Made by a program: the position numbers and the translations under genes. Shown piece after piece: positions 1-64,000 of a stretch of DNA of 64,000 nucleotides. Each line of letters begins with the position of its first letter. Positions within the stretch are counted from its first letter, which is position 1. The notes under the pieces are model-generated. The model was not told the origin of the DNA. It saw only the letters and a program-made list of their open reading frames with translations, and searched no databases. The stretch comes from Saccharopolyspora gloriosae (GTDB taxonomy: Bacteria > Actinomycetota > Actinomycetes > Mycobacteriales > Pseudonocardiaceae), in contig NZ_JACHIV010000001.1 of assembly GCF_014203325.1 (NCBI RefSeq), positions 558,001 to 622,000 of the forward strand, written 5' to 3'.

Positions 1-178
1 CTCATCGCTCCCCGGACCTGCGAAGTCGTCGACACATCGGCATGCGAGTGGATCACATGAAGGTGGCGTCCCGCGCACCGGTACCGGTGGTGGGCGTCCA
101 CCGCACATCCTGCCCAGCATCAGGTGAAGTCCGCGTAGGTGCCCGCTCGCACACCGGATTCGCCCGGGGCGAGGTGGT
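1..178. other. Left edge, no gene seen
   Basis: No convincing reading frame lies between the window edge and the anti-sigma stop. In M. tuberculosis, as I recall, htrA follows the anti-sigma gene. If that holds here it would start to the left of the window. Confidence 0.4.
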
Positions 179-904
179 TCAGGGCTGGACGGAGGCCGAG
201 ATCAGCGGCGAGCCCGACGGCGTCGCCGGAGCGTCCGAGCTGGGGAAGGCCGCCGATTCGGACGGCGGAGGCGGGGCCGGGGCGTCGCGCGGCGGCTCGC
301 TCAGCCGGGCGGAGGCCGGGATCATCGCCGAGTCGTAGGCCTCGCCGGGGTGCGGCATCGGGCCCGCGTCGGTCGGGGGGAGCTGCTCGTCGGGAACGCT
401 CACCAGGGCCAGCGCACCGAGCACCAGCCCGGAGAACACCACGCCCGCACCCGTTCGCCTACCGCGCCCGGCGCGCTGGTCCGGCGACGTCGCGCCGAGC
501 GGGGTGCTCGTGCCCATCGGCTGCTGGCCGCCGCCGAGCGGAGTGGTGGAGCCGAGGGCGGCTCCGGAACCGAACCGGCCGGGTCGTGCTCCCGGGTTGA
601 CCGCGACGAGCTGCCCGTCCTCGGTCAGCGCCAGCCCGTCGGGCTGGGCGGGCAGCTCAGCGCTCGACGGTATCGCCTGGAGGGCCTGGAGCAGGCCCGC
701 CGAGACGGAAGGGGCGGGTGCGGAGCGCACCGCCGTGCGCGCCTGCCGTTGCGCCGCGGCGTCCGCCGCGCAGGCCGGACACCGGGCGAGGTGGGCGGCG
801 GCGCGGTCGTGGGCGTTGGCGGTGAGCTCTCCGTCCACGAATGCCACGAGCGCGTCCAGCGCGAGGTGCTGTTCGGACAGCCCCCACCCTCGCCGAGCCG
901 TCAT
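179..904 (-). CDS. rseA: Zinc-binding anti-sigma factor (RseA-like)
   Basis: This 241-residue protein should bind and inhibit the ECF sigma factor encoded just upstream. The N-terminus carries the zinc anti-sigma signature HxxxCxxC at about H38-C42-C45. A low-complexity Gly/Pro/Thr linker follows, then a hydrophobic stretch at about 152-170 that could be one membrane span, then a Pro/Ser-rich tail that would lie outside the cell. The ATG sits at 904-902 and overlaps the sigma stop in an ATGA arrangement, so the two genes are probably translationally coupled. Longer upstream frames only read through the sigma gene out of frame. The tail is longer than in M. tuberculosis RseA as I remember it. 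Whether it senses envelope stress through regulated proteolysis is inference. Confidence 0.85.
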
Positions 905-1503
905 GCCGACTCCTCCCGAGCCTGTTCCCGCCGAGCTTCCAACGTGGCCTTCAACATCTGCCTGCCGCGGTGGATCCTGCTGCGCACAGTACCGAGCTTC
1001 ACCCCGAGGGTGGTTCCGATCTCCTCGTAGGAGAGTCCTTCGACGTCGCAGAGCACGACGGCCGCGCGGAACTCCGGCGGCACCTCGTCCAGCGCGGCCT
1101 GCAGGTCCGGGTCGAGGTGCGTCTCGTAGAACACCTGCTCCGGGCTGGGGCCGGTGCTCGGCAGCCGGTCGGTGTCCTCGGGCAGGCCTTCCATCCGCAA
1201 CCGCGAACGGCGGCGGGCCATGTCGAGGAAGAGGTTCGTGGTGATCCGGTGCAGCCAGCCCTCGAACGTCCCCGGCTTGTAGGACGCCAGCGAGCGGAAG
1301 ACGCGGATGAACGTCTCCTGCGTGAGGTCCTCGGCGTCGTGCTGGTTGCCGCTGAGCCGGTACGCGAGCCGGTAGACCCGGTCGGCGTGCTCGCGGACGA
1401 CCTCGTCCCAGGACGGTGGCGTCCACTCCGCATCCGAGACGGGTGCGGCGGCGACGGTGTTCTGGTCCGCTCGAACGGCCGGACTCATCGACTGTGTTGG
1501 CAT
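901..1503 (-). CDS. sigE: ECF sigma factor SigE
   Basis: This is an RNA polymerase sigma-70 factor of the extracytoplasmic-function type, about 200 residues. Region 2 is clear ([20 protein letters not shown], then FIRVFRSL), and region 4 ends in a helix-turn-helix ([21 protein letters not shown]). The ATG at 1503 is preferred: an AGGAGGT stands 13 nt upstream, and a possible ECF promoter ends about 40 nt upstream. An ATG 15 nt further in has no ribosome binding site. The divergent methyltransferase and the downstream anti-sigma gene match the SigE locus of mycobacteria (Rv1220c-Rv1222). It probably controls envelope and heat stress genes and itself. Confidence 0.9.
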
Positions 1504-1542
1504 CGGACGTGGAGCCACCTCCTGCGGCTGGTGCACAAGGGG

Positions 1543-1569
1543 AACGAACTCGCCCGCCGCTTTGTTCCC
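1543..1569 (-). promoter_or_regulatory. Candidate ECF-type promoter of sigE
   Basis: On the minus strand GGGAAC (1569-1564) is followed 17 nt later by CGTT (1546-1543). This resembles the GGAAC/CGTT pattern used by SigE/SigH-class sigma factors. Transcription would begin near 1535, about 30 nt before the sigE ATG, which suggests autoregulation. Confidence 0.55.
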
Positions 1570-1823
1570 GGTGAAGGTCCGGAGCGGGTGGTGCGCAGCG
1601 CGTTCCGCGGTGTCGCCGCTATCGCTGAGGGCGTGGTCCGCCCTCGATTCGCCCTCCACTCTCGCGCGCGCTCGTGAGGGACGGATGAAAGAGCGCTGAG
1701 AGCAGCCTGAGAACCTGACTTTCACCTGATCGGCGCAAGACCGGCGGGTTCACGGAAACAGGCGTCTAACGATGTGCCGAAACAGGACAACCGAACCGGC
1801 CCGCGAAGATAATCTTGCGACTC

Positions 1824-2441
1824 GTGATACCCGAGACGTCGATCGGCACCGGTCCGCTGGACCGGCCGGGCAGCATGCTCGGCGACGCCCGCGGATCCAT
1901 CGGGCCCGTGACCGACCCAGCGCACGACACCATCGATGCGTCCGTCGGCGCCGCGCTGCGGTTCCTGGCGACCGTGCTGCGCGCCAAATCCGTCGTCGAG
2001 GTGGGCTCCGGCACGGGCGCCTCGGCGAGCTGGCTGCTCAGCGGCATGGTGCCCGAGGGCGTGCTGACCTCCATCGACGTCGACGCGTCGGCCCAGCACA
2101 TCGCCCGCGAGGCGTTGGCCGCGCAGGGCGTGGCGCGCGGTCGCACCCGGTTCATCGCCGGGCTGGCCGAGCGGGTGCTGCCGAAGCTCACCGAGGACGC
2201 CTACGACCTGGTGTTCGTCGACGCCATGCCCAGCCGGTACCCGATGTTCCTGGAGCTCGGCGCGCCGCTGCTGCGGCCGGGCGGAGCGATCGTGTTCGCC
2301 GGTCCGGTCGATGCGACCCAGCACCAGGAGCCCCGCGCGCAGGCGGTGCGGGAGCTGATCAGGGCCGTGCGGGCCGACGAGTCGCTGGTGCCGGTGGCGC
2401 TGCCCGTCGGCGACGGCCTGCTGGCCATCGCGCGCTCCTGA
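1824..2441 (+). CDS. SAM-dependent O-methyltransferase (Rv1220c-like)
   Basis: This is a class I methyltransferase of the catechol-type O-methyltransferase family. The SAM-binding motif I reads VVEVGSGTGASASWLL, followed by an acidic residue after the next strand (LTSIDVD) and a VFVDAM motif. The gene is divergent from sigE, as Rv1220c is in M. tuberculosis. The GTG at 1824 is chosen because a GATAAT -10-like box at 1808-1813 would place the transcript start at or near it, giving a leaderless or almost leaderless message. An in-frame TTG at 1815 is the alternative. The substrate is unknown. Confidence 0.75.
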   Translation: MIPETSIGTGPLDRPGSMLGDARGSIGPVTDPAHDTIDASVGAALRFLATVLRAKSVVEVGSGTGASASWLLSGMVPEGVLTSIDVDASAQHIAREALAAQGVARGRTRFIAGLAERVLPKLTEDAYDLVFVDAMPSRYPMFLELGAPLLRPGGAIVFAGPVDATQHQEPRAQAVRELIRAVRADESLVPVALPVGDGLLAIARS

Positions 2442-2469
2442 CGGTCGCGGCGCGCTCACCTGACGCCTC

Positions 2470-2509
2470 CACGAGCAGCGGTCCCGGTCCGCGCCGGGAC
2501 CGCCTCGTG
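2470..2509. terminator. Bidirectional hairpin terminator
   Basis: Nested inverted repeats (CACGAG/CTCGTG outside, CGGTCCCGG/CCGGGACCG inside) lie between the convergent methyltransferase and mrp genes. There is no U-tract, as is common in actinobacteria. Confidence 0.6.
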
Positions 2510-2517
2510 GTGCCGGC

Positions 2518-3657
2518 TCAGGCGGGGGAGACGGACAGCAGCTGACCGGCCAACCCGCGGGCGCGGGTGGACAGGCGCTTCGCCACGTCGTTGAGCACCT
2601 GGGCCGCCGGGGAGTCCGGCGCCTCGATGACCAGCGGCGTGCCGCTGTCGCCCGCTTCGCGCAGCCGGGTGTCCAGCGGCACCTGGCCCAGCAGCGGGAC
2701 CTCCGAGCCCACCGCTCGGGTCAGCGAGTCGGCCACGATCCGGCCGCCGCCGCTGCCGAAGACCTCCATGCGCTGACCGTCGGGCAGCTCCATCCAGGAC
2801 ATGTTCTCCACGACGCCCGCCAGCCGCTGCCGGGTCTGCATCGCGATGGCGCCCGCGCGCTCGGCGACCTCCGCCGCGGCCTGCTGCGGCGTGGTCACGA
2901 CCAGGATCTCCGCGTTGGGGATGAGCTGGGCGGTGGACAGCGCGACGTCGCCGGTGCCGGGCGGCAGGTCCAGCAGCAGCACGTCCAGGTCGCCCCAGAA
3001 CACGTCTGACAGGAATTGCTGCAGCGCGCGGTGCAGCATCGGCCCGCGCCACACGACCGGCGTGTTGCCGGGGGTGAACATGCCGATGGAGATGACCTTC
3101 ACGCCGTGCGCCTGCGGCGGCAGGATCATCTTCTCGACCTGGGTGGGCTTGCCGCTGGAACCGAGCATCCGGGGCACCGAGTGGCCGTAGATGTCGGCGT
3201 CGACGACGCCGACCGACAGGCCGCGCTTGGCCATCGAGGCGGCCAGGTTCACCGTGACGCTGGACTTGCCGACGCCGCCCTTGCCGGAGGCCACGCAGTA
3301 CACCCGCGTCATCGAGCCGGGTTCGGCGAACGGGATGCGCGGCTCCTCGGAGTTGCCGCGCAGCTTCTTGCGGAGTTCGGAGCGCTGCTCGTCGCTCATC
3401 ACGTCGAGCTCGACGGTCACGGCCCGGACGCCGTCGACGGCACCGACCGCGGCGTCGACCCGCTGGGTGATCGTCTCCTTCATCGGGCAGCCCTGCACCG
3501 TCAGGTACACCTCGACGGTGACCTGGCCTTCCTCGCCGATCGTCACGGCTTTGACCATGCCGAGCTCGGTGATCGGCTTGTGGATCTCCGGGTCCTCGAC
3601 CTTGGTGAGGGCCTGGCGAACGGCCTCTTCCGTGGGAGCGGAGTGCGTGCTGGTCAC
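2518..3657 (-). CDS. mrp: Mrp/ApbC-type Fe-S cluster carrier ATPase
   Basis: This 379-residue P-loop protein probably carries and transfers Fe-S clusters in the cytoplasm. An N-terminal DUF59/MIP18 domain (about 10-85) precedes the ParA-like ATPase. The deviant Walker A is SGKGGVGKSSVTVN, and LLLDLPPGTGD forms the switch/Walker B region. The CxxC cluster ligand of enterobacterial Mrp is missing where it would follow VENMSWME. From memory M. tuberculosis Mrp lacks it too, so this is a lineage trait, not damage. The GTG at 3657 gives the expected family length; upstream in-frame sequence is not protein-like. It is convergent with the methyltransferase. Confidence 0.9.
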   Translation of the reverse strand: MTSTHSAPTEEAVRQALTKVEDPEIHKPITELGMVKAVTIGEEGQVTVEVYLTVQGCPMKETITQRVDAAVGAVDGVRAVTVELDVMSDEQRSELRKKLRGNSEEPRIPFAEPGSMTRVYCVASGKGGVGKSSVTVNLAASMAKRGLSVGVVDADIYGHSVPRMLGSSGKPTQVEKMILPPQAHGVKVISIGMFTPGNTPVVWRGPMLHRALQQFLSDVFWGDLDVLLLDLPPGTGDVALSTAQLIPNAEILVVTTPQQAAAEVAERAGAIAMQTRQRLAGVVENMSWMELPDGQRMEVFGSGGGRIVADSLTRAVGSEVPLLGQVPLDTRLREAGDSGTPLVIEAPDSPAAQVLNDVAKRLSTRARGLAGQLLSVSPA

Positions 3658-3917
3658 GGTTGCGGTGACACCGACCCTTCCTGCGGCTGTGCTTGCCCTC
3701 GATGCTACGGACCGACCCTCGATGTTACGGGCCGGTAGCCCCGGAATCGCAGGCGAGGTGCGCAGCGGGTGACGACGGGGGTCTCCGCGCCGGGTGCCGC
3801 TCGGGTGCGCGGAAGCCGGTTGCGCGGGGCTGTGCGCTGGATTATTCCAAGCACCGGGTCCGACGTGCTCGCATCGTGAAATCCGGGGGCGCTTCGCAAT
3901 CGTGTGACTGCCCTCCG

Positions 3918-3931
3918 TAGTATCACTCATC
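3918..3931 (+). promoter_or_regulatory. -10 box for a leaderless marR transcript
   Basis: TAGTAT at 3918-3923 ends 8 nt before the GTG at 3932, and no Shine-Dalgarno precedes that GTG. The spacing fits transcription starting on or next to the start codon. Confidence 0.45.
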
Positions 3932-4423
3932 GTGACCGAGACGGGTCTTGATCGATTACCCACTCGTGGCGAGCTGCTGGCCTATCGAACCTTCCTGCGT
4001 GCGCACGCCCGCGTCACGCGCTGCCTGGAAGGGGATCTGATCGCCGAGCAGCGGCTGACGCTGGCCGCCTACGACGTGCTGCACGCGCTGTTCGAGGCGC
4101 CCGAGCGCAGACTGCGCATGACCGAGCTCGCGGACACCGTGCTGCTGTCCAGATCCGGGGTGACCCGGCTGGTCGACCGGTTGGAGCGGATCGGTCTGGT
4201 CAGTCGCGTCCGGGTCGATTCGGACGGCAGGGGAGTACTCGCAGTGATCACCGAGGCCGGCGAGGGGCGGTTGCGCACCGCATCCAGCACGCACCTCGGT
4301 GGAGTGACCCAGTACTTCCTTTCGGTGACCGAGCCGCGGGAGCTCGAAGAGTTCGCCCGCACCTGCGAAAAGCTCGCCGCGGGCGGGGTTCCGGCACCGC
4401 CGGGCCAACGCGCCCAAGCCTGA
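3932..4423 (+). CDS. MarR-family transcriptional regulator
   Basis: This 163-residue winged-helix regulator has the MarR layout. An N-terminal dimerisation helix is followed by the helix-turn-helix (RMTELADTVLLSRSGVTRLVDRLERIGLV) and a wing with the usual DxDGR signature (RVDSDGRGVLAVIT). MarR proteins typically repress their own gene or a neighbour and release DNA on binding small aromatic ligands. Its target cannot be told from context: it is divergent from mrp and convergent with the DUF1003 gene. The start appears leaderless. Confidence 0.85.
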   Translation: MTETGLDRLPTRGELLAYRTFLRAHARVTRCLEGDLIAEQRLTLAAYDVLHALFEAPERRLRMTELADTVLLSRSGVTRLVDRLERIGLVSRVRVDSDGRGVLAVITEAGEGRLRTASSTHLGGVTQYFLSVTEPRELEEFARTCEKLAAGGVPAPPGQRAQA

Positions 4424-4504
4424 GCGCCGCAGCCGCGCGCGGATAATCCGATTAACGTCGGCCCGTGCCTGCGCGCCGGGTGGAGCGGCCCCGTCCAGGA
4501 ACCC

Positions 4505-5038
4505 TCAGCGGTGGCCCTCCTCGTTGCCGTCGCCCGAGCCCTGGCGCCGCCGGCGCGCGCCCGCGCTCTCCGTGCCGGGCAGCTCGTCGCGCAGCCGGTC
4601 CAGCTCGACCCGCAGGTAATCGCGGGTCGCGACCTCACCGATGGCCAGCCGCAACGCGGCCAGCTCCCGCGCCAAGTACTCGGTGTCGGCCTTCGTCTGC
4701 TCGGCGCGCGCCCGGTCCTCCTCCAGCGAGACCCGGTCGCGGTCGTCCTGCCTGTTCTGCGCGAGCAGGATCAGCGGCGCCGCGTACGACGCTTGGGTGG
4801 AGAACGCGAGGTTCAGCAGGATGAACGGGTACGGATCCCACCGCAGCCCCACCGCGAACAGGTTCATCCCGATCCAGCTGATCACGAACACCGTCATCCA
4901 GAACAGGAACTTCCCGGTGCCGAGGAAGCGGGCGACGCGTTCGGAGACCTGGCCGAACAGCTCCGGGTCGAACTCCACGGCGAACCGGCGCGGCATCCGG
5001 GGCTGGTCCAGCCGCCGCCGGGAGAGCAGTTCAGGCAT
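4505..5038 (-). CDS. DUF1003 membrane protein
   Basis: This 177-residue protein has two central hydrophobic helices (about 42-62 and 70-92: FLFWMTVFVISWIGMNLF and PFILLNLAFSTQASYAAPLILLA), typical of DUF1003. A charged coiled-coil tail follows, with many Glu/Arg residues, then a basic C-terminus. Its ATG lies inside the last codons of the CBS-protein gene (8-nt overlap), so the two are translationally coupled. The function is unknown. The partner's MgtE-like domain and the same pairing in mycobacteria (Rv1231c-Rv1232c, from memory) suggest a divalent-cation role, which is inference. Confidence 0.85.
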   Translation of the reverse strand: MPELLSRRRLDQPRMPRRFAVEFDPELFGQVSERVARFLGTGKFLFWMTVFVISWIGMNLFAVGLRWDPYPFILLNLAFSTQASYAAPLILLAQNRQDDRDRVSLEEDRARAEQTKADTEYLARELAALRLAIGEVATRDYLRVELDRLRDELPGTESAGARRRRQGSGDGNEEGHR

Positions 5039-6338
5039 CGTCGCTCGCTTTCGGTGCGTCCGGGGAATGCGCGCCGGGCCGGTCGTCCCGGTCCGGCAAG
5101 CCGCTCTCCCGCCAGTTCTCCGGGAGCAGGTGGTCGAGCACGTCGTCCACGGTGACCGCGCCGATCAAGTGCTCCTCGTCGTCGAGCACCGGCCCGCACA
5201 CCAGGTTGTACGCGGCGAAGTAGCGGGTCACCTCGGCCAGCGCGGCCGTCGGTGGCAAGCTCGCCAGGCTCGTGTCCAGCGCCCCCGCGACCAGCGTCGA
5301 CGGCGGTTCCCGCAACAGCCGCTGGATGTGCACGCAACCCAAGTAGCGGCCGGTGGGCGTGGCCGACGGCGGGCGGCACACGAAGACCATGCTGGACAGC
5401 GCCACCGGCAGCTCCGGATTGCGGACCATCGCGAGCGCCTCGGCGATGGTGGCGTCCGGGCCGACGACGACGGGCTCCGGCGTCATCAACCCGCCCGCCG
5501 TGTCCGAGGAGTACTCCAGGAGCCGCTTCACCGGGGCGGACTCGGCGGGCTCCATGAGCTCCAGCAGCCGGTTCTTGTCCACCTCGGGGAGTTCCGCGAG
5601 CAGGTCCGCGGCGTCGTCCGGGCTCATCGCCTCCAGCACGTCGGCGGCCCGGTCCTCGCCGAGGTGGCCGATCAGGTCCTTCTGGTCGTCCTCCGGGAGC
5701 TCCTCGACGACGTCGGCGAGCCGTTCGTCGTCGAGCGCCTCCGCCACCTCGTAGCGGCGCTTGGCGGGCAGTTCGTGCAGCGTGCTGGCCACGTCGACGG
5801 CGCGCATCGTGTCCAGCAGCGCCAGCAGCTGCTCCACGCCCTGCGGCCGGTCGGTGAGCTCGGCGGCGGCGAGCCCGGTGATCTGATCCCACTCCAGCAC
5901 CTGCACCGGCCCGCGACGGGCGAGCCGCCCGGTGCGCTCGCGCACCGCGAGCCTGCTGATCCGCCAATCGCGGGTGCGAGTCTGCTCCAGAGCGGCGTCC
6001 ACCAGCACCGCGGACGCGCCGGAAGCGGCGACGGTGACCTTCGCGTCGAGTAGCTGACCGAGCACCAGGACCTCGTTGGGGCGCTGGTGGAACTGCCGGG
6101 TGTTGACCGAACCGGTGGCGAGGGTGACCGCGTTGGGTTCGAAGCGCACCACCCGGAGCATCGGCACGAAGATCCGCCGCCGCGCCGCCATCTCCATCAC
6201 GATGCCCAGCACCCGCGGCGGCTGGTGCGCGGTGCTCAGCCCGGCGACGACGTCGCGGACCTTGCCGATGGACTCGCCGTCCGGCCCGAACACGGCGAGT
6301 CCGGCTACTCGTGCCGCGTACACCCTGGTCGCTGCCAC
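5031..6338 (-). CDS. PRC-barrel/MgtE_N/CBS domain protein
   Basis: This 435-residue soluble protein starts with a PRC-barrel-like segment (about 8-60, FGPDGESIGKVRDVV). A second PRC-like segment follows, then an MgtE_N helical domain (about 165-275, with the repeating DVVEELPEDDQ/DLLAELPE pattern) and a CBS pair (about 285-400). The membrane part of MgtE magnesium channels is missing, so this is a sensor-like cytoplasmic relative and not a channel. The GTG at 6338 starts MAATRVYAARVAG, which resembles the mycobacterial homologue. Upstream sequence in the same frame belongs to a repeated intergenic element. It forms an overlapping pair with the DUF1003 gene. Confidence 0.8.
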   Translation of the reverse strand: MAATRVYAARVAGLAVFGPDGESIGKVRDVVAGLSTAHQPPRVLGIVMEMAARRRIFVPMLRVVRFEPNAVTLATGSVNTRQFHQRPNEVLVLGQLLDAKVTVAASGASAVLVDAALEQTRTRDWRISRLAVRERTGRLARRGPVQVLEWDQITGLAAAELTDRPQGVEQLLALLDTMRAVDVASTLHELPAKRRYEVAEALDDERLADVVEELPEDDQKDLIGHLGEDRAADVLEAMSPDDAADLLAELPEVDKNRLLELMEPAESAPVKRLLEYSSDTAGGLMTPEPVVVGPDATIAEALAMVRNPELPVALSSMVFVCRPPSATPTGRYLGCVHIQRLLREPPSTLVAGALDTSLASLPPTAALAEVTRYFAAYNLVCGPVLDDEEHLIGAVTVDDVLDHLLPENWRESGLPDRDDRPGAHSPDAPKASDDA

Positions 6339-6408
6339 GCCGATCAGGCTAGTCGGCTGTAGGTGGTGGGGCAGTTGCGGCGTTGTCGGGGTCGTTTTGG
6401 CGTGGGGG

Positions 6409-6640
6409 TCGGGTGGCGGAACCTCAGTGGCTTCCTCGCGAGGACAGCTTTTCCCTCGCGGAGCCACTCGGGAAAAAGATCCCGCAGCGAGGAAGCCACT
6501 GAGAACCCGCGGGTGGTCGGCTTCTTGACGTGGGCCATGTGCTTCGCACATACAGGCACGGCTTCGCCGCAAGGCAGGCTTGCTTCGCAGCCCAACTGCA
6601 CGGCTTCGCCGCAAAGGCACGGCCTTCGGCCGCTGGGTGA
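6409..6640 (+). repeat. Palindromic intergenic element, copy 1 (core inverted)
   Basis: The copy has an 81-nt hairpin at 6423-6503 with arms CTCAGTGGCTTCCTCGC and GCGAGGAAGCCACTGAG. Flanks read GGCGGAAC on the left and AACCCGCGG on the right, as in copies 3, 4 and 6. The core between the arms, however, is in the opposite orientation to those copies. A tail of mini-hairpins with TTC loops follows, including ATGTGC-TTC-GCACAT and GGCTTCGCC or GGCCTTCGGCC units. It lies between two divergent genes, unlike the other copies, and is 4 nt shorter in the loop. Confidence 0.85.
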
Positions 6641-6755
6641 GCGTGGTTTGTTCGTTCTTCGTGGGTTTGCTGCGGCTCTTGGGGGAGCGGGGTCACGGCT
6701 GTGGGGGTTGTCGGCGTGGTAGATACCTCTGTGCCCGTTCTATGAGGAGGAACTC

Positions 6756-7718
6756 GTGGTCGATCGTCGACGTGCCCGCCGTAGCTGTCTGGCCGTGCCC
6801 GGCTCCAGCGCGAAGATGATCGACAAGGCGCGCGGGCTGGCGGTGGACTCGTTCTTCCTGGACCTGGAGGACGCGGTCGCGCCGCTGGCGAAGGCCGAGG
6901 CGCGCGGCCGGGTGGCTGCGGCGCTCAACGAGGGCGGCTGGGACGGCAAGATCCGTTCCGTACGGGTCAACGACCTCACCTCGGAGTGGACCTACCGGGA
7001 CGTGGTGGAGGTCGTCGAAGGCGCCGGGGCGAACCTGGACACGATCGTGCTGCCGAAGGTCTCCAGCCCCGACCACGTGCGCTGGCTGGACCTGACGCTG
7101 ACCCAGATCGAACGCGCCACCGGCCTGGAAGTCGGCCGGATCGGCATCGAAGCGCAGATCGAGGACGCGCGCGGCCTGGTCGAAGTGGACGCGATCGTCG
7201 CCGCCTCGCCCCGGATCGAGGCGCTGATCTTCGGCCCGGCCGACTTCATGGCCTCGATCAACATGCGGTCGATGGTCGTCGGCGAGCAACCGCCCGGCTA
7301 CGACGTGGGCGACGCCTACCACTACGTGCTGATGCGGATGCTGATGGCGGCGCGGGCGCACGACGTGCAGGCCATCGACGGCCCCTACCTGGCGATCAAG
7401 GACGTGGACGGGCTGCGCCGGGTCGGCGGCCGGTCGGCGGCGCTGGGCTTCGACGGGAAGTGGGTGCTGCACCCGGCGCAGGTGGACGCGGTCAACGAGC
7501 TGTTCTCGCCGCGCCAGGAGGACTACGACCACGCGGAGAACGTGCTGGCCGCCTACGACTGGCACACCTCGGAGGCGGGCGGCAAGCGCGGTGCGGCGAT
7601 GCTCGGCGACGAGATGATCGACGAGGCGTCCCGGAAGATGGCGCTGGTCATCGCGGGCAAGGGGCGGGCGGCGGGCATGTCCCGCACCGACGAGTGGACG
7701 CCGCCCGCCGCCGGTTGA
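6756..7718 (+). CDS. CitE-like HpcH/HpaI aldolase (malyl-CoA lyase-like)
   Basis: This 320-residue TIM-barrel lyase belongs to the citrate-lyase-beta/malyl-CoA lyase superfamily. It would make or cleave a C-C bond between acetyl- or propionyl-CoA and glyoxylate, or act on a similar CoA thioester. Landmarks are LAVPGSSAKM near the N-terminus, FFLDLEDAVAP (metal-site region), IGIEAQIEDARGL and LIFGPADFMASI, and GKWVLHPAQVDAVNELF near the C-terminus. A GAGGAGG at 6744-6750, 5 nt upstream, fixes the GTG start. A malyl-CoA or beta-methylmalyl-CoA lyase role is the best guess from length and motifs, but substrate assignment in this family is unreliable. Confidence 0.8.
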   Translation: MVDRRRARRSCLAVPGSSAKMIDKARGLAVDSFFLDLEDAVAPLAKAEARGRVAAALNEGGWDGKIRSVRVNDLTSEWTYRDVVEVVEGAGANLDTIVLPKVSSPDHVRWLDLTLTQIERATGLEVGRIGIEAQIEDARGLVEVDAIVAASPRIEALIFGPADFMASINMRSMVVGEQPPGYDVGDAYHYVLMRMLMAARAHDVQAIDGPYLAIKDVDGLRRVGGRSAALGFDGKWVLHPAQVDAVNELFSPRQEDYDHAENVLAAYDWHTSEAGGKRGAAMLGDEMIDEASRKMALVIAGKGRAAGMSRTDEWTPPAAG

Positions 7719-7936
7719 GCCGCCGGGTTCGAGCGGAGCGGCGGGGCGACGCGCCCGGCCCCGGAACACCCGTCGCGGCGGCCTGCCTGGGCACGCGCGT
7801 CCTGACGCCCGTGTGGACGATCCCGGAGCCGGTGCGGCGCGGTACGTTCTGATCAAGAGCGATCGTCGGGTTCCTCCGCGGAACGAGCCGTGCCGAGGTC
7901 TTTCCCGGCGTGCGAGTCGACCGAGGGGGCGGCGGC
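7719..7936. other. Intergenic spacer before the patatin gene
   Basis: These 218 bp separate two same-strand genes. No clear terminator or gene was seen; it presumably holds the patatin promoter. Confidence 0.3.
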
Positions 7937-10900
7937 ATGGCCGACGAGGACCTGACCCGCGGCGACCCCGCCGAGAGCGGGGCGACCGGCGACGGGCGGG
8001 CCGGCGGTGGCACCACGGGGGAGGCGGCCGGTCGGCATCGGGCCGAAGGCGGCGGAGCGGGCGCGGACTCCGGCGGCGAACCCGCTTCCGGCGCGGGCGA
8101 CGCCGAGAACGACCAGGAACTCCGCTTGGCGCTGGCGATGCGCGGCGGGGCCAGCCTCGCGGTGTGGATCGGCGGCGCCGTCGCCGAGATCGACCTGCTG
8201 CGCTGCGCGACGTCCGGCACGCCCCCGCCCGGGACGGCGAAGCCGAACCCGGAACCGGACGACGAGCACCCGTGGGCGGCGCTGGCCGGGCTCGCGGGCT
8301 ACGACTCGGTGTCCGTGGACGTGCTGGCCGGTGCCTCGGCGGGCGGGCTGAACGCGACCCTGCTGTCCGCCTCGATCGTCTACGGCATGCCGTTCGAGGA
8401 CATGCGCGAGCTGTGGGTGCGCCTGGCGGACCTGGAGGCGATGTGCCGCGCGGTGCCGAAGTTCTGGCAGCGCAGGCCGGATTCCCTGCTGGAGGGCGAC
8501 GCCTACTTCCGCGCCGAGCTCGCGAGGCTGATCAGCGAGCTGACCCCGGCCCCCGAGGACGCCCGCAACCTGGGCGACCGGCTGGACCTGCTGCTGACCG
8601 CGACCCTGCTGGACCCGGTGCTGGAGCGGCACTTCGACGGCAGGTCGGGGCCGCTGACCGAGCAGCGCCGCACCGCCTCGTTCCGCTTCCGGCACCGGGG
8701 CCGCTCCGGGCAGCCGCTGTCGGACTTCGGCACCGGCAAGGAATTCCCGGCGACCGCGCTGCGCCTGGCGCAGGCCGCACGCGCCACCTCGTCGTTCCCG
8801 TTCGCCTTCGAACCGGCGCAGGTGCACTCCAGCACCGGCGCGCCGCCACCCGGCGAACCGGACATGTTCGGGGTGTTCTCCGAGAACACCGCGGATCCCC
8901 GGCCGTTCCGGGTGATCGACGGCGGGGTGCTGGACAACATCCCCGTCACCGCGGCGGTGGAGGCGATGGCCGCGGTGCCCACCGAACGCCCCAGCGCGCG
9001 CTGGCTGCTGTACCTGAACCCGGAACCGGAGACCGTCGGCGAAGGCAGGCCGCTGAGCCGCCAGCTGGCGTTGCCGGTGGTGTCCACCGCGATGAGCGCG
9101 CGCATGTCGCAGGAGTCGCTGCTGGCCGACATCCACGCGCTCGACGAGCACAACGCCGCCGTGCAGCGCACTGAACTGCGCCGCAGATCGGTGTTCGCGC
9201 CGCTGCTGCCCGCGGCCCCGGCGGAGCGGGAAGCGATGCTGTTCTCCCAGGCCGGGCAGGTCGAGGCCGAGTACGCGGTGGTGCGCGCGGAGCTCGACGC
9301 CCAAGCGGTGCTGCGGTTGCTGGTGGAGCCGGCGGGCACTGAGGACGGCAGGCTGCTGCCGCCGGTGGTCGGGGACCCGCTGGAGGGCTGGTCGCCGCAG
9401 GTCCGCACCGTGCTGGGCAGGCGGCTGGCGGCGGGGCTGGCCGAGCTAGCCGCGGCGGAACCTGATCGGGTCTTCGACGACGTGCGCGGACTGTCGTCCG
9501 GGGTGCAGGAATGCTTGGACTGGGCGCGGGACATCGGCCGCTGGGCCAGCCCGGAGCAGCTGCCGTTGATCGGCCGCTGCAAGGCGGCGCTGTACCGGCT
9601 GCGCACGTTCGCCGAGGTCCTGGAGGGGCACGCGGACCGCTACTGGATCAACGGCGCCGTCCTGGAACCGATCGTCGAGCTGGGCGAGCTCGCGGACTGG
9701 GTGCTGCGGGTCGCCGAGCGCCGCGAGCGGATGCAGCACCGGTTGCCGTCGCCGGTGCGACCGCTGCTGGGCGCGGTGCTCAACGAGGTCGAGCAGGACG
9801 GCCGCTTCCAGCGCGCGCTGGAGGAGTTCGCCGCCGAACTCGCGTCCATGGCCGACACCTCGGGCGCCGACGCGGTGCCGTGGGACGAGAACGGGGTGGA
9901 CGCGGTGGCCGAGGCCCGCGTCGTGCTGCACCGGATCGCGGACCGGATCGCCGCCGCCGCGCCGCCGCGCACCCACGTCGAATCCCCCGCGCAGATCGGC
10001 TACGGCCTGCTGGAGCGCACCGAGCGCCGCCCGGCCGTGCTGCGCGCGCTGGTCGTGCTCACCGCGCCGCTGGACGTGGGTCGCTCGCCGGGCGACCGGA
10101 TCAACTTCCTCCGGGTCGTGGGGGACGCGCCGTCACCGCTGCCGTTCGACGCGCTGCGGGTGGCCCGCGAACTGCGCGTCGAGGACAAGGTGCGCGGCGG
10201 CGACCTGGGCAACTTCGGGGCGTTCCTGTCCGCGCGGTGGCGCGCGAACGACTGGATGTGGGGCCGGTTGGACGCGGCGTCGGCGCTGGTCGGACTGCTG
10301 CTGGTGCCCGCCCGGCTGCTGCGCCACAGCGCCGGGCTCGGCCCGGAGGGCATCGCGCAGCGGCTGCGCGCCATCGTCACCACCCCGACCCGCGCGGAGC
10401 TCGGCGACGTGGCCGGCTCGGAGCGCTGGCAGAGCTTCCTGACGGAGCTGTGGGAGCGGCGGGCCGACCAGGTGCGGGCGGAGCTGGCGGCGATGTTCGC
10501 CGACCCCGTCGACGAGCACCCGCTGACCGAGACGAAGGCGCTGGTCGTGGAGCGGCTGCACTGGACGATCGCGGCGCAGGAGCTGCCCTTCGTGGCCACC
10601 GTCGCGACCGGCGCCGATCCGGGCGAGCCCCGGCTGCCGGACATCCCGGAGCCGCAGCGGCTCACCCGGGACGTGCGGCGCTACGCGGTGGGGCGCCAGC
10701 GCGTCGAGGACCTCGGCGAGCCCCGGCTCGCTTCGGTCGCGACCAGGTCGGCCCTGCTGGCCTACCGGGCGGTCCGACCGGGCACGGCCGGGGTGCTGCG
10801 GCTGCTCGGCCGAGTGGCGATGACCGTGGTCAAGCCGGTGCTGCTGCTGGTGGTGCTGGCCGTGGCGGCACCGCGGCGGGTGGCGCTGGTGCTCTTCCTC

Positions 10901-11620
10901 GGTGCCGGCGCGGTCGTGCTCAGCGGGGTCGCGCCCGTCGGGGCGCCGTACGCGCAGGAGTACTCGCTGACCTGCCCGGCGGGGCGGCCACCACCGGACG
11001 CCACGATGTCCTGCCTGCTCAACGAGCCCGCGACGGCGATCGGCGCGCGGATCGCGGTGGTGCCGCCCGACTCCTCGGCGGTGTCGGTGCTGCGGCCGTT
11101 CACCTACGACCCGTTCGTGATCAACGTGGGCGTGCTGCTGGCGCTGCTGGTCGCCGCGGTGTCGGCGCTGTGGCTCGGGTTCCGGTTGCTGAGCCGCGGC
11201 AAGGGGCTCGCCCGGTGGCTGCCCGCGGTGTTCATCGCCGCGGCGTTGACGGCGGCCCTGCTGTGGACGGCGAGCACCGGGTTCACCCTCGGCCCGCAAG
11301 GCCTGGTGGTGGCGGCGGTTGCGCTGACCTGGCTGGGGTCGCTGGGCCTGCGCGCGTGGGGCCGGGCGGTCGCCGCGGCCGTGTCGGCGGTGGTGTTCGC
11401 CGGGGCGCTGTGGCTGGCGGAGCCCGCGGTCGGCGCCGTCGCCTGGTTGCTGCCCGCGTCGATCGTCGCCGCCTACGCGCACGTGGTGCTGCTCTCGACG
11501 GTGGACCTGCTGCGTCCCCGGCCGCGCCCGCAGCGTTCCGAACCCGGCGGCCGCCCCGGCCCGAGCCCGGATTCCGCCCGATCGGATGCCGCGCGCGCGG
11601 CTCCGGCCACGGGCGGGTGA
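7937..11620 (+). CDS. Patatin-like phospholipase with DUF3376 and C-terminal membrane region
   Basis: This is a very large (1,227-residue) serine lipid hydrolase. A Gly/Ala/Asp-rich disordered head (1-58) precedes the patatin domain. That domain has an oxyanion-hole loop (LAMRGGASLAVW), the nucleophile elbow GASAG with Ser near 134, and the catalytic DGG in FRVIDGGVLDNIP. The middle matches the DUF3376 patatin-related architecture. From about residue 960 to 1190 there are roughly six to eight hydrophobic spans, so the enzyme is membrane anchored. The ATG at 7937 follows GAGGGGGCGGCGGC. An in-frame GTG 27 nt upstream is less likely. It overlaps the next gene by GTGA. It probably acts on membrane lipids. 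Confidence 0.85.
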   Translation: MADEDLTRGDPAESGATGDGRAGGGTTGEAAGRHRAEGGGAGADSGGEPASGAGDAENDQELRLALAMRGGASLAVWIGGAVAEIDLLRCATSGTPPPGTAKPNPEPDDEHPWAALAGLAGYDSVSVDVLAGASAGGLNATLLSASIVYGMPFEDMRELWVRLADLEAMCRAVPKFWQRRPDSLLEGDAYFRAELARLISELTPAPEDARNLGDRLDLLLTATLLDPVLERHFDGRSGPLTEQRRTASFRFRHRGRSGQPLSDFGTGKEFPATALRLAQAARATSSFPFAFEPAQVHSSTGAPPPGEPDMFGVFSENTADPRPFRVIDGGVLDNIPVTAAVEAMAAVPTERPSARWLLYLNPEPETVGEGRPLSRQLALPVVSTAMSARMSQESLLADIHALDEHNAAVQRTELRRRSVFAPLLPAAPAEREAMLFSQAGQVEAEYAVVRAELDAQAVLRLLVEPAGTEDGRLLPPVVGDPLEGWSPQVRTVLGRRLAAGLAELAAAEPDRVFDDVRGLSSGVQECLDWARDIGRWASPEQLPLIGRCKAALYRLRTFAEVLEGHADRYWINGAVLEPIVELGELADWVLRVAERRERMQHRLPSPVRPLLGAVLNEVEQDGRFQRALEEFAAELASMADTSGADAVPWDENGVDAVAEARVVLHRIADRIAAAAPPRTHVESPAQIGYGLLERTERRPAVLRALVVLTAPLDVGRSPGDRINFLRVVGDAPSPLPFDALRVARELRVEDKVRGGDLGNFGAFLSARWRANDWMWGRLDAASALVGLLLVPARLLRHSAGLGPEGIAQRLRAIVTTPTRAELGDVAGSERWQSFLTELWERRADQVRAELAAMFADPVDEHPLTETKALVVERLHWTIAAQELPFVATVATGADPGEPRLPDIPEPQRLTRDVRRYAVGRQRVEDLGEPRLASVATRSALLAYRAVRPGTAGVLRLLGRVAMTVVKPVLLLVVLAVAAPRRVALVLFLGAGAVVLSGVAPVGAPYAQEYSLTCPAGRPPPDATMSCLLNEPATAIGARIAVVPPDSSAVSVLRPFTYDPFVINVGVLLALLVAAVSALWLGFRLLSRGKGLARWLPAVFIAAALTAALLWTASTGFTLGPQGLVVAAVALTWLGSLGLRAWGRAVAAAVSAVVFAGALWLAEPAVGAVAWLLPASIVAAYAHVVLLSTVDLLRPRPRPQRSEPGGRPGPSPDSARSDAARAAPATGG

Positions 11621-12654
11621 GCACTACGATCCGAGGGGTGAGCGACTTCCCGGCAACGGCGGATCCGACGCCGGAGGGCACCCCGTACCACCTCCTCGCC
11701 CGCGATTCCCGGCACCGGTGGTGGACGCCGCTGCTGGCGCTGCTGTTCGGCGCGGTGCTCGCGTTCGTGCTGCTGCTGGTCGCCATGGTGCTGCTGGGCC
11801 TGTTCGTGCTGTACCCGGCGGGGTTCGGCGAGTTCCGGCTGGCGTCGCTGTGGCTGAACCCGGATTACGTCGAAGCGGTGGTGCGCGATCCGTTCGTGCT
11901 GCTGTACGTGTCGTTCGGGGCGCTGGCCGCGCTGATCCCGGCGGTGATGCTGGCCGTGCTGTGGGCGCAGCGGCGGAGCCCGCGGCAGCTCATCGGCGTG
12001 ACCGGGCGGATGCGCTGGCGGTGGCTCGGCGAATGCCTGCTGGCCGCGGTGGCCGTGTTCGCCGTGGCGTTCGCGATCTCCGCGGTGCTGACCTGGGCCG
12101 CCGGGCGCTCCAGCGGACCGGGTTTCCCGGGCTGGGCCGACTACGCGCGGATCGTGGCGCTGGCGGTCCTGATCGTGCCGTTCCAGAGCGCGGCGGAGGA
12201 GTTCGCCTTCCGCGGTTTCCTGCTCCAGACCCTGACCGCGTGGTTCCGCACGCCGTGGCCCGCGATCGTGATCACCTCGGTGCTGTTCCTGCTCGGCCAC
12301 GGCTACACCGATCCGCTGGTGTGGTGCGAGCTGCTGGTGATGGCCGTCGCGATGTGCTGGCTGACGCTGCGCACCGGCGGCCTGGAGGCGGCGATCGCGC
12401 TGCACGTGGCGAACAACAGCCTCAGCGTGCTGGTCAGCGGCCTGTCCGGGGTGCCGGGCATCGAGCAGGCCGGTGACTTCGCGGTGGGCGACGTGCTGCC
12501 GTTCATCGCGGCGGTGCTGGCGTACGGCTGGTGGGTGGACCGCAGGGCGGCGCAGCGGGGGGAGTGGACCGTCACCGGCGGGCGGGTGCCGCTGAACCCG
12601 TGGTCGTTGCGCGCGGAGACCCAAGACGATCTCCGGGCCGGGGTGACGAGGTAG
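11617..12654 (+). CDS. CPBP-family intramembrane metalloprotease
   Basis: This multi-span membrane protein (about 345 residues) carries the CPBP/Abi (CAAX prenyl protease type 2) motifs. These are EEFAFRGFLLQ with the paired Glu and Arg, FLLGHGYTDP with the first His, and ALHVANNSLSVL with the second His/Asn block. Family members cleave membrane peptides or process prenylated and bacteriocin-type substrates. The GTG at 11617 overlaps the patatin stop as GTGA. A second in-frame GTG at 11638 is the alternative; neither has a well-placed Shine-Dalgarno. The overlap implies co-expression with the lipase. Confidence 0.8.
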   Translation: MSTTIRGVSDFPATADPTPEGTPYHLLARDSRHRWWTPLLALLFGAVLAFVLLLVAMVLLGLFVLYPAGFGEFRLASLWLNPDYVEAVVRDPFVLLYVSFGALAALIPAVMLAVLWAQRRSPRQLIGVTGRMRWRWLGECLLAAVAVFAVAFAISAVLTWAAGRSSGPGFPGWADYARIVALAVLIVPFQSAAEEFAFRGFLLQTLTAWFRTPWPAIVITSVLFLLGHGYTDPLVWCELLVMAVAMCWLTLRTGGLEAAIALHVANNSLSVLVSGLSGVPGIEQAGDFAVGDVLPFIAAVLAYGWWVDRRAAQRGEWTVTGGRVPLNPWSLRAETQDDLRAGVTR

Positions 12655-12733
12655 CCTGGAGGCAGGGACGATAGGGGACGAATCGGGCCCTTGCCGATCC
12701 TGCTAGGTAGTGCGCTCCACGGAGGTGTCAGCG

Positions 12734-13261
12734 GTGTCTTCCCCGTTTTCCGGCTCGGCTCGGCCGGCGCCGGGTTCACCGAGCAGCATGCCCATCCCGC
12801 CGACGGGATGGCCGATCGGCTCGTACGGCACGTACGAGGAAGCGCAGCGCGCTGTCGACCACCTCGCCGGCTCCGACTTCCCGGTCCGGGAGGTCACCAT
12901 CGTCGGCGTCGACCTGATGCTCGTGGAGCGGATCACCGGCAAGCTCACCTGGGGCAAGGTGATCGCGGGCGGCGCCGCCTCCGGAGCGTGGATCGGCCTG
13001 CTCATCGGCCTGGTCATGAGCATCGCGACACCGCCCGGCACGGGCGCGCTGAGCTCGATGCTGGCCGGCCTGGGAGGTGGCGTCGTGATCGGCATCGGCT
13101 TCGCCGTCGCCGGGTACCTCGCGATGCGGGGGCGCCGGGACTTCTCCTCGGCGAGCCAGCTCGTCGCGGGCCGCTACGACGTGCTCGCCCAGCCCCGCCA
13201 CGCCGAGCACGGCCGCAACCTGCTGGCCCACCTGGCGATGCGGCCGCAAACCTCCCAGTGA
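12734..13261 (+). CDS. General-stress-type small membrane protein (Rv1234-like)
   Basis: The 175-residue protein has a short N-terminal region with the GTYEEAQRAVDHLAGSDFPV element seen in general stress protein 17M-like domains. Two hydrophobic helices follow (about 80-102 and 112-132, Gly/Ala/Ile rich), and the tail is soluble. The GTG at 12734 is chosen because GGAGGT at 12721-12726 lies 7 nt upstream. GTGs at 12710 and 12725 are also in frame. It sits where Rv1234 lies in M. tuberculosis, just before lpqY. Function unknown. Confidence 0.75.
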   Translation: MSSPFSGSARPAPGSPSSMPIPPTGWPIGSYGTYEEAQRAVDHLAGSDFPVREVTIVGVDLMLVERITGKLTWGKVIAGGAASGAWIGLLIGLVMSIATPPGTGALSSMLAGLGGGVVIGIGFAVAGYLAMRGRRDFSSASQLVAGRYDVLAQPRHAEHGRNLLAHLAMRPQTSQ

Positions 13262-13273
13262 GCCGGGCCGGGG

Positions 13274-13534
13274 TCAACCGCCGTAGTGGTAGCGGCACGC
13301 GGCGATCTGGATCTGGTCTTCTTGCAGCCGGTACACGAGGCGGTGTTCGTCGGTGATCCGGCGTGACCAGAACCCGTGGAAGCCGTGCTTGAGCGGCTCC
13401 TGCTTACCGATTCCCTCATTGCCGTTCCGCTCCACGTCCTTCAGCAGCGTGTTGATCCGCTTGAGGACTTTGCGGTCTTGAGTCCGCCACCAGACGTAGT
13501 CGTCCCAGGCGTTCTCATCCCAGACCGACTTCAT
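13274..13534 (-). CDS. yoeB: YoeB-family mRNA interferase toxin
   Basis: This 86-residue toxin is close to Escherichia coli YoeB in length and sequence, which cuts mRNA at the ribosomal A site. The catalytic residues line up: Glu46 in KQEPLKHG, Arg65 in FWSRRITDEHRLVY and the C-terminal His of CRYHY. The N-terminal WDENAWDDYVWW block is also typical. Its ATG overlaps the antitoxin stop as ATGA, the usual antitoxin-first arrangement. The upstream antitoxin frame is broken by a stop codon, so how the toxin is kept in check is an open question. Confidence 0.92.
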   Translation of the reverse strand: MKSVWDENAWDDYVWWRTQDRKVLKRINTLLKDVERNGNEGIGKQEPLKHGFHGFWSRRITDEHRLVYRLQEDQIQIAACRYHYGG

Positions 13535-13773
13535 TCGATGAGTTCCCGAGTCGTGCCCCCGCCGTGTTCGAGGCGATCGATGGAGGCGAGCAGACGACGC
13601 GCGTTCTCCGGGCTCTTGAGCAGGTAAGCCGTTTCCTTCAGCGACTCGTAGTCATCGAGCGCGACCATGACCACTGGTTCGTGTCCGGATCGGGTGATCA
13701 CCACTTCCTCGCGATCGTCGACAACGGAGTTGAGGGTCTAGGCGTACTTCGCGCGCGACTCCGAGTACGACAT
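13531..13773 (-). pseudogene. yefM: YefM-like antitoxin interrupted by an in-frame TAG
   Basis: From the ATG at 13773 the frame reads MSYSESRAKYA, then TAG at 13740-13738. It then continues in the same frame as a normal YefM antitoxin (VVITRSGHEPVVMVALDDYE, then SLKETAYLLKSPENARRLL) to a TGA overlapping the toxin ATG. A single change (GAG or similar to TAG) at codon 12 explains it. The lost part belongs to the DNA-binding and dimerisation half, while the toxin-binding C-terminal half is intact. It could be remade from an internal GTG or ATG. Alternatives are a sequencing error, stop readthrough, or a decayed but tolerated pair. Confidence 0.88.
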
Positions 13774-14069
13774 CGTCTTCACAAGCCACCTCCTATGCGT
13801 ACGGAAAGTTGTACTCCTGGGGTGGGGCTGGGCGGAAGCGTCGGTGTCGAGCGGTGTTCCCGCGTCCTGGCCCGCTCCGCGCCACCGGCCGTCCTCACCA
13901 CCGCTGGAATGCGGGTTCGCTGCGCCGATAGGGGTATTGCCGGAGTCGATCAACGCGCCTAGGTTGCTCTCACCCGCACCGGGCCGCCGGTGTGGTCCGT
14001 TGCGTGCGATGGGGCGCGGGCGTTCGGCCTCAGCCGCACCGGCGCGAGACGTCTGGGAGGCCGACGACG
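13774..14069. other. Divergent regulatory region, antitoxin/lpqY
   Basis: These 296 bp between the divergent toxin-antitoxin pair and the sugar transporter operon should hold both promoters. No gene was seen. A GGGAGG ribosome site for lpqY is at 14055-14060. Confidence 0.4.
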
Positions 14070-15341
14070 GTGAGGGTGCGAGAACGCGATCGGGGCGCGG
14101 TCCGGCGGGCCGTGGCGTTGGGGCTGGCGGTGGCCGCCGCGGCGGGCGTGACGGCGTGCGCGCCGCCGCAGAGCGCGAACACGGTGAACCTCTACTACGC
14201 GCCCGAGGAGAACCTGCAGACGGTCGTCGACAAGTGCAACGACCAGGCCCAGGGCCGTTTCAAGATCGTCTACCACAAGCTGCCGCGCGACGCGGACGGG
14301 CAGCGCGAGCAGATGGTGCGCAGGCTCGCCGCGCAGGACGACGGGATGGACGTCCTCGGCCTGGACACCACGTGGACCGCCGAGTTCGCGCGGGCGGGCT
14401 GGGTCCGGGAGTGGACCGGCGAGGACCGGGAGCAGGCCGAAGCGGGCACGCTCGCCGGACCGCTGGAATCCGCGCGCTACGGCGGGAAGCTGTTCGGGGC
14501 GCCGAAGAACACCAACGTCCAGCTGCTCTGGTACCGCTCGGACGTGGTGCGGACACCCCCGCGGACCTGGGACGACATGATCGAGCAGGCGCGGCGGCTG
14601 AAAGCCGAGGGCCGTCCGTCGACGATCCTGATCCCCGGCGCCCAGTTCGAGGGCTACGTGGTGCAGTACAACACGCTGCTGGCCTCCGCCGGGGGCAGGC
14701 TCATCTCCGACGACGGCACCCGCGCCGTCGTCGACGAGGGCGCGGTCCGGGCGTTGGAGCAGCTCAAGGCGCTCGCCGACTCCGGGCTGACCAGCCCGTC
14801 CATGTCCAACGCGCAGGAAGACGACATCCGGCTCGAATTCCAGCAGGGCGAGGCGGCGTTCCAGCTCAACTGGCCGTTCGTCTACCCGTCCATGCAGGAG
14901 GACGCGCCGGACGTCGCCCGCAACGTCCACTGGGCCCGCTACCCGAGTTCTGATCCGGACCGGCCAAGCAAGGTGACCATCGGCGGGTTCAACCTCGCGG
15001 TCAGCAGGTACTCGCCGCGCCCGGCGGCCTCCTTCGACGCCGCGCTGTGCCTGCGCAGCGCCGAGAGCCAGCGGTTCTCCGCGGTCGAGGACGGACTGCC
15101 GCCCACCATCGAATCGGTCTACTCCGGACCGGAGATGGCCGCGGAGTACCCGATGCGCGACACCATCCTGGAGGAGTTGCGGGATCCGGCGATCCGCCCG
15201 ATCACCCCGGCGTACCAGAACGTCTCGACGGTGCTGTCGAAGCTGCTGTCCCCGGCTTCGGCGATCGACCCGCCGCGCACCGCCGAGCGGATGCGCACCG
15301 AGGTGCAGAACGCCCTCGACTCGCAGGGAGTGATGCCCTGA
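14070..15341 (+). CDS. lpqY: LpqY-like sugar-binding lipoprotein
   Basis: This is an extracellular substrate-binding protein of an ABC importer, 423 residues. A basic N-terminus and hydrophobic signal end in the lipobox VTAC, so it is lipid-anchored. The mature part is a family-1 extracellular solute-binding fold ([17 protein letters not shown], then [28 protein letters not shown] and [10 protein letters not shown]). The GTG at 14070 follows GGGAGG by 9 nt. It is the first gene of an operon (the sugA ATG overlaps its stop), and its place before sugA-sugB matches lpqY of mycobacteria, where the ligand is trehalose. Trehalose here is inference. Confidence 0.85.
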
Positions 15342-16231
15342 TGTCCACGACGGACGCGGCCGGGCGCGCGGAGCGCAGGCTGGGCTGGGCGTTGTGCGCG
15401 CCGGCCGCGCTGGTGATGGTCGCCGTCACCGGCTGGCCGATCCTGTACGCGGTGTGGCTCTCGTTCCAGCGCTACGACCTGAAGTACCCCGACCAGCGCG
15501 AGTTCGTCGGCCTGGACAACTACGTCACGGTGCTCGGCAACCAGTACTGGTGGACGGCGTTCGGCGTCACCGTGCTCATCACGGTCGCCCAGCTGGTGAT
15601 CGAATTCGTGCTGGGCATGGCGCTGGCGCTGATCATGCACCGGGCGCTGATCGGCCGGGGACTGGTGCGCACGGTCAGCCTCATCCCGTACGGGATCGTC
15701 ACCGTCGTCGCCGCGTTCAGCTGGCGCTACGCGTGGACACCGGACACCGGGTACCTGGCGAACCTGTTCACCGACGGCGCGCCGCTGACCGAACGGGCCT
15801 CCGCGCTGGCGATCATCGTCGTCGCCGAGGTGTGGAAGACGACGCCGTTCATGGCGCTGCTGCTGATGACCGGGCTCGCCCTGGTGCCGGAGGACATGCT
15901 GGAGGCGGCGCAGATCGACGGCGCCTCGCGGTGGCAGCGGTTCACCCAGGTCATGCTGCCGGTGATGAAGCCGGCGATCCTCGTCGCGCTGCTGTTCCGC
16001 ACGCTCGACGCGTTCCGCGTCTTCGACAACATCGTGGTGCTCACCGACGGGGCGCAGGACACCTCCTCGGTGTCGGTGCTGGCCTACAACAACCTGATCA
16101 AAGGACTCAACCTCGGCATCGGCTCCACGATGTCCGTGCTGATCTTCCTCGCGGTGGCGCTGATCGCGTTCCTGTTCGTGAAGCTGTTCGGCACCGCCGC
16201 GCCCGGCGCCGACGACGACGGGAGGCGCTGA
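15341..16231 (+). CDS. sugA: Sugar ABC transporter permease SugA
   Basis: This 296-residue inner-membrane permease of the MalF/binding-protein-dependent type has six predicted spans. The EAA loop that contacts the ATPase is visible as [22 protein letters not shown]. Its ATG overlaps the lpqY stop (TGATG), and the sugB ATG overlaps its own stop, so the three genes form one tightly coupled operon. With SugB it forms the channel for the sugar delivered by LpqY. Confidence 0.9.
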
Positions 16232-17070
16232 TGACCCGCCGTGCGAGGAAACCCGCCGACACGGCCAAGTGGACCGTGCTCAACGCGGTCGTGGTGCTCT
16301 ACGCGCTGGTGCCGGTGCTGTGGATCGTGTCGCTGTCGTTCAAGACCTCCGCCGGTCTCAGCGACGGCAGGTTCATCCCGGCCGAGTGGACGCTGGAGAA
16401 CTACGCGGCGATCTTCCGGACGGGGGAGTTCCTGCGCGCGCTGCTGAACTCCATCGGCATCGCGCTGATCGCCACCGCGATCGCCGTGGTCCTGGGCACC
16501 ATGGCCGCGTACGCGATCGCGCGGCTGACGTTCCCCGGCAAGCGCCTGCTGGTCGGGGTGTCGCTGCTCATCGCGATGTTCCCGCAGGTGTCGCTGGTGT
16601 CGCCGCTGTTCGAGATCGAACGGGCGCTCGGGCTGTTCGACACGTGGCCCGGCCTGATCCTGCCGTACATCACGTTCTCGCTGCCGCTGGCGATCTACAC
16701 GCTCTCGGCGTTCTTCCGGGAGATCCCGTGGCAGCTGGAGGAGGCGGCCACCATGGACGGGGCCACTCCGGGGCAGGCGTTCCGGAAGGTGATCGCGCCG
16801 CTGGCCGCGCCGGGCGTGTTCACCACGGCGATCCTGGTGTTCATCTTCTGCTGGAACGACTTCCTGTTCGCCATCTCGCTCACCTCCACCGAGGCGTCCC
16901 GCACGGTGCCGGTGGCGTTGCAGTTCTTCACCGGCGACTCGCAGTTCGAGGACCCGACCGGGACGATCGCCGCCGCGGCCGTGGTGATCACGATCCCGAT
17001 CATCCTGTTCGTGCTGTTCTTCCAGCGCAGGATCGTCTCCGGCCTCACCTCGGGAGCCGTCAAGGAGTGA
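16231..17070 (+). CDS. sugB: Sugar ABC transporter permease SugB
   Basis: This 279-residue MalG-type permease has six spans and the EAA motif [23 protein letters not shown]. The start ATG at 16231 overlaps the sugA stop and is preceded by GGAGG at 16221-16225. In M. tuberculosis the ATPase gene sugC follows. Here a hairpin terminator and a gene on the opposite strand follow, so the importer must borrow an ATPase from elsewhere, for example a shared MsiK-type protein. Confidence 0.9.
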
Positions 17071-17075
17071 GCCGG

Positions 17076-17112
17076 CGGACCGTTCGTCCCACGAGAAGGG
17101 GCGAACGGTCCG
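17076..17112. terminator. Hairpin terminator after sugB
   Basis: An 11-bp perfect stem (CGGACCGTTCG/CGAACGGTCCG) with a 15-nt loop lies between the convergent sugB and CAP-protein genes. Confidence 0.75.
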
Positions 17113-17131
17113 TTCACTCCGGCACTGTCGA

Positions 17132-17632
17132 TCAGGGACCTGCGAACTCTTGGACCCAGTAGTGGCCGTAGCTGCTGTTCGGGTCGAAGGCGTGCCCCAC
17201 GCCGATCCGGGTGTAGGCGCAGTTCTGGATGTTCGCCCGGTGACCGGGGCTGGTCATCCACTGGTGGAACGTCGCGGCGGGCGAGGCGTTGCCCGCGGCG
17301 ATGTTCTCCGCCGTCGCGCCGCTGAGCCGCGCGAGCACCCGCCCGGCGGCGTCGGAGTGGGCGAAGAAGTCGTGCACGGCCATGTCGACGGCGTGCGCCT
17401 GCGCCGAGCGTTCCAGGTCGGGGAACGGGGCCAGCGGCCCGCACCCGGCTTCGGCGCGGGCCGCGTTCGTGCGGTCCACGACCTCCGCGGTGACGACGTC
17501 CATCCGGTCCGCGTGCGCGGACGGGACGACCATCGCGGAGGCGCTCAGCAGCGCGCACAGCAGGATCGGCCGGACGGAGCCGCGCCAGCGGAAGGCGGGC
17601 GAGCCGGGCATCGACCGGGGAAGAACGAACAT
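17132..17632 (-). CDS. Secreted CAP/SCP-domain protein
   Basis: This 166-residue exported protein has a signal peptide (hydrophobic stretch at about 20-38, cleavage near SAHA-DR) and a CAP (cysteine-rich secretory/PR-1) domain. Signatures are VVDRTNAARAEAGCGPL, HDFFAHSD and TFHQWMTSPGHRANIQN. The ATG at 17632 follows AGGAG by about 9 nt. Bacterial CAP proteins act outside the cell, with unclear biochemistry (lipid or wall binding, sometimes proteolysis). It is convergent with the sugar operon. Confidence 0.88.
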   Translation of the reverse strand: MFVLPRSMPGSPAFRWRGSVRPILLCALLSASAMVVPSAHADRMDVVTAEVVDRTNAARAEAGCGPLAPFPDLERSAQAHAVDMAVHDFFAHSDAAGRVLARLSGATAENIAAGNASPAATFHQWMTSPGHRANIQNCAYTRIGVGHAFDPNSSYGHYWVQEFAGP

Positions 17633-17769
17633 CCGCACCACTCCTCGAAGACAGCGGTCCCAGGTGCGGACAGTTCTAACCTGCTTTTCGGCGTGCCGGT
17701 CCGGGAATCCACGCAACGGGTGATCCGCGCTGCGCGGCGGATCACCCGAACGGGATTCGGAAAATCGTC

Positions 17770-17782
17770 GTCCACAGTGGAC
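17770..17782. repeat. Palindrome GTCCACAGTGGAC
   Basis: One of four TCCAC(A/T)GTGGA palindromes in the window; the others are at 39970, 47483 and 53158. This one is intergenic. Confidence 0.5.
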
Positions 17783-17790
17783 GAATCGGA

Positions 17791-17886
17791 TCACATCTGC
17801 TGCGCGATGATGATGAACAGCGTCAGGATCCAGCCCATGATCAGAGTGGTGAGCACGGCGAGCTTGTTGGTGGCGAGACGAGTCAT
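17791..17886 (-). CDS. 31-residue single-span membrane peptide
   Basis: A small ORF starts at ATG 17886 with a strong GGGAGG 7 nt upstream. The product has a short basic head (MTRLATNKLA) and one hydrophobic helix (LTTLIMGWILTLFIIIAQQM). No family is recognised. The ribosome site and the textbook positive-inside membrane peptide argue that it is made. It lies downstream of corA and another small ORF on the same strand, so a role as a small regulator of a membrane protein such as CorA is possible but speculative. Confidence 0.6.
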   Translation of the reverse strand: MTRLATNKLAVLTTLIMGWILTLFIIIAQQM

Positions 17887-17969
17887 GGCGGTGCCTCCCG
17901 GCAGCGTGAGAAATGATCGAGAACGAGCTGTCGTCTCACGATGTGGGGGCGGCGACGCCGCAACGAGGG

Positions 17970-18161
17970 TCAGCGCATGGAGCCCATGCGCGGCGAGGCG
18001 GACATCGCGTCCCACATCGCGCCGGGTTTTCGCCCCCGGCGCGGCACGGGACTTCGCCCCGGAGCCACGTTCCCCGAACCGGTCACGGGCAGCCTGCGGG
18101 TGAACACCCGGCGCCCCATCGCGCTGCGACGCGGTCCGTTGAACCGCACGACGATCGGCAT
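17970..18161 (-). CDS. 63-residue basic small protein, unknown
   Basis: A small ORF starts at ATG 18161 after GAGGAGGTGGCC, a very good ribosome site. The product is rich in Arg and Gly/Pro with no hydrophobic span (MPIVVRFNGPRRSAMGRRVF and on). No family is recognised. It lies 143 bp after the corA stop on the same strand. The evidence is only the ribosome site and the lack of a competing gene. Confidence 0.45.
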   Translation of the reverse strand: MPIVVRFNGPRRSAMGRRVFTRRLPVTGSGNVAPGRSPVPRRGRKPGAMWDAMSASPRMGSMR

Positions 18162-18304
18162 GGCCACCTCCTCACTTCTCCCGACGCGCACCGGAGTCAG
18201 CACGGTGGCGGTTGTTCGGCGGGAACGCTCGCGGTGGGAAACCGCGGCCGTCGAACCTCTGCGCACTACATCGCTCGAATGATCGAAAACGTTACAGCGC
18301 ACCA

Positions 18305-19384
18305 TCAGAGCCACTTGTTCCTGCGGAATATCTTGAACAGCGTCAAGCAGGCCAGCATCATCACCAGCAGCGTCGCCGGATATCCGAATTTCCACTGCAA
18401 TTCGGGCATCACGTCGAAGTTCATCCCGTAGATCCCGGCGATCATCGTCGGCGTCGACACGATCGCGACCCACGCCGAGATCTTGCGCATGTCGGTGTTC
18501 TGCTGGAGCGTGATCTTGGCCAGGGTCGCGTCGACCAGCGTGGTCAGCAGCTCGTCGAAGGACGCCACCCGCTCCGAGACCGTCGTCAGGTGGTCCTCGA
18601 CGTTGCGGAAGTAGGAGCGGACCTCCTCCGGCACCATCGGCGTATAGCCCTCGGCGAGCCGCTGCAGCGGCCGGGCCAGCGGCATCACGGCGCGCCGCAG
18701 CTCCATGACCTCGCGCTTCATCAGGTAGATCTGCTCGGCCTCGATCTTGGTGCGCGGAGCGAAGACCGCCGCTTCCATGTCGTCGATGTCGTCCTGGATG
18801 GCCTCGGTGACCTCCAGGTAGGTGTCCACGACGTGGTCGGCGATGCCGTGCAGCACCGCGGCGGGCCCCAGCTGCAACTGCTCCGGATCGGTCTCCAGCT
18901 GCGCGCGCACCTGCCCGAGGCTGGCGTGCTTGCCGTGCCGCACCGTGATCACGAAGTCGCGGCCGACGAAGGCCATCAGCTCGCCGCTCTCGACGATCTC
19001 GCTGGTGGCCGTCAGCTTCTCGTTGTCGATGTAGCGCACCGTCTTGAGGACCATGAACAGCGTGCTGTCGTAGCGCTCCAGCTTCGGCCGCTGGTGCGCG
19101 TGCACGGCGTCCTCGACCGCGAGCTCGTGCAGCCCGAAGGTCTCGGCCAGCACGTTGAGCTGGGATTCGTCCGGTTCGTGCAGGCCGATCCAGACGAAGC
19201 CGGTGCCCCGCTCGCGCACCTCGTCGATCGCTTCGGCGTGCGACCACGTGCCGGACAAGCGCACGCCGTCGACGTAGACGCCGCAGTCGATGACGTAAGC
19301 CGGGGGAGCGGCGGGAACCGGGGTGACTCGGCCGTTGTTGCGGGCCGCGCGGTTGCGCAGGCCGAGCGAGGGAAGGCTGGGCAC
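18305..19384 (-). CDS. corA: CorA magnesium/cobalt transporter
   Basis: This 359-residue pentameric magnesium channel has a long cytoplasmic N-terminal domain with coiled-coil helices and two C-terminal spans. The signature GMN is present in MIAGIYGMNFDVMPEL, and the protein ends in a basic tail (KIFRRNKWL). The GTG at 19384 follows GGAGG by 5 nt. A longer in-frame start at 19444 would overlap the structured leader. It corresponds to Rv1239c next to the lpqY-sug operon. The upstream 240 nt hold a leader-peptide ORF and a stable RNA fold, which points to control in the 5' untranslated region. Confidence 0.92.
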   Translation of the reverse strand: MPSLPSLGLRNRAARNNGRVTPVPAAPPAYVIDCGVYVDGVRLSGTWSHAEAIDEVRERGTGFVWIGLHEPDESQLNVLAETFGLHELAVEDAVHAHQRPKLERYDSTLFMVLKTVRYIDNEKLTATSEIVESGELMAFVGRDFVITVRHGKHASLGQVRAQLETDPEQLQLGPAAVLHGIADHVVDTYLEVTEAIQDDIDDMEAAVFAPRTKIEAEQIYLMKREVMELRRAVMPLARPLQRLAEGYTPMVPEEVRSYFRNVEDHLTTVSERVASFDELLTTLVDATLAKITLQQNTDMRKISAWVAIVSTPTMIAGIYGMNFDVMPELQWKFGYPATLLVMMLACLTLFKIFRRNKWL

Positions 19385-19440
19385 GGCGACCTCCAAAGGC
19401 GGGGAATCGGATCTGGGGCGATCTCGCACACCTGGACCGC

Positions 19441-19524
19441 GCATCCCCGCCGGCGCAGCGGGAACCCCGAAGGGTTCCGGCGCCTGGACTTCGGCCTAGC
19501 CGCAGGCCTTCCAGGCGGGGATGC
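19441..19524 (-). promoter_or_regulatory. Structured corA leader RNA
   Basis: A perfect 11-bp closing stem (GGCGGGGATGC at 19514-19524 with GCATCCCCGCC at 19441-19451) encloses two hairpins: GGAACCC/GGGTTCC, and CCTGGA/TCCAGG with inner GGCCT/AGGCC. The 3' part of the leader-peptide ORF runs through the promoter-side arm, so translation of the peptide and folding of this structure exclude each other. Confidence 0.65.
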
Positions 19525-19567
19525 GGTTGGTACTACTCGGAAGCGCGCTATCGGCACTGCCGCTCAC
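19496..19567 (-). CDS. corA leader peptide (23 residues)
   Basis: The GTG at 19567 is preceded 8 nt upstream by AAGGAGGTGAGG, a near-perfect complement of the 16S rRNA 3' end and one of the strongest ribosome sites in the window. The peptide is MSGSADSALPSSTNRIPAWKACG in two parts: MSGSADSALPSS then TNRIPAWKACG. Its stop lies inside the leader fold 110 nt before the corA GTG. This resembles the CorL leader peptide of Salmonella corA in arrangement, not in sequence. Confidence 0.65.
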   Translation of the reverse strand: MSGSADSALPSSTNRIPAWKACG

Positions 19568-19631
19568 AATCCCTCACCTCCTTCTGTCCGCCTCGCGCAT
19601 CGGCGAGGTGGTCCGGACCGGCCAACGGTTC

Positions 19632-19637
19632 ACGATA
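19632..19637 (-). promoter_or_regulatory. Possible -10 box of the corA leader
   Basis: TATCGT on the minus strand fits the TANNNT -10 pattern and would start a transcript about 40 nt before the leader ribosome site. No good -35 was found. Confidence 0.3.
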
Positions 19638-19780
19638 CTCGCCGTGCCCGGCCCGGTCGGCGGCGGTGCCGGGTGTGATGGGACACGGCGAAACGGGTGA
19701 TTCTTAGGTTTCGGCGCACAGGGAAACTCCGTTATCCGTCCGGATCGCCCTGATCATTCTTCTTGTCGCAACGGTCCGTT

Positions 19781-20218
19781 TCAGTGCGGCGGGGAGGTCT
19801 TCGGGAGTTGGCCCCACTCCCGGAGGGTCTCCGCCAGGCCGTCGGTCAGCCGGTGCTCGGCGTCGAGTGTGGCCAAGGTCGCAGTATCCGCCCACATCGC
19901 GTCGGAGGCGTCGTCACCAGGGAAAAGGGCTACTTCGTTGGTCCGGCATGCGTAGTCGTGAATCTCGTAGGTACCAGTCGGAGCCGGGCGCAGCACGCGT
20001 CCGATCCACCTCCCGACGATCACGGAGAGTCCGGTTTCCTCCAGGAGTTCGCGGTGTACCGCCGAACGATCGGTTTCTCCGGGCTCCACCCGCCCACCGG
20101 GTACGGACCACTGCCCCCTGCCGGGGTCGTGGCGGCGTAGTACCAGCAACAACCTGCCATCGGCATCGTGGACGACCCCACCGACGCACCGGATCACTGG
20201 GCCGTTGGGTATGATCAC
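19781..20218 (-). CDS. NUDIX hydrolase
   Basis: This 145-residue pyrophosphohydrolase has a complete Nudix box: Gly42, Glu48, then REL-LEETGL at 56-64. Such enzymes hydrolyse nucleoside diphosphates linked to another group. The MutT-like start (VIRCVGGVVHDADGRLLLVLRRHDPGRGQWSVPGG) suggests a nucleotide substrate, not an identified one. The ATG at 20218 gives the usual length. It is single and divergent from the small membrane protein that follows. Confidence 0.9.
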   Translation of the reverse strand: MIIPNGPVIRCVGGVVHDADGRLLLVLRRHDPGRGQWSVPGGRVEPGETDRSAVHRELLEETGLSVIVGRWIGRVLRPAPTGTYEIHDYACRTNEVALFPGDDASDAMWADTATLATLDAEHRLTDGLAETLREWGQLPKTSPPH

Positions 20219-20362
20219 GGATACGGAGGGTAGTTGATCCGGACGGTTCGGCTAGCGACTGACCCAAGTGCGGGACAATGCTGCCCTAACGCCGCCGAGT
20301 GCGGTACAACAGATCGGCAGGCGCCAGCGTGTTCAATGGCATTTCGGACGGGGTGTATCGCA

Positions 20363-20524
20363 GTGAACCTTAAGAAGATCCTGACCTGGGCCGGGGTCGC
20401 GTTCCTCCTCTTCTTCCTCTTCTCCGCCCCACAGCAGGCCGGTAACCTGGTGAACAACATCCTCGCCAGCCTGGAAGGAGCCGCGCAGGCGGTCATCCTC
20501 TTCATGCAGAACATCTTCGTGTAG
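20363..20524 (+). CDS. 53-residue small membrane protein
   Basis: This short protein has one hydrophobic helix near the N-terminus (LTWAGVAFLLFFLFSAPQ) and an amphipathic C-terminal half ending ILFMQNIFV. GTG 20363 is chosen as the start (MNLKKIL, a positive-inside head). ATG 20336, also in frame, is possible. It lies 18 bp before the PH-domain gene and is probably co-transcribed with it. Similar small proteins next to such PH genes occur in related actinobacteria as I recall. Function unknown. Confidence 0.65.
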   Translation: MNLKKILTWAGVAFLLFFLFSAPQQAGNLVNNILASLEGAAQAVILFMQNIFV

Positions 20525-20542
20525 TGCCGAAGGGCGGTTGAC

Positions 20543-21112
20543 GTGTTCGCGCCTAGGGATCCCGACGAGTACCTGCTCGACACCGAACGCCGGGTCATCC
20601 GGCTCCGCAGACACTGGGCGAGCCTGGTCTGGGAACTGTTCGAGGCGATCGGGCTGCTCGTCGGTGTGGTGATGGTGTCCCAACTACTGCCGCAGGACAC
20701 GACCCTGCCGCAGAACGTGCTCTGGTACGCGGGCCTGGTCGTGCTGCTCCGGTTCACCTATCAGGTGCTGGACTGGTACGTGGAGCGCATCGTCGTCACC
20801 GACAAGCGATTCCTGATCGCCGAAGGCATCTTCACCACGAACGTGGCGATGATGCCGATCGGGAAGGTCACCGACTTGACCTTCCAGCGGACCCTGGCCG
20901 GGCGCATGTTCGGCTACGGGACCCTGGTGGTCGAGTCGGCCGGTCAGATCCAGGCGCTCAACCGGATCGAGTACGTGCCCAGCCCCGACGAGGTGGAAGA
21001 CGCGATCTCCTACCTGGTCTTCGGGGAGAAGAAGGCGCAGCAGGAGCGGTTCTCCATGCTCAAGGCCCGTCGTGCCGCGGTGGGCAAGAAGAAGGCCAAG
21101 CTTCCGAGCTGA
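20543..21112 (+). CDS. Bacterial PH-domain membrane protein
   Basis: This 189-residue protein has two hydrophobic helices at about 28-47 and 57-75. A bacterial PH-like domain (bPH2, formerly DUF304) follows at about 78-160: RIVVTDKRFLIAEGIFTTNVAMMPIGKVTDLTF, then YGTLVVESAGQIQALNRIEYVPSPDEV. The end is Lys-rich. The start is GTG at 20543. PH-domain proteins of this type sit at the membrane, with unknown ligands. It closes a two-gene unit with the small membrane protein and is followed by a hairpin. Confidence 0.82.
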   Translation: MFAPRDPDEYLLDTERRVIRLRRHWASLVWELFEAIGLLVGVVMVSQLLPQDTTLPQNVLWYAGLVVLLRFTYQVLDWYVERIVVTDKRFLIAEGIFTTNVAMMPIGKVTDLTFQRTLAGRMFGYGTLVVESAGQIQALNRIEYVPSPDEVEDAISYLVFGEKKAQQERFSMLKARRAAVGKKKAKLPS

Positions 21113-21129
21113 TCGGTGGCTCGCGAGCC

Positions 21130-21156
21130 GGGGTCGCAGGCGCTGCCTGCGGCCCC
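21130..21156. terminator. Hairpin after the PH-domain gene
   Basis: The inverted repeat GGGGTCGCAGGC/GCCTGCGGCCCC with a 3-nt loop lies 17 bp past the stop codon. Confidence 0.55.
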
Positions 21157-21334
21157 GTCCGTGTTCATGGGCTGGTGCGGGAGCCCTCGCGGGCATCGGC
21201 GAGACTGTGCGCAGCGGAAGGACGGTCGCCCGGGGCGCCGGTCGAACACCCGGTGCGGGGTTCTCGACCGAACTCGCGGGAACGGCGGGGGGATCGTCCG
21301 CCGCCGACCGCCGGGTTCAACGGAAAGGCCACGC

Positions 21335-22213
21335 TTGCGCATCGACCTGCACGCCCACTCCACCGAGTCCGACGGCACCGATACGCCCGCGGAACTCGTC
21401 GCCGCCGCGCTCGACGCGGGACTGGACGCCGTCGCGATCACCGATCACGACACCACGGCGGGTTGGGCCGAGGCGGCCGCGGCCGTCGCCGCCTGCACCG
21501 GTCCGCGCCGGCTGCGGGTCGTCCCGGGTGCCGAGCTGTCCTGCAGCTGCCCGGACGGCAACGGCCGCACCATCACCGTGCACCTGCTGGCGTACCTGTT
21601 CGACCCGACCTCGCCCGCGCTCGTCGCCGAGCAGTCGCGGCTGCGCGCGGAGCGGCGCGGCCGGTTGCGGGAGATGGCCGAGCGGATGGCGGCCGAGGGG
21701 TTCCCGGTGGATCCGGAGGGCTTGATGGCGGGGTTGCCGCCGGACTCGCCGGGCGGGCGGCCGCACCTGGCCCGGCAGCTGGTGCAGGCCGGTCTGGTCG
21801 CGAGCGTGGACGAGGCCTTCGCCCGCTACCTGGGCAGCAGCGGCCGGTACTACCTGCCGCGCACCGACACCCCGGTGCGGCGGGCGATCGAGATGATCGC
21901 CGACGCTGGTGGTGTGACGGCGCTGGCGCACCCCTTCGCGCGAGCCCGCGGGCCCGTGATCAACGCGGCGGTCGTGGCGGAGCTGGCCGGGCAGGGGCTC
22001 ACCGGCATCGAGGTGGACCACCCGGATCACGACGAGCCGACCAGGCAGGAGCTGCGGGGCCTCGCCGCCGAGCTGAACCTGGTCCCGACGGGCAGCAGCG
22101 ACTACCACGGCACCAACAAGACGATCCGGATCGGCCAGGAGACGACCGCCCCGGAATCGCTGCAGCGGCTGATCGACAAGAGCAGCGGCAGCGAGGTCTT
22201 CACCGCGGGCTGA
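21335..22213 (+). CDS. PHP-domain phosphoesterase
   Basis: This 292-residue metal-dependent phosphoesterase of the PHP superfamily has all the metal-binding motifs: DLHAHSTESDGT at the start, AITDHDTTAGW, PGAELSC, LAHPFARARG and SSDYHGTNK. The layout matches the RnaAM/3',5'-nucleotide bisphosphatase subgroup, in which members degrade pAp or short RNA 5'-to-3'. TTG 21335 is chosen as the start because GGAAAGG ends 6 nt before it and because the metal motif begins at residue 3, as in homologues. Longer frames upstream are not protein-like. Confidence 0.85.
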   Translation: MRIDLHAHSTESDGTDTPAELVAAALDAGLDAVAITDHDTTAGWAEAAAAVAACTGPRRLRVVPGAELSCSCPDGNGRTITVHLLAYLFDPTSPALVAEQSRLRAERRGRLREMAERMAAEGFPVDPEGLMAGLPPDSPGGRPHLARQLVQAGLVASVDEAFARYLGSSGRYYLPRTDTPVRRAIEMIADAGGVTALAHPFARARGPVINAAVVAELAGQGLTGIEVDHPDHDEPTRQELRGLAAELNLVPTGSSDYHGTNKTIRIGQETTAPESLQRLIDKSSGSEVFTAG

Positions 22214-22323
22214 TCGGCCGGGCATCCGGCTCGCGCGGTGCGGATTCGCGGTGATCGTGCGAGTTTTCGGCGCCGTGCGGGGCGAAACTCGACGCGACGG
22301 TCCGGCTGCGTAGGGTGGGGCGA

Positions 22324-23157
22324 GTGCAGGGACAGCTCGGCCTCGAAGGCATCCCCGGCAAGCTCGTCCGGGTCACTCCGGCGAAACTCGCCAACTGGGA
22401 CAGTTGCCCGCGCAAGTTTCGCATGACGTACCTGGACCGGCCGACGCCGTCGCGGTCCGGTGCCCGCGCCAACGCCACGCTCGGCGCGGTCGTGCACAAC
22501 GCGCTGAAGGCGTTCTTCGAACTCCCGACGGCCCAGCGGACCCCCGAGAAGGCGGTGCTGTTGGTCCGGCAGTGCTGGAAGAGCGACGGGTTCGCCGACT
22601 TCGAGCAGGCCGACGAGTACCGCGGACGCGCGCAGCGGTGGGTCGCCGAGTACGTCGAGCGGCTCGGCCCCGGCGCGGACCCCGTCGCGGTGGAGCGGTG
22701 GGTGTCGGCCCCGGTGGGCACGATCATCGCGGAGGGCCGGGTGGACCGCATCGACCGGCGCGACGGTGCGCTGGTCGTCGTCGACTACAAGACCGGCAGA
22801 CGCGCCGCGACCGACGAGGACGCGCGGGATTCGCGAGCGCTCGCGCTGTACGCGGTCGCCACCCGCAAGACGCTGCGCGGGGAGACCGGACGGGTCGAAC
22901 TGCACCACTTGCCCAGCGGGCGGGTCGGGGCGTGGGATCACGACCAGGCCTCCCTCGATGAGCATGTGCGGGCGGCGGAGCGGTCCGCCGCGGAACTCCA
23001 GGCCGCCTCCGACACGTTCGAGGAGGGGGACGGCGGACGTGCGGCCTTCCCCCCGAAGCCCGGCGCACAATGCGCGTGGTGCGAGTTCCGGGCGCACTGC
23101 CCGGAGGGGCAGCAGGCGGCGCCGCCCGCCGCGCCGTGGGCCGGGTTGGCCGGATGA
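22324..23157 (+). CDS. RecB-family PD-(D/E)XK nuclease with Fe-S cysteines
   Basis: The 277-residue protein has the RecB/Cas4-like nuclease core: TLGAVVHNALKAFF, then EGRVDRIDRRDGALVVVDYKTGR (the D...xVK-type site) and ALALYAVA. Four cysteines are placed to hold a 4Fe-4S cluster: one near the N-terminus (NWDSCPRKF) and three at the C-terminus (QCAWCEFRAHC). This iron-staple arrangement is shared with AddB, AdnA and Cas4. It stands alone, without a helicase, and probably acts in DNA repair. GTG 22324 is the likeliest start; GTG 22315 is also in frame. Confidence 0.82.
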   Translation: MQGQLGLEGIPGKLVRVTPAKLANWDSCPRKFRMTYLDRPTPSRSGARANATLGAVVHNALKAFFELPTAQRTPEKAVLLVRQCWKSDGFADFEQADEYRGRAQRWVAEYVERLGPGADPVAVERWVSAPVGTIIAEGRVDRIDRRDGALVVVDYKTGRRAATDEDARDSRALALYAVATRKTLRGETGRVELHHLPSGRVGAWDHDQASLDEHVRAAERSAAELQAASDTFEEGDGGRAAFPPKPGAQCAWCEFRAHCPEGQQAAPPAAPWAGLAG

Positions 23158-23174
23158 AGGACCAGAGGAACGAC

Positions 23175-23702
23175 ATGGACATGCCCCGACGAGGGCCGCA
23201 GGACGCCGCACGCGGAAACTCCGATGCCCGCCACCGGCAGGCGCAGGCGCTGCGCGGGCCGCAACGAGGCCCCGGTTACGGGGCGGGACCCGGCGCTCCC
23301 GCCGATCAGCCGGGCACGGTGCCGTTCCGCTCGTCGCGCCCACCTCGGCAGCAGCCGGTGGAGTGGTACCACGAGCAGGACGTGGACGAACGGCCGACGA
23401 TCCGCCGCGCCGGGGCGGCGAGCGGTACCCGGGCCGGGACGTGGTTGCGCGGGCTGACCGGTTCGCTGGCGCTCGGCCTGCTGGTGGTGACGGTCGGCCT
23501 GCTCGGCGTGCAGATCTGGTCCACCCGCCAAGGCGAGGCCGGGCCGGGCACGAGCATGATCGTCACGCACGCCGTCGGCGTCGTGCTGGCCCTGGTGCTG
23601 CAGGCGTTCGCGGACCGCAACCGGGATCGACGCGGCGGGGCCGCGCTGCTGGGCGTGCTGATCGCCGTCTTCGGCACCCTGTGGTTCTGGTGGTGGCTCT
23701 GA
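23175..23702 (+). CDS. Two-span membrane protein, unknown
   Basis: This 175-residue protein has a disordered Arg/Gln/Pro-rich N-terminal half. Two hydrophobic helices follow at about 98-118 and 128-146, and the end is very hydrophobic (LLGVLIAVFGTLWFWWWL). ATG 23175 is chosen, with AGAGGA 5 nt upstream. ATG 23154, overlapping the nuclease stop as ATGA, is the alternative. It is probably in one operon with the RecB-like gene. No known family is recognised. Confidence 0.65.
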   Translation: MDMPRRGPQDAARGNSDARHRQAQALRGPQRGPGYGAGPGAPADQPGTVPFRSSRPPRQQPVEWYHEQDVDERPTIRRAGAASGTRAGTWLRGLTGSLALGLLVVTVGLLGVQIWSTRQGEAGPGTSMIVTHAVGVVLALVLQAFADRNRDRRGGAALLGVLIAVFGTLWFWWWL

Positions 23703-23743
23703 CGGCTCCCGCCGACGGCTGAGCGGAGTTCGAGCACCGGGCC

Positions 23744-25180
23744 TCAGCCCAGCGCCACCAGCGTCGCGCCTCGTTGTTCGAGCAGGGCGGGGCCCGCGGA
23801 GTCCATGCTGATCGGGCCGTCGTAGCCCTGCCGGTCCACCGGGATCACCCGCTGGCGCGCTCCGGTGAAGCGGTCCACGACGGCAATGCCTTCGGGAACG
23901 GGGACCAGCAGCTCGCCGCCGAACAGCGTCCCGGGGCCGAGCGCGCCGGGAACGGTCCACCGCGGAGCGAAGGTGGCGGCGTCCAGCGCCACGGTGGTGG
24001 CGCCGTTGTGCCAGTACAGCAGGCCGCCGAAGGTGGCCCCGGCGATGTCGCCGACCTTGTCCTTGACCTGCTGGTACTGCTCGTCGTCGAGGACGGCCAC
24101 CCGGAACGGCCGGTCCGGCCCGGCGGTGGCGAGCCCGTGCCGCACGCTCTGCTCGGTGATCGTCGGATCGAACCGGTGCAGCGCGGCGGCGATCGAACGC
24201 GCGGCGCGCTGCTGCTCGGGTTCGGGGACGGGACGCAGGTTGACCGTCCAGACCCGGTCCGGGGCGACCGCCTCCACACCGGCGTCGGGGACCCGGGTCC
24301 CCTCGGCGGGCAGCGGGTACTCCGCCTCGACCCCGCCGGTGGCGTTCGCGTACACCACGAGCGAACCGCGATCGCGCAGGTAGACCACGGTCTGCTTGGT
24401 GGACACCGCCACCGCGGTCGCTTCGGAACCGTTGAGCACCGCGGTGGTGACCTCTTCCGGTTCCTCGTCGTCCTCGGGCTTGGTCTTGAGCACGCTGAGG
24501 CGCTTGGTCGGGTCGCTGGGGCAGTCCTCGATCACCGCGACCCGTTCGCTGCCGACCGCCGTCGAGTTGTAGGTGCAGTCCGGTCGGCGAAGGTTGTTCC
24601 CGGCGTTCTTCAACGCGGGCATGATCCCGTACTGCTGGGTGCGCACCAGGTCGGAGCGCCAACTCTCCAGCACCCGATCACCGGTCGCGGTCAGGTACTT
24701 GCCGTCGCTGAGCAACCGGGTGCCGAACTGGGTGTCGGAGTTGCGGGCCGGTCCGCGCACGCCGGTACCGCCGCGCAACGAGCTGATCTCGCTGCAGTTC
24801 GCCGCTTTGCGGTACACGGCCACCGCGCGGTCCCACTCGCCGCCGACCGTGCACAGCGGGAGGTCGCGGGAGTAGCGCCAGTGCTCCCGGCCGGTTTCCG
24901 GATCGTGGCCCAGGACCGTTCCGCCGTCGCCGGTCACCACGGTCGAGTCGGCGACCACCGGAACCGGCGTGGCCGGGCTGGGCGCCCGCCACAGCTCGTG
25001 GACGGAGGTGGGTGCTCCGGCGGGTGCGGACGCCACGGGAGGTTGCTCGGAGGCGGGCTCGGACAACGTCGCGCGTGCATCGCTGCGCCACCAGATGACG
25101 GCGGCGGCCGACACCACCGCCACCAGGATCAGGGCCACCGCGACGAAGTCGGACCGCGTCCGCCGTTCCGGCCGTACCAC
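23744..25180 (-). CDS. Membrane-anchored beta-propeller protein (Rv3212-like)
   Basis: This 478-residue protein has one N-terminal span (about 12-30), then an extracytoplasmic domain with PQQ-like propeller repeats (TVLGHDPETGREHWRYSRD, SLVVYANATGGVEAEYPL, TTVALDAATFAPRWTVPG). Several cysteines could form disulfides. The start is GTG 25180, with GGAG close upstream. It follows the DEAD-box gene on the same strand, as Rv3212 neighbours rhlE (Rv3211) in M. tuberculosis. No enzyme activity is evident; such proteins often scaffold envelope complexes. Confidence 0.75.
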   Translation of the reverse strand: MVRPERRTRSDFVAVALILVAVVSAAAVIWWRSDARATLSEPASEQPPVASAPAGAPTSVHELWRAPSPATPVPVVADSTVVTGDGGTVLGHDPETGREHWRYSRDLPLCTVGGEWDRAVAVYRKAANCSEISSLRGGTGVRGPARNSDTQFGTRLLSDGKYLTATGDRVLESWRSDLVRTQQYGIMPALKNAGNNLRRPDCTYNSTAVGSERVAVIEDCPSDPTKRLSVLKTKPEDDEEPEEVTTAVLNGSEATAVAVSTKQTVVYLRDRGSLVVYANATGGVEAEYPLPAEGTRVPDAGVEAVAPDRVWTVNLRPVPEPEQQRAARSIAAALHRFDPTITEQSVRHGLATAGPDRPFRVAVLDDEQYQQVKDKVGDIAGATFGGLLYWHNGATTVALDAATFAPRWTVPGALGPGTLFGGELLVPVPEGIAVVDRFTGARQRVIPVDRQGYDGPISMDSAGPALLEQRGATLVALG

Positions 25181-25378
25181 TGCACTCCTCGTTGGGCGTT
25201 CGTTGGTCTTCCGGCGTCGGCCGGGCCCTCGGTTGCTGATCGGTGCGGCGCGAGCCGCGGTGGACTCGCCCGTGCTCGGTCGGAGCTCGGGCCCGGTGCC
25301 TCCCGGCCACCGAGCCTAGCCACCCCGGCACGGCCAACGGGCCGCCCGGTCCTCGGGCCGCCCGCCGCTCGTCCTACC

Positions 25379-26983
25379 TCAGTCGGCGGTCGATTCGCCG
25401 CCACCGGAGCCGGAACCGCCACCGCCGCCGCGACGCCTGCGCCGCCGCTTGCGGGGAGCTTCCGCCGAGTCACCGGCGCCTTCGCCCTGCGGAGCCGACT
25501 CCGCGGGCTTCGCGCCGCTGTCCGCGCCCACGCCGCCGCGGGTGCGCCTGCGCTGCCGCGTGCGGCCACCGGGACGGGTGTCGCCCGCGGGCTCACCGGC
25601 GGACTGCTCGCCACCGCCGTTGCCGCGGGTGCGGCGACGCGGCTTGCGCGAGGAGGAGGAGCGCTTCGCGTCCTCGTCCACCTCGGCGCCCAGGCCGGCG
25701 CGGGTGCGCTTCGACAGCGGCAACCGGCCGGTCGCGTCCGCGGGGATGTTCAAGTCCTCGTAGAGGTGCTTGGACGTGGAGTAGGTCTCCACCGGCTCCG
25801 GCTTGCCCAGGTCGAGGGTGTCGCTGATCATCTTCCAGCGGGTTTCCTCGTCCCAGTCGACGAGGGTGATCGCGACGCCCTCGCGCCCCGCGCGACCGGT
25901 GCGGCCGATGCGGTGCACGTAGGTCTTCTCGTCGTCCGGGCACTGCAGGTTCACCACGTGCGTCACGCCGGAGACGTCGATGCCGCGGGCGGCGACGTCC
26001 GTCGCGACCAGGGTGTCGACCTTGCCGGAGCGGAACGCGCGCAGCGCCTGCTCGCGGGCGCCCTGACCGAGGTCGCCGTGCACCGACGCGGCGGCGAAAC
26101 CGCGCTCGGCCAGCTCGTCGGAGAGCTTCTGCGCGGTCCGCTTGGTTCGCGTGAAGATCATCGTGAGCCCGCGGTCCTGGGCCTGCAGCGCCCGCGCCAG
26201 CAGCTCCGACTTGTCCATCGCGTGCGCGCGGTAGACGAACTGCTTGGTGCGCTCGTGGATCGCGTTCGCGTCGGCTTCCTCGGCGCGGATGTGCGTGGGC
26301 TGGTTCAGGAACGTGCGGGCCAGGGTGATGATCGGCCCCGGCATGGTCGCGGAGAACAGCATCGTCTGCCGCTGCTCGGGGACCATGTTCAGGATCCGCT
26401 CGATGTCCGGGAGGAAGCCCAGGTCGAGCATCTCGTCGGCCTCGTCCAGCACCAGTCCGCGGACCTTGCCGAGGATCAGGTGCTGCTGCTCGGCCAGGTC
26501 CAGCAACCGGCCGGGGGTGCCGATGACCAGGTCGACGCCCTGCTTGAGCGCGTCGATCTGCTGCTCGTAGGGCCGCCCGCCGTACACCGCGAGGGTGCGG
26601 ATGCCCAGGTGCTTGCCGGCGTCGGTGAGGTCGCGGGCGACCTGCACGCACAGCTCGCGGGTCGGCACGACGACGAGCGCCTGCGGAGTGCCGTCACCGG
26701 GCACCTGCAGTCGCTGCAGCAGGGGCACGCCGAATCCCAGCGTCTTCCCGGTGCCGGTGCGGGCCTGCCCGATCAGGTCCTCGCCGCGCAGCGCGAGCGG
26801 CAGCGTGAGCTCCTGGATCGCGAAGGTGTGCTCGATGCCCGCCTCGCCCAGCGCGCGCACGATCTCCTCGTGCACGTCGAGCTCGGCGAAGGTCGGGGTG
26901 TTCGGGACGGTGCTCTCCGCGTGCAGCGGCGGCGCTTCCTCCACGGAGGGGGCGCCGCTCTCGCTGTGCTCGATCGCGTGCAC
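25379..26983 (-). CDS. rhlE: DEAD-box RNA helicase (RhlE-like)
   Basis: This ATP-dependent RNA helicase unwinds RNA duplexes, probably in ribosome assembly or cold stress. Motifs in order: FAIQELTLPLAL (Q-motif), ARTGTGKT (I), PTRELCVQVA (Ia), TPGRLLDL (Ib), LDEADEMLDLGF (II), SATMP (III), DVAARGIDV (V) and HRIGRTGRAGREG (VI). A long Arg/Gly-rich basic tail should bind RNA. No conventional start lies near the first conserved residues. GTG 26983 is chosen; a CTG at about 27048 behind GAGAGAGG is possible. A gap of 660 bp to the divergent gene leaves room for a long 5' untranslated region. Confidence 0.9.
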   Translation of the reverse strand: MHAIEHSESGAPSVEEAPPLHAESTVPNTPTFAELDVHEEIVRALGEAGIEHTFAIQELTLPLALRGEDLIGQARTGTGKTLGFGVPLLQRLQVPGDGTPQALVVVPTRELCVQVARDLTDAGKHLGIRTLAVYGGRPYEQQIDALKQGVDLVIGTPGRLLDLAEQQHLILGKVRGLVLDEADEMLDLGFLPDIERILNMVPEQRQTMLFSATMPGPIITLARTFLNQPTHIRAEEADANAIHERTKQFVYRAHAMDKSELLARALQAQDRGLTMIFTRTKRTAQKLSDELAERGFAAASVHGDLGQGAREQALRAFRSGKVDTLVATDVAARGIDVSGVTHVVNLQCPDDEKTYVHRIGRTGRAGREGVAITLVDWDEETRWKMISDTLDLGKPEPVETYSTSKHLYEDLNIPADATGRLPLSKRTRAGLGAEVDEDAKRSSSSRKPRRRTRGNGGGEQSAGEPAGDTRPGGRTRQRRRTRGGVGADSGAKPAESAPQGEGAGDSAEAPRKRRRRRRGGGGGSGSGGGESTAD

Positions 26984-27643
26984 GTCCTCGGTTCTGTCCG
27001 TTGTCGCGGGGGCCTCGGGGGCCCGCTCATTGCTGAGGGTCAGAGTGATCGCCTCTCTCAGTACCGGCGCGCTGCGGCCGATTCTCGGCCGATCTCGCGG
27101 TGACGCCCTCCGGCATGTTGGCCGCGGTCTGAGCCGCGTCCGGCCGCGTTGTTCGCGTGCCGCATGCTCGTGGTCACCGATGCGATGGTCGCGCGCCCCT
27201 GTTCGATCAGCGGAAATCCCGCTGCTGGTTCGGTCGGCATCGTGGCGAGGCTCACGCCGTCGCCCGCGCCTGGTAGCCGGGCACAGGTGGCGCCCACGCC
27301 CGGGCCTCCCGCACGGACCCTGGGCGACCGGCCGCTCACGGGGTGGGACCGTGGCCCGCTTCGAGCCCGTCGGGCCCGCGCGGGGAGAGGGGTCCACTGC
27401 CGGTTGCCTGATGCCTCATGGCTTCTGCGTCCGCCAGGATACCTGGTCCACACCGGATCTAGGTCGGCAATGTGCGATGAGCTTCGTGAAACGGCCCGCA
27501 CGACCAGCGTCGGGGGCGGGTCCCGTGCCGCCGCGGTCCCCGCGCTCCGCGCGTGTCGGGCGCGCGCGGAGCCGACGGCGGCGGTGCGCGGCAGGTCTGC
27601 GGTGGTCCCGCTCGCGCGCTCGGGGACCCCTTAGGCTGCCGGT
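26984..27643. other. Long divergent gap upstream of rhlE
   Basis: 660 bp without a credible gene lie between rhlE and the ferritin-like gene. The in-frame extension of rhlE is not protein-like. It should hold both promoters and perhaps a long rhlE leader, as is usual for autoregulated DEAD-box genes. Confidence 0.4.
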
Positions 27644-28324
27644 ATGAGCGAGCTCGACCCCTCCGCAGCCGGATCCGCCGATTCCACCTACGCCGAGGGG
27701 GTCGTGGACCTGCTGGCCGCGCTCGCCTACGGCGAACTCTCCGCTTTCGACCGGCTCGCCGAGGACGCGCGCACCGCCCCCACCCTGTCCGGCCGGGCCG
27801 CGCTGGCCAGCATGGCCGCCGCCGAGATCGGGCACTACCGCCTGCTCGACGACGCGCTCGCCGGCCGGGGAGTGGCGGTGGACGAGGTGATGGCCCCGTT
27901 CGCGGAGCCGTTCGACGCGTTCAACGCCTCCACCGCGCCGCACTCCTGGCTGGAGTCGCTGGTCAAGGCGTACGTCGGTGACGGGCTCGCGGCGGACTTC
28001 TACCGCGAGGTCGCCGAGTGGCTCGACGACTCGACCCGCGACCTGGTGCTCAACGTGCTCGCCGACACGGGGCATTCCGCGTTCGCCGAGCGCGAGGTGC
28101 TGGCCGCCATCGCCGACGACCGCTCGCTGCGCGACAAGCTGACCCTGTGGGGCCGGCGGCTGCTCGGCGAGGCGGTCACCCAGGCCCAGCGCGTCGTCGC
28201 CGAACGCGACGCCCTCTCCGAGCTGATCATCACCGGTTCCGGTGATCTCACCGGCATCGTCGCCCTGTTCCGCCGCCTCCAGAACAACCACACGAAGCGG
28301 ATGGCCCGCCTCGGCCTGGGCTGA
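27644..28324 (+). CDS. Ferritin-like protein (MiaE-like fold)
   Basis: This 226-residue all-helical protein belongs to the ferritin-like group annotated near tRNA-(ms2io6A) hydroxylase. Possible diiron ligands are the Glu/His residues in [28 protein letters not shown] and [13 protein letters not shown], in ExxH or similar spacing. The order with rhlE (divergent) and DUF3107 (downstream) matches Rv3208A-Rv3211 of M. tuberculosis from memory. The start is ATG 27644. The activity is not proven for this group. Confidence 0.75.
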
Positions 28325-28431
28325 TCGGGGGTGCCACCCCCGACGTGTTCGCCCACGGCGAAGGCGGGTTCGGCGGGAGCTGGGATAACCTCTCGGGCGT
28401 ACGCATCGGTTGCGAATTACGGAGGTCAAGC

Positions 28432-28659
28432 GTGGAGGTCAAGATCGGCGTCGTGGACAGCCCGCGCGAGCTCGTCGTGGCCAGCGGTCAGTCCTCGGCC
28501 GAGGTCGAGTCGCTGGTCGCCGACGCGCTGAAGACCACCGACGGGGTGCTGTCGCTGACCGACGAGAAGGACCGGCGCTACCTGGTGCCCGCCGCCAAGG
28601 TGGCCTACGTCGAGATCGGTCCCTCGGAGTCCCCGCGGGTCGGCTTCGGCGTTCAGTGA
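28432..28659 (+). CDS. DUF3107 protein (TB9.4-like)
   Basis: This compact 75-residue protein is homologous to M. tuberculosis Rv3208A (TB9.4), with the typical start MEVKIGVVDSPRELVV and end YVEIGPSESPRVGFG. GTG 28432 is fixed by GGAGGT at 28421-28426. Function unknown; it is very widely kept in actinobacteria. A GATAAC box at 28383-28388 may be its -10. Confidence 0.9.
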   Translation: MEVKIGVVDSPRELVVASGQSSAEVESLVADALKTTDGVLSLTDEKDRRYLVPAAKVAYVEIGPSESPRVGFGVQ

Positions 28660-28667
28660 TCTACCGC

Positions 28668-28703
28668 GATGCCCCCGGCCGGAGCTCTCCGGCCGGGGGC
28701 ATC
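28668..28703. terminator. Strong hairpin terminator after DUF3107
   Basis: A 17-bp perfect GC-rich stem (GATGCCCCCGGCCGGAG and its complement) with a 2-nt loop is followed by GTCGTCTT. It is the strongest intrinsic-type terminator in the window. Confidence 0.9.
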
Positions 28704-28713
28704 GTCGTCTTCA

Positions 28714-28905
28714 GGGACCTTGCAGAACGATCTTCTGATCAGTGTCTTGTCAGCGGCGCAGCCGCTGAGCAGTGACCACGCACGCAAGACGACCACCGGC
28801 GGGTTCTCAGCGGCTTCCTCGCGAGGACAGCGATTTCGCTGTGTATGGACATACATGAGAAATCGATCCCGCAGCGAGGAAGCCGCTGAGGTTCCGCTGA
28901 GCGAC
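28714..28905 (-). repeat. Palindromic intergenic element, copy 2 (variant loop)
   Basis: An 85-nt hairpin lies at 28806-28890 with arms CTCAGCGGCTTCCTCGC and GCGAGGAAGCCGCTGAG. The loop differs from all other copies: GATTTC pairs with GAAATC and GTATG with CATAC, so the fold is kept with new sequence. The tail on the left holds CAGCGGC-GCA-GCCGCTG (type II tail). It lies between the convergent DUF3107 and DUF4873 genes. Confidence 0.85.
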
Positions 28906-28935
28906 CCGCTAAGCAGGTCATTCTGGAAGGGCTCC

Positions 28936-29256
28936 TCAGAACGGTGGGCGGCCGAGGCCGGTGATCCGGTAGCGCTGCCACGGGTCCGGGTCGGTCAGCG
29001 TGCCCACCGCCTGGCCGCGCGTCGTGCGCAGCACCACGTCGGTCTTGCGCCCCCCGGCCAGCTCCGCGACGCCGTCGTGCGCGGAGATCCGGCCGTACCA
29101 GTGGAAGCGGCCGTCGATGGGCTGGAAGTGCCCGCGCAGCACCACGTCCACCGCGACCTCGTGGTCCTCGGTGAACAGCACGGCCTCGCCTTCGTACTCC
29201 TCCTCGGGGCCGTGCTCCTGATCGGTGGCGGTCGTCGATTCGCGCACGTCGGACAT
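28936..29256 (-). CDS. DUF4873 protein
   Basis: This 106-residue protein has an acidic disordered head, followed by a beta-rich domain (YEGEAVLFTEDHEVAVDVVL, then GRFHWYGRI and RYRITGLGRPPF) matching DUF4873. That domain is also found fused to or next to flavin monooxygenases. The ATG at 29256 follows GGAAGGGAG. It is downstream of the TetR regulator on the same strand and is likely co-transcribed, joining the oxygenase-related unit. Function unknown. Confidence 0.8.
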   Translation of the reverse strand: MSDVRESTTATDQEHGPEEEYEGEAVLFTEDHEVAVDVVLRGHFQPIDGRFHWYGRISAHDGVAELAGGRKTDVVLRTTRGQAVGTLTDPDPWQRYRITGLGRPPF

Positions 29257-29273
29257 GCTTCTCCCTTCCGCGG

Positions 29274-30041
29274 TCAGCTCTCGCCGACGTCGGTGCTCGG
29301 TTCGCCGTGGTGCTCGCTGATCAGCCGCAGGCCGGTGCTCAGCTCCAGCGGTTCGTCGGGGTCGACCACGATGCCGCCGGAGCGCAGCACGCCGTCGAGG
29401 GCGTGCCAGATGATCCGGGTCAGGTAGTCGGTGAGGTTGTCCTTGCTCATCGACTGCCGTTCCAGCCACCAGTCGCCGCTGGCCTGCACCATGCCGACCA
29501 GCCCGTGCGACCACGGCTCGACGCCGCCGGAGTCCAGCCCCAGCGCGCGCAGGTATTCGCCGAGCAGCCGGGACAGCGAGTTCGCGATCTCCGTCTTCTC
29601 CGCGGTGACGGGGTCGTCGCGCACCGGTTTGTCGGCGAAGGTGCGCCGCACGACGAACCGGTAGAGGTCGGGGTACTGCTCGAGGACGCCGAGGTAGGCG
29701 TCGAGCATCCGCCGGATGCGTTCGTTCGGGCTGCCGTCGGCGGCGATCTCGGGCGCCAGCCGCTGCATCAGCAGGTCGGAGCCCCATTCGCCGACGGCCA
29801 CGTACAGGTCGCTCTTGTCGTGGAAGTGCCGGTAGAGCACGGGTTTGCTGACGCCGGCCTCGGCGGCGATCTCGTCCATGCCGACGTCGGCGCCGTGCTC
29901 GCCGATGGCGCGGACGGTGGCTTCGACGAACTCGGCGCGGCGAGCTTGGCGGTGCTCGCGCCAGCGCTCCCGGCGGGCGTCGCCGCGTTCCGGTGGGGGC
30001 GACGAGGGGACGACCTTGACAGGTCGAGTGCGGTGGCTCAC
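29274..30041 (-). CDS. TetR-family repressor of the AurF-like unit
   Basis: This 255-residue TetR regulator has a helix-turn-helix at about 30-75 (ATVRAIGEHGADVGMDEIAA, then EAGVSKPVLYRHFHDKSDLY) and an all-helical ligand domain. GTG 30041 is chosen. It is divergent from the AurF-like oxygenase with a perfect palindrome between them. It probably represses both itself (with DUF4873) and the oxygenase, and is released by a lipophilic substrate. The ligand is unknown. Confidence 0.85.
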   Translation of the reverse strand: MSHRTRPVKVVPSSPPPERGDARRERWREHRQARRAEFVEATVRAIGEHGADVGMDEIAAEAGVSKPVLYRHFHDKSDLYVAVGEWGSDLLMQRLAPEIAADGSPNERIRRMLDAYLGVLEQYPDLYRFVVRRTFADKPVRDDPVTAEKTEIANSLSRLLGEYLRALGLDSGGVEPWSHGLVGMVQASGDWWLERQSMSKDNLTDYLTRIIWHALDGVLRSGGIVVDPDEPLELSTGLRLISEHHGEPSTDVGES

Positions 30042-30056
30042 GCTACCCAAGGTAGC

Positions 30057-30073
30057 TGTTACTCGAAGTAACA
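30057..30073. promoter_or_regulatory. TetR operator palindrome
   Basis: TGTTACTCGAAGTAACA has perfect 7-bp arms around a CGA centre. It is AT-richer than its surroundings and lies between the divergent tetR (start 30041) and AurF-like gene (start 30125). Confidence 0.75.
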
Positions 30074-30124
30074 TGCAATACGCGGGGCGCCGGAGCCGCG
30101 CGGAGGTCGAAGGGGAGCGCCGTC

Positions 30125-31024
30125 ATGGTCAGGACCTTGCAGGTGAACGATCGGGAGAAGACAGCGGCCCGGCTGCTGAAGTCGTCCGCGAAGAACAGCT
30201 ACGACCCCGACGTCGACATCGACTGGAACGCGCCGCTGCTCGACGACGCGCCCTACATCCCGTTCCACCGCAGCAGCCTCTACGGCACCCGAATGTGGGA
30301 CCGGCTGGACCACGCGCAGCGCGTCGAGCTGACCAAGCACGAGTTCGCCAGCATCGCCTCGAACGGGCTCTGGTTCGAAGTCCTGCTGATGCAGATGCTG
30401 CTCAAGGAGTTCTACGACTCCGACCCGCGCTCCGAGCACGCGCACTACGCGCTGACCGAGATCGCCGACGAGTGCAGGCACTCCACCATGTTCGGCAAGG
30501 CTGTTCGGCGCGTCGGAGCGCCCGCCTACGGCCCGGTGCCGCTGCTGCGCCACGGCGGCCGGGTGCTGCCCGCGATCCTGAAAGGCCCCTCCGCGTACGC
30601 GTCGATCCTGGTGGCCGAGGAGATCCTGGACCGGTTCCAGCGCGACCAGATGAACGACGAGACCGTGCAGCCGCTGGTTCGCATGGTCAACCGCATCCAC
30701 GTGCTGGAAGAAGCACGGCACGTCACCTTCGCCCGCGAAGAGGTCATCCGGCGGATGGAGAAGTGCAACGCCGCCGAACGCGCCTGGCACCAGTACTGGA
30801 CGGCGCTGGTGTCCTACGGGATCTGCTTCAGCCTGATCAACCCCAGGGTGTACAAGTCCGTCGGCCTGCGGCCGAGGGACGCGCACGCCGCCGCCTGGGC
30901 GAACCCGCACTTCCAGGACACCCTGCACTGGGGCGGCGAGAAGATCATGAGCTTCCTGGACGAGGCGGGGCTCATCGGCAAGCCCGGCATGACCTTCTGG
31001 CGCAAGTCCTTCCTGATCCGCTGA
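30125..31024 (+). CDS. AurF-like diiron oxygenase (DUF3066-type)
   Basis: This 299-residue helical protein is like AurF p-aminobenzoate N-oxygenase and related mycobacterial diiron proteins. Candidate metal ligands form the expected pattern: EFASIA near 80, EIADECRHSTMFG, AEEILDRFQRDQ and LEEARHVTFAREEV. It should use a diiron centre and O2 to oxidise an amine or lipid. It is under a divergent TetR operator and is followed 32 bp later by an alpha/beta hydrolase, so the two form a small catabolic or modifying unit. Confidence 0.82.
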   Translation: MVRTLQVNDREKTAARLLKSSAKNSYDPDVDIDWNAPLLDDAPYIPFHRSSLYGTRMWDRLDHAQRVELTKHEFASIASNGLWFEVLLMQMLLKEFYDSDPRSEHAHYALTEIADECRHSTMFGKAVRRVGAPAYGPVPLLRHGGRVLPAILKGPSAYASILVAEEILDRFQRDQMNDETVQPLVRMVNRIHVLEEARHVTFAREEVIRRMEKCNAAERAWHQYWTALVSYGICFSLINPRVYKSVGLRPRDAHAAAWANPHFQDTLHWGGEKIMSFLDEAGLIGKPGMTFWRKSFLIR

Positions 31025-31056
31025 CCACTACTCCAGAACAGGAAACCCGCACCGCG

Positions 31057-31956
31057 ATGACGAGCACCCTGGACACCGACACCCTCACCACCGGCGACGG
31101 CGTGCGGCTGCGCGTGTGGGAGCACGGCCCGGCCGACGCCCCCACCACGTTGCTGCTCGTGCACGGCTGGACGCTCACCACGCACACCTGGGACCGGGTC
31201 GTCGACGCCGTGCTCAGCGAGTCGAACGTGCGCGTCGTGCGCTTCGACCTGCGCGGGCACGGGGAATCGGAGGCCGCGCCCGCCGGATCGGCCACCATCG
31301 AACGCTGCGCCGACGACGTCGCCGAACTCATCGCGCAGCGGGTGCCCACCGGGCCGATCGTGCTCGCCGGCCACTCCATGGGCGGCATGACGATCATGGC
31401 GCTGGCCGAGCGGCACCCGGAGCTGTTCGCCGCGCGGATCGCCGGGGCGGCGCTCGTCGCGACCTCCAGCGGCGACCTGGCCGCGCCCACGCTGGGGTTG
31501 CCCGCGCCGATCGCCTCCGTCGCGCACCGCGCCGAACTCGGCGTGCGCGGCGTGCTCGCCAAGTCCGCCGGCAAGCGGCTGAGCAGGAACTCCCGCCCGC
31601 TGCGACCGGGCATGCGGTGGCTGCTGTTCGGCGCGGGCGCCGAGCGGCAGGACGTCGCCGACAGCGCGGACTGGGTCGCGGCCTGCAACCCGTCGAACCT
31701 GGCGGGCTTCCGCAAGTCGCTGGCCGAGCACGATCGCGCGCACGCGCTCGCCGCGCTGCGATCGATCCCGGTGGTGGTGCTCGCGGGCTCCGCGGACCGG
31801 CTCTGCCCGCTGCCGCACTCCCGGCGCATCGCCGACGCGCTGCCGCACGCGCGGCTGCTGGTGTACTCGGGCGCCGGGCACATGCTGCCGATGGAGCGCA
31901 CCGACGAGGTCGCAGACCGCATCACCGAACTGGTCGGAGCCGCAGACCGGAGTTGA
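31057..31956 (+). CDS. Alpha/beta hydrolase
   Basis: This 299-residue hydrolase has the HGW oxyanion region (LLLVHGWTLTTHTWD), nucleophile elbow GHSMGG, a late acid (LAGSADRLCP) and the catalytic His in YSGAGHMLPMER. The ATG at 31057 has only a distant AGGA. It probably shares the oxygenase transcript. The substrate is unknown; an ester or lipid made by or feeding the oxygenase is plausible. Confidence 0.85.
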   Translation: MTSTLDTDTLTTGDGVRLRVWEHGPADAPTTLLLVHGWTLTTHTWDRVVDAVLSESNVRVVRFDLRGHGESEAAPAGSATIERCADDVAELIAQRVPTGPIVLAGHSMGGMTIMALAERHPELFAARIAGAALVATSSGDLAAPTLGLPAPIASVAHRAELGVRGVLAKSAGKRLSRNSRPLRPGMRWLLFGAGAERQDVADSADWVAACNPSNLAGFRKSLAEHDRAHALAALRSIPVVVLAGSADRLCPLPHSRRIADALPHARLLVYSGAGHMLPMERTDEVADRITELVGAADRS

Positions 31957-31989
31957 GTGCCTGCCTTCGCTCCCGCGTTCTGCGTTGGG

Positions 31990-32150
31990 GTCGGGTGGCG
32001 GAACCTCAGCGCTCTTCTCGCTGCGGGATCTTTTTCCCAAGTGGCTCCGCCACGAGGGAAAAAGCCGTCCTCGCGAGAAGGGCGCTGAGAACCCGCGGCG
32101 GTGCCGGTGGGCATGGTGGTCGCTGCTCAGCGGCTTCGCCGCTGACAAGA
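31990..32150 (+). repeat. Palindromic intergenic element, copy 3
   Basis: An 85-nt hairpin lies at 32005-32089 with arms CTCAGCGCTCTTCTCGC and GCGAGAAGGGCGCTGAG (one G-T wobble). It has a type II tail with CAGCGGC-TTC-GCCGCTG at 32128-32144. It lies between the convergent alpha/beta hydrolase and TetR genes. Confidence 0.88.
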
Positions 32151-32228
32151 AGAGGTTTGCACCGGGGCAGGTGCTAGGAGGCCGAGCCGTGTGGAGATCG
32201 CGGCTCGGCCTTCGTCGTCTTTCGGTGG

Positions 32229-32849
32229 TCAGCCGTTCTGCAGCGGGAAGCCCGCCAGGCCCTTCCACGCCAAGGTGGAGATGAGGCTGATCGCCTCGTC
32301 GCGCTGCACCGACTCCGTCTCGTCCAGCCAGTAGCGCGCGGTGACCTGGCTCAGCCCGACCAGGCCGAACGCCAGCAGCCGCGCGCGTTCCGAGTCGAGG
32401 CCGGCGTCGGCGGTGACGGCCTCCGCGACCGCGTCCACGCAATCCGACAGCGCGCCGTCCACGGCCTGGTCGACGGCCGGTTCGCCCCGCAGGTCCGATT
32501 CGAAGACCAGCCGGAAGGCCTGGCCCTCCCCGTCGACGAACTCGAACAGCGCGCCGACCGCGGCGCGCACCCGCTGCTTGTTGTCCGGGGTGGTCTCGAT
32601 GGCCTCCCGGACGCGGCGCACCAGCTCGCCGCCGTGCATCTCCACCAGCGCCAGGTACAGCTCGAGCTTGCCGGGGAAGTGCTGGTAGAGGACGGGTTTG
32701 CTGACCCCGGCGTGCTCGGCGATGTCGTCCATCGCCGCCGCGTGGTAGCCGTTGGTCACGAACACGTGCTGAGCCGCCGTGAGCAGCTGTGCTCGGCGGG
32801 CGTCGCGGGGCAGCCGAACGCCTCTGCTCGGCTGCGCGGTCTCCGTCAT
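32229..32849 (-). CDS. TetR-family regulator (Rv3208-like)
   Basis: This 206-residue TetR protein has a helix-turn-helix near the start (AAQHVFVTNGYHAAAMDDIA, then EHAGVSKPVLYQHFPGKLEL). Its ligand domain ends in LISTLAWKGLAGFPLQ, a typical end of the Rv3208 group. The start is ATG 32849. It is divergent from another alpha/beta hydrolase, which may be its target along with itself. No clear operator palindrome was found in the 129-bp gap. Confidence 0.85.
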   Translation of the reverse strand: MTETAQPSRGVRLPRDARRAQLLTAAQHVFVTNGYHAAAMDDIAEHAGVSKPVLYQHFPGKLELYLALVEMHGGELVRRVREAIETTPDNKQRVRAAVGALFEFVDGEGQAFRLVFESDLRGEPAVDQAVDGALSDCVDAVAEAVTADAGLDSERARLLAFGLVGLSQVTARYWLDETESVQRDEAISLISTLAWKGLAGFPLQNG

Positions 32850-32978
32850 GCCTGCCCCACCCGTCCTTCCGTGACACCTGCTGGGCGCTCCAGCCGGGGA
32901 AGCACAACCTTACTCGCCGGTAAACTCGGTCTCGACCACATCCGGCGGTTCGTCGCCCTCCCGGGGCATGCTGGGGGC

Positions 32979-33986
32979 ATGCGGACGAGAACACGTCGCC
33001 TCGACGCATCGCGGTCGAGCGGCGAGCTGACCAGGGTTCCGATGCCCGCCGACGCCGTCGAGACCCACCTCTCCGGCGTCCCCGCGCCCGGTCGGCAGGT
33101 GCCGCTGATCACGGGATTCGGCCCGGCGACCGTGCACGTCCGGGACACGCCCGGCTCCGAGGACGGGATCGCGGTGTACCTGCACGGGCTCGCGGGTTCC
33201 GCCACGAACTGGACGGACCTCGCGGCATCGCTCGCGCCGCACCTGCGCGGGATCGCCGTGGACCTGCCGGGGTTCGGGCTGTCCGAACCGCCGGACTGGT
33301 TCGACTACAGCTGCGAGCAGCACGCGCACGTCGTGATCCGGCTGCTGGAGGAGTCGCTGACGGGCGCGGTGCACCTGTTCGGGAACTCGTTCGGCGGTGC
33401 GGTGGCCGTGCTCATCGCGGCGCGCCGCCCGGACCTGGTGTCGTCGCTGACGCTGATCTCCCCGGCGATGCCGGACCTGCGGCCCGATCCGCGGCGGCTG
33501 TCCGATCCGCGCATCCCGCTGGCCTGGTTGCCGCTGCTCGGGCCCGCGGTGCGGCGGCGGCTCGCGGCGGTGCCGCCGGGCGAGCGCGCCCGGAAGCTGC
33601 TGGAGCTGTGCTTCGCCGACCCGGCGGCGGTGCCGGACGACCGGCTGCGGCTGGTCGTCGAGGAGTTCCGGGAACGGGCGGACTTCGCCTGGGCCGAGGC
33701 GGCGCTCGGGCGCACCACGACCGGACTGATGTGGTCCTGGCTGTCGCCGCCGTGGCGTTCCCCGTGGAACCTGCTGCCGGAGGTGGCGGCGCCCGGCCTC
33801 GTCGTGTGGGGCGCGCAAGATCGCGTGGTGAGCGTCCGGAAGGCGCCGCGGACCGCGCGGGAACTGCGGCGCGGACGACTCCTGGTGCTGCCGCGCACCG
33901 GCCACGTAGCGCAACTGGAGCATCCGCGGGTGGTCGCGGCGGCCGTGATCGGGATGCTCCGGGAGGTCGAAGTCGACCGTTGGTGA
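32979..33986 (+). CDS. Alpha/beta hydrolase
   Basis: This 335-residue hydrolase has the oxyanion region YLHGLAGSATNW, lid-proximal DLPGFGLSEPP, and nucleophile elbow FGNSFGGAVAV, a GxSxG with Asn before Ser. The acid is in VVWGAQDRVVS and the His in PRTGHVAQLEHP. ATG 32979 is chosen; ATG 33042 is possible. It is divergent from the Rv3208-like TetR gene. The meta-cleavage-hydrolase-like appearance does not define a substrate. Confidence 0.82.
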   Translation: MRTRTRRLDASRSSGELTRVPMPADAVETHLSGVPAPGRQVPLITGFGPATVHVRDTPGSEDGIAVYLHGLAGSATNWTDLAASLAPHLRGIAVDLPGFGLSEPPDWFDYSCEQHAHVVIRLLEESLTGAVHLFGNSFGGAVAVLIAARRPDLVSSLTLISPAMPDLRPDPRRLSDPRIPLAWLPLLGPAVRRRLAAVPPGERARKLLELCFADPAAVPDDRLRLVVEEFRERADFAWAEAALGRTTTGLMWSWLSPPWRSPWNLLPEVAAPGLVVWGAQDRVVSVRKAPRTARELRRGRLLVLPRTGHVAQLEHPRVVAAAVIGMLREVEVDRW

Positions 33987-34082
33987 TCACCGAGAGCCGA
34001 ATCGGGTGATCTTTGTCGGGTGTACCGGACATCGCAGGCCACAGCCTCGCTGCCCACGATCGCGCTATGGCAGGCTTGTACC

Positions 34083-35129
34083 GTGCCGCGCCCTCCGAGA
34101 CGATCCCGTGACGCCACCCCCGGCCACTCGGATGCGGCGGACGGAGCCGCACCGCACGCGCGGCGCCGACCGCGCCCGGACGAGCCGCTCGCGGCGTCCT
34201 GGCGCCCGTTCGACGAGCGCGACTACGACATCGACGAGCCGGAGCGCCCGCGGCGCGAACGGCGCGGCGCCTGGTCGCTGTACGGGTGGCGGATCTACGC
34301 CGTCCCGCTGCTGGTCGTGGTCACCGCGCTGGCCGTGTTCGAGTCCGTGGACCCGGGGTCCGAGCAGCTCGGTGAGGCCGGGCCGGGAACGCACCTGCAA
34401 GCGCCGAACGTGCCCGAGGCGCCGGTGGTCACCGAGGCTCCGCCGGGGCAGACCTACGACGCGGACATGTTCTCCGCCGAACTCCCGCCGGGCTCGCCCG
34501 TCCCGGAGGTCGGCGGGCGCACCTTCGACGTGCTGCCCGGTGCCTCGCCGAAGGTCGGCACCGGCGGCGACCTGTACCGCTACACGGTCGAGGTCGAAGT
34601 CGGCGTGCGGCTGGAAGAGGGCAACGACTCCTTCGGCAGGCTCACCCAGCAGACCCTCGCCGACCCGCGCAGCTGGACGAACCCGGAGGCGGGCGACATC
34701 GCGCTGCAGCGGGTCGACGGCTCGGCCTCCCCGGACTTCCGGGTGACGCTGGTCAGCCAGAACACGGCCAGGGAGATCTGCGGCTACGGCAGCGGGCTGC
34801 CGTTCGACACCTCGTGCCGCATCTCCGACCGGGTCTACATCAACGCGGCCCGCTGGGTGCGCGGCGCGGTCGCGTTCGAAGGCGACATCGGCACCTACCG
34901 GCGCTACGCGATCAACCACGAGGTGGGCCACGTCTTCGGCAACGGGCACGTGCCGTGCGGGCAGCAGGGCGGCCTGGCGCCGGTGATGATGCAGCAGACG
35001 TTCAGCACCGCGAACAACGAGCTGCACGAGCTGAACAAGGCCGTGCCGCAGGGCACGGAGATCCCCGCCGACGGCTACGTCTGCAAGTACAACGCGTGGC
35101 CGTTCCCCGTCGGCGGCAGCGGCCGCTGA
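34083..35129 (+). CDS. DUF3152 protein with metzincin-type zinc motif (Rv3207c-like)
   Basis: This 348-residue protein has a disordered, charged N-terminus, one membrane span (about 70-88, IYAVPLLVVVTALAVF) and an outside DUF3152 domain. That domain contains NHEVGHVFGNGH, a full HExxHxxGxxH zinc motif, followed by a Met-containing turn (APVMMQQTFS). Two pairs of cysteines may form disulfides. This suggests an exported membrane-anchored zinc protease. The start is GTG 34083, without a clear ribosome site. It lies upstream of moeZ, as Rv3207c does next to Rv3206c. Confidence 0.85.
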   Translation: MPRPPRRSRDATPGHSDAADGAAPHARRRPRPDEPLAASWRPFDERDYDIDEPERPRRERRGAWSLYGWRIYAVPLLVVVTALAVFESVDPGSEQLGEAGPGTHLQAPNVPEAPVVTEAPPGQTYDADMFSAELPPGSPVPEVGGRTFDVLPGASPKVGTGGDLYRYTVEVEVGVRLEEGNDSFGRLTQQTLADPRSWTNPEAGDIALQRVDGSASPDFRVTLVSQNTAREICGYGSGLPFDTSCRISDRVYINAARWVRGAVAFEGDIGTYRRYAINHEVGHVFGNGHVPCGQQGGLAPVMMQQTFSTANNELHELNKAVPQGTEIPADGYVCKYNAWPFPVGGSGR

Positions 35130-35330
35130 TCTCCCCGGCCCGCGGAAACGTGCGCGCGGCCACTCCGTTCCCGGATCGTGGGAGTAATTTGGGAGGCGGG
35201 AAGACGATCCGCCACTCTGGCGTTGCACCTTTCGCGCCGGTTCGGTTCCACCGATTCCGGGCGCGGACGCTCGTCGCCTCCGCGGAAGCGGAGAACGGCG
35301 AGGTGAGGACCACTGAGGAGGAGCTGGGAG

Positions 35331-36515
35331 ATGTCCGGCGATTCAGCCCAGGCAACGACGCTCCCGCCGCTCGTTGAGCCGGCGGCGGAGTTGACCAAGG
35401 AAGAGGTCGCGCGCTACAGCCGCCACCTGATCATCCCGGATGTCGGGATGGACGGGCAGAAGCGGCTGAAGAACGCGAAGGTCCTGGTGATCGGTGCCGG
35501 TGGCCTCGGCAGCCCGGCACTGCTGTACCTGGCCGCGGCCGGTGTCGGCACGATCGGCATCGTCGAGTTCGACGCCGTCGACGAGTCGAACCTGCACCGC
35601 CAGGTCATCCACGGCCAGTCCGACCTGGGCAGGCCGAAGGCGGAGTCGGCGCGCGACTCGATCGCCGAGATCAACCCGTTCGTCAAGGTCAACCTGCACC
35701 AGACGTACCTGTCCTCGGACAACGCGCTGGGCATCTTCGCCGACTACGACCTGATCCTGGACGGCACGGACAACTTCGCCACCCGGTACCTGGTCAACGA
35801 CGCCGCGGTGCTGGCGGGCAAGCCCTACGTGTGGGGCTCGATCTTCCGCTTCGAAGGCCAGGTCAGCGTGTTCTGGGAGGAGAAGGGCCCGAACTACCGG
35901 GACCTGTACCCCGAGCCGCCGCCGCCCGGGATGGTGCCGTCCTGCGCCGAAGGCGGCGTGCTGGGCATCCTGTGCGCCTCCATCGGTTCGATCATGGTCA
36001 CCGAGGCGGTCAAGCTCATCACCGGCATCGGGGAGACCCTCGTCGGCAGGCTGATGATCTACGACGCGCTGGAGATGAGCTACCGGACGGTCAAGATCCG
36101 CAAGGACCCGAACGCGGACAAGATCACCGAGCTGATCGACTACGAGGCGTTCTGCGGCGTCGTCTCCGACGACGCGCAGCAGGCGGCCGTGAACAGCACG
36201 ATCACGCCGCGCGAGCTCAAGGACAAGTTCGACCGGGGCGACAAGTTCCAGCTGATCGACGTCCGGGAGCCGCACGAGTACGAGATCGTCAAGATCGACG
36301 GCTCCACGCTGATCCCGAAGGACCGCATCCTCTCCGGCGAGGCGCTCGCGGAACTGCCGCAGGACCGGCAGATCGTGCTGCACTGCAAGTCCGGCGGACG
36401 CTCCGCCGAGGCCCTCGCGGCGCTGCACAAGGCCGGGTTCTCCGACGCCGTGCACGTCGGCGGCGGAGTCCTCGGATGGGCCAACGAAGTCGACACCAGC
36501 CTGCCTACTTACTGA
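35331..36515 (+). CDS. moeZ: MoeZ/ThiF-rhodanese sulfur-activating enzyme
   Basis: This 394-residue E1-like enzyme adenylates the C-terminal glycine of small sulfur carriers (MoaD/ThiS/CysO type) and transfers sulfur. The N-terminal ThiF domain has the nucleotide loop VIGAGGLGSPALLYLAAAG and the substrate region DGTDNFATRYLVND. The C-terminal rhodanese domain has active-site loop HCKSGGRS. The ATG at 35331 follows GGAGCTGGGAG. It corresponds to Rv3206c. It serves molybdopterin and other sulfur pathways in the cytoplasm. Confidence 0.93.
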   Translation: MSGDSAQATTLPPLVEPAAELTKEEVARYSRHLIIPDVGMDGQKRLKNAKVLVIGAGGLGSPALLYLAAAGVGTIGIVEFDAVDESNLHRQVIHGQSDLGRPKAESARDSIAEINPFVKVNLHQTYLSSDNALGIFADYDLILDGTDNFATRYLVNDAAVLAGKPYVWGSIFRFEGQVSVFWEEKGPNYRDLYPEPPPPGMVPSCAEGGVLGILCASIGSIMVTEAVKLITGIGETLVGRLMIYDALEMSYRTVKIRKDPNADKITELIDYEAFCGVVSDDAQQAAVNSTITPRELKDKFDRGDKFQLIDVREPHEYEIVKIDGSTLIPKDRILSGEALAELPQDRQIVLHCKSGGRSAEALAALHKAGFSDAVHVGGGVLGWANEVDTSLPTY

Positions 36516-36540
36516 TCGTTCCGGTCTTTTTGCTCGGGTG

Positions 36541-36850
36541 GTCGGGTGGCGGAACCTCAGGTGTCTTCTCGCTGCGGGATCTTTTTCCCAAGTGGCTCCG
36601 CCACGAGGGAAAAAGCTGTCCTCGCGAGAAGACACCTGAGAACCCGCGGGTGAGGACTTCTCGACGTGGGCTATGTGCTTCGCACATACAGGCACGGTCT
36701 TCGGCCGCAAGGCAGACTTCGCTTCGCTCGTCCACTGCACGGCTTCGCCGCAGAGGCACGGTCTTCGGCTGTGAGGCAGGCTTTGCTTTGCTTGCCCACT
36801 GCACGGCTTCGCCGTTAAGCACGGCCTTTGGTCGCTTGGTAGGCAGGGCG
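36541..36850 (+). repeat. Palindromic intergenic element, copy 4
   Basis: An 85-nt hairpin lies at 36556-36640 with arms CTCAGGTGTCTTCTCGC and GCGAGAAGACACCTGAG. It has the longest type I tail: ATGTGC-TTC-GCACAT, then at least five GGC/GCC or GGTC-type mini-hairpins up to about 36835. It begins 26 bp after the moeZ stop. The rest of the 564-bp gap (36851-37079) is G/T-rich with no gene seen. Confidence 0.88.
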
Positions 36851-37079
36851 CTTTGGTCGGGTGGGGTGGCTGGTTCTGTTGGTGTGTGGGGTAGAAGTGC
36901 AGGTCGCTCGGGTTGATGGGTGGCGCTGTGCGGCTGTTCCTTCCGGTCCGGTTCCTGTTGGGGGCCGGGCCGGTCGTCGTTTCGGGGGGTTCGGGAGCGG
37001 GAGATCACGATTCGCTTCGGGGCATGATCTGCGGAGTGCCTGACCCCCATTCGGGGATCTCCGAGGTAGCGTCTGCGCC

Positions 37080-37877
37080 GTGACTGGAACTCCGGAGCCG
37101 CCCCCGCCGCACGTGCGCGCGGCGTTCGGTGCGCGCGGGGAGGACGCCGAACTGCTCAACGGTGGCGTCGCCTGGCGCTGCGGTGAGGTCGTGCTCAAAC
37201 CGGCCGCGAACACCGCCGAAGCCGCCTGGGTGGCGCAGACCCTCGACCTGTTGGAACCGGACGAGGTGCGAGTGGGCAGACCGGTCCGCTCCACCGACGG
37301 TCGCTGGGTGGTGTCCGGCTGGTCCGCGAGCCGCGACATCACGGGACGTCCGGAGCCGCGCCACGACGAGGTCGTGGCCATGTCGCTGCGGCTGCACGCC
37401 GCCAGCAGCGTGCTCACCCGGCCCAGGTTCGTCGACGCGCGGCAGGACATCTACGCGCTGGCGGACCGGATGTCCTGGGGCGAAGAGGACTACCCGCTGC
37501 CGCTGGACAAGGGCGGCAGGCTCTACGACGTGCTCGCCGGATCGCGGCGCCGGACGCAGCTGCGCCCGCAGGTGGTGCACGGCGACCTGTTCGGCAACGT
37601 CCTGTTCGCCGGCAACGCGCCACCCGGAATCATCGACTTCGCCCCGTTCTGGCGACCCGCCGAATGGGCGGCGGCCGTCGCGGTGATCGATGCGCTGTCC
37701 TGGGGCGGTTCGGACGCGGCGATCGTGGAGCGCTGGTCGCACCTGACGGACTGGCCGCAGGCGCTGCTGCGGGCACTGCTGTTCCGGCTCGCGGTGCACG
37801 CGCTGCACCCGCGTTCCACGACGGCGTCGCTCGGCGGCCTGGAGCACGCGTCGCAAATGGTCCTCGAAGTCCTCTGA
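37080..37877 (+). CDS. TIGR02569-type aminoglycoside-phosphotransferase-like protein
   Basis: This 265-residue protein has a kinase-like fold of the APH group. The catalytic loop is VVHGDLFGNVLF (HGDxxxxN) and the metal motif is IIDFAPFWRP. The nucleotide-binding N-lobe is degenerate (LNGGVAWRCGEVVLKPA retains a Lys). It matches the actinobacterial family TIGR02569 (Rv3205c). The substrate is unknown; resistance is not implied. The start is GTG 37080. Confidence 0.8.
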   Translation: MTGTPEPPPPHVRAAFGARGEDAELLNGGVAWRCGEVVLKPAANTAEAAWVAQTLDLLEPDEVRVGRPVRSTDGRWVVSGWSASRDITGRPEPRHDEVVAMSLRLHAASSVLTRPRFVDARQDIYALADRMSWGEEDYPLPLDKGGRLYDVLAGSRRRTQLRPQVVHGDLFGNVLFAGNAPPGIIDFAPFWRPAEWAAAVAVIDALSWGGSDAAIVERWSHLTDWPQALLRALLFRLAVHALHPRSTTASLGGLEHASQMVLEVL

Positions 37878-37946
37878 TCCCGGCGTCGCACCTCGGCCGC
37901 GCACCCGGTCCGCCGCGCGGTGCCGTGGGGGTGTGACGATGGGCGG

Positions 37947-38780
37947 GTGGCAGAGACCGTCGACGACACCGGACCGCTGCGCGGGTTCACCGCGGGGATC
38001 ACCGCCGAGCGCAAGGCGGGTGAGCTGGGCGCGCTGCTGGAGCGGCGCGGCGCGGCGGTGCGCTACGCCCCGGCGATGCACACGGTCCCCGTCCACGACG
38101 ACGGCGAGCTGACCGCGGCGACCGAAGCGGTGCTGGAGCGGCCCGTGCAGCACGTGGTCGCGGTGACCGGCACCGGGTTCCGCGGTTGGCTCGAATCGGT
38201 GCAGGCCCAGGGCTCGGGGGAGCGGCTGCTGGAACACCTGGGCCGGGCGGAACTGCTCGCGCGGGGAGCGAAAGCGCGCGGAGCGATCCGCGGTGCGGGG
38301 TTGCGCGAGTCGTTCACCGCGCCGACGGAGGAGGTCGCCGACATCCTCGCCCGGCTGCTGGAGACCGGCGTCGCGGGCGAACGGGTCGTCGTGCAGCTGC
38401 ACGGTGATCCGATGACGGACTTCCGGGAGCGGTTGCGCGCGGCGGGCGCCGAAGTGCTGCCGATCGTGGTGTACCGCTGGACGGACCCCGTGGACCTGCC
38501 CGCGCTGGACCGGCTGATCGACGAGGTCATCGCGGGCGAAGTGCACGCGCTGCCGCTGACCAGCGCGCCGGCCGCGACGAACTTCTTGGCCCGCGCGGAG
38601 CGGACCGGCCGCGGCCCGGCGCTGCTCGCGGCGCTGCGCGGCGTGTTCATCGCCTGCGTCGGCCCGGTCACCGCGGCCCCCATCGCCCGAGCCGGGCTCC
38701 CGCACGCGATGCCGGAGCGAGCCCGCACGGCCGCGCTGGTCAAGCTGGTCGCCGACGAACTCCCGACCTTCCGCCCCTGA
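37947..38780 (+). CDS. HemD-like (uroporphyrinogen-III synthase fold) protein
   Basis: This 277-residue protein has the two-lobe HemD fold (FTAGITAERKAGELGALLERRG, VVAVTGTGFRGWLE, VVVQLHGDPMTDFRERL, and VGPVTAAPIARAG). It resembles the HemD part of M. tuberculosis Rv0260c, which also carries a C-terminal DNA-binding domain. Here the protein stops after the HemD domain. Whether it makes uroporphyrinogen III is uncertain, because this group is distinct from the HemD fused to CobA in actinobacterial haem clusters. GTG 37947 is chosen. Confidence 0.7.
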   Translation: MAETVDDTGPLRGFTAGITAERKAGELGALLERRGAAVRYAPAMHTVPVHDDGELTAATEAVLERPVQHVVAVTGTGFRGWLESVQAQGSGERLLEHLGRAELLARGAKARGAIRGAGLRESFTAPTEEVADILARLLETGVAGERVVVQLHGDPMTDFRERLRAAGAEVLPIVVYRWTDPVDLPALDRLIDEVIAGEVHALPLTSAPAATNFLARAERTGRGPALLAALRGVFIACVGPVTAAPIARAGLPHAMPERARTAALVKLVADELPTFRP

Positions 38781-38900
38781 CCCCGAGCGAACCGTCACGG
38801 TGTGGACGACTCCTGCAATTTCGCGAGAAGTCGAACCACCCGACCGAGATGAACCCCGTGTTCCGAGCCGGGAACGACCTCTCTGATCAGCCGAGACGGG

Positions 38901-38909
38901 TTGTCCACA
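38901..38909 (+). promoter_or_regulatory. Single DnaA-box-like sequence
   Basis: TTGTCCACA is the actinobacterial DnaA-box consensus. Only one copy is present between HemD-like and ATL genes, so it is not an origin. Confidence 0.35.
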
Positions 38910-38935
38910 GGGGGTGTCCGACACGCCGGAGCGTT

Positions 38936-38953
38936 CGATTTCGCGAGAAATCG
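38936..38953. repeat. Palindrome CGATTTCGCGAGAAATCG
   Basis: Perfect 7-bp arms surround a GCGA centre. A near copy (ATTTCGCGAGAA at 38818-38829) lies 118 bp upstream in the same convergent gap. Either may act as a terminator or a protein site. Confidence 0.5.
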
Positions 38954-38976
38954 CGGGTCTGCGCGGGGTGTGCGGA

Positions 38977-39267
38977 TCAGGGGCCGGACCAGCGGTAGCG
39001 GCGCATGTTGATGCGGGCTCCGTCGGCGAGGACGCCCTCGCCGCGGAGCAGTTCGAGCTGGCGCTGCCGCAGGTGCTCGGCGATGGTGCCGTCGGAGCGC
39101 AGCACCCGGTGCCACGAGATGTCCGCGCCGTCCTCCGCGAGGATCCGGCCGACGAGCCGCGCCGACCGCAGCCCCGCGAGCTCCGCGACGTCGCCGTAGG
39201 AGAGCACGGAACCGGGCGGGATGGCGGCGACCACGGCTCGAACCCGTTCCAGCGTTTCCTCGTCCAC
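38977..39267 (-). CDS. Alkyltransferase-like protein (ATL)
   Basis: This 96-residue relative of O6-alkylguanine DNA methyltransferase lacks the acceptor cysteine: the PCHR site reads SWHRV with Trp. This marks ATL proteins, which bind O6-alkylguanine without repairing it and hand it to nucleotide excision repair. The rest (VRAVVAAIPPGSVLSYGDVAELAG, then SARLVGRIL) matches the DNA-binding domain. The start is GTG 39267. Rv3204 occupies this place in M. tuberculosis. Confidence 0.9.
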   Translation of the reverse strand: MDEETLERVRAVVAAIPPGSVLSYGDVAELAGLRSARLVGRILAEDGADISWHRVLRSDGTIAEHLRQRQLELLRGEGVLADGARINMRRYRWSGP

Positions 39268-39322
39268 GGGTGCAGTGTTCCAGAACGGCCGACGTCACCG
39301 GTGGGAGCCGGACGAACCGCTA

Positions 39323-39697
39323 TTACAAGCGGCGGATGCCATCGAGCACTGCCTGCAGCAGGTCGTAGTCGGGTTCGCGCAGCGGCGTGAGCGGCACGCT
39401 GAGATCACCGCTGTCGAGCAGGTCGGACACGAGGACCTTCGCCACCACCAGCGGGATCTCCAACGCCGCGGCCAGATCCTCGACCGACCTCGGCTGCGCG
39501 CACAGCAGCAGGATGCGTTCGCGGTCGGCGTCCCACTCGTCCGGGGCGGCGGGTTCCGGCGCGGCCACGACGAGGGTGGCGCGGTCCAGCTCGGCGGCTG
39601 CGGCGTGGGTGCGGCCGCGCGTCATCGCGTACGGCCGCACCAGCGGACCGGCCGCGCCGTCGCGCCAGCCCCCGGTCGCCGCCCGCCGGGAGGTCAC
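39323..39697 (-). CDS. DUF742 protein (CvnC-like)
   Basis: This 124-residue protein matches DUF742 of the conservon operons (LVRPYAMTRGRTH, CAQPRSVEDLAAALEIPLVV, then VLVSDLLDSGDL). It contains a winged-helix-like fold. GTG 39697 overlaps the Roadblock stop as GTGA. In Streptomyces conservons it sits between the Roadblock protein and a small GTPase. Here the GTPase gene that should follow is missing, and the next gene is ATL on the same strand. Confidence 0.88.
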   Translation of the reverse strand: MTSRRAATGGWRDGAAGPLVRPYAMTRGRTHAAAAELDRATLVVAAPEPAAPDEWDADRERILLLCAQPRSVEDLAAALEIPLVVAKVLVSDLLDSGDLSVPLTPLREPDYDLLQAVLDGIRRL

Positions 39698-40116
39698 GTC
39701 GCCGTCGGGGTCAGCCGGGAGCGGGGTGCGGCCTCGATGGCCCGCCCCGCCTGCTGGACGAACAGGTTGATCTCGTAGGCGATGAGCCCGACGTCGGCGT
39801 GCTCCTCGCCGAGCAGCGCCAGGCAGGAGCCGTTGTCGGCGGCCGTGACGAACAGGAACGCGTGGTCCATCTCCACCACGGTCTGCCGGATGGAGCCGCC
39901 GCCGAAGCGGTGCCCGGTGCCGCGGGCGAGGCCGTGCAGCGCGGAGGCCGTCGCCGCCAGCGCCTCGGCGTCCACTGTGGACAGTTCGGGCGAGCACTCG
40001 ACCACCAGGCCGTCGGTGGACAGCACGACCGCGTGGCGGGCCCCCGCGACGCGGTCGACCAGATCACCCAGCAACCGGCCGAGCTCGAATTCGGTCGTGG
40101 TGCTCGTGTGCCGCAC
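39694..40116 (-). CDS. Roadblock/LC7 protein (CvnB-like)
   Basis: This 140-residue Roadblock/LC7-domain protein (FELGRLLGDLVDRVAGARHA, then VVLSTDGLVVECSPEL; SIRQTVVEMDHAFLFVTAA) is of the type that acts as a GTPase partner or GAP (MglB-like). GTG 40116 has AAGGGGAT 7 nt upstream. It overlaps DUF742 and follows the sensor kinase by 12 bp, forming a three-gene operon. It contains a GTCCACTGTGGAC palindrome at 39970. Confidence 0.9.
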   Translation of the reverse strand: MRHTSTTTEFELGRLLGDLVDRVAGARHAVVLSTDGLVVECSPELSTVDAEALAATASALHGLARGTGHRFGGGSIRQTVVEMDHAFLFVTAADNGSCLALLGEEHADVGLIAYEINLFVQQAGRAIEAAPRSRLTPTAT

Positions 40117-40128
40117 TGCGCATCCCCT

Positions 40129-43080
40129 TCACTCGTCGGTCGTGCTCGCGTCCGGGTCGGCGGGCCTGCGGCCCCGGTCGGTACCCCGCTGGATGGCCGA
40201 CATCAACGCCCGGATCTCCGCGGCGGAGCGGGATCCGGATTCCGCCCGCCGTTCGTCCTCGTCCGATTGCTCGCGGGCGAGCTCCGGCGCGAGGTTGGCC
40301 TGCTTGCGGCGGCGGGGGAGCGGAACCGCGGCTTCCTCGGGTTCCGACCCCGGATCGCCGTCCGGGCCGTTCGTGCTGTCGTCGGTGCTGTCGTTCGTGG
40401 TCGCGTCGCCATTGCCGGGCGACGCGGTGTCGGTGTTCGTGATCGGCCGGTGGCCGGTGGGATCGGTGGTCGCCGGATCCGCGTCCGCAGGCCAGGTGAC
40501 CTGGTCCGCGTTCCCGGCGGGATCCTCGGTCGGCCATGCCGCGTCGAGCGCGGATTCGTGCTGAATTCCGGGCTCGATCGGTTCCCCTCCGTCCGAACGG
40601 TAGCCGCGCTCCGCCGACGAGTCGTCGCCCGAAGCGGTGACGTCGGCTGAACGCTCGGGTGGCGTCCGAACCGGCTCGGAGTCCGCGTCCTCGGCCGCGG
40701 CGTCCGTTGGGTCCGAATCCTCCGTGTCGGGCGGCCAGGAGTGGTCGTCGGTGGTGAGTTCTCCGTCCGCGGCACCGGATTCCGGCTCGGGGACGTCCGG
40801 AGCGGGCTCGTCGGAGCCGATCGCTTCGAGTTCCGGGTCCGTGGTCTCGATGCTCGACGTGCTCGGCGTGGCGGGAACGTCGGACACCGCAGCGGAGTCC
40901 GCGTCGTCGGTGGTCGTCTCGTCGGAGTCCGTCTCGCCGGTGGCGGGGGAACTCCCGTGCTCGTCGTTCGCCGACGTGAACGGGTCGAACGCGGCGCGAT
41001 CCGCCTCCACCGGCTCGTCGGCGACGTCCGCGAGGTCGACGGATTCGGCCGCGGCATCGGCGGTCGCCGTCTCGTCCGGCTCGTGCCGCGGGTCGTCCCC
41101 GGAGGCCGACCGCACCCTCGGGAGCTGGGAGGTGTGCGCCTCGCCGGGATCGGGCTCGATGGGCTCCACGATCAGCTTCGCGGGCACCAGCACCGTCGCC
41201 CGGGTACCGCCGTAGGCGGAGGTGCGCAGCTCCACTCCGATGCCGTGGCGGTCGGCGAGCCGCGCCACCACGAACAAACCGAGCCTGCTGTCCGAGCGCA
41301 GCGCCATCGCGTCGAACTCCGGCGGGCCCGCCAGCATCGCGTTCGCCGCTTCCCGGTCGGTGTCGGCGATGCCGAGGCCGCGGTCCTCGACTTCGATCAC
41401 CACGCCGCGGGCGACGGTGTGGCTGTGCACGTTCACCCGCGATTCGGGCGGGGAGAAGGACGTCGCGTTGTCCAGCAGCTCCGCCAGCAGGTGCACCGTG
41501 TCGGCGACCGCGTCGCCGTGCAGCGCCAGATCCGGCGGTCGCTGCACGCGCACCCGCGCGTAGTGCTTCGTCTCGGCGACCGCGCTGCGCAGCACGTCGG
41601 CGAGCTCGATGGGGCGCGACCACCGGCGGCCCGGCTGCCCGCCGCCGAGGATGATCAGGTTCTCGGCGTTGCGGCGGGCGCGGGTGGCGAGGTGGTCGAG
41701 GCCGAACAGCAGGGCCATCCGGTCCGGGTCCTGCTCCTCGCGCTCCAGGCGGTCGATCATGGTCAGCAGCCGGTGCACCAGGGCCTGGCTGCGTCCGGCG
41801 ATGCCGAGGAAGACGGTGTGCACGCCCTCGCGGGCCTGCGCTTCCTGCACGGCAGCGGACACCGCGGTGCGCTGGGCGGTGTTGAAGGCCTCGGCGACCT
41901 GGCCGATCTCGTCGCGGCCGTAGTCGAGGTGCGCGACCTCGCGGTCGATGTCGACGCGCTCGCCGCGGCGCAACCGGGCCACGATCTCCGGCAGCTGCCC
42001 GCCGGCGAGCAGCAGGGTGTCGTCGCGGAGCCCGTTGAGCCGCCGGGACAGGCCGCGGGACACCCGCAGCGCGACGAGGATCGCGAGCAGCACGATCAGC
42101 AGCGCGACGACGCTGCCGATCGCGACCTGGATCAGGTTGCGGTCGCCCGCTTCCAGCCCGGCGGCGGCGGTGCGCTGCGCCTGCGTGGAGGCCAGCGTGG
42201 TGAGGTCGTCGGTGACGAGGTCGCTGGTGGTGAGCCAATCGGTCGCGTCGATGGCCGGTGCGTCGTCGTCCGGGCTCCACGGCCCGAGCTCGACGATCTG
42301 GTCCTCCAGCTCGGTGAGGTGCCGGAAGTGCGGCGTTGAGATGATCTTGGTGTACCGCGCCCGCACGTCGGGCGGGGCGGACGCGGCGCTGGACTCCAGC
42401 TCCAGGTGGTAGGCGCCGGTCAGGTGCGCGAACGCCCGGTGGTCGGCGGGCGTGAAGGTGCCGGTGCGCAGCCCGTCGGAAGCGAGCGACGCGGCTCGCG
42501 CCATCCGGTCCGCGGCGGTGAAGAACGCGTCGGCGCGCAGTCCGCCCTGGGTGACCGCGGAGTCCGGGAACAGCCGGGCCTGCGATTCGAACAGCGCGGA
42601 GCCCGCGTCGACGAAACCGTTGTAGTAGCCGTGGATCTGGGCCCGATCGGCCTGCATGCCGTCCACGCGGGCCCGCATCACGGGCAGTTCCGCGATGACC
42701 CGGTTGAGCGCGCGCATCCGGGCGGCGACCTCGTCCGGCGCCTGCTGCAGCGTCGGGTCCGCGGCGTCGCGCATCGCGGTCAGCGCCCGGTCGGTCGCCT
42801 CGCGCTGCTTGCCGAGCCGTTCGCCGGCGGAATCGGGGGCCGCGGCCTGCAGCAGGCTCAGCGTGCGTTCCTTCTGCGCGGAGGCCAGCACCCGCATCGC
42901 GGGCAGCGACACGTCGCGCACGCCGGAGGCGATGCCCCGCAGGTGGAACCCGTTGTAGAGGGTGATCCCGCTGATGATCGACCAGAGCACCAGCAGCGCG
43001 ATGCCGGGTATCAGGACCACGCCGTAGAGGCGATCGCGGATGCTGCGGCGGCCTTTGCGCCAGTCATCGAGCTTCTGCAC
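40129..43080 (-). CDS. Nitrate-sensor-type histidine kinase-like protein (CvnA-like)
   Basis: This is a 983-residue membrane sensor. Span 1 is at about 20-42 and a helical NIT-type sensor domain follows (QKERTLSLLQAAAPDSAGER). Span 2 is at about 320-342, then a HAMP-like segment. The dimerisation region lacks a clear phospho-accepting His, and the HATPase domain follows (N-box ELLDNATSFSPPESRV, G1 VEDRGLGI, G2 SRLGLFVV). The last 300 residues are an acidic Asp/Glu/Ser/Thr-rich disordered tail with a basic end. GTG 43080 is chosen. It heads a conservon-type operon with Roadblock and DUF742 genes. Confidence 0.87.
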   Translation of the reverse strand: MQKLDDWRKGRRSIRDRLYGVVLIPGIALLVLWSIISGITLYNGFHLRGIASGVRDVSLPAMRVLASAQKERTLSLLQAAAPDSAGERLGKQREATDRALTAMRDAADPTLQQAPDEVAARMRALNRVIAELPVMRARVDGMQADRAQIHGYYNGFVDAGSALFESQARLFPDSAVTQGGLRADAFFTAADRMARAASLASDGLRTGTFTPADHRAFAHLTGAYHLELESSAASAPPDVRARYTKIISTPHFRHLTELEDQIVELGPWSPDDDAPAIDATDWLTTSDLVTDDLTTLASTQAQRTAAAGLEAGDRNLIQVAIGSVVALLIVLLAILVALRVSRGLSRRLNGLRDDTLLLAGGQLPEIVARLRRGERVDIDREVAHLDYGRDEIGQVAEAFNTAQRTAVSAAVQEAQAREGVHTVFLGIAGRSQALVHRLLTMIDRLEREEQDPDRMALLFGLDHLATRARRNAENLIILGGGQPGRRWSRPIELADVLRSAVAETKHYARVRVQRPPDLALHGDAVADTVHLLAELLDNATSFSPPESRVNVHSHTVARGVVIEVEDRGLGIADTDREAANAMLAGPPEFDAMALRSDSRLGLFVVARLADRHGIGVELRTSAYGGTRATVLVPAKLIVEPIEPDPGEAHTSQLPRVRSASGDDPRHEPDETATADAAAESVDLADVADEPVEADRAAFDPFTSANDEHGSSPATGETDSDETTTDDADSAAVSDVPATPSTSSIETTDPELEAIGSDEPAPDVPEPESGAADGELTTDDHSWPPDTEDSDPTDAAAEDADSEPVRTPPERSADVTASGDDSSAERGYRSDGGEPIEPGIQHESALDAAWPTEDPAGNADQVTWPADADPATTDPTGHRPITNTDTASPGNGDATTNDSTDDSTNGPDGDPGSEPEEAAVPLPRRRKQANLAPELAREQSDEDERRAESGSRSAAEIRALMSAIQRGTDRGRRPADPDASTTDE

Positions 43081-43429
43081 TACGTCCCACCCGTGTGTGC
43101 CGGTGCGCGCGACGGAGCGCGTCGCGGCGGTCTCGGCGGCATGCGAAGCACCACGCCGTCGGGCGAGGTGTCGTGCTGAGGGAGACGGGTTTGCGGGGTG
43201 TGGCGATCGGACGCTCGCGTCCCGGTCCCCCCGATTCGCTTTTCCCGCATGAAACCGCAGGGATTTTAGCACGCCAAGATCAACTGGTGGAACGGCGGAT
43301 CAGCATTGCGCCGTACGCCCCAACGGAAACTGGGACGCACGGCGCAATGGAGCGTGGAGTTCGAGGGCGACAGCCCTCGCACCTTCATTCTCTTGTCAAC
43401 GCCCGACCGGCGAAGCCTGTCCGCCCACC

Positions 43430-43716
43430 CCGAAAGCACCTTGCGGCGTAGCCGTGCCTTGGGCGGCGAAGCCAGCCTGCCTCGCGGCCGAAGGCCGTGC
43501 CTCGCGGCGAAGCCGTGCCTCGGACGAGCGAAGCGAAGTCTGCCTGGAGGCGAAGCCGTGCCTGTATGTGCGAAGCACATAGCCCACGTCGAAAAGCCCT
43601 CACCGGCGGGTTCTCAGTGAGCCTCTCGCGAGGACGGCTTTTTCCCTCGTGGCGGAGCCACTTGGGAAAAAGATCCCGCAGCGAGAGGCTCACTGAGGTT
43701 CCGCTACCCGGACACC
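43430..43716 (-). repeat. Palindromic intergenic element, copy 5
   Basis: An 85-nt hairpin lies at 43613-43697 with arms CTCAGTGAGCCTCTCGC and GCGAGAGGCTCACTGAG. The type I tail of at least five TTC-loop mini-hairpins extends to the left (43440-43590). It lies 21 bp after the chitinase stop, reading outward from it, within a 657-bp gap to the kinase. The remaining 43081-43429 holds the kinase promoter region and no gene. Confidence 0.88.
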
Positions 43717-43737
43717 AAAGCAGAACGAGCCCGACAA

Positions 43738-44736
43738 TCAGCCAGCAAACCCGGCAACGATCGAGGAGAACTCCCACGGCTGCTGCTCGGCGCCGCTGCA
43801 GCTGCTGACGTCGCCGCTGCCGTCGCAGGGCCGGTCGCGGTTGACCGACCAGAAGGTGAACCGGCCGAGGCCCTTCTCCTTGGCGTAGTCGGCCATCTTC
43901 TGGAACGCGGCCACGTCGACGTGCTCGGCGGGCTGGTCGGTGTTGCCGTTCATCGACGAGATGCCGACGTGCGCGTAGGCCGCCGCGTCGTCGTAGCCGA
44001 AGGCCGTCTTGACCTGTTCCTTCAGCGCGTCGGTCGTGGTGATCGTGTCCTGCGCCATGTCGGTGCCGTTGAAGTCGAACGGCATCTGCGTCCACACGTC
44101 GATGTCGGCGCCGATCTCGGCGGCCTTGGCGATCATGGCCTTGCCGTTCTCGTTCGGCCCGGTGGTGGTGGTGCCGAACGTGACGACGGTCTTGAGGCCG
44201 GGGTTGGCCTCCTTCGTGATCTTCAGCGCTTCGATCACGCGGTCCCGGGAGGCGGGGGTCTCGACCTCGGTGGATTCGATGTCGATGTCGATGGCCTTGA
44301 GGCCGTAGGCGTCGATCACCTTCTGGTAGGCGCCCGCGAGGGACTGCGCGTCGGTGCAGACCTCGCCGAGCTTGTTGCCGCTCCAGCCGCCGATCGAGGG
44401 GATCACGTCGCCGCCGCCGGCGCGGATCTCGTCGATGGTTGCCTTGTCCTGGCCGTCGAGCGGACGGGTGCCGTCCCAGGCGGGGTTGCAGCTGCCGTCG
44501 GCGTTGATGAACGCGAGCGTGAAGTCCTTGATGCCGGTCGCGCCCTGCACCTCGGACGGCGCCGGCGGGTTGCCCCAGCCGTTGTAGAGGTAGGGCGAGG
44601 CCGCGACGGGGCTCTCGGCCTGGGGCGCGACGTCCTGCTTGGCGCTCAGCGCGGGAACGGCGGTCAGGGTGGCCGCACACGCGACGGCGACACCGGTACC
44701 GGCCAGGGTGAGCATGTTCTTGCGGAGCTTGCCCAC
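43738..44736 (-). CDS. Secreted GH18 chitinase-like protein
   Basis: This 332-residue exported glycoside hydrolase has a signal peptide (1 to about 33, ending VPALSA). The GH18 barrel begins with [10 protein letters not shown] and has the catalytic DxDxE as AIDIDIES, plus the [11 protein letters not shown] strand and VWTQMPFDF region. GTG 44736 is fixed by GGAGGACCA. It resembles the small-domain GH18 chitinases of actinobacteria that lack extra chitin-binding modules. It probably digests chitin or related glycans outside the cell. Confidence 0.88.
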
Positions 44737-45007
44737 TGGTCCTCCTTCGGGGATCTTGTTCGCCACGGCGGGGATTCGTGGCTCAGCGGGACTTTCCCAG
44801 AACCTGAAATTGGTTCGTACCACCAAAAGGAACATCGGCGTGCTCCCTCTGGGGTCTTGGCGTGTTTTCTCTGTCGCTTTCTGTATCAGCCCTGGCCAGC
44901 GAATTGTGGAGTCCACAGAGGAGTTTTTGCGCCGCGTTCACAGCAGAATGTGAACGGCGTGGGAAATTACCGTTATTCCGGCTCGCTCGGCCCGGCCTGC
45001 GCGATCG
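44737..45007. other. Divergent promoter region, chitinase/adnA
   Basis: 271 bp, locally AT-richer than its surroundings, with no gene seen. It should hold both promoters. Confidence 0.35.
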
Positions 45008-48000
45008 GTGTCGGTGCGGCGTGATTCCATCGTGGCCGTGCCCGCCCCGAACAGGACCTCTCCCCGCGAGCCGGCTCGCCGCGAGTCGGCCCCGCGCCGC
45101 GCGGCGCCGGTGCTCGTCCGCCGGCCCGGCGGCGAACGACGGCTGGACTGGGACGAGCCCGCCCGGCGGGTGCTCGACGCCGGCGGCGGCGGTTTCCTGC
45201 GCGTCCTCGGCGGACCCGGCAGCGGGAAGACGACCTTGGTGGCCGAGGTCGCCGCCGACCGGATACTGCGCCACGGCGTCCCGCCGGAGAACGTGCTGGT
45301 GCTGACCTCCGGCCGGGCCGCGGCGACCCGGATGCGGGCGCAGATCACCCGGCGGCTCACCTCCGGCGACGGGCTGCGCACCGCGCAGGAACCGTTGGTG
45401 CGCACCGTGCACTCCTACGCGTTCGCGGTGCTGCGGCTGCAGGCGGTGCTGACGGAGGCGCCGCCACCTCGGATGCTCACCGGGCCGGACCAGGACGCAC
45501 TGGTCCGCGAACTGCTCGAAGGCGACCTGGACAACGGCGCGCCGGACTGGCCGGACTCGCTGCGCGCCGCGCTGCCGGTGGAGGCGTTCGCGGGTGAGCT
45601 GCGCGATCTGCTGCTGCGCGTGGCCGAACGCGGCGCCGGACCGCGCACGCTGATCGAGCTGGGGCAGCAGCACGGCCGCCCGGAATGGGTGGCCGCGGGC
45701 GGATTCGGAGAGCAGTACGAGCAGGTCACCCTGCTGCGCGGCGGCGGGCACGGCGGCGCGGAGCTGGACGCGGCGGAACTGGTCGCCCAAGCCCTGCTGG
45801 CCTTCGACACCGACCCGGAGCTGCTGGCCGCGGAACGCGACCGGGTGCGCTACCTGCTGGTCGACGACGCGCAGCACCTGGACCCGCAGCAGTTCGAGCT
45901 GATCCGCAGGCTCGGCGAGTCGGCGCACGAGTTCCTGCTGGCCGGGGACCCGGACCAGGCGGTGTTCTCCTTCCGCGGTGCCGATCCGAGCGCCCTGACC
46001 GGCGCCGAACCGGACCGCACGGAGGTGCTCACCACCGGCCGTCGCATGTCGCCCGCGGTGCACACCGCCGTCGGCAGGCTGATCCAGGGCCTGCCGGGCG
46101 CCGGGCCGCAGCGCGCGCTGCGGCCGCCGGACGGCGAGGGCGGATCGGTGCAGGTGCGGTTGCTCGGCACCCAGGCGCAGGAGGCGGCGTGGGTGGCCGA
46201 CCAGCTGCGCCGCGCGCACCTGCTGGACGAGGTGCCGTGGTCGGACATGGCGGTGATCGTGCGCTCCACCGGCCAGTCGCTGCCGGTGCTGCGCCGCGCG
46301 CTGCTCGCGGCGGGCGTGCCGCTGGTGCTGCCGGTGGACGACGTGCCGCTGGCGCACCGCACCGCGATCCGCCCGCTGCTGACGCTGCTGCACTGCGCGG
46401 CGAGCCCCCCGGCGCTGGATCCGGACGCGGCGGAGGCGTTGCTGTCCTCCTCGCTCGGCGGCGCCGATCCGTTGGCGCTGCGGCGGTTGCGCCGCGGGCT
46501 GCTGCGATTGCAGAAGGCCACCGGGGAGCAGAAGTCCAGCGGCGAGCTGCTGGTGGAGGTGCTGCGCGACGGCGACCGGCTCGCGGGCCTGGAGGACGCC
46601 GCCGCCCGACCGGCCCGCAGGCTCGCGGCGCTGCTGTCCACCGCCACCGAGGTGATCGGCAAGGGCGTCGAAGAGGCGTTGTGGCGGGTGTGGAAGGCCA
46701 GCGGCCTGGAGCAGCGCTGGGTGTCGGCGTCCGAACGCGGCGGCATCGCCGGGGCGCAGGCCGATCGGGACCTGGACGCGGTGGTCGCGCTGTTCGACGC
46801 CGCCGCGCAGTACGCGGACCGCAAGCCCGGTTCGGACGTCGTCGGTTTCGTCGACGAGCTGCGCAAGCAGCGCATCACCGGCAGCAGCCTGGCCCCGACC
46901 GCTCCGGCCGGGGACGCGGTGTCGGTGCTGACGGCGCACGCCTCGGCGGGCCGGGAGTGGGAGGTCGTGGCGATCCCCGGCGTGCAGGAGGGCACGTGGC
47001 CCGACCTGCGGCTGCGCGGTTCGCTGCTGCACACCGGGCGCTTGGTGGACGTGCTCTCCGGCGTGGACGAGCAGGAGCGGGTGTCGGCCACCGCGCCGCT
47101 GCTGGCGGAGGAGCGACGCCTGCTGCTGGTCGCCGCCGGTCGCGCGCGGCGGTCGCTGCTGGTGAGCGCGGTGCGCGGGGAGGACGAGCAGCCGTCCCGG
47201 TTCCTCGACGAGCTGGAGGGGATCAGCACCGACGTGGAGCAGCAGCGGCCGTTGCTGCGCCCGGAACGCGGCCTGGTGCTGGGTGAACTCGTCGCGGAGC
47301 TGCGCCGGGTGGTCTGCGACGGCGAGGCCAAACCGGGTCGCCGGGAGCGGGCCGCCGAGCAGCTCGCGCGGCTCGCGGTCGCCGGAGTTCCCGGCGCGGA
47401 CCCGGACGGCTGGTACGGCCTGCCGGAGAGCTCCACGGCGGCTCCGCTGGTGGAGCAGGACGAAGCCGTCAAGGTCTCACCCTCCACTGTGGACGTGTTG
47501 AGCAAGTGCCCGCTGCGGTGGATGGTGCAGCGCCACGGCGGCGAGGACGCCGCCGAACTCGCCTCCGTCACCGGAACCCTCGTGCACGCCCTCGTCGAGA
47601 AGGCCGCCGAAGGCGCCGACCGCGAGCAGTTGCGGGAAGCGCTGGACCAGGCGTGGAAGTCCGTCGACGCCGGAGCGCCGTGGTTCTCCCGCCACGAGCG
47701 GCGCCGGGTGGAAGGCATGCTCGACGCGTTCGTCGGCTGGCTGGAGAGCTCCCGCGCCGAGCTGACGCAGCTCGGCGTGGAGCGGGACCTGGACCTGGAG
47801 GTGCCGAGCCGCGAAGGCGGTCCGAAGCTGCGGTTGCGCGGCCGGGTGGACCGGCTGGAAGCCGACGGCGACGGCAGGCCCGTCGTCGTGGACGTCAAGA
47901 CGAGCAAGTCCGCGGTGAGCGCCGACGACGCGCAGGAGCACCCGCAGCTGGCGGTCTACCAGCTCGCCGCCGCGCTCGGCGCGTTCCAGGGCGGCGAAGC

Positions 48001-48259
48001 CGCGCCGGACGCGCTCACCGAGCCCGGCGGGGCGCGGCTGCTGTACGTGGCGAAGTCCTCCCGGCAGGGGCCGTGGACCGAGCGGGCGCAGGACGGCCTC
48101 GACGAGGACCGGCTGCGGGTGTGGCTGGACGTGGTGCACGACGCGGCGGCCTCCAGCGTCGGCCCGGCCTACGTCGCCGCCGAGAACTCCGACTGCCCCC
48201 GCTGCCCGGCCCGCCCGTCCTGCCCCATCCACCCGGAAGGCCGCCAAGTCGGCCAGTGA
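45008..48259 (+). CDS. adnA: AdnA subunit of AdnAB helicase-nuclease
   Basis: This 1,083-residue protein has a UvrD-like motor and a RecB-like nuclease. Walker A is LGGPGSGKTTL, and motif II reads LLVDDAQHLD (DDAQ instead of DExQ), in line with a weak or accessory motor in AdnA. Motifs DPDQAVFSFRGADP and TAHASAGREWEVV are also visible. The nuclease shows VVDVKTSKSAV and QLAVYQLAA, with Fe-S cysteines at VLSKCPLRW and DCPRCPARPSC. AdnAB resects double-strand breaks in mycobacteria. GTG 45008 is used. Unlike in mycobacteria, adnB is not adjacent: three genes intervene. Confidence 0.88.
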   Translation: MSVRRDSIVAVPAPNRTSPREPARRESAPRRAAPVLVRRPGGERRLDWDEPARRVLDAGGGGFLRVLGGPGSGKTTLVAEVAADRILRHGVPPENVLVLTSGRAAATRMRAQITRRLTSGDGLRTAQEPLVRTVHSYAFAVLRLQAVLTEAPPPRMLTGPDQDALVRELLEGDLDNGAPDWPDSLRAALPVEAFAGELRDLLLRVAERGAGPRTLIELGQQHGRPEWVAAGGFGEQYEQVTLLRGGGHGGAELDAAELVAQALLAFDTDPELLAAERDRVRYLLVDDAQHLDPQQFELIRRLGESAHEFLLAGDPDQAVFSFRGADPSALTGAEPDRTEVLTTGRRMSPAVHTAVGRLIQGLPGAGPQRALRPPDGEGGSVQVRLLGTQAQEAAWVADQLRRAHLLDEVPWSDMAVIVRSTGQSLPVLRRALLAAGVPLVLPVDDVPLAHRTAIRPLLTLLHCAASPPALDPDAAEALLSSSLGGADPLALRRLRRGLLRLQKATGEQKSSGELLVEVLRDGDRLAGLEDAAARPARRLAALLSTATEVIGKGVEEALWRVWKASGLEQRWVSASERGGIAGAQADRDLDAVVALFDAAAQYADRKPGSDVVGFVDELRKQRITGSSLAPTAPAGDAVSVLTAHASAGREWEVVAIPGVQEGTWPDLRLRGSLLHTGRLVDVLSGVDEQERVSATAPLLAEERRLLLVAAGRARRSLLVSAVRGEDEQPSRFLDELEGISTDVEQQRPLLRPERGLVLGELVAELRRVVCDGEAKPGRRERAAEQLARLAVAGVPGADPDGWYGLPESSTAAPLVEQDEAVKVSPSTVDVLSKCPLRWMVQRHGGEDAAELASVTGTLVHALVEKAAEGADREQLREALDQAWKSVDAGAPWFSRHERRRVEGMLDAFVGWLESSRAELTQLGVERDLDLEVPSREGGPKLRLRGRVDRLEADGDGRPVVVDVKTSKSAVSADDAQEHPQLAVYQLAAALGAFQGGEAAPDALTEPGGARLLYVAKSSRQGPWTERAQDGLDEDRLRVWLDVVHDAAASSVGPAYVAAENSDCPRCPARPSCPIHPEGRQVGQ
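47483..47493. repeat. Palindrome TCCACTGTGGA in adnA
   Basis: It is read as Ser-Thr-Val-Asp using ACT, a rare Thr codon here. It belongs to the recurring TCCAC(A/T)GTGGA set. Confidence 0.45.
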
Positions 48260-48358
48260 CGGGCGGTATGGCCTGCGTCACGATCGGCTCGCTAACCTGT
48301 GATCCAGGGCGACGGCTCGATCAGCCGTGCGCGGGTCGATCGCGAAGAGGTGGTCGCT

Positions 48359-49579
48359 ATGACCGACGAGCTCGCAGGCAAGACCATCGGCGAACGCATC
48401 CAGATCATCCGGGAGCGGCGCGGCAAATCCCGCCCTGTCGTGGCGGGTCTGGTCGGCAGGTCGGCGGAATGGCTCAAAGCCGTGGAGAAGGGCCGACTGC
48501 ACACGCCGCGCTGGGAGAAGCTCGTCGAGCTCGCGGGAGCGTTGGGCGTGCGCGACGTCTCCGAGCTCACCGGAAGTGCCACGACGACCGGTTCGACGGA
48601 ACGCTGCTCGCACGATGCCGTTCCCGCGCTGCGCGAGGCGATCGAAGAAACGGCGTTGACCGTGTCGGCGGAGTCGGCTCCGGCCCCGGCCGCGTTGCTC
48701 GACCGGACCGCCGACGCCTGGGCTTTGTGGCATTCGTCCGCGACACCGCGGAAAGCGGTCGGCGCGGTGCTGCCGCAGATCATCCGCGATGGTCGCCGAG
48801 CGGTCCGGGTGCTCGACGGTGCCGAGCGGCGGGAAGCGCACATCGCTTTGTCCGCCGCGTACGCGCTCGCGGAGCAGGTGCTCGCTTGGGTGTCCGACTC
48901 GGCGTTGTTGTGGCTGGCGGCCGACAGGTGCATGACTTCGGCGGAACTGGCGGACGATCCCGTCGCGCTGGCCGGATCCGCGTGGGTGCTGGGCAACGTG
49001 TGGCGCGCGACCGGGCGCGAGGACGACGCCGTGCGACTCGTGGACGACGCGGCCGCGCTGCTGGAACCTCGACTGGACGAGGCCGATGATTCGGTTCGCG
49101 CGTTGTGGGGAGCGTGCCGGTTGCACGGCTCGATCACCGCCGCGCGGATGGGACGCGAAGGTGACGCGCTGCGCAGGCTGGACCAGGCCCAGGCGATGGC
49201 GAAGAGGCTGCCCGCCGACTACGCGCACCCGTGGACCTTGTTCGGCCGTGCCAACAGCGCGGTGACCTCGGTATCCGTCCAGGTCGACTTGCACCGGTCG
49301 GCCGGCGCGATCGACGCCGCCGAACAGGTCGACCCGGAATCGGTGCCGTCGGTGGACCGCCGAGCTCGGTTGTGGCTGGAAACGGCTCGCGCTTACCACC
49401 AGCGCAAGGATCGCGCCGCGACGTTGCACGTCTTGCAGCGCGCGGTGCGCGCAGGCGAGGAATCGATGCGGTGCCACCCGGTGGCCAGGGAGATCGCCGG
49501 TGACCTGGTCACCTCAGGCGGCGGGATGATCCGCGCCGAAGCGCGCCACCTGGCGCAACGACTGGGAGTGATCGTCTAG
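48359..49579 (+). CDS. XRE-family regulator with TPR-like domain
   Basis: This 406-residue protein has an N-terminal helix-turn-helix of the Cro/XRE type at about 8-65 (GERIQIIRERRGKSRPVVAG, then LVGRSAEWLKAVEKGRLHTP). The long helical C-terminal part looks like tetratricopeptide repeats. This is a very common regulator class in Pseudonocardiaceae and Streptomyces, often paired with a small partner gene. The ATG at 48359 follows GAGGTGG. It lies between adnA and adnB, where mycobacteria have no gene. Its target is unknown, most likely the two small genes after it. Confidence 0.82.
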   Translation: MTDELAGKTIGERIQIIRERRGKSRPVVAGLVGRSAEWLKAVEKGRLHTPRWEKLVELAGALGVRDVSELTGSATTTGSTERCSHDAVPALREAIEETALTVSAESAPAPAALLDRTADAWALWHSSATPRKAVGAVLPQIIRDGRRAVRVLDGAERREAHIALSAAYALAEQVLAWVSDSALLWLAADRCMTSAELADDPVALAGSAWVLGNVWRATGREDDAVRLVDDAAALLEPRLDEADDSVRALWGACRLHGSITAARMGREGDALRRLDQAQAMAKRLPADYAHPWTLFGRANSAVTSVSVQVDLHRSAGAIDAAEQVDPESVPSVDRRARLWLETARAYHQRKDRAATLHVLQRAVRAGEESMRCHPVAREIAGDLVTSGGGMIRAEARHLAQRLGVIV

Positions 49580-49667
49580 CACTCTCGGTGAGGCATGTTC
49601 TGTGCCCCACCGCGCGGGGGTTGCGAACGTTCCCCGAACCCTTCGGCTTCGGGCCGAACATGACGGC

Positions 49668-49952
49668 ATGAGCGAATCCGCAGTTCCGTCCCCGCGTCCG
49701 ATCCGCGTCCCGGTGCGGTACCGCACCGGGGAAGCAGGGGAGACGAGCCGCGTCGTGCACATGGCCGTGTGGACGTCCTCGGCGGTCTACCTCGCGATGT
49801 GCGGCGCGGAGCTCGACGGGCATCGGGCTGAGGTCGTCGTGAGCGGAATGCCTTGCATGCCTTGCGTTCGCGAGCTCGCGCTGCGCGAGGACCGTCCGGA
49901 CCGAAGCGGTCGGGCGGTGGTGGCCCCCGCGGATTTCCGCCTGCCCGGGTAG
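49668..49952 (+). CDS. Small protein next to XRE regulator, unknown
   Basis: This 94-residue protein begins with a Pro/Arg-rich head, then RTGEAGETSRVVHMAVWTSS, VYLAMCGAELDG and SGMPCMPCVREL. The CxxC and preceding Cys could bind zinc. It is the kind of small ORF that accompanies XRE regulators in these bacteria. ATG 49668 has no clear Shine-Dalgarno. No function can be assigned. Confidence 0.65.
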   Translation: MSESAVPSPRPIRVPVRYRTGEAGETSRVVHMAVWTSSAVYLAMCGAELDGHRAEVVVSGMPCMPCVRELALREDRPDRSGRAVVAPADFRLPG

Positions 49953-50154
49953 GCGGTGCGACCCGGTTCGTCGTCGTGACCCCCCGACCTGGCGGCGAGC
50001 CGCGCCCGGCCGGTGACCGCACCCCTCCGCGGTCCCGGCCGGGCATCCACCCGGCGAACGCGGAGTGATGTTCGCGGTCGGCTCAGGGCGGGTTCTCGAA
50101 AGATGACGCAGCGTGCGGCTACTTTGGTGGGGGTTCGGAATCGAAAGGGGAGTC
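49953..50154. other. Spacer in the adnA-adnB insertion
   Basis: 202 bp, no gene or clear signal apart from the ribosome site of the next gene. Confidence 0.3.
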
Positions 50155-50508
50155 ATGGCGCAGCACTCGAACGGCCTGCACCACCACGGATACGTCGAAC
50201 GCTCCACGCTCTCGCACGCGTTGAGCGCGGCGGAGCGGCGGATGCTCGATCCCGACGAGGTCATGCACTCACCGGAAGAGGTCGCGGCCTGGCTCGCGGG
50301 CACCTTGCGCGCGGCGATGGGGTTGACCGAGGACGAGGTCGGGTTCACCGACGAGACCGAGATCTGGCTGACCGAGTCGCGTCGCGGCGAGACGATCGTG
50401 ACCGGGCTCAACGACGGCCCGACGATCACCGCCGAGGCCGTCTACGACAGCAACTGCGAGTGCGAGCGCCAGCTCAAGCCCGTCCCCCCGTCGAAGAAGC
50501 GCCGCTGA
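50155..50508 (+). CDS. Conserved-looking 117-residue protein, unknown
   Basis: This soluble protein has a His-rich start (HSNGLHHHGYVERSTLSHAL), an acidic middle (EVAAWLAGTLRAAMGLTEDE) and a basic end (PVPPSKKRR) with CEC. ATG 50155 is well supported by AAAGGGGAG. No family is recognised. It lies 78 bp before adnB. Confidence 0.7.
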   Translation: MAQHSNGLHHHGYVERSTLSHALSAAERRMLDPDEVMHSPEEVAAWLAGTLRAAMGLTEDEVGFTDETEIWLTESRRGETIVTGLNDGPTITAEAVYDSNCECERQLKPVPPSKKRR

Positions 50509-50586
50509 GCGAAGTGGGCCGGGCGCCGGTCGGGCCGGTCGTGGCGGCGTGCTACAACCGGCGCTGACCTGCCGGAACAGCCTGGA

Positions 50587-53500
50587 GTGGAGCGACGCTT
50601 GCCCGAACGGATCAGTCCGCACCGCATCGCGCAGGGGCTGGGGCTGCACCCGCCGACTCCGGAGCAGGCCGCGGTGATCGCGGCGCCCGCCGAACCGGCG
50701 CTGGTCGTGGCGGGCGCGGGCGCGGGCAAGACCGAGACGATGGCGGCCCGCGTGGTGTGGCTCGTCGCGAACCGGCTCGTCACCCCCGAGCACGTGCTCG
50801 GGTTGACGTTCACCCGCAAGGCCGCCCGGCAGCTCGCGGACCGGGTACGGGCCCGGCTGCGCAGGCTCGCCGGGTCCGGGCTGCTGGACGAGGTGGACCC
50901 GAGCGGGCTCCTGCGCAACCAGGTGCTGGCCGAAGAGCCGACAGTGCTGACCTACCACGCCTACGCGGGCCGGCTGGTCGGCGAGCACGGGCTGCGAATC
51001 CCGGTGGAGCCGGGCGCGCGGCTGCTCACCCAGACCGCGTCCTGGCAGCTCGCGCACCGCGTCGTGTCGACGTGGACGGAGGACCTGGACACCGAGAAGG
51101 TTCCCTCCACCGTCACCGGGTACCTGCTGTCGCTCGCCGGTGAGCTGGCCGAGCACCTGGTGCGGCCGGATCAGCTGCGGGAGCACGCCGAACGGCTGTG
51201 CCGGACCATCGAGGACGCGCCGCGGGCGAAGCGGCAGCGCGCCGAACTCCCCCAGGACCTCACGAAGATCATCGCCGCGCAGCGGTTGCGGGCCGCCCTG
51301 CTGCCGCTGCTGGAGACCTACGCGCAGCAGAAGCGGCGCGAGGCGGCGATGGACTTCGCCGACCAGATGTCGCTGGCGGCGCTGCTGGCCACCGACCACC
51401 CGGAAGTCGTCGCGGGCGAACGGGAACGCTACGGCGCGGTGCTGCTCGACGAGTACCAGGACACCGGCCACGCGCAGCGGGTGCTGCTGCGGGCGCTGTT
51501 CGGCGGGGTGACCGCGGGAGCCGACCCGCTGCCCGTCACGGCCGTCGGCGACCCGGCGCAGGCCATCTACGGCTGGCGCGGGGCGAGCGCGGCGAACCTG
51601 CCGCGGTTCACCACCGACTTCCCCCGCGCCGAGGACGGCGAACCGGCACCCGCGCGGCGCTACGGCCTGCTGACGAGCTTCCGCAACCCGCCCGAGGTGC
51701 TCAGCCTCGCCAACGCCGCCTCCGAACCGCTGCGCGCCGCCGGGCTGGAGGTCGACGAACTGCGCGCCCGCGACGGCGCGGGAGCCGGGGACATCCGCGC
51801 CGCGCTCGTCGAGGACGTGCGGGTGGAGCGCGACTGGGTCGCCGACCGGATCGCCGAGCAGTGGCACGCGGTGCTCGACGAGAAGGGCTCCCCGCCGACG
51901 TCGGCGGTGCTGGTGCGGCGCCGCTCCGACATGGCGGGCTTGGCGGGCGCGCTGCGCGAACGCGGGCTGCCGGTGGAGGTCGTCGGCCTCGGCGGACTGC
52001 TCGACGAACCCGAGGTGCGCGACCTGGTGAGCGCGTTGCGGGTGCTGGTGGAACCGCTGGCCGGTTCCGCCGCCATGCGGTTGCTGACCGGTGCCCGCTG
52101 GCGCCTCGGTGCCGCCGACATCGCCGCGCTGTGGGACCGGGCTCGGCGGCTCGGGCCCGCCGCGGAGGAGACCGGTCCGGACTCGGTCGACGACGTGCTG
52201 CCGGGGGAGCACGCGGAACAGGCCGGGCTGGTCGACGCGCTCGACGACCCCGGCCCGCCGGAGGCCTACTCGGCGGCGGGCTACGAGCGGATCCGGTCGC
52301 TCGGCAAGGAATTGGTGCAGCTGCGCCGCAGGCTGGACCAGCCGCTGCCGGAGCTGGTGGCCGACGTCGAGCGGACCTTGCTGCTCGACATCGAAAGCCT
52401 CGCCCGCCCGGCCGGGGCGGGACGCATCCACCTGGACGCGTTCGCGGACGTGGTCACCGACTTCGCCACCGCCAGCCCCTCCGCGCCGCTGTCGGCGCTG
52501 CTGGACTACATCACCGCCGCCGAACGAGCCGAGGACGGGCTGGAACCGGGCGAGGTCGAAGTGGCCGAGGACCGGGTGCAGGTGCTCACCGTGCACGCCG
52601 CGAAGGGCCTCGAATGGGAGGTCGTCGCGGTCCCGCACCTGGTGGACCAGGTCTTCCCCGGCCGCAGGCACTCCGGGTCGTGGCTGACCTCGGTGACCGA
52701 GCTGCCCGCGACGATGCGCGGTGACTCCCAGGACCTGCCCGCGCTCGACCTGGACCGGCTCACCGGAATGGACCGCAAGGAGATCAGCGACGAGCTCAAG
52801 CGCCACGACGGCGAGTTCGAGGACCGGCGGCTCACCGAGGAGCGGCGGCTGCTGTACGTGGCGCTGACCCGGTCCGAACGGGTGCTGCTGCTGTCCGGGC
52901 ACTGGTGGCAGGAGGGCGGCAAGAAGCCGAAGGGCCCGTCGGACTTCCTCACCGAGCTGGCGGACGTGCTGCGCGGGACCGGCGCCGGCGACATCGGCCG
53001 GTGGGTGGAGGAACCGGCCGACGACGCGGAGAACCCGCTCGCGGACGCGTTGCGCTCGGTGGAGTGGCCGGCGGATCCGCTGGGGCCGCGGCGCAGCGCG
53101 GTGGCCGCCGGTGCCGATCTGGTGCGGGCCGCGATGGTCGCGGCGCGAACCGAACGGTCCACTGTGGAGTCCGGCGGGGTCGAGCGCGCGGCGGATTCCG
53201 TTCCGCCGCAGGGCGATTCCCCCGTGCCGCCGGGTCACCAGCCCGAGCCGCCACCCGACGACGCGGAGTACCTGCCGCCGGACGAACCGCCGGACGACGA
53301 GGAGCCCCCGCCGCCGGAGGACGACCCCGGTCCGCCGCCGGACGACGCGGACTCCCCGGACGACGAGTCGGAACCGCCGGTGGACGCCGAAGACGACGAG
53401 CTGAGCTGGGCCCGCGACGTCGACGTGCTGCTCGCCGAACGGGAAGCGGCGGCGCAGCGCCGCGAACACGTCGTGCTGCCCGGACACCTCTCGGTGAGCC

Positions 53501-54087
53501 GCCTCGTCGAACTAGCCGCCGACCCGGAAGCCCTCGCCCGCAGGCTGCGCCGCCCGCTGCCGATGCCGCCCAACCCGATGGCCCGCCGCGGCACCGCGTT
53601 CCACGCGTGGCTCGAACACCGCTTCACCTCCAGCGCGCTGCTCGACCTGGACGAACTGCCCGGCTCCGCCGACGAGACCGCCCCGCCGCAGGACGACCTC
53701 ACCGGGCTGCAAGACGCGTTCCGCCGCGGCTCCTGGGCCGACCGGGTGCCGCACAAGGTGGAGGTGCCGTTCGAGACCCAAGTCGCGGGAATCGTGCTGC
53801 GCGGCCGGATGGACGCCGTGTTCGCCGACGCCGACGGCGGCTGGACCGTGCTGGACTGGAAGACCGGCGCGGTGCCCGCCGACGACCAGGTGCCCGCGCT
53901 CGCCGTGCAGCTCGCCGCCTACCGGCTCGCCTGGGCGGAACTGGCCGGCGCGCCGCTGGAGAAGGTCCGCGCGGCGTTCCACTACGTCCGTCACGACACC
54001 ACCCTGCGCCCGGCCGATCTCTTCGACGCGGATGGACTCCGCGAACTGATCGACTCCGTTCCGGACTCCGGGAGGTTCTCCGGGTGA
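50587..54087 (+). CDS. adnB: AdnB subunit of AdnAB helicase-nuclease
   Basis: This 1,166-residue protein is the main motor of the DNA break-resection complex. UvrD motifs: LVVAGAGAGKTETMAARVVW (I), LTFTRKAARQLADRV (Ia), LLDEYQDTGH (II, canonical DExQ), DPAQAIYGWRGA (III), LTVHAAKGLEWEVV (V) and LLYVALTRSE (VI). The RecB-like nuclease follows, with RGTAFHAWLEHRF and TVLDWKTGAVP. Between motor and nuclease (about 870-940) is an acidic Pro/Asp/Glu linker that looks disordered. GTG 50587 is used; TTG 50599 is possible. Confidence 0.9.
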   Translation: MERRLPERISPHRIAQGLGLHPPTPEQAAVIAAPAEPALVVAGAGAGKTETMAARVVWLVANRLVTPEHVLGLTFTRKAARQLADRVRARLRRLAGSGLLDEVDPSGLLRNQVLAEEPTVLTYHAYAGRLVGEHGLRIPVEPGARLLTQTASWQLAHRVVSTWTEDLDTEKVPSTVTGYLLSLAGELAEHLVRPDQLREHAERLCRTIEDAPRAKRQRAELPQDLTKIIAAQRLRAALLPLLETYAQQKRREAAMDFADQMSLAALLATDHPEVVAGERERYGAVLLDEYQDTGHAQRVLLRALFGGVTAGADPLPVTAVGDPAQAIYGWRGASAANLPRFTTDFPRAEDGEPAPARRYGLLTSFRNPPEVLSLANAASEPLRAAGLEVDELRARDGAGAGDIRAALVEDVRVERDWVADRIAEQWHAVLDEKGSPPTSAVLVRRRSDMAGLAGALRERGLPVEVVGLGGLLDEPEVRDLVSALRVLVEPLAGSAAMRLLTGARWRLGAADIAALWDRARRLGPAAEETGPDSVDDVLPGEHAEQAGLVDALDDPGPPEAYSAAGYERIRSLGKELVQLRRRLDQPLPELVADVERTLLLDIESLARPAGAGRIHLDAFADVVTDFATASPSAPLSALLDYITAAERAEDGLEPGEVEVAEDRVQVLTVHAAKGLEWEVVAVPHLVDQVFPGRRHSGSWLTSVTELPATMRGDSQDLPALDLDRLTGMDRKEISDELKRHDGEFEDRRLTEERRLLYVALTRSERVLLLSGHWWQEGGKKPKGPSDFLTELADVLRGTGAGDIGRWVEEPADDAENPLADALRSVEWPADPLGPRRSAVAAGADLVRAAMVAARTERSTVESGGVERAADSVPPQGDSPVPPGHQPEPPPDDAEYLPPDEPPDDEEPPPPEDDPGPPPDDADSPDDESEPPVDAEDDELSWARDVDVLLAEREAAAQRREHVVLPGHLSVSRLVELAADPEALARRLRRPLPMPPNPMARRGTAFHAWLEHRFTSSALLDLDELPGSADETAPPQDDLTGLQDAFRRGSWADRVPHKVEVPFETQVAGIVLRGRMDAVFADADGGWTVLDWKTGAVPADDQVPALAVQLAAYRLAWAELAGAPLEKVRAAFHYVRHDTTLRPADLFDADGLRELIDSVPDSGRFSG
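53158..53168. repeat. Palindrome TCCACTGTGGA in adnB
   Basis: It is read as Ser-Thr-Val-Glu with the rare ACT codon, just before the acidic linker. Same set as the sites at 17770, 39970 and 47483. Confidence 0.45.
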
Positions 54088-54097
54088 CCTGCGTAGT

Positions 54098-54285
54098 GGG
54101 CCGGGTGGCGGAACCTCAGCTGCTTCCTCGCTGCGGGATCATTTTTCCAAGTGGCTCCGCCACGAGGAAAAATGCTGTCCTCGCGAGGAAGCAGCTGAGA
54201 ACCCGCCGGTGGTGACCTTGCTCAAGCTGGTCACTGCTCAGCGGCTTCGCCGCTGACAGGAGAATGACCAAAAGATCATTCTGCG
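54098..54285 (+). repeat. Palindromic intergenic element, copy 6
   Basis: An 85-nt hairpin lies at 54115-54199 with arms CTCAGCTGCTTCCTCGC and GCGAGGAAGCAGCTGAG. Its inner stem is ATTTTTCC/GGAAAAAT, changed on both sides relative to the other copies. The type II tail has CAGCGGC-TTC-GCCGCTG and AGAATGA/TCATTCT. It begins 10 bp after the adnB stop. Confidence 0.88.
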
Positions 54286-54412
54286 CGGACCCCTTGGGGG
54301 CCTCTGCGACTCCTCGTTGCGGGGTCGATGCACTGTCGAGGTTCTGTGGTTGGCGACATGGCGTAGATCCACACCTTCGTGTGGCGGATCTTGTGGTCGC
54401 CCGTTCGGACGC

Positions 54413-55042
54413 ATGACGATGCTCGGGATGGAGCAGAACACGGAGTGGAAACTCAACACGCCGCCCGAAGCCGAGGTGCTCGTCGACACCGACGTGCTGT
54501 CGCTGCGGGCGCCGCTGGTCCGGGTGCACCGCGACGACACGGGCACCTGGTCGTTCAGCGGACCGGAAGGTGAAACCCGGCCCACCAAGCGCACCATGCT
54601 CAGCGCCGTCGTCGGGGCCTGGCCGCACGTGGCCGCGCTGTCCGACCTCGACGTGGGCGGCGGCGTCGTGTGGTCCTGGGCGAAGCACGGCTGGGCCGGT
54701 GAGTTCGAGTGCCGCTGCGGCAACTGCGACCAGCCCGTCGCCGCCGACCTCGACCGGCGCACCTGGCCACCGGACCTGCACCCCAACACCCTGATCAGCG
54801 TGGAGAAGACCACGCTGTCCGGGCAGGTGCCGCTCACCGACATCCTGTCCACGCCAGGCGGAATCGCGTTCCTGGGCCCAGGCGACCACCGCCGCACCAG
54901 CGAACTGATGACCCCCGTAGCCGTGGCCAACGTGATCCGCCGCTGGCCGCACACCATGCAAGCACTGCGAGCCGCCAAGGAAGGCCGAGGCCTCGGCTGG
55001 AACCCCCACGGCATGAACTGGCACGAATACGTCCTGGCCTAA
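54413..55042 (+). CDS. Protein of unknown function with CxCxxC
   Basis: This 209-residue protein has a possible zinc cluster in FECRCGNCDQPV. Tryptophans are evenly spread (GTWSFSGPEGETR, VVWSWAKHGWAGEF). ATG 54413 is used; ATGs at 54419 and 54428 are in the same frame. No family is recognised. A small hairpin (CCACAC-CTTC-GTGTGG, 54369-54384) lies just upstream. It is flanked by two copies of the palindromic element. Confidence 0.65.
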   Translation: MTMLGMEQNTEWKLNTPPEAEVLVDTDVLSLRAPLVRVHRDDTGTWSFSGPEGETRPTKRTMLSAVVGAWPHVAALSDLDVGGGVVWSWAKHGWAGEFECRCGNCDQPVAADLDRRTWPPDLHPNTLISVEKTTLSGQVPLTDILSTPGGIAFLGPGDHRRTSELMTPVAVANVIRRWPHTMQALRAAKEGRGLGWNPHGMNWHEYVLA

Positions 55043-55057
55043 CCCCAGGCCCAATAC

Positions 55058-55292
55058 CTCGCGGCCAAATGCCCGCCGTGCGGCCGAAGGCCGTGCCGTG
55101 GGCGGCGAAGCCAGCCTGCCTCGCGGCCGAAGGCCGTGCCTGTATTCGCGCAGCGAATAGCCCACGTCAAGAAGCCGACCACCGGCGGGTTCTCAGCGTT
55201 CTTCTCGCGAGGACAGCTTTTTCCCTCGTGGCGGAGCCACTCGGGAAAAAGATCCCGCAGCGAGAAGGACGCTGAGGTTCCGCTACCCGGAC
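55058..55292 (-). repeat. Palindromic intergenic element, copy 7
   Basis: An 85-nt hairpin lies at 55192-55276 with arms CTCAGCGTTCTTCTCGC and GCGAGAAGGACGCTGAG (one G-T wobble). The type I tail to the left has TATTCGC-TGC-GCGAATA where other copies have an ATGTGC/GCACAT stem, again changed on both sides. It lies between convergent genes. Confidence 0.88.
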
Positions 55293-55326
55293 ACCCCAGC
55301 AACACGAGCCGTGGAAGCAATCCCTA

Positions 55327-55520
55327 AAGCCGACCTTCCACGCACCACCGCAACCACACGCCCACCGGGGAAGGCTCTAAAATCCGACGCCACGCACCAA
55401 GCCGAGCGGGACTCCACAAACCCAGCCACACACCCAAACCGGGCAGGCTCTAGACCCAACCCCCACGTCAAGCCGAACCCGACTCCACAACCCATCCCCA
55501 CGCCAACCCGGGCGAGATCA
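55327..55520. repeat. Three degenerate 72-bp tandem repeats
   Basis: A/C-rich units start with AAGCCGA at 55327, 55399 and 55470 (spacing 72 and 71). They share a later CCGGG(G/C) block. Strand composition is strongly skewed. The third unit runs to the stop of the next gene. Confidence 0.6.
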
Positions 55521-56054
55521 GGCAGTGGGGTTTTCGGCTAGTTCTGGGTCTCGTTGGAGGACGAGGGAGTACAGCACTTCTTGGAGCCAGCGGCCGAAGA
55601 GGGAGGCGCCGAATTCGGGGGAGCGGTCCTCCGGGGGGAGCAGCACTTCGGACGGTTCCGCGCCGTGGTCGGCGACGACGCCGACGCCGTAGTAGTCCAG
55701 TTCGGTCATCGGCCAGGGGCGGTAGGGGTGGCCGCGCGGCAGCACCACGCTGCACGGCGCGAGCGTCATCAGGTTCCCGCAGGCGCGCAGGCCGTACTTC
55801 GCCTTCCGCACCGGGACGAGGATGCCCACCACGTCGACCGCGGCCAGCGGCAGGTGGTCGTGCATGGACGGCTGCGACCAGGACCGGAACCACAGCGGAT
55901 CGTCCTCCGGGGCCCAGCCGTGCTCGCGGCGCCACAGGTGCACGTCGCGCCGAACTCGGGTGACGGCGGCGAAACGGGTTCCGAGCACCTCGACGTGCGG
56001 GACGAGGAGTCCCTTCCAGCCGAGGGCGTCGGCGGCGTGCTCAAGCTGCTGCAC
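55518..56054 (-). CDS. Protein of unknown function
   Basis: This 178-residue soluble protein has a basic/aromatic N-terminal half (DVHLWRREHGWAPEDDPLWF), a more hydrophobic centre (LAAVDVVGILVPVRKAKYG) and an end FGRWLQEVLYSLVLQRDPELAENP. GTG 56054 is the only plausible start, without a clear ribosome site. No family is recognised. It is convergent with the CxCxxC protein across copy 7. Confidence 0.6.
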   Translation of the reverse strand: MQQLEHAADALGWKGLLVPHVEVLGTRFAAVTRVRRDVHLWRREHGWAPEDDPLWFRSWSQPSMHDHLPLAAVDVVGILVPVRKAKYGLRACGNLMTLAPCSVVLPRGHPYRPWPMTELDYYGVGVVADHGAEPSEVLLPPEDRSPEFGASLFGRWLQEVLYSLVLQRDPELAENPTA

Positions 56055-56100
56055 TGGGAAATGGTAAACCTGCCGCCCCGTCGCGGACTACGTCCGGTGG

Positions 56101-56472
56101 CTATTTCGTTGCGCTGGAGCGAACTCGCCACGCCCACGCGATCAGCGGAAGCTGCAGCGGCAACCTGCCGTACGCGATGGCCCGCTGCGGCAGGGGTTTC
56201 CGCCGGTAGTCCAGCGCCATCTGCACGTTCGCGGGGAACACGCCGACGAACAACCCGGCGGTGAGCAGCCCGCCGAAGCGGCGCCACTTCGGGTGCGCCA
56301 CCGCCGCCGCGCAGCCGAGCTCGGCGACGCCGGACACGTAGGTCCAGGTGCGTGCCGAACCGGGCAGCTGCTTCGGGACGATGCTGTCGAACGGCTTCGG
56401 CTTCGCGAAGTGCAGCACGCCCGCGGTGGCGAGGACACCGGCGAGCAGGTGCGCTGAACGGGGGAACGACAT
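56101..56472 (-). CDS. DoxX-like membrane protein
   Basis: This 123-residue protein has four predicted spans of the DoxX type: SAHLLAGVLATAGVLHF, TWTYVSGVAELGCAAAVA, GGLLTAGLFVGVFPANVQMAL and a C-terminal one. The conserved start HFAKPKPFDSIVP is typical of the DoxX-like group. ATG 56472 is used. Function uncertain; relatives are linked to redox or thiol stress. Confidence 0.8.
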   Translation of the reverse strand: MSFPRSAHLLAGVLATAGVLHFAKPKPFDSIVPKQLPGSARTWTYVSGVAELGCAAAVAHPKWRRFGGLLTAGLFVGVFPANVQMALDYRRKPLPQRAIAYGRLPLQLPLIAWAWRVRSSATK

Positions 56473-56645
56473 GCGCCGCAGCGTTGCACGGTGCGGTGCC
56501 GGGCGGCAATGGCGGAGTGACGCGCGCGGCTCAGGAGGCCTTGCGGTGTGCCGCCGCCGAGCGGGTTATGTTCAGCGTCATCGTCAGCACGCTCAGCCGG
56601 AATCGGAGGAATCGTGTCCGAAGGCGGGAAAACCGGAGGTTCGCT

Positions 56646-57746
56646 GTGGTGAGTCCGAGCCGGGCGAGCCACCTCATCGGCGGGCGGTTGCGGAACCCGA
56701 TCACGGAGCGGCTCACCGACCGCCCGGATCACACGCTGGTCGGTGTCATCCGGATGCCGGAGGTCACGATCAGCCCGGTGCGCTCCATCGTGCGCCGGAT
56801 CATCGGCGCGGGGCTCGCGCTGGCGGTCACCGTGGCCATCGTCTACATCGGCCGCGACGGCTACCGGGACACCGCGGGCGGCGAGCTGAGCCTGCTCGAC
56901 GTGGTCTACTACGCCACGGTGTCGCTGTCGACGACCGGGTACGGCGACATCACCCCGGTCAGCCCGCTCGCCCGGCTGGTGAACGTCCTGGTCATCACTC
57001 CGCTGCGGGTGCTGTTCCTGATCGTGCTGGTCGGCACCACGCTCGAAGTGCTCACGGAACGCTCCCGGCAGGCACTGAAGATCCAACGCTGGAGGACGAA
57101 GGTGCGCGACCACGTGGTCGTCATCGGTTACGGGACGAAGGGCCGCTCGGCGGTCACCGCGCTGCTCGGCGACGGTGCCGATCCGCAGCGGATCGTCGTC
57201 GTGGACACCGATCACGCGGCGCTGGAAACGGCGTCCTCGCTGGGGCTGGTCACCGTGAACGGTTCCGGCACCCGTTCCGACGTGCTGCGCGTCGCGGGCG
57301 TGACGCGGGCGCGCGCCATCGTGGTCGCCCCGGCCCGCGACGACACCGCGGTGCTCGTCACGCTGACCGCGCGGGAACTGGCGCCGAAGGCGCAGCTGGT
57401 GGCCGCGGTGCGGGAAGCCGAGAACGTGCACCTGCTGCGCCAGTCCGGCGCCGATTCCGTGGTGGTCTCCAGCGAGACCGCGGGCCGGCTGCTGGGGATG
57501 GCGACGTCCACGCCGTCGGTGGTGGAGATGTTCGAGGACCTGCTCACCCCGGACGTGGGCCTGGCGATAGCGGAGCGGGAGGTCGACCCGAAGGAGGTCG
57601 GCGGCTCGCCACGGCACCTGCCGGACATCGTGCTCGGCGTCGTGCGCGCCGGTGAGCTGTACCGGGTGGACGCGCCGGAGGCCGACGCGATCGAGGACGG
57701 CGACCGGCTGCTCTACGTCAAGAAGGTCACCCCGGCCGAGTCCTGA
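56646..57746 (+). CDS. Two-TM potassium channel with TrkA-N domain (Rv3200c-like)
   Basis: This 366-residue channel has TM1 at about 55-75, the pore loop with filter TTGYGD, and TM2 (LVNVLVITPLRVLFLIVLVG). A RCK/TrkA-N NAD-binding domain (VVVIGYGTKGRSAV, VDTD) and a TrkA-C end follow. GTG 56646 is fixed by GGAGG at 56635-56639. It corresponds to Rv3200c, which lies next to adnB in M. tuberculosis. It conducts K+ under ligand gating at the cell membrane. Confidence 0.9.
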   Translation: MVSPSRASHLIGGRLRNPITERLTDRPDHTLVGVIRMPEVTISPVRSIVRRIIGAGLALAVTVAIVYIGRDGYRDTAGGELSLLDVVYYATVSLSTTGYGDITPVSPLARLVNVLVITPLRVLFLIVLVGTTLEVLTERSRQALKIQRWRTKVRDHVVVIGYGTKGRSAVTALLGDGADPQRIVVVDTDHAALETASSLGLVTVNGSGTRSDVLRVAGVTRARAIVVAPARDDTAVLVTLTARELAPKAQLVAAVREAENVHLLRQSGADSVVVSSETAGRLLGMATSTPSVVEMFEDLLTPDVGLAIAEREVDPKEVGGSPRHLPDIVLGVVRAGELYRVDAPEADAIEDGDRLLYVKKVTPAES

Positions 57747-57823
57747 CTTCCGGCGAAAACCGCCCGTCACGGCGAAACCTCGGGCCATGCAAGCTTTTTC
57801 CGGCGTTCTGGGACCATTGCGGT

Positions 57824-58252
57824 GTGAGGCGACGAGGCGGTTCGGCATCGGTGGCGCTGATCCTGGTGGCGCTCGGTCTGCTCGGGGTCATCGTGGTGGC
57901 GTTGTCCTGGTGGCGGCTGCCGAACGTCGGTTCCTCGGACGGCGAGATGCGTGCCGCCACGGCGAAGGTGATCGAGTCGGCGCCGTGCGGCCCGTCCGCG
58001 CGCGGCGATCTGGTCGAGGTCCGCGTCGACGGCGAGACGCGGCAGCTGCGGTTGGACGGCTGCGGGCACACCTCGGGCCAGACCATGCAAGTGCAGATCC
58101 CCGCCGACGGCGGCGAACACGCGGTGCGCGCGGGCGAATCCGACGACAGCGGCGGCTTGCACGCCAGGGCGAGCTGGGTGCTGTCCACCCTGGCCGCGAT
58201 CGCGGGCGGCGGCTACGCCCTCCTGATCACCCGCCCTCGCGCGTTGAGCTGA
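57824..58252 (+). CDS. Two-span membrane protein, unknown
   Basis: This 142-residue protein has span 1 at about 8-28 and a small outside domain with two cysteines (ESAPCGPSARGD and RLDGCGHTSG) that could form a disulfide. Span 2 is near the C-terminus (WVLSTLAAIAGGGYALLI). The start is GTG 57824. No family is recognised. Confidence 0.7.
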   Translation: MRRRGGSASVALILVALGLLGVIVVALSWWRLPNVGSSDGEMRAATAKVIESAPCGPSARGDLVEVRVDGETRQLRLDGCGHTSGQTMQVQIPADGGEHAVRAGESDDSGGLHARASWVLSTLAAIAGGGYALLITRPRALS

Positions 58253-58386
58253 GCACCTGCTCCCCGGCCGGTCCTTCCTCGATCGAGGAGCTCCGCGCGA
58301 TCGGATCTTCCCCGTTCCGCACCGCGCGCGAGACGGTCTCTGGCACCATCCCGGTTGATCAACACACCAACCTGGGGAGGTTGTCG

Positions 58387-58767
58387 ATGACAAGAACAAC
58401 GGTGCTGCGTTCGCGTCTGGCACTGGTGTGCGCCGCCGTCGGCCTGGTGGGCGTGCTCGCCCCGGCCGCGCAGGCGACCGCTGCTCCGGCGGCGGATCCG
58501 GCGCGCGTGGTCGCCGAAGCCGGGCAGACCCCCGCGGCGACCGTGCAGGCCTACTACGACGTCAACCTGCTGGCCGCTCCCGGGGCTTCGGACGTCGTGG
58601 GATTCGTCCGGGCCGGAACTCTCCTGGAGAGCCCGAACGGCAACGTCAACGGTGCTTGGTACCCCGGGACGACCTGTGGCGACCACATGGACGGCGACAC
58701 CTGGGCAGAGGTGTACGTGCCCGGAACGCAGCGGTTCGGCTACGCGCCTTCCTACTGCATCATGTAG
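58387..58767 (+). CDS. Small secreted protein with SH3-like domain
   Basis: This 126-residue exported protein has a signal peptide (about 1-32, ending AAQATA). The small beta domain (TVQAYYDVNLLAAPGASDVVG and YVPGTQRFGYAPSYCIM) resembles bacterial SH3-like domains and has two cysteines. ATG 58387 follows GGGAGG. Its function is unknown; wall binding is possible. Confidence 0.72.
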   Translation: MTRTTVLRSRLALVCAAVGLVGVLAPAAQATAAPAADPARVVAEAGQTPAATVQAYYDVNLLAAPGASDVVGFVRAGTLLESPNGNVNGAWYPGTTCGDHMDGDTWAEVYVPGTQRFGYAPSYCIM

Positions 58768-58811
58768 TTCTCGCCGACCCGCGGGTCGAGGTCGGTCCGC
58801 GACCGGCTCGG

Positions 58812-58845
58812 CGCGTGGCGGGCGGGGCACACCGTCCGCCACGCG
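58812..58845. terminator. Bidirectional hairpin terminator
   Basis: The 10-bp stem CGCGTGGCGG/CCGCCACGCG has a 14-nt loop and lies between convergent genes. Confidence 0.65.
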
Positions 58846-58854
58846 ACCGTCGGC

Positions 58855-60072
58855 TCAGTCCACCTGGTCCGGGGTGGCGATCCACGTGTTGCACTCGGTG
58901 ACCCGGTTCTTGTAGAAGCCCTGGTCGATCCACGCCGTGTTGGTGGCGATGCTGCCGTGGTCGGGCTGGGCGTTGTACTCGTCGCCTCGCCCGCGCGAAT
59001 CGGTGAGCGCGGCGAAGATGATGTCGTTGTGCACGCCGCCGTTCTGCAGCGAGGCCAACGCCATCCCCTCGTAGCAGGTCGCCTGCAGCTCCGAGCGCCG
59101 CGTCAGTTCGAGCCCGACCGGGCTGGTGCCGTTCGCGTCGTAGGACGCCGCCGTGTACGCCTGGTTGATGCCGCTCATGCTCTGCACCGCGTGCCCGAAT
59201 TCGTGCGCGAACTGGCCGAGGAAGACACCTGCGTCGGTGCGCCCCTCCTTGTCGGCGTAGTAGCGCGCCGTCATGTAGATCGTGTTGTTGCCGGGGCAGA
59301 ACATGGCGGTCTGGTCCCAGGTCCGGGTGCCGCAGGGGCTCTCCACGGTGCCGTCGATGGTGAGCACGGACGGCATCCGGACCGGCAGGTTCGCCTCCTG
59401 CAGGGCGGGCGCCCACATCGCCATCAGGCAGGGCAGCGCGGCTTCGTAGAACGCGGCCTGCGCGGCCGTGTCGGTGGCGAACGGCGGCAGCGGGCAGGGC
59501 GTGTTCACGGCGCCGTTGCCGGGAATGTTGATCGGGTTGTCGCCGAGCGCGGCGACGGGACGCGCGGCCGGCGCGTACCCGCTGCTCGGGGCCGTGGTGG
59601 GCGCGGCGCTCGACGACGGGGTGGAGCTCGGCTCGCTCGACGTCGTCGGCGCGGCCGAGGTCCGCGAATCGTTGGCCGAACCGTCACCGGTCTCGTGCAC
59701 CGGGGTCTCGTAGTCGGACGCGTCCGTGCCGGACCGCGTCAACGCGCTCACGCCGACGGTGCCCGCGCCGAGCAGGAACAACCCGGTGATCACCAGGGCG
59801 ACGATCACGCCGGGGCCGGTCTTGCGGGGCTGCGGCGGCGGAGCGGACGACGGGTCGTGGCCCTGCTGCCACGGCGGCGGCGGACCCCAGTTCGGCGGCT
59901 GGGCCGGCGGCGGCAGCTGCGGGGGCAGGTAGTGCGGCTGCCCCTGGCCCGCCTGCTGCGGCCCCTGGTACTGGGCCGGAGGCTGGTGGTGCGGCAGCGG
60001 TTGCGAAGCCGGTGGCGGGCCGACCGGACGCTCCCCCCACGGGGGTTGCGACTGCGGTGGTGGCTGCGTCAT
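58855..60072 (-). CDS. Neutral zinc metallopeptidase (YpfJ-like)
   Basis: This 405-residue protein has a Pro/Gln-rich cytoplasmic head (about 1-85) and one span (VIVALVITGLFLLGAGTVG). A Ser/Thr/Pro linker and the peptidase domain follow, with GQFAHEFGHAVQSM (HExxH) and the downstream ELQATCYEG. Four cysteines may pair. ATG 60072 follows GGGAG. It is exported as a type II membrane protein. The long Pro/Gln head is typical of actinobacterial versions. Confidence 0.85.
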   Translation of the reverse strand: MTQPPPQSQPPWGERPVGPPPASQPLPHHQPPAQYQGPQQAGQGQPHYLPPQLPPPAQPPNWGPPPPWQQGHDPSSAPPPQPRKTGPGVIVALVITGLFLLGAGTVGVSALTRSGTDASDYETPVHETGDGSANDSRTSAAPTTSSEPSSTPSSSAAPTTAPSSGYAPAARPVAALGDNPINIPGNGAVNTPCPLPPFATDTAAQAAFYEAALPCLMAMWAPALQEANLPVRMPSVLTIDGTVESPCGTRTWDQTAMFCPGNNTIYMTARYYADKEGRTDAGVFLGQFAHEFGHAVQSMSGINQAYTAASYDANGTSPVGLELTRRSELQATCYEGMALASLQNGGVHNDIIFAALTDSRGRGDEYNAQPDHGSIATNTAWIDQGFYKNRVTECNTWIATPDQVD

Positions 60073-60237
60073 TGACCGATCTCCCGGCTTCACCGACGAC
60101 TGGAGCGCACCGAGCTTAGCGGTGCCGGGACCGGCGTTGGTCCACCGATCAGTCCACATCGGAGGTGCGCGGTGATCGCCCTCCGGTGCGGTCCTGACGC
60201 GGCCGGAGCTTAGCCAGGCCCGGCTATCGTTCGGGCC

Positions 60238-61932
60238 GTGTTGCGGAAATCGGGCCTCGCCGTCCTGCTGCTCGTGGTCGCCGCGCTGATCGGCCTCCCC
60301 GCGACCGGCCGGTCCGTGCCCGAGCCGATGCGTCCGCCACCTGCTCAGCCGGTGAACGTGCTGCCCGGCACCCTCGCCACCGACGTGCGGGTCAAGCTGC
60401 AACGCAACGGCGAGCTCACCGTCGCCGAACGGATCACCGTTCCGGACGGTCCGCCGGTGCACCGGACGATCCCGCTGCGGCAGCGCACCGGAGGCGGCAT
60501 CGACCGCGTCTTCGCGCTCAGCGACGTCCGGGTCGACGGCGGCCGCATCGAGATCGGGCCGGACGCGGCCCGCTTGACCCTGCCGCCCGGCGAGGTGGCG
60601 TTCGACTACACCGTGCGCGGAACCGTCGCCGGGATCGGAGACCTGCAGGAGATCCGCTGGCAGCTCTCCGGGGGCTGGGACCTGCCGGTGGACCGGGTGT
60701 CGGCGTCGTTGCTCGTTCCGCAGGTGCCGCAGGACATCAGCTGCCTCGCAGGCCCGGTCGGCGGTCACGAGCGCTGCGACGGCTTCGAGATCGACCGCGC
60801 CCGGCAGGTGCGGGTCCTGCAGTTCGGGCTCGCCGCGGGTGAACGGATGGACCTGTCGCTGCGGGTGCCCGCCGGCGCCGTGCCGTCGAACGCGATGACC
60901 GAGCGGCGCTTCGACCCGGCCTACGCGTTCTCGCTGACACCCGCCGTCGGGACTGGTCTCGTGGGTGCGGCGCTGCTGCTGATCGGTGCTTTCGGGGTCC
61001 TCCGGCGGTTGCGGGTCCGCGACCGCCGGATGTCGGCCGCGGCGTCCGGGCCCGTCGAGGTGCTGATGACCACCGCGGACGGCACCACGGCCTTCGCGTC
61101 GCCGGACGGCGTGCTGCCCGGCCAGCTCGGCACCGTCGCCGACGAACGGGTCGACCTCGTCGACGTCGCCGCCACCGTCGTCGACCTGGCGGTGCGCAAC
61201 TACCTCGGGATCGAGGAACTCGACGGGGACTGGCGCATCGCGCGCCGCAACGCCACGGACTCCGGGCTGCGCGAGCACGAACGCGCCGTGCACGACCTGC
61301 TCGTCGGCGACCGGGAGCAGGTGCTGGTCTCGGAACTCGCGGGCCGCAACCTCGCGCCGGTGCGCGACGCGCTGTACGCCGACGTCGTCGCCGACGACTG
61401 GTTCACCCGCAGGCCCGACGCCGAACGCAACCTGCTCTGGTGGGGCGGCGTCGGGATCGCCGCGGCGGGAGCGCTGCTCACGGCGCTGCTGGCGCTCACC
61501 GGACCGTTCGGCCTGCTCGGCGCGGCCGTGGTCGTCGTCGGCGGAGTCCTCACCGCCGCCGCCCGGCTCGTGCCCGCGCGAACGGCGCGGGGGAGCGTGC
61601 TGGCCGGGCAGATCCACGGCCTGCGCGAGCACCTGCGCACCGCGTCCGCGGCGGACGTTCCGGCGGTCGACCGGGAGACGGTGTTCTCCCGAGCGCTCCC
61701 GTACGCGCTGGTCCTCGGGGAATCCGAGCGGTGGCTGGCGAAGTTCGCCCCGCCCGACCCCGGCGGTGCGCCCGGCCCGCACTGGTACGCCGAACGCGGC
61801 GCTCCCGCGGACCTCGCGCGCTTCCGGGAGGCCTTCCCCGCGTTCGCGGCGGCGCTGTGCGCCGCGCTCGGAACGCGCAGACGTTCGCCGGGTTCGCCCG
61901 AACCGGTGACCGATGACGTGGCGTCGCGCTAA
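60238..61932 (+). CDS. DUF2207 membrane protein
   Basis: This 564-residue protein has a signal/anchor at about 5-25, an exported DUF2207 domain (VKLQRNGELTVAERITVPDG, FDYTVRGTV), and spans at about 240-258 and 400-440. A cytoplasmic C-terminal part follows (SGLREHERAVHDLLVG, FSRALPYALVLGESERWLAKF). The start is GTG 60238. It is divergent from the metallopeptidase. Function unknown. Confidence 0.85.
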   Translation: MLRKSGLAVLLLVVAALIGLPATGRSVPEPMRPPPAQPVNVLPGTLATDVRVKLQRNGELTVAERITVPDGPPVHRTIPLRQRTGGGIDRVFALSDVRVDGGRIEIGPDAARLTLPPGEVAFDYTVRGTVAGIGDLQEIRWQLSGGWDLPVDRVSASLLVPQVPQDISCLAGPVGGHERCDGFEIDRARQVRVLQFGLAAGERMDLSLRVPAGAVPSNAMTERRFDPAYAFSLTPAVGTGLVGAALLLIGAFGVLRRLRVRDRRMSAAASGPVEVLMTTADGTTAFASPDGVLPGQLGTVADERVDLVDVAATVVDLAVRNYLGIEELDGDWRIARRNATDSGLREHERAVHDLLVGDREQVLVSELAGRNLAPVRDALYADVVADDWFTRRPDAERNLLWWGGVGIAAAGALLTALLALTGPFGLLGAAVVVVGGVLTAAARLVPARTARGSVLAGQIHGLREHLRTASAADVPAVDRETVFSRALPYALVLGESERWLAKFAPPDPGGAPGPHWYAERGAPADLARFREAFPAFAAALCAALGTRRRSPGSPEPVTDDVASR

Positions 61933-62142
61933 GGTGATCGACGTTCGTCGGGGGAGATCAGTGGAGTCCAGAGGGGCCTGGGGATGACGAGTGCGGAGGC
62001 CGGCGGGTTCGCGGCGGCGAAGGAAGGTCTGAAGGCGGTCAGCGCCCAGACCCAGTCGATCAACCAATCGGTCGGCGCGGGCATGCTGTCCCTGGACCCG
62101 GAGGTCGCGGAAAAGGCCGCGAAGCGCGTCGAGGAAGAGATC
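61922..62142 (+). repeat. 221-bp direct repeat, first copy
   Basis: It appears identical base for base to 62980-63200. It covers the promoter-proximal region, a short leader ORF and the first 53 codons of the helical-protein gene. Confidence 0.92.
61961..61987 (+). CDS. 8-residue leader peptide
   Basis: GTG at 61961 behind GGGGGAG encodes MESRGAWG. Its TGA overlaps the ATG of the next gene as ATGA, so the two would be translationally coupled. It is repeated exactly at 63019-63045. Confidence 0.5.
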   Translation: MESRGAWG

Positions 62143-62397
62143 CTCGAGTTGCGACAACTGGCGAGGAAGATCAACTCGCTGAGCCTCGTCAAAGGGTTGG
62201 GGAACTACCCGGACGGCCAGCAATTGGCGCAGCGCTTCCAGGACAAAGCGACTGATGCGGATGCTGGTGCATTCGCCTTGATTCGTGCGCTCCAGGAAGA
62301 ACTGCAGAAACAGGCGGATGCGTTTCGGGGAGCGGCCCGGGACTACCGTGCGACCGACGAGCAGAACGCCGACGATCTCAGGCGAGGTATGCAGTGA
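61984..62397 (+). CDS. Helical protein of a duplicated module, first copy
   Basis: This 137-residue, entirely helical protein has no signal peptide. The N-terminal 53 residues (MTSAEAGGFAAAKEGLKAVS, then AQTQSINQSVGAGML) are identical to the second copy. The rest shares only the pattern (KGLGNYPDGQQLAQRFQDKA; AFRGAARDYR). The size and fold suggest a type VII secretion-associated helical hairpin, but no WxG or YxxxD signal is clear. Its stop overlaps the lipoprotein GTG, so it is co-translated with it. Confidence 0.75.
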   Translation: MTSAEAGGFAAAKEGLKAVSAQTQSINQSVGAGMLSLDPEVAEKAAKRVEEEILELRQLARKINSLSLVKGLGNYPDGQQLAQRFQDKATDADAGAFALIRALQEELQKQADAFRGAARDYRATDEQNADDLRRGMQ

Positions 62398-62939
62398 AGA
62401 AGAGCTCCCGGACAGTTTCCACGACGGCCGCAGGTTTCGCCTTGTTGGCGTTGTCGTCGTGCGCGCTCGGAGACTCTGGTCCCGATGGCGGCAGTGGAAA
62501 CGACGCGGCACCGCCGTCGGAAGCGCAGGGAACAGGGCTTGCGGACTTCGACCCTTGCACGTTCTTCAAGCCGGACGAGCTGACTTCGTTCGGAGTGGGG
62601 ACGCAGGCCGAGGACTTCACGCTCGTGAGCTTCCAGCCTGGATGTTCTTGGACCGGGCAAGACCTTGACCTTGTCCTGCAGAAGAATGCAGACGAGACCG
62701 TCGATAGCTTGAGCAAGGGCGCTTGGGACGAGTTCACCAAAATTGACGTAGCCGGCCGCGAAGCTGCTCGAGTCGTGCCTGCAGGTGCTACTGGCCAAGG
62801 GATCTGCAACACGGTCGTATCCACTGGCGGGGGAGTGGCGCTCTACCAGCTCACCGCAGCGATGCGTGACACCCTCGCTGATCCGTGCGGCGAGATCGAA
62901 AAGATCGCCAACCAGACCGCGTCTCGTTTGCCAGCTTGA
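62394..62939 (+). CDS. DUF3558-type lipoprotein, first copy
   Basis: This 181-residue lipoprotein has lipobox LSSC, a short Gly/Asp/Ser linker and the DUF3558 pattern (DPCTFFKPDEL, FQPGCSWTGQDL, CGEIEKIANQTASRLP). The start GTG 62394 overlaps the upstream stop as GTGA. It is the partner of the helical protein in both modules. Function unknown; a receptor, substrate-binding or immunity role is possible. Confidence 0.85.
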   Translation: MKKSSRTVSTTAAGFALLALSSCALGDSGPDGGSGNDAAPPSEAQGTGLADFDPCTFFKPDELTSFGVGTQAEDFTLVSFQPGCSWTGQDLDLVLQKNADETVDSLSKGAWDEFTKIDVAGREAARVVPAGATGQGICNTVVSTGGGVALYQLTAAMRDTLADPCGEIEKIANQTASRLPA

Positions 62940-62979
62940 TTTTGGGGGAACGTGGGGTTTTCCAGCACGGTCGACAAGA

Positions 62980-63200
62980 CGTCGCGCTAAGGTGATCGAC
63001 GTTCGTCGGGGGAGATCAGTGGAGTCCAGAGGGGCCTGGGGATGACGAGTGCGGAGGCCGGCGGGTTCGCGGCGGCGAAGGAAGGTCTGAAGGCGGTCAG
63101 CGCCCAGACCCAGTCGATCAACCAATCGGTCGGCGCGGGCATGCTGTCCCTGGACCCGGAGGTCGCGGAAAAGGCCGCGAAGCGCGTCGAGGAAGAGATC
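62980..63200 (+). repeat. 221-bp direct repeat, second copy
   Basis: This is the same sequence as 61922-62142, offset by exactly 1,058 bp. Identity stops abruptly at codon 53 of the helical gene. Confidence 0.92.
63019..63045 (+). CDS. 8-residue leader peptide, second copy
   Basis: GTG plus seven codons (MESRGAWG), identical to 61961-61987 and again overlapping the next ATG. Confidence 0.5.
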   Translation: MESRGAWG

Positions 63201-63455
63201 GAGGCGCTTCAGGGGTTGTACAGCCGAGCGTTGGCCCTGCAGCGCGTCAAGGGCCTCGGGGACTATCCGGACGGCCAACAGTTGGCGAAGCGCTTCCAGG
63301 ACAAGGCCGTTGATGCGGAAGCCGGAGCTTTGCCGCTGATTCGCTTGTTGCAGGGCGAATTGGTCAAGCAGGCGGAAGCGTTCCGCGGGGCTGCCAGAGA
63401 TTACCGTTCCATTGACGACCAGAACGCCGATGACCTTAGTCGAGGTATTCAGTGA
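63042..63455 (+). CDS. Helical protein of a duplicated module, second copy
   Basis: This 137-residue paralogue of the gene at 61984 has identical length and an identical N-terminal 53 residues. Residues 54-137 have diverged (EALQGLYSRALALQRVKGLG versus the first copy) but keep GDYPDGQQLAKRFQDKA and the C-terminal DDQNADDLSRGIQ. It overlaps the following lipoprotein gene. Confidence 0.75.
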   Translation: MTSAEAGGFAAAKEGLKAVSAQTQSINQSVGAGMLSLDPEVAEKAAKRVEEEIEALQGLYSRALALQRVKGLGDYPDGQQLAKRFQDKAVDAEAGALPLIRLLQGELVKQAEAFRGAARDYRSIDDQNADDLSRGIQ

Positions 63456-63988
63456 GCAAGTTTGTCCGATCCCTTGTCGGCGCCACCATGGGTGTAGCGC
63501 TCGTCGGCCTTTCCGGATGCGCGCTCAACGCGGGCGGCGATTCAGGAGGCGACGCGCAACCCACAGGGCCGGGTGCGGAGGGGTCGATCGAGACTTTCGA
63601 CCCGTGCAAGTTCTTCGAGCCGAATGAGTTGACGGGATGGGGTCTCCCCGCGCAGAGCGAACCCTTCGAGGGGGTCAGCTTTGAGCCGGGCTGCACGTGG
63701 GCCGGTGGCCAGATGTCCCTCGTCCTGCAGAAGAACGTCGACGAGACGGTGGAATCGTACGAAACCAGCGGAAGCTGGGAACGGTACGAGAAGAAGACCA
63801 TCGGCGGGCGCCCGGCTGCTCTGGCGAACGTGCCCGGCGGCGGTAGCACCGGAGGTTGCACGGTTCTGGTCGATGCCGGTGGCGGCGTGGCGATCTACTC
63901 CGTCTCCGGAAAGCTCACCGATTCGGTGGACGCATGCGCGGAAACCGAAAAGATCGCCGATCAGACCGCGTCTCGTTTGCCAGCTTGA
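63452..63988 (+). CDS. DUF3558-type lipoprotein, second copy
   Basis: This 178-residue paralogue of the gene at 62394 has lipobox LSGC, DPCKFFEPNELTGWGLP, FEPGCTWAGGQM and CAETEKIADQTASRLP. The middle is strongly diverged but the last 9 residues (QTASRLPA region) and the bases after the stop match the first copy. This suggests a third module may begin beyond the window. Confidence 0.85.
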   Translation: MSKFVRSLVGATMGVALVGLSGCALNAGGDSGGDAQPTGPGAEGSIETFDPCKFFEPNELTGWGLPAQSEPFEGVSFEPGCTWAGGQMSLVLQKNVDETVESYETSGSWERYEKKTIGGRPAALANVPGGGSTGGCTVLVDAGGGVAIYSVSGKLTDSVDACAETEKIADQTASRLPA

Positions 63989-64000
63989 TTTGGGGGAATC

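Follow-up and report, generated by a model that had tools for sequence, protein, structure and literature searches.

A hairpin repeat with covarying arms behind stop codons in Saccharopolyspora gloriosae, probably the core of a mobile, MITE-like element

The 64,000-nucleotide stretch of the Saccharopolyspora gloriosae genome analysed here (the window, positions 558,001-622,000 of contig NZ_JACHIV010000001.1) contains seven intergenic hairpins whose arms differ from copy to copy and still pair. The questions raised by this locus are what kind of element the hairpins belong to, and whether their pairing is kept by selection or by a process that copies one arm onto the other.

The window hairpins and their repeat family

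Hairpins with the layout CTCAG-N7-CTCGC ... GCGAG-N7'-CTGAG were found at all seven window positions named in a preliminary description of this DNA, and no two of them have the same seven variable bases (N7). Six are 85 nt long and the copy at 6423 measures 81 nt; both of the G-T wobbles that had been claimed are present. Other parts of that description required correction. The core stem TTTTTCCC/GGGAAAAA exists, but it is not universal, with GATTTC/GAAATC in the copy at 28806 and ATTTTTCC/GGAAAAAT in the copy at 54115. The copy at 6423 has an incomplete top stem, and its inner 47 nt are turned round with respect to the outer flanks. GGAAC and AACCC do stand at the foot of the hairpin, but the repeat extends about 30 nt further on each side. 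Moreover, a family of seven copies was too small a scope: by exact pattern, at least 278 copies (153 forward and 125 reverse) were found in the 6.83-Mb genome, compared with 0 for the reversed-pattern control, and chance is excluded as the source of the repeat. Because the patterns used to collect copies demand CTCAG and CTGAG (and further boxes for some counts, including the 278), the invariance of these two boxes is partly built in.

What the preliminary description had missed is that the hairpin (H1) belongs, as one of several modules, to a larger mobile element that lies after stop codons and comes in two subtypes (Table 1). This element spans about 200-400 bp, with H1 in the centre and further modules flanking it, and shorter derivatives exist. 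On the GGAAC strand, conserved flanks of about 30 nt on either side of the hairpin (TTGCKTWGGTGGTCGGGTGGC-like before it, CGCSGGTGGTCNGNTTGCGTACGTGG-like behind it) were found in other genera too; pairing of the left flank with the right was rejected, as none was consistent by eye. Beyond the flanks there is often a second hairpin or a hairpin array that belongs to the repeat. In subtype A this is a downstream run of small TTCG hairpins, and in subtype B a downstream second hairpin (GCTCAGCGGCTTCGCCGCTGAC) accompanied by terminal inverted repeats, which were demonstrated for this subtype. The terminal repeat CTGTCTTTGATCTTG had 83 genome matches at up to 2 mismatches, compared with 1 in the control. 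When 30 of the 83 matches were examined, 20 had an inverted partner within 420 bp and 10 were unpaired. The paired repeats represent 17 distinct elements of 61-392 bp, some of which lack H1 (copies of 61 bp and of 110-115 bp), and the derivatives include core-deleted palindromes. Alternative terminal repeats were also seen, namely CAGAAYGAYC in copy 2 and in sister genome G002, and GAACTCCTTGCAGAAGG in genome G018; the ends of these copies still pair (by eye, uncounted). Clean excision of H1 between GAACC direct repeats was rejected, as the sites inspected had no such scar and H1-less and core-deleted derivatives were found instead.

Table 1. Copies of the element in the window.
Feature	Coordinates	Strand	Remarks
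Copy 1, H1 of 81 nt	6423..6503	+	inner core inverted relative to flanks; between divergent genes
Copy 1, insertion relative to G003	about 6382-6684		weak alignment
Copy 2, subtype B, entire 218-bp insertion	28718..28935	-	hairpin 28806-28890; second hairpin at low end
Copy 3, right side of subtype B, 206-bp insertion	31965..32170	+	hairpin 32005-32089; absent from G001, G002 and G003
Copy 4, subtype A	36516..36850 (right end approximate)	+	hairpin 36556-36640
Copy 5, subtype A	43355..43737 (low end approximate)	-	hairpin 43613-43697
Copy 6, subtype B, 218-bp insertion	54075..54292	+	hairpin 54115-54199; absent from G001, G002 and G003
Copy 7, subtype A	55106..55515 (rough extent)	-	hairpin 55192-55276; weak alignment to G003

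The distribution of the repeat was determined by model searches with strict filters, under which at most 32 candidates per genome were scored family-wide and at most 14 class-wide. Matches at E <= 1e-5 were obtained in 28 of 110 sampled genomes, and in 12 of 46 genera, of the Pseudonocardiaceae, the family that includes Saccharopolyspora and a number of antibiotic producers. Among the matches listed (80 of at least 120) were Saccharopolyspora, Amycolatopsis, Halopolyspora, Halosaccharopolyspora, Sciscionella and Pseudonocardia. None of the 245 other genomes sampled from the class had a model match at E <= 1e-6. When the identical pattern was applied, the 278 copies of S. gloriosae compared with 16 each in G004 and G005. 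The viral contigs, plasmids and phages searched gave no match, and a phage or plasmid origin was rejected on that basis. A known RNA family was rejected likewise: Rfam gave 0 matches at gathering score over the window and, on copy 2, MIR1846 alone at chance level (E 3.1). No such repeat in these bacteria was named in the literature listings and abstract openings covered, a search outside of which most subscription papers lie. The passages of PMC10969869 that were consulted do not describe it either, and the words Actinobacteria, Streptomyces, Saccharopolyspora and Pseudonocardia are absent from the main text of this review. It is an abundant repeat family to which, in agreement with the preliminary description, these sources gave no name.

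Pairing of the arms and turnover between species

The covariation noticed in seven copies was also found in a wider sample, far above shuffled controls. In 36 diverse copies from several genera, 98.2% of cells were paired and 13 pairs were changed on both sides. The covariation score was 0.360, compared with 0.111 for shuffles (0 of 500 shuffles scored as high), and sliding the partner position caused pairing to fall to 43-52%. Two sequences carry a compensatory change in the outward continuation of the helix (GCGG/CCGC). The pairing of the arms is real. Perfect outer stems were present in 45 of 57 copies from S. gloriosae, 17 of 27 from G001, 15 of 18 from G002, 31 of 39 from G018 and 0 of 8 from S. 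elongata.

Mismatches on the GGAAC strand were pooled over 183 copies (pair counts omit copies with fewer than 12 of the 17 pairs, here 6 of 189) and comprised 115 A.C, 14 G.T and 36 others, with 51 of the 115 A.C mismatches at one position. The pattern is as if the complementary strand kept G.T wobbles, which we regard as a hint only. A.C outnumbered G.T by 38 to 0 in S. soli, S. elongata, sp. HNM0986, S. shandongensis and A. bartoniae, compared with 21 to 16 in S. gloriosae, G001, G002 and G018 together. The idea that the antisense strand is the one that folds, drawn from the A.C excess, was cut back, given that the excess is confined to those other lineages.

In G018, where one allele is dominant, 9 one-sided, 6 paired double and 1 unpaired double changes were counted. 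The 6 paired double changes compare with about 0.07 expected under independent site mutation; at least 4 of them are distinct, and 5 of the 6 lie at one position. Alleles with double changes are present in one or two copies each, and because of this rarity arm copying fits better than selection followed by spread, although this is no proof. The earlier proposal that selection or a hairpin-copying process maintains the pairing was therefore correct as to the pairing itself; neither cause is singled out, and the double changes in G018 lean towards copying.

Comparison with sister genomes revealed empty sites. Relative to G001, which is 93-96% identical to the S. gloriosae genome, copies 2, 3 and 6 are insertions of 218, 206 and 218 bp, respectively, and across the sisters the insertions at these three copies measure 206-219 bp; copy 2, like the other two, is absent from G002 and G003 as well. 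G003 aligns over all seven sites, with gaps too short for the element. At the empty sister sites the terminator-like hairpin of the neighbour stays in place (by eye). Since some sites are empty in sister genomes, the element is mobile. No clean target-site duplication was seen at the insertion borders compared, which are blurred by divergence. Several of these borders align poorly because the intergenic DNA is divergent (scores down to 76 of 323 bases), and two sets of alignments misplace the gap in places, of which one was left out and the other used for absence only.

Occupied sites, too, were found to differ between species. Within 400 kb, 9 sites are occupied in both S. gloriosae and G002; the two copies have the same orientation at 7 of these and opposite orientations at 2. 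N7 differs at all 9, with a few arms unpaired, and 4 of the 7 sites with matching orientation carry different subtypes in the two species. Copies 4 and 5 occupy sites that are filled in G001 and G002 with other arms and empty in G003. The N7 of copy 4 is GTGTCTT in S. gloriosae, CGTCCTT in G001 and TGGTCTT in G002, and that of copy 5 is TGAGCCT, CGTCCTT and TTGGTCT, respectively, each of them paired. At the intergenic site of copy 7, G001 and G002 have a copy in the opposite orientation. Pairing was thus mostly kept despite the turnover of N7 between sister species. Some alleles are enriched in one species (CGTCCTT in 7 of 27 copies from G001, TTGGTCT in 5 of 18 from G002, CGCCCTC in 26 of 39 from G018), and others, such as CGGCTTC, are common to several. 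Recombination between copies is evident from chimeric arms such as CTGTCTT with the partner of CGGCTTC. The turnover is most simply read as repeated insertion at the ends of the same genes or as recombinational replacement.

Placement behind stop codons

The position of the element relative to genes was examined in 44 copies taken from S. gloriosae 0-400 kb, the window and the syntenic 400 kb of G002. These copies are not independent, because sites common to S. gloriosae and G002 are included. Genes were called with a purpose-made, simple codon-usage predictor and no published tool. In 33 of the 44 copies, the start lies no more than 60 nt behind the stop codon of a gene read in the same direction; for 12,000 random intergenic points the share is 9.8% (p about 1e-24 if the copies count as independent, an assumption that does not hold for those at shared sites). 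Between divergent genes there was 1 copy of 44, compared with 28% of the random points. In the window, copies 2, 4 and 5 start immediately after a stop codon, which belongs to the high-side gene for copy 2, to an ORF ending in TGA at 36515 for copy 4 and to the minus-strand ORF 43738-44916 for copy 5. The GGAAC strand is the sense strand of the upstream gene. Its copy number and placement make it probable that far more than a hundred S. gloriosae genes have the element at their 3' end.

A similar placement was found in G018, where a gene read in the same direction precedes 36 of 39 re-found copies, at a distance of 23-57 nt in 30 cases. Of 19 forward matches to the G018 terminal repeat, 8 share their first two bases with the predicted stop codon, and 6 more have it 4-8 nt away. 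Orientation relative to replication was measured in G018 alone. On the assumption of an origin at the start of the contig, 38 of 41 copies are oriented in the direction of replication; for the re-found copies the figure is 36 of 39, compared with about 61% of coding bases in the examined stretches (p about 1e-5). A replication bias was not obvious by eye among the 16 listed copies of G005.

Possible modes of movement and likeness to known systems

For this mobile element with covarying arms behind stop codons, we consider it probable that the hairpins form the centre of a non-autonomous, MITE-like element of Pseudonocardiaceae that is moved as a folded single strand. The strand, RNA or single-stranded DNA, would be recognised in its folded form by an enzyme supplied in trans, which would read the fixed boxes CTCAG and CTCGC and the internal loop GAGGACAG/ATCCCGCA; pairing alone, and no fixed sequence, would be needed in N7 and the terminal repeats. 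A one-sided arm change would often be copied onto the other arm through template switching within the hairpin, or else be selected to match. Alleles could then spread via recombination between copies and re-insertion at the same gene ends, and adjacency to stop codons may result from a target such as TGA together with the loss of gene-breaking insertions. Several results count against this reading: neither a mobilising enzyme (by RVT_1 and Y1_Tnp in the genome and by the genes beside 10 unpaired terminal repeats) nor an autonomous copy beside those repeats was found, no clean target duplication was seen at the borders compared, some arms do not pair, and the A.C excess that would point to one strand lies outside S. 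gloriosae and its nearest sisters. A more far-reaching version, which we put forward tentatively and regard as rather doubtful, would have both ends and arms recognised by fold, the strand folding on itself, insertion at stop codons, co-oriented with both gene and replication, an enzyme class not yet tied to mobility, and arms that template each other; the stems would drift freely because each arm is the template of the other. The repeat provides a natural record of paired arm changes in hairpins, and selection versus arm-to-arm copying is therefore directly testable with the sister species as controls. It also points to a mobilising enzyme that prefers gene ends.

A classical MITE is possible, though we do not expect it to be the answer. 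Its terminal repeats would be read by sequence by an IS transposase, and H1 would be passive cargo, paired by template-switch correction alone. The paired terminal repeats, including those of the short copies without H1, the core-deleted palindromes and the double-sided changes in single copies are all compatible with this explanation. The element is also like a MITE in being short and free of a transposase gene, in its many copies, presence/absence polymorphism and deletion derivatives, and, in subtype B, in its terminal inverted repeats. It is unlike one in that the terminal repeats (CTGTCTTTGATCTTG, CAGAAYGAYC and GAACTCCTTGCAGAAGG) vary between copies and genera yet pair (by eye), as do the internal arms, and in that it lies at gene 3' ends in gene sense. 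At the insertion borders compared, blurred as they are by divergence, no target duplication was seen. None of the genes that come first on the inward side of the 10 unpaired terminal repeats in the S. gloriosae genome is a transposase by Pfam, and no autonomous copy was found beside these 10 repeats. Among the loci examined (30 of the 83 matches), no parent IS with the same terminal repeat was found. All 10 of the neighbouring genes are read towards their repeat. These genes encode a permease, an ADP-ribosylglycohydrolase, DHDPS, MarR, an FAD-binding protein, an AAA helicase-like and a weakly phytase-like protein, and 3 of the 10 match no Pfam family.

Movement as a folded single strand was also weighed against a functional 3'-UTR module (a terminator, mRNA stabiliser or structured RNA) selected at gene ends, in which the hairpin covaries because RNA works there. 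We think this unlikely. The location just behind stop codons in many genes and genera, the strong stems, the boxes and internal loop conserved between genera (in part a product of the search patterns) and the near avoidance of divergent sites would all agree with it. Yet the same genes in sister species do without the element and keep their terminator-like hairpin (by eye), the copy number drops from 278 here to 16 each in G004 and G005, and 82 of the 110 family genomes have no model match. The upstream genes appear unrelated, as do the genes around copies in other genera (judged by eye from sequence starts), and in lineages with a mismatch bias the favoured strand is the one antisense to the gene.

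It is improbable that a reverse transcriptase moves the element by retrotransposing its antisense RNA, in a retron- or SINE-like manner. The distance between the stop codon and the 3' end of the antisense strand is nearly constant and the opposite end is variable, and this explanation would also accommodate the two-hairpin layout and the lack of an observed target duplication. However, searches for RVT_1 gave 0 matches in S. gloriosae, G002-G005 and G018, and one match in G001. The linked reverse transcriptase that defines a retron was thus not found in those six genomes, and a host-RT retron, a SINE-like element and a group II intron were rejected or weakened accordingly. Group IIC introns target terminators, and the element resembles them in inserting beside terminator-like hairpins; it differs in that RVT_1 is lacking from the genome and Rfam matches from the window.

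Movement by a RAYT (Y1) transposase, as in a REP/BIME system, is very improbable and was disfavoured: like REP, BIME and REPIN sequences the element is palindromic, intergenic, mobile and present in hundreds of copies, but Y1_Tnp at E <= 1e-3 had 0 matches in S. gloriosae, G001-G003 and G018 (matches were present in G004, G005, G010 and G017), and an 85-nt hairpin with GGAAC/AACCC at its foot (the tag judged by eye), inside an element of about 200-400 bp, differs from the 20-40 bp palindrome with a GTAG or CGTC tag given for REP in PMC3733652. Y2_Tnp (IS91-like) had 0 matches in 10 genomes, and its control was silent everywhere too.

We know of no arm covariation or stop-codon adjacency in ERIC/RU or in the pneumococcal BOX/RUP/SPRITE repeats. 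The element is like them in being a modular, intergenic, hairpin-forming repeat, as BOX, RUP and SPRITE are characterised in passages of PMC10969869; for RU, the parts of the literature consulted report sizes and a likeness to MITEs. It is set apart from them by description, not by sequence, and by the different bacteria in which it occurs. Integron attC sites have a folded structure with variable arms, as the element does, although its copies are scattered over the genome and not gathered in cassette arrays.

Variant forms of the repeat

The outer arms and the core of the central hairpin (H1) were found in opposite orientation, with the core inverted, in at least three copies from two genera. 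Other copies lacked H1, and core-deleted copies were near-perfect palindromes (CTCAGCGCCCTCCTCGCGAGGAGGGCGCTGAG). A longer left extension (GAGCCTTCCCCGG...GTGGTTGC...GGATTGCTTCCACGGCT), located at window 55280-55390 in copy 7 and common to two other copies (repeat loci L020 and L046), is an additional module of the repeat.

TTCG hairpin arrays

Beside copy 4 (window 36650-36850) and copy 5 (43355-43600), as well as in their counterparts in the sister genome G002, small TTCG hairpins alternate in runs (GGCACGGCTTCGCCGC, GGCAGGCTTGCTTCGCAGCCC). Hairpin number in these arrays varied between the sister species, and the arrays possibly constitute a second, fast-expanding repeat family.

Other features of the window

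Window 60170-63480 repeatedly gave overlapping matches to the three sister genomes (G001, G002, and G003), which suggests that this is tandem duplicated or repetitive coding sequence. ARAGORN predicted a single tRNA gene in the window.

Variant repeat copies and the tRNA gene
Feature	Location	Source
Inverted-core copy (copy 1)	window 6423-6503	
Inverted-core copy	repeat locus L004	
Inverted-core copy	compared genome G010:C9:113450	
Core-deleted or H1-less copy	compared genome G018, 42915 of joined stretches	
Core-deleted or H1-less copy	G002, 133369 of first 400 kb	
Core-deleted or H1-less copy	S. gloriosae genome, 125273	
tRNA-Arg (CCG) gene	window 8843-8926	ARAGORN
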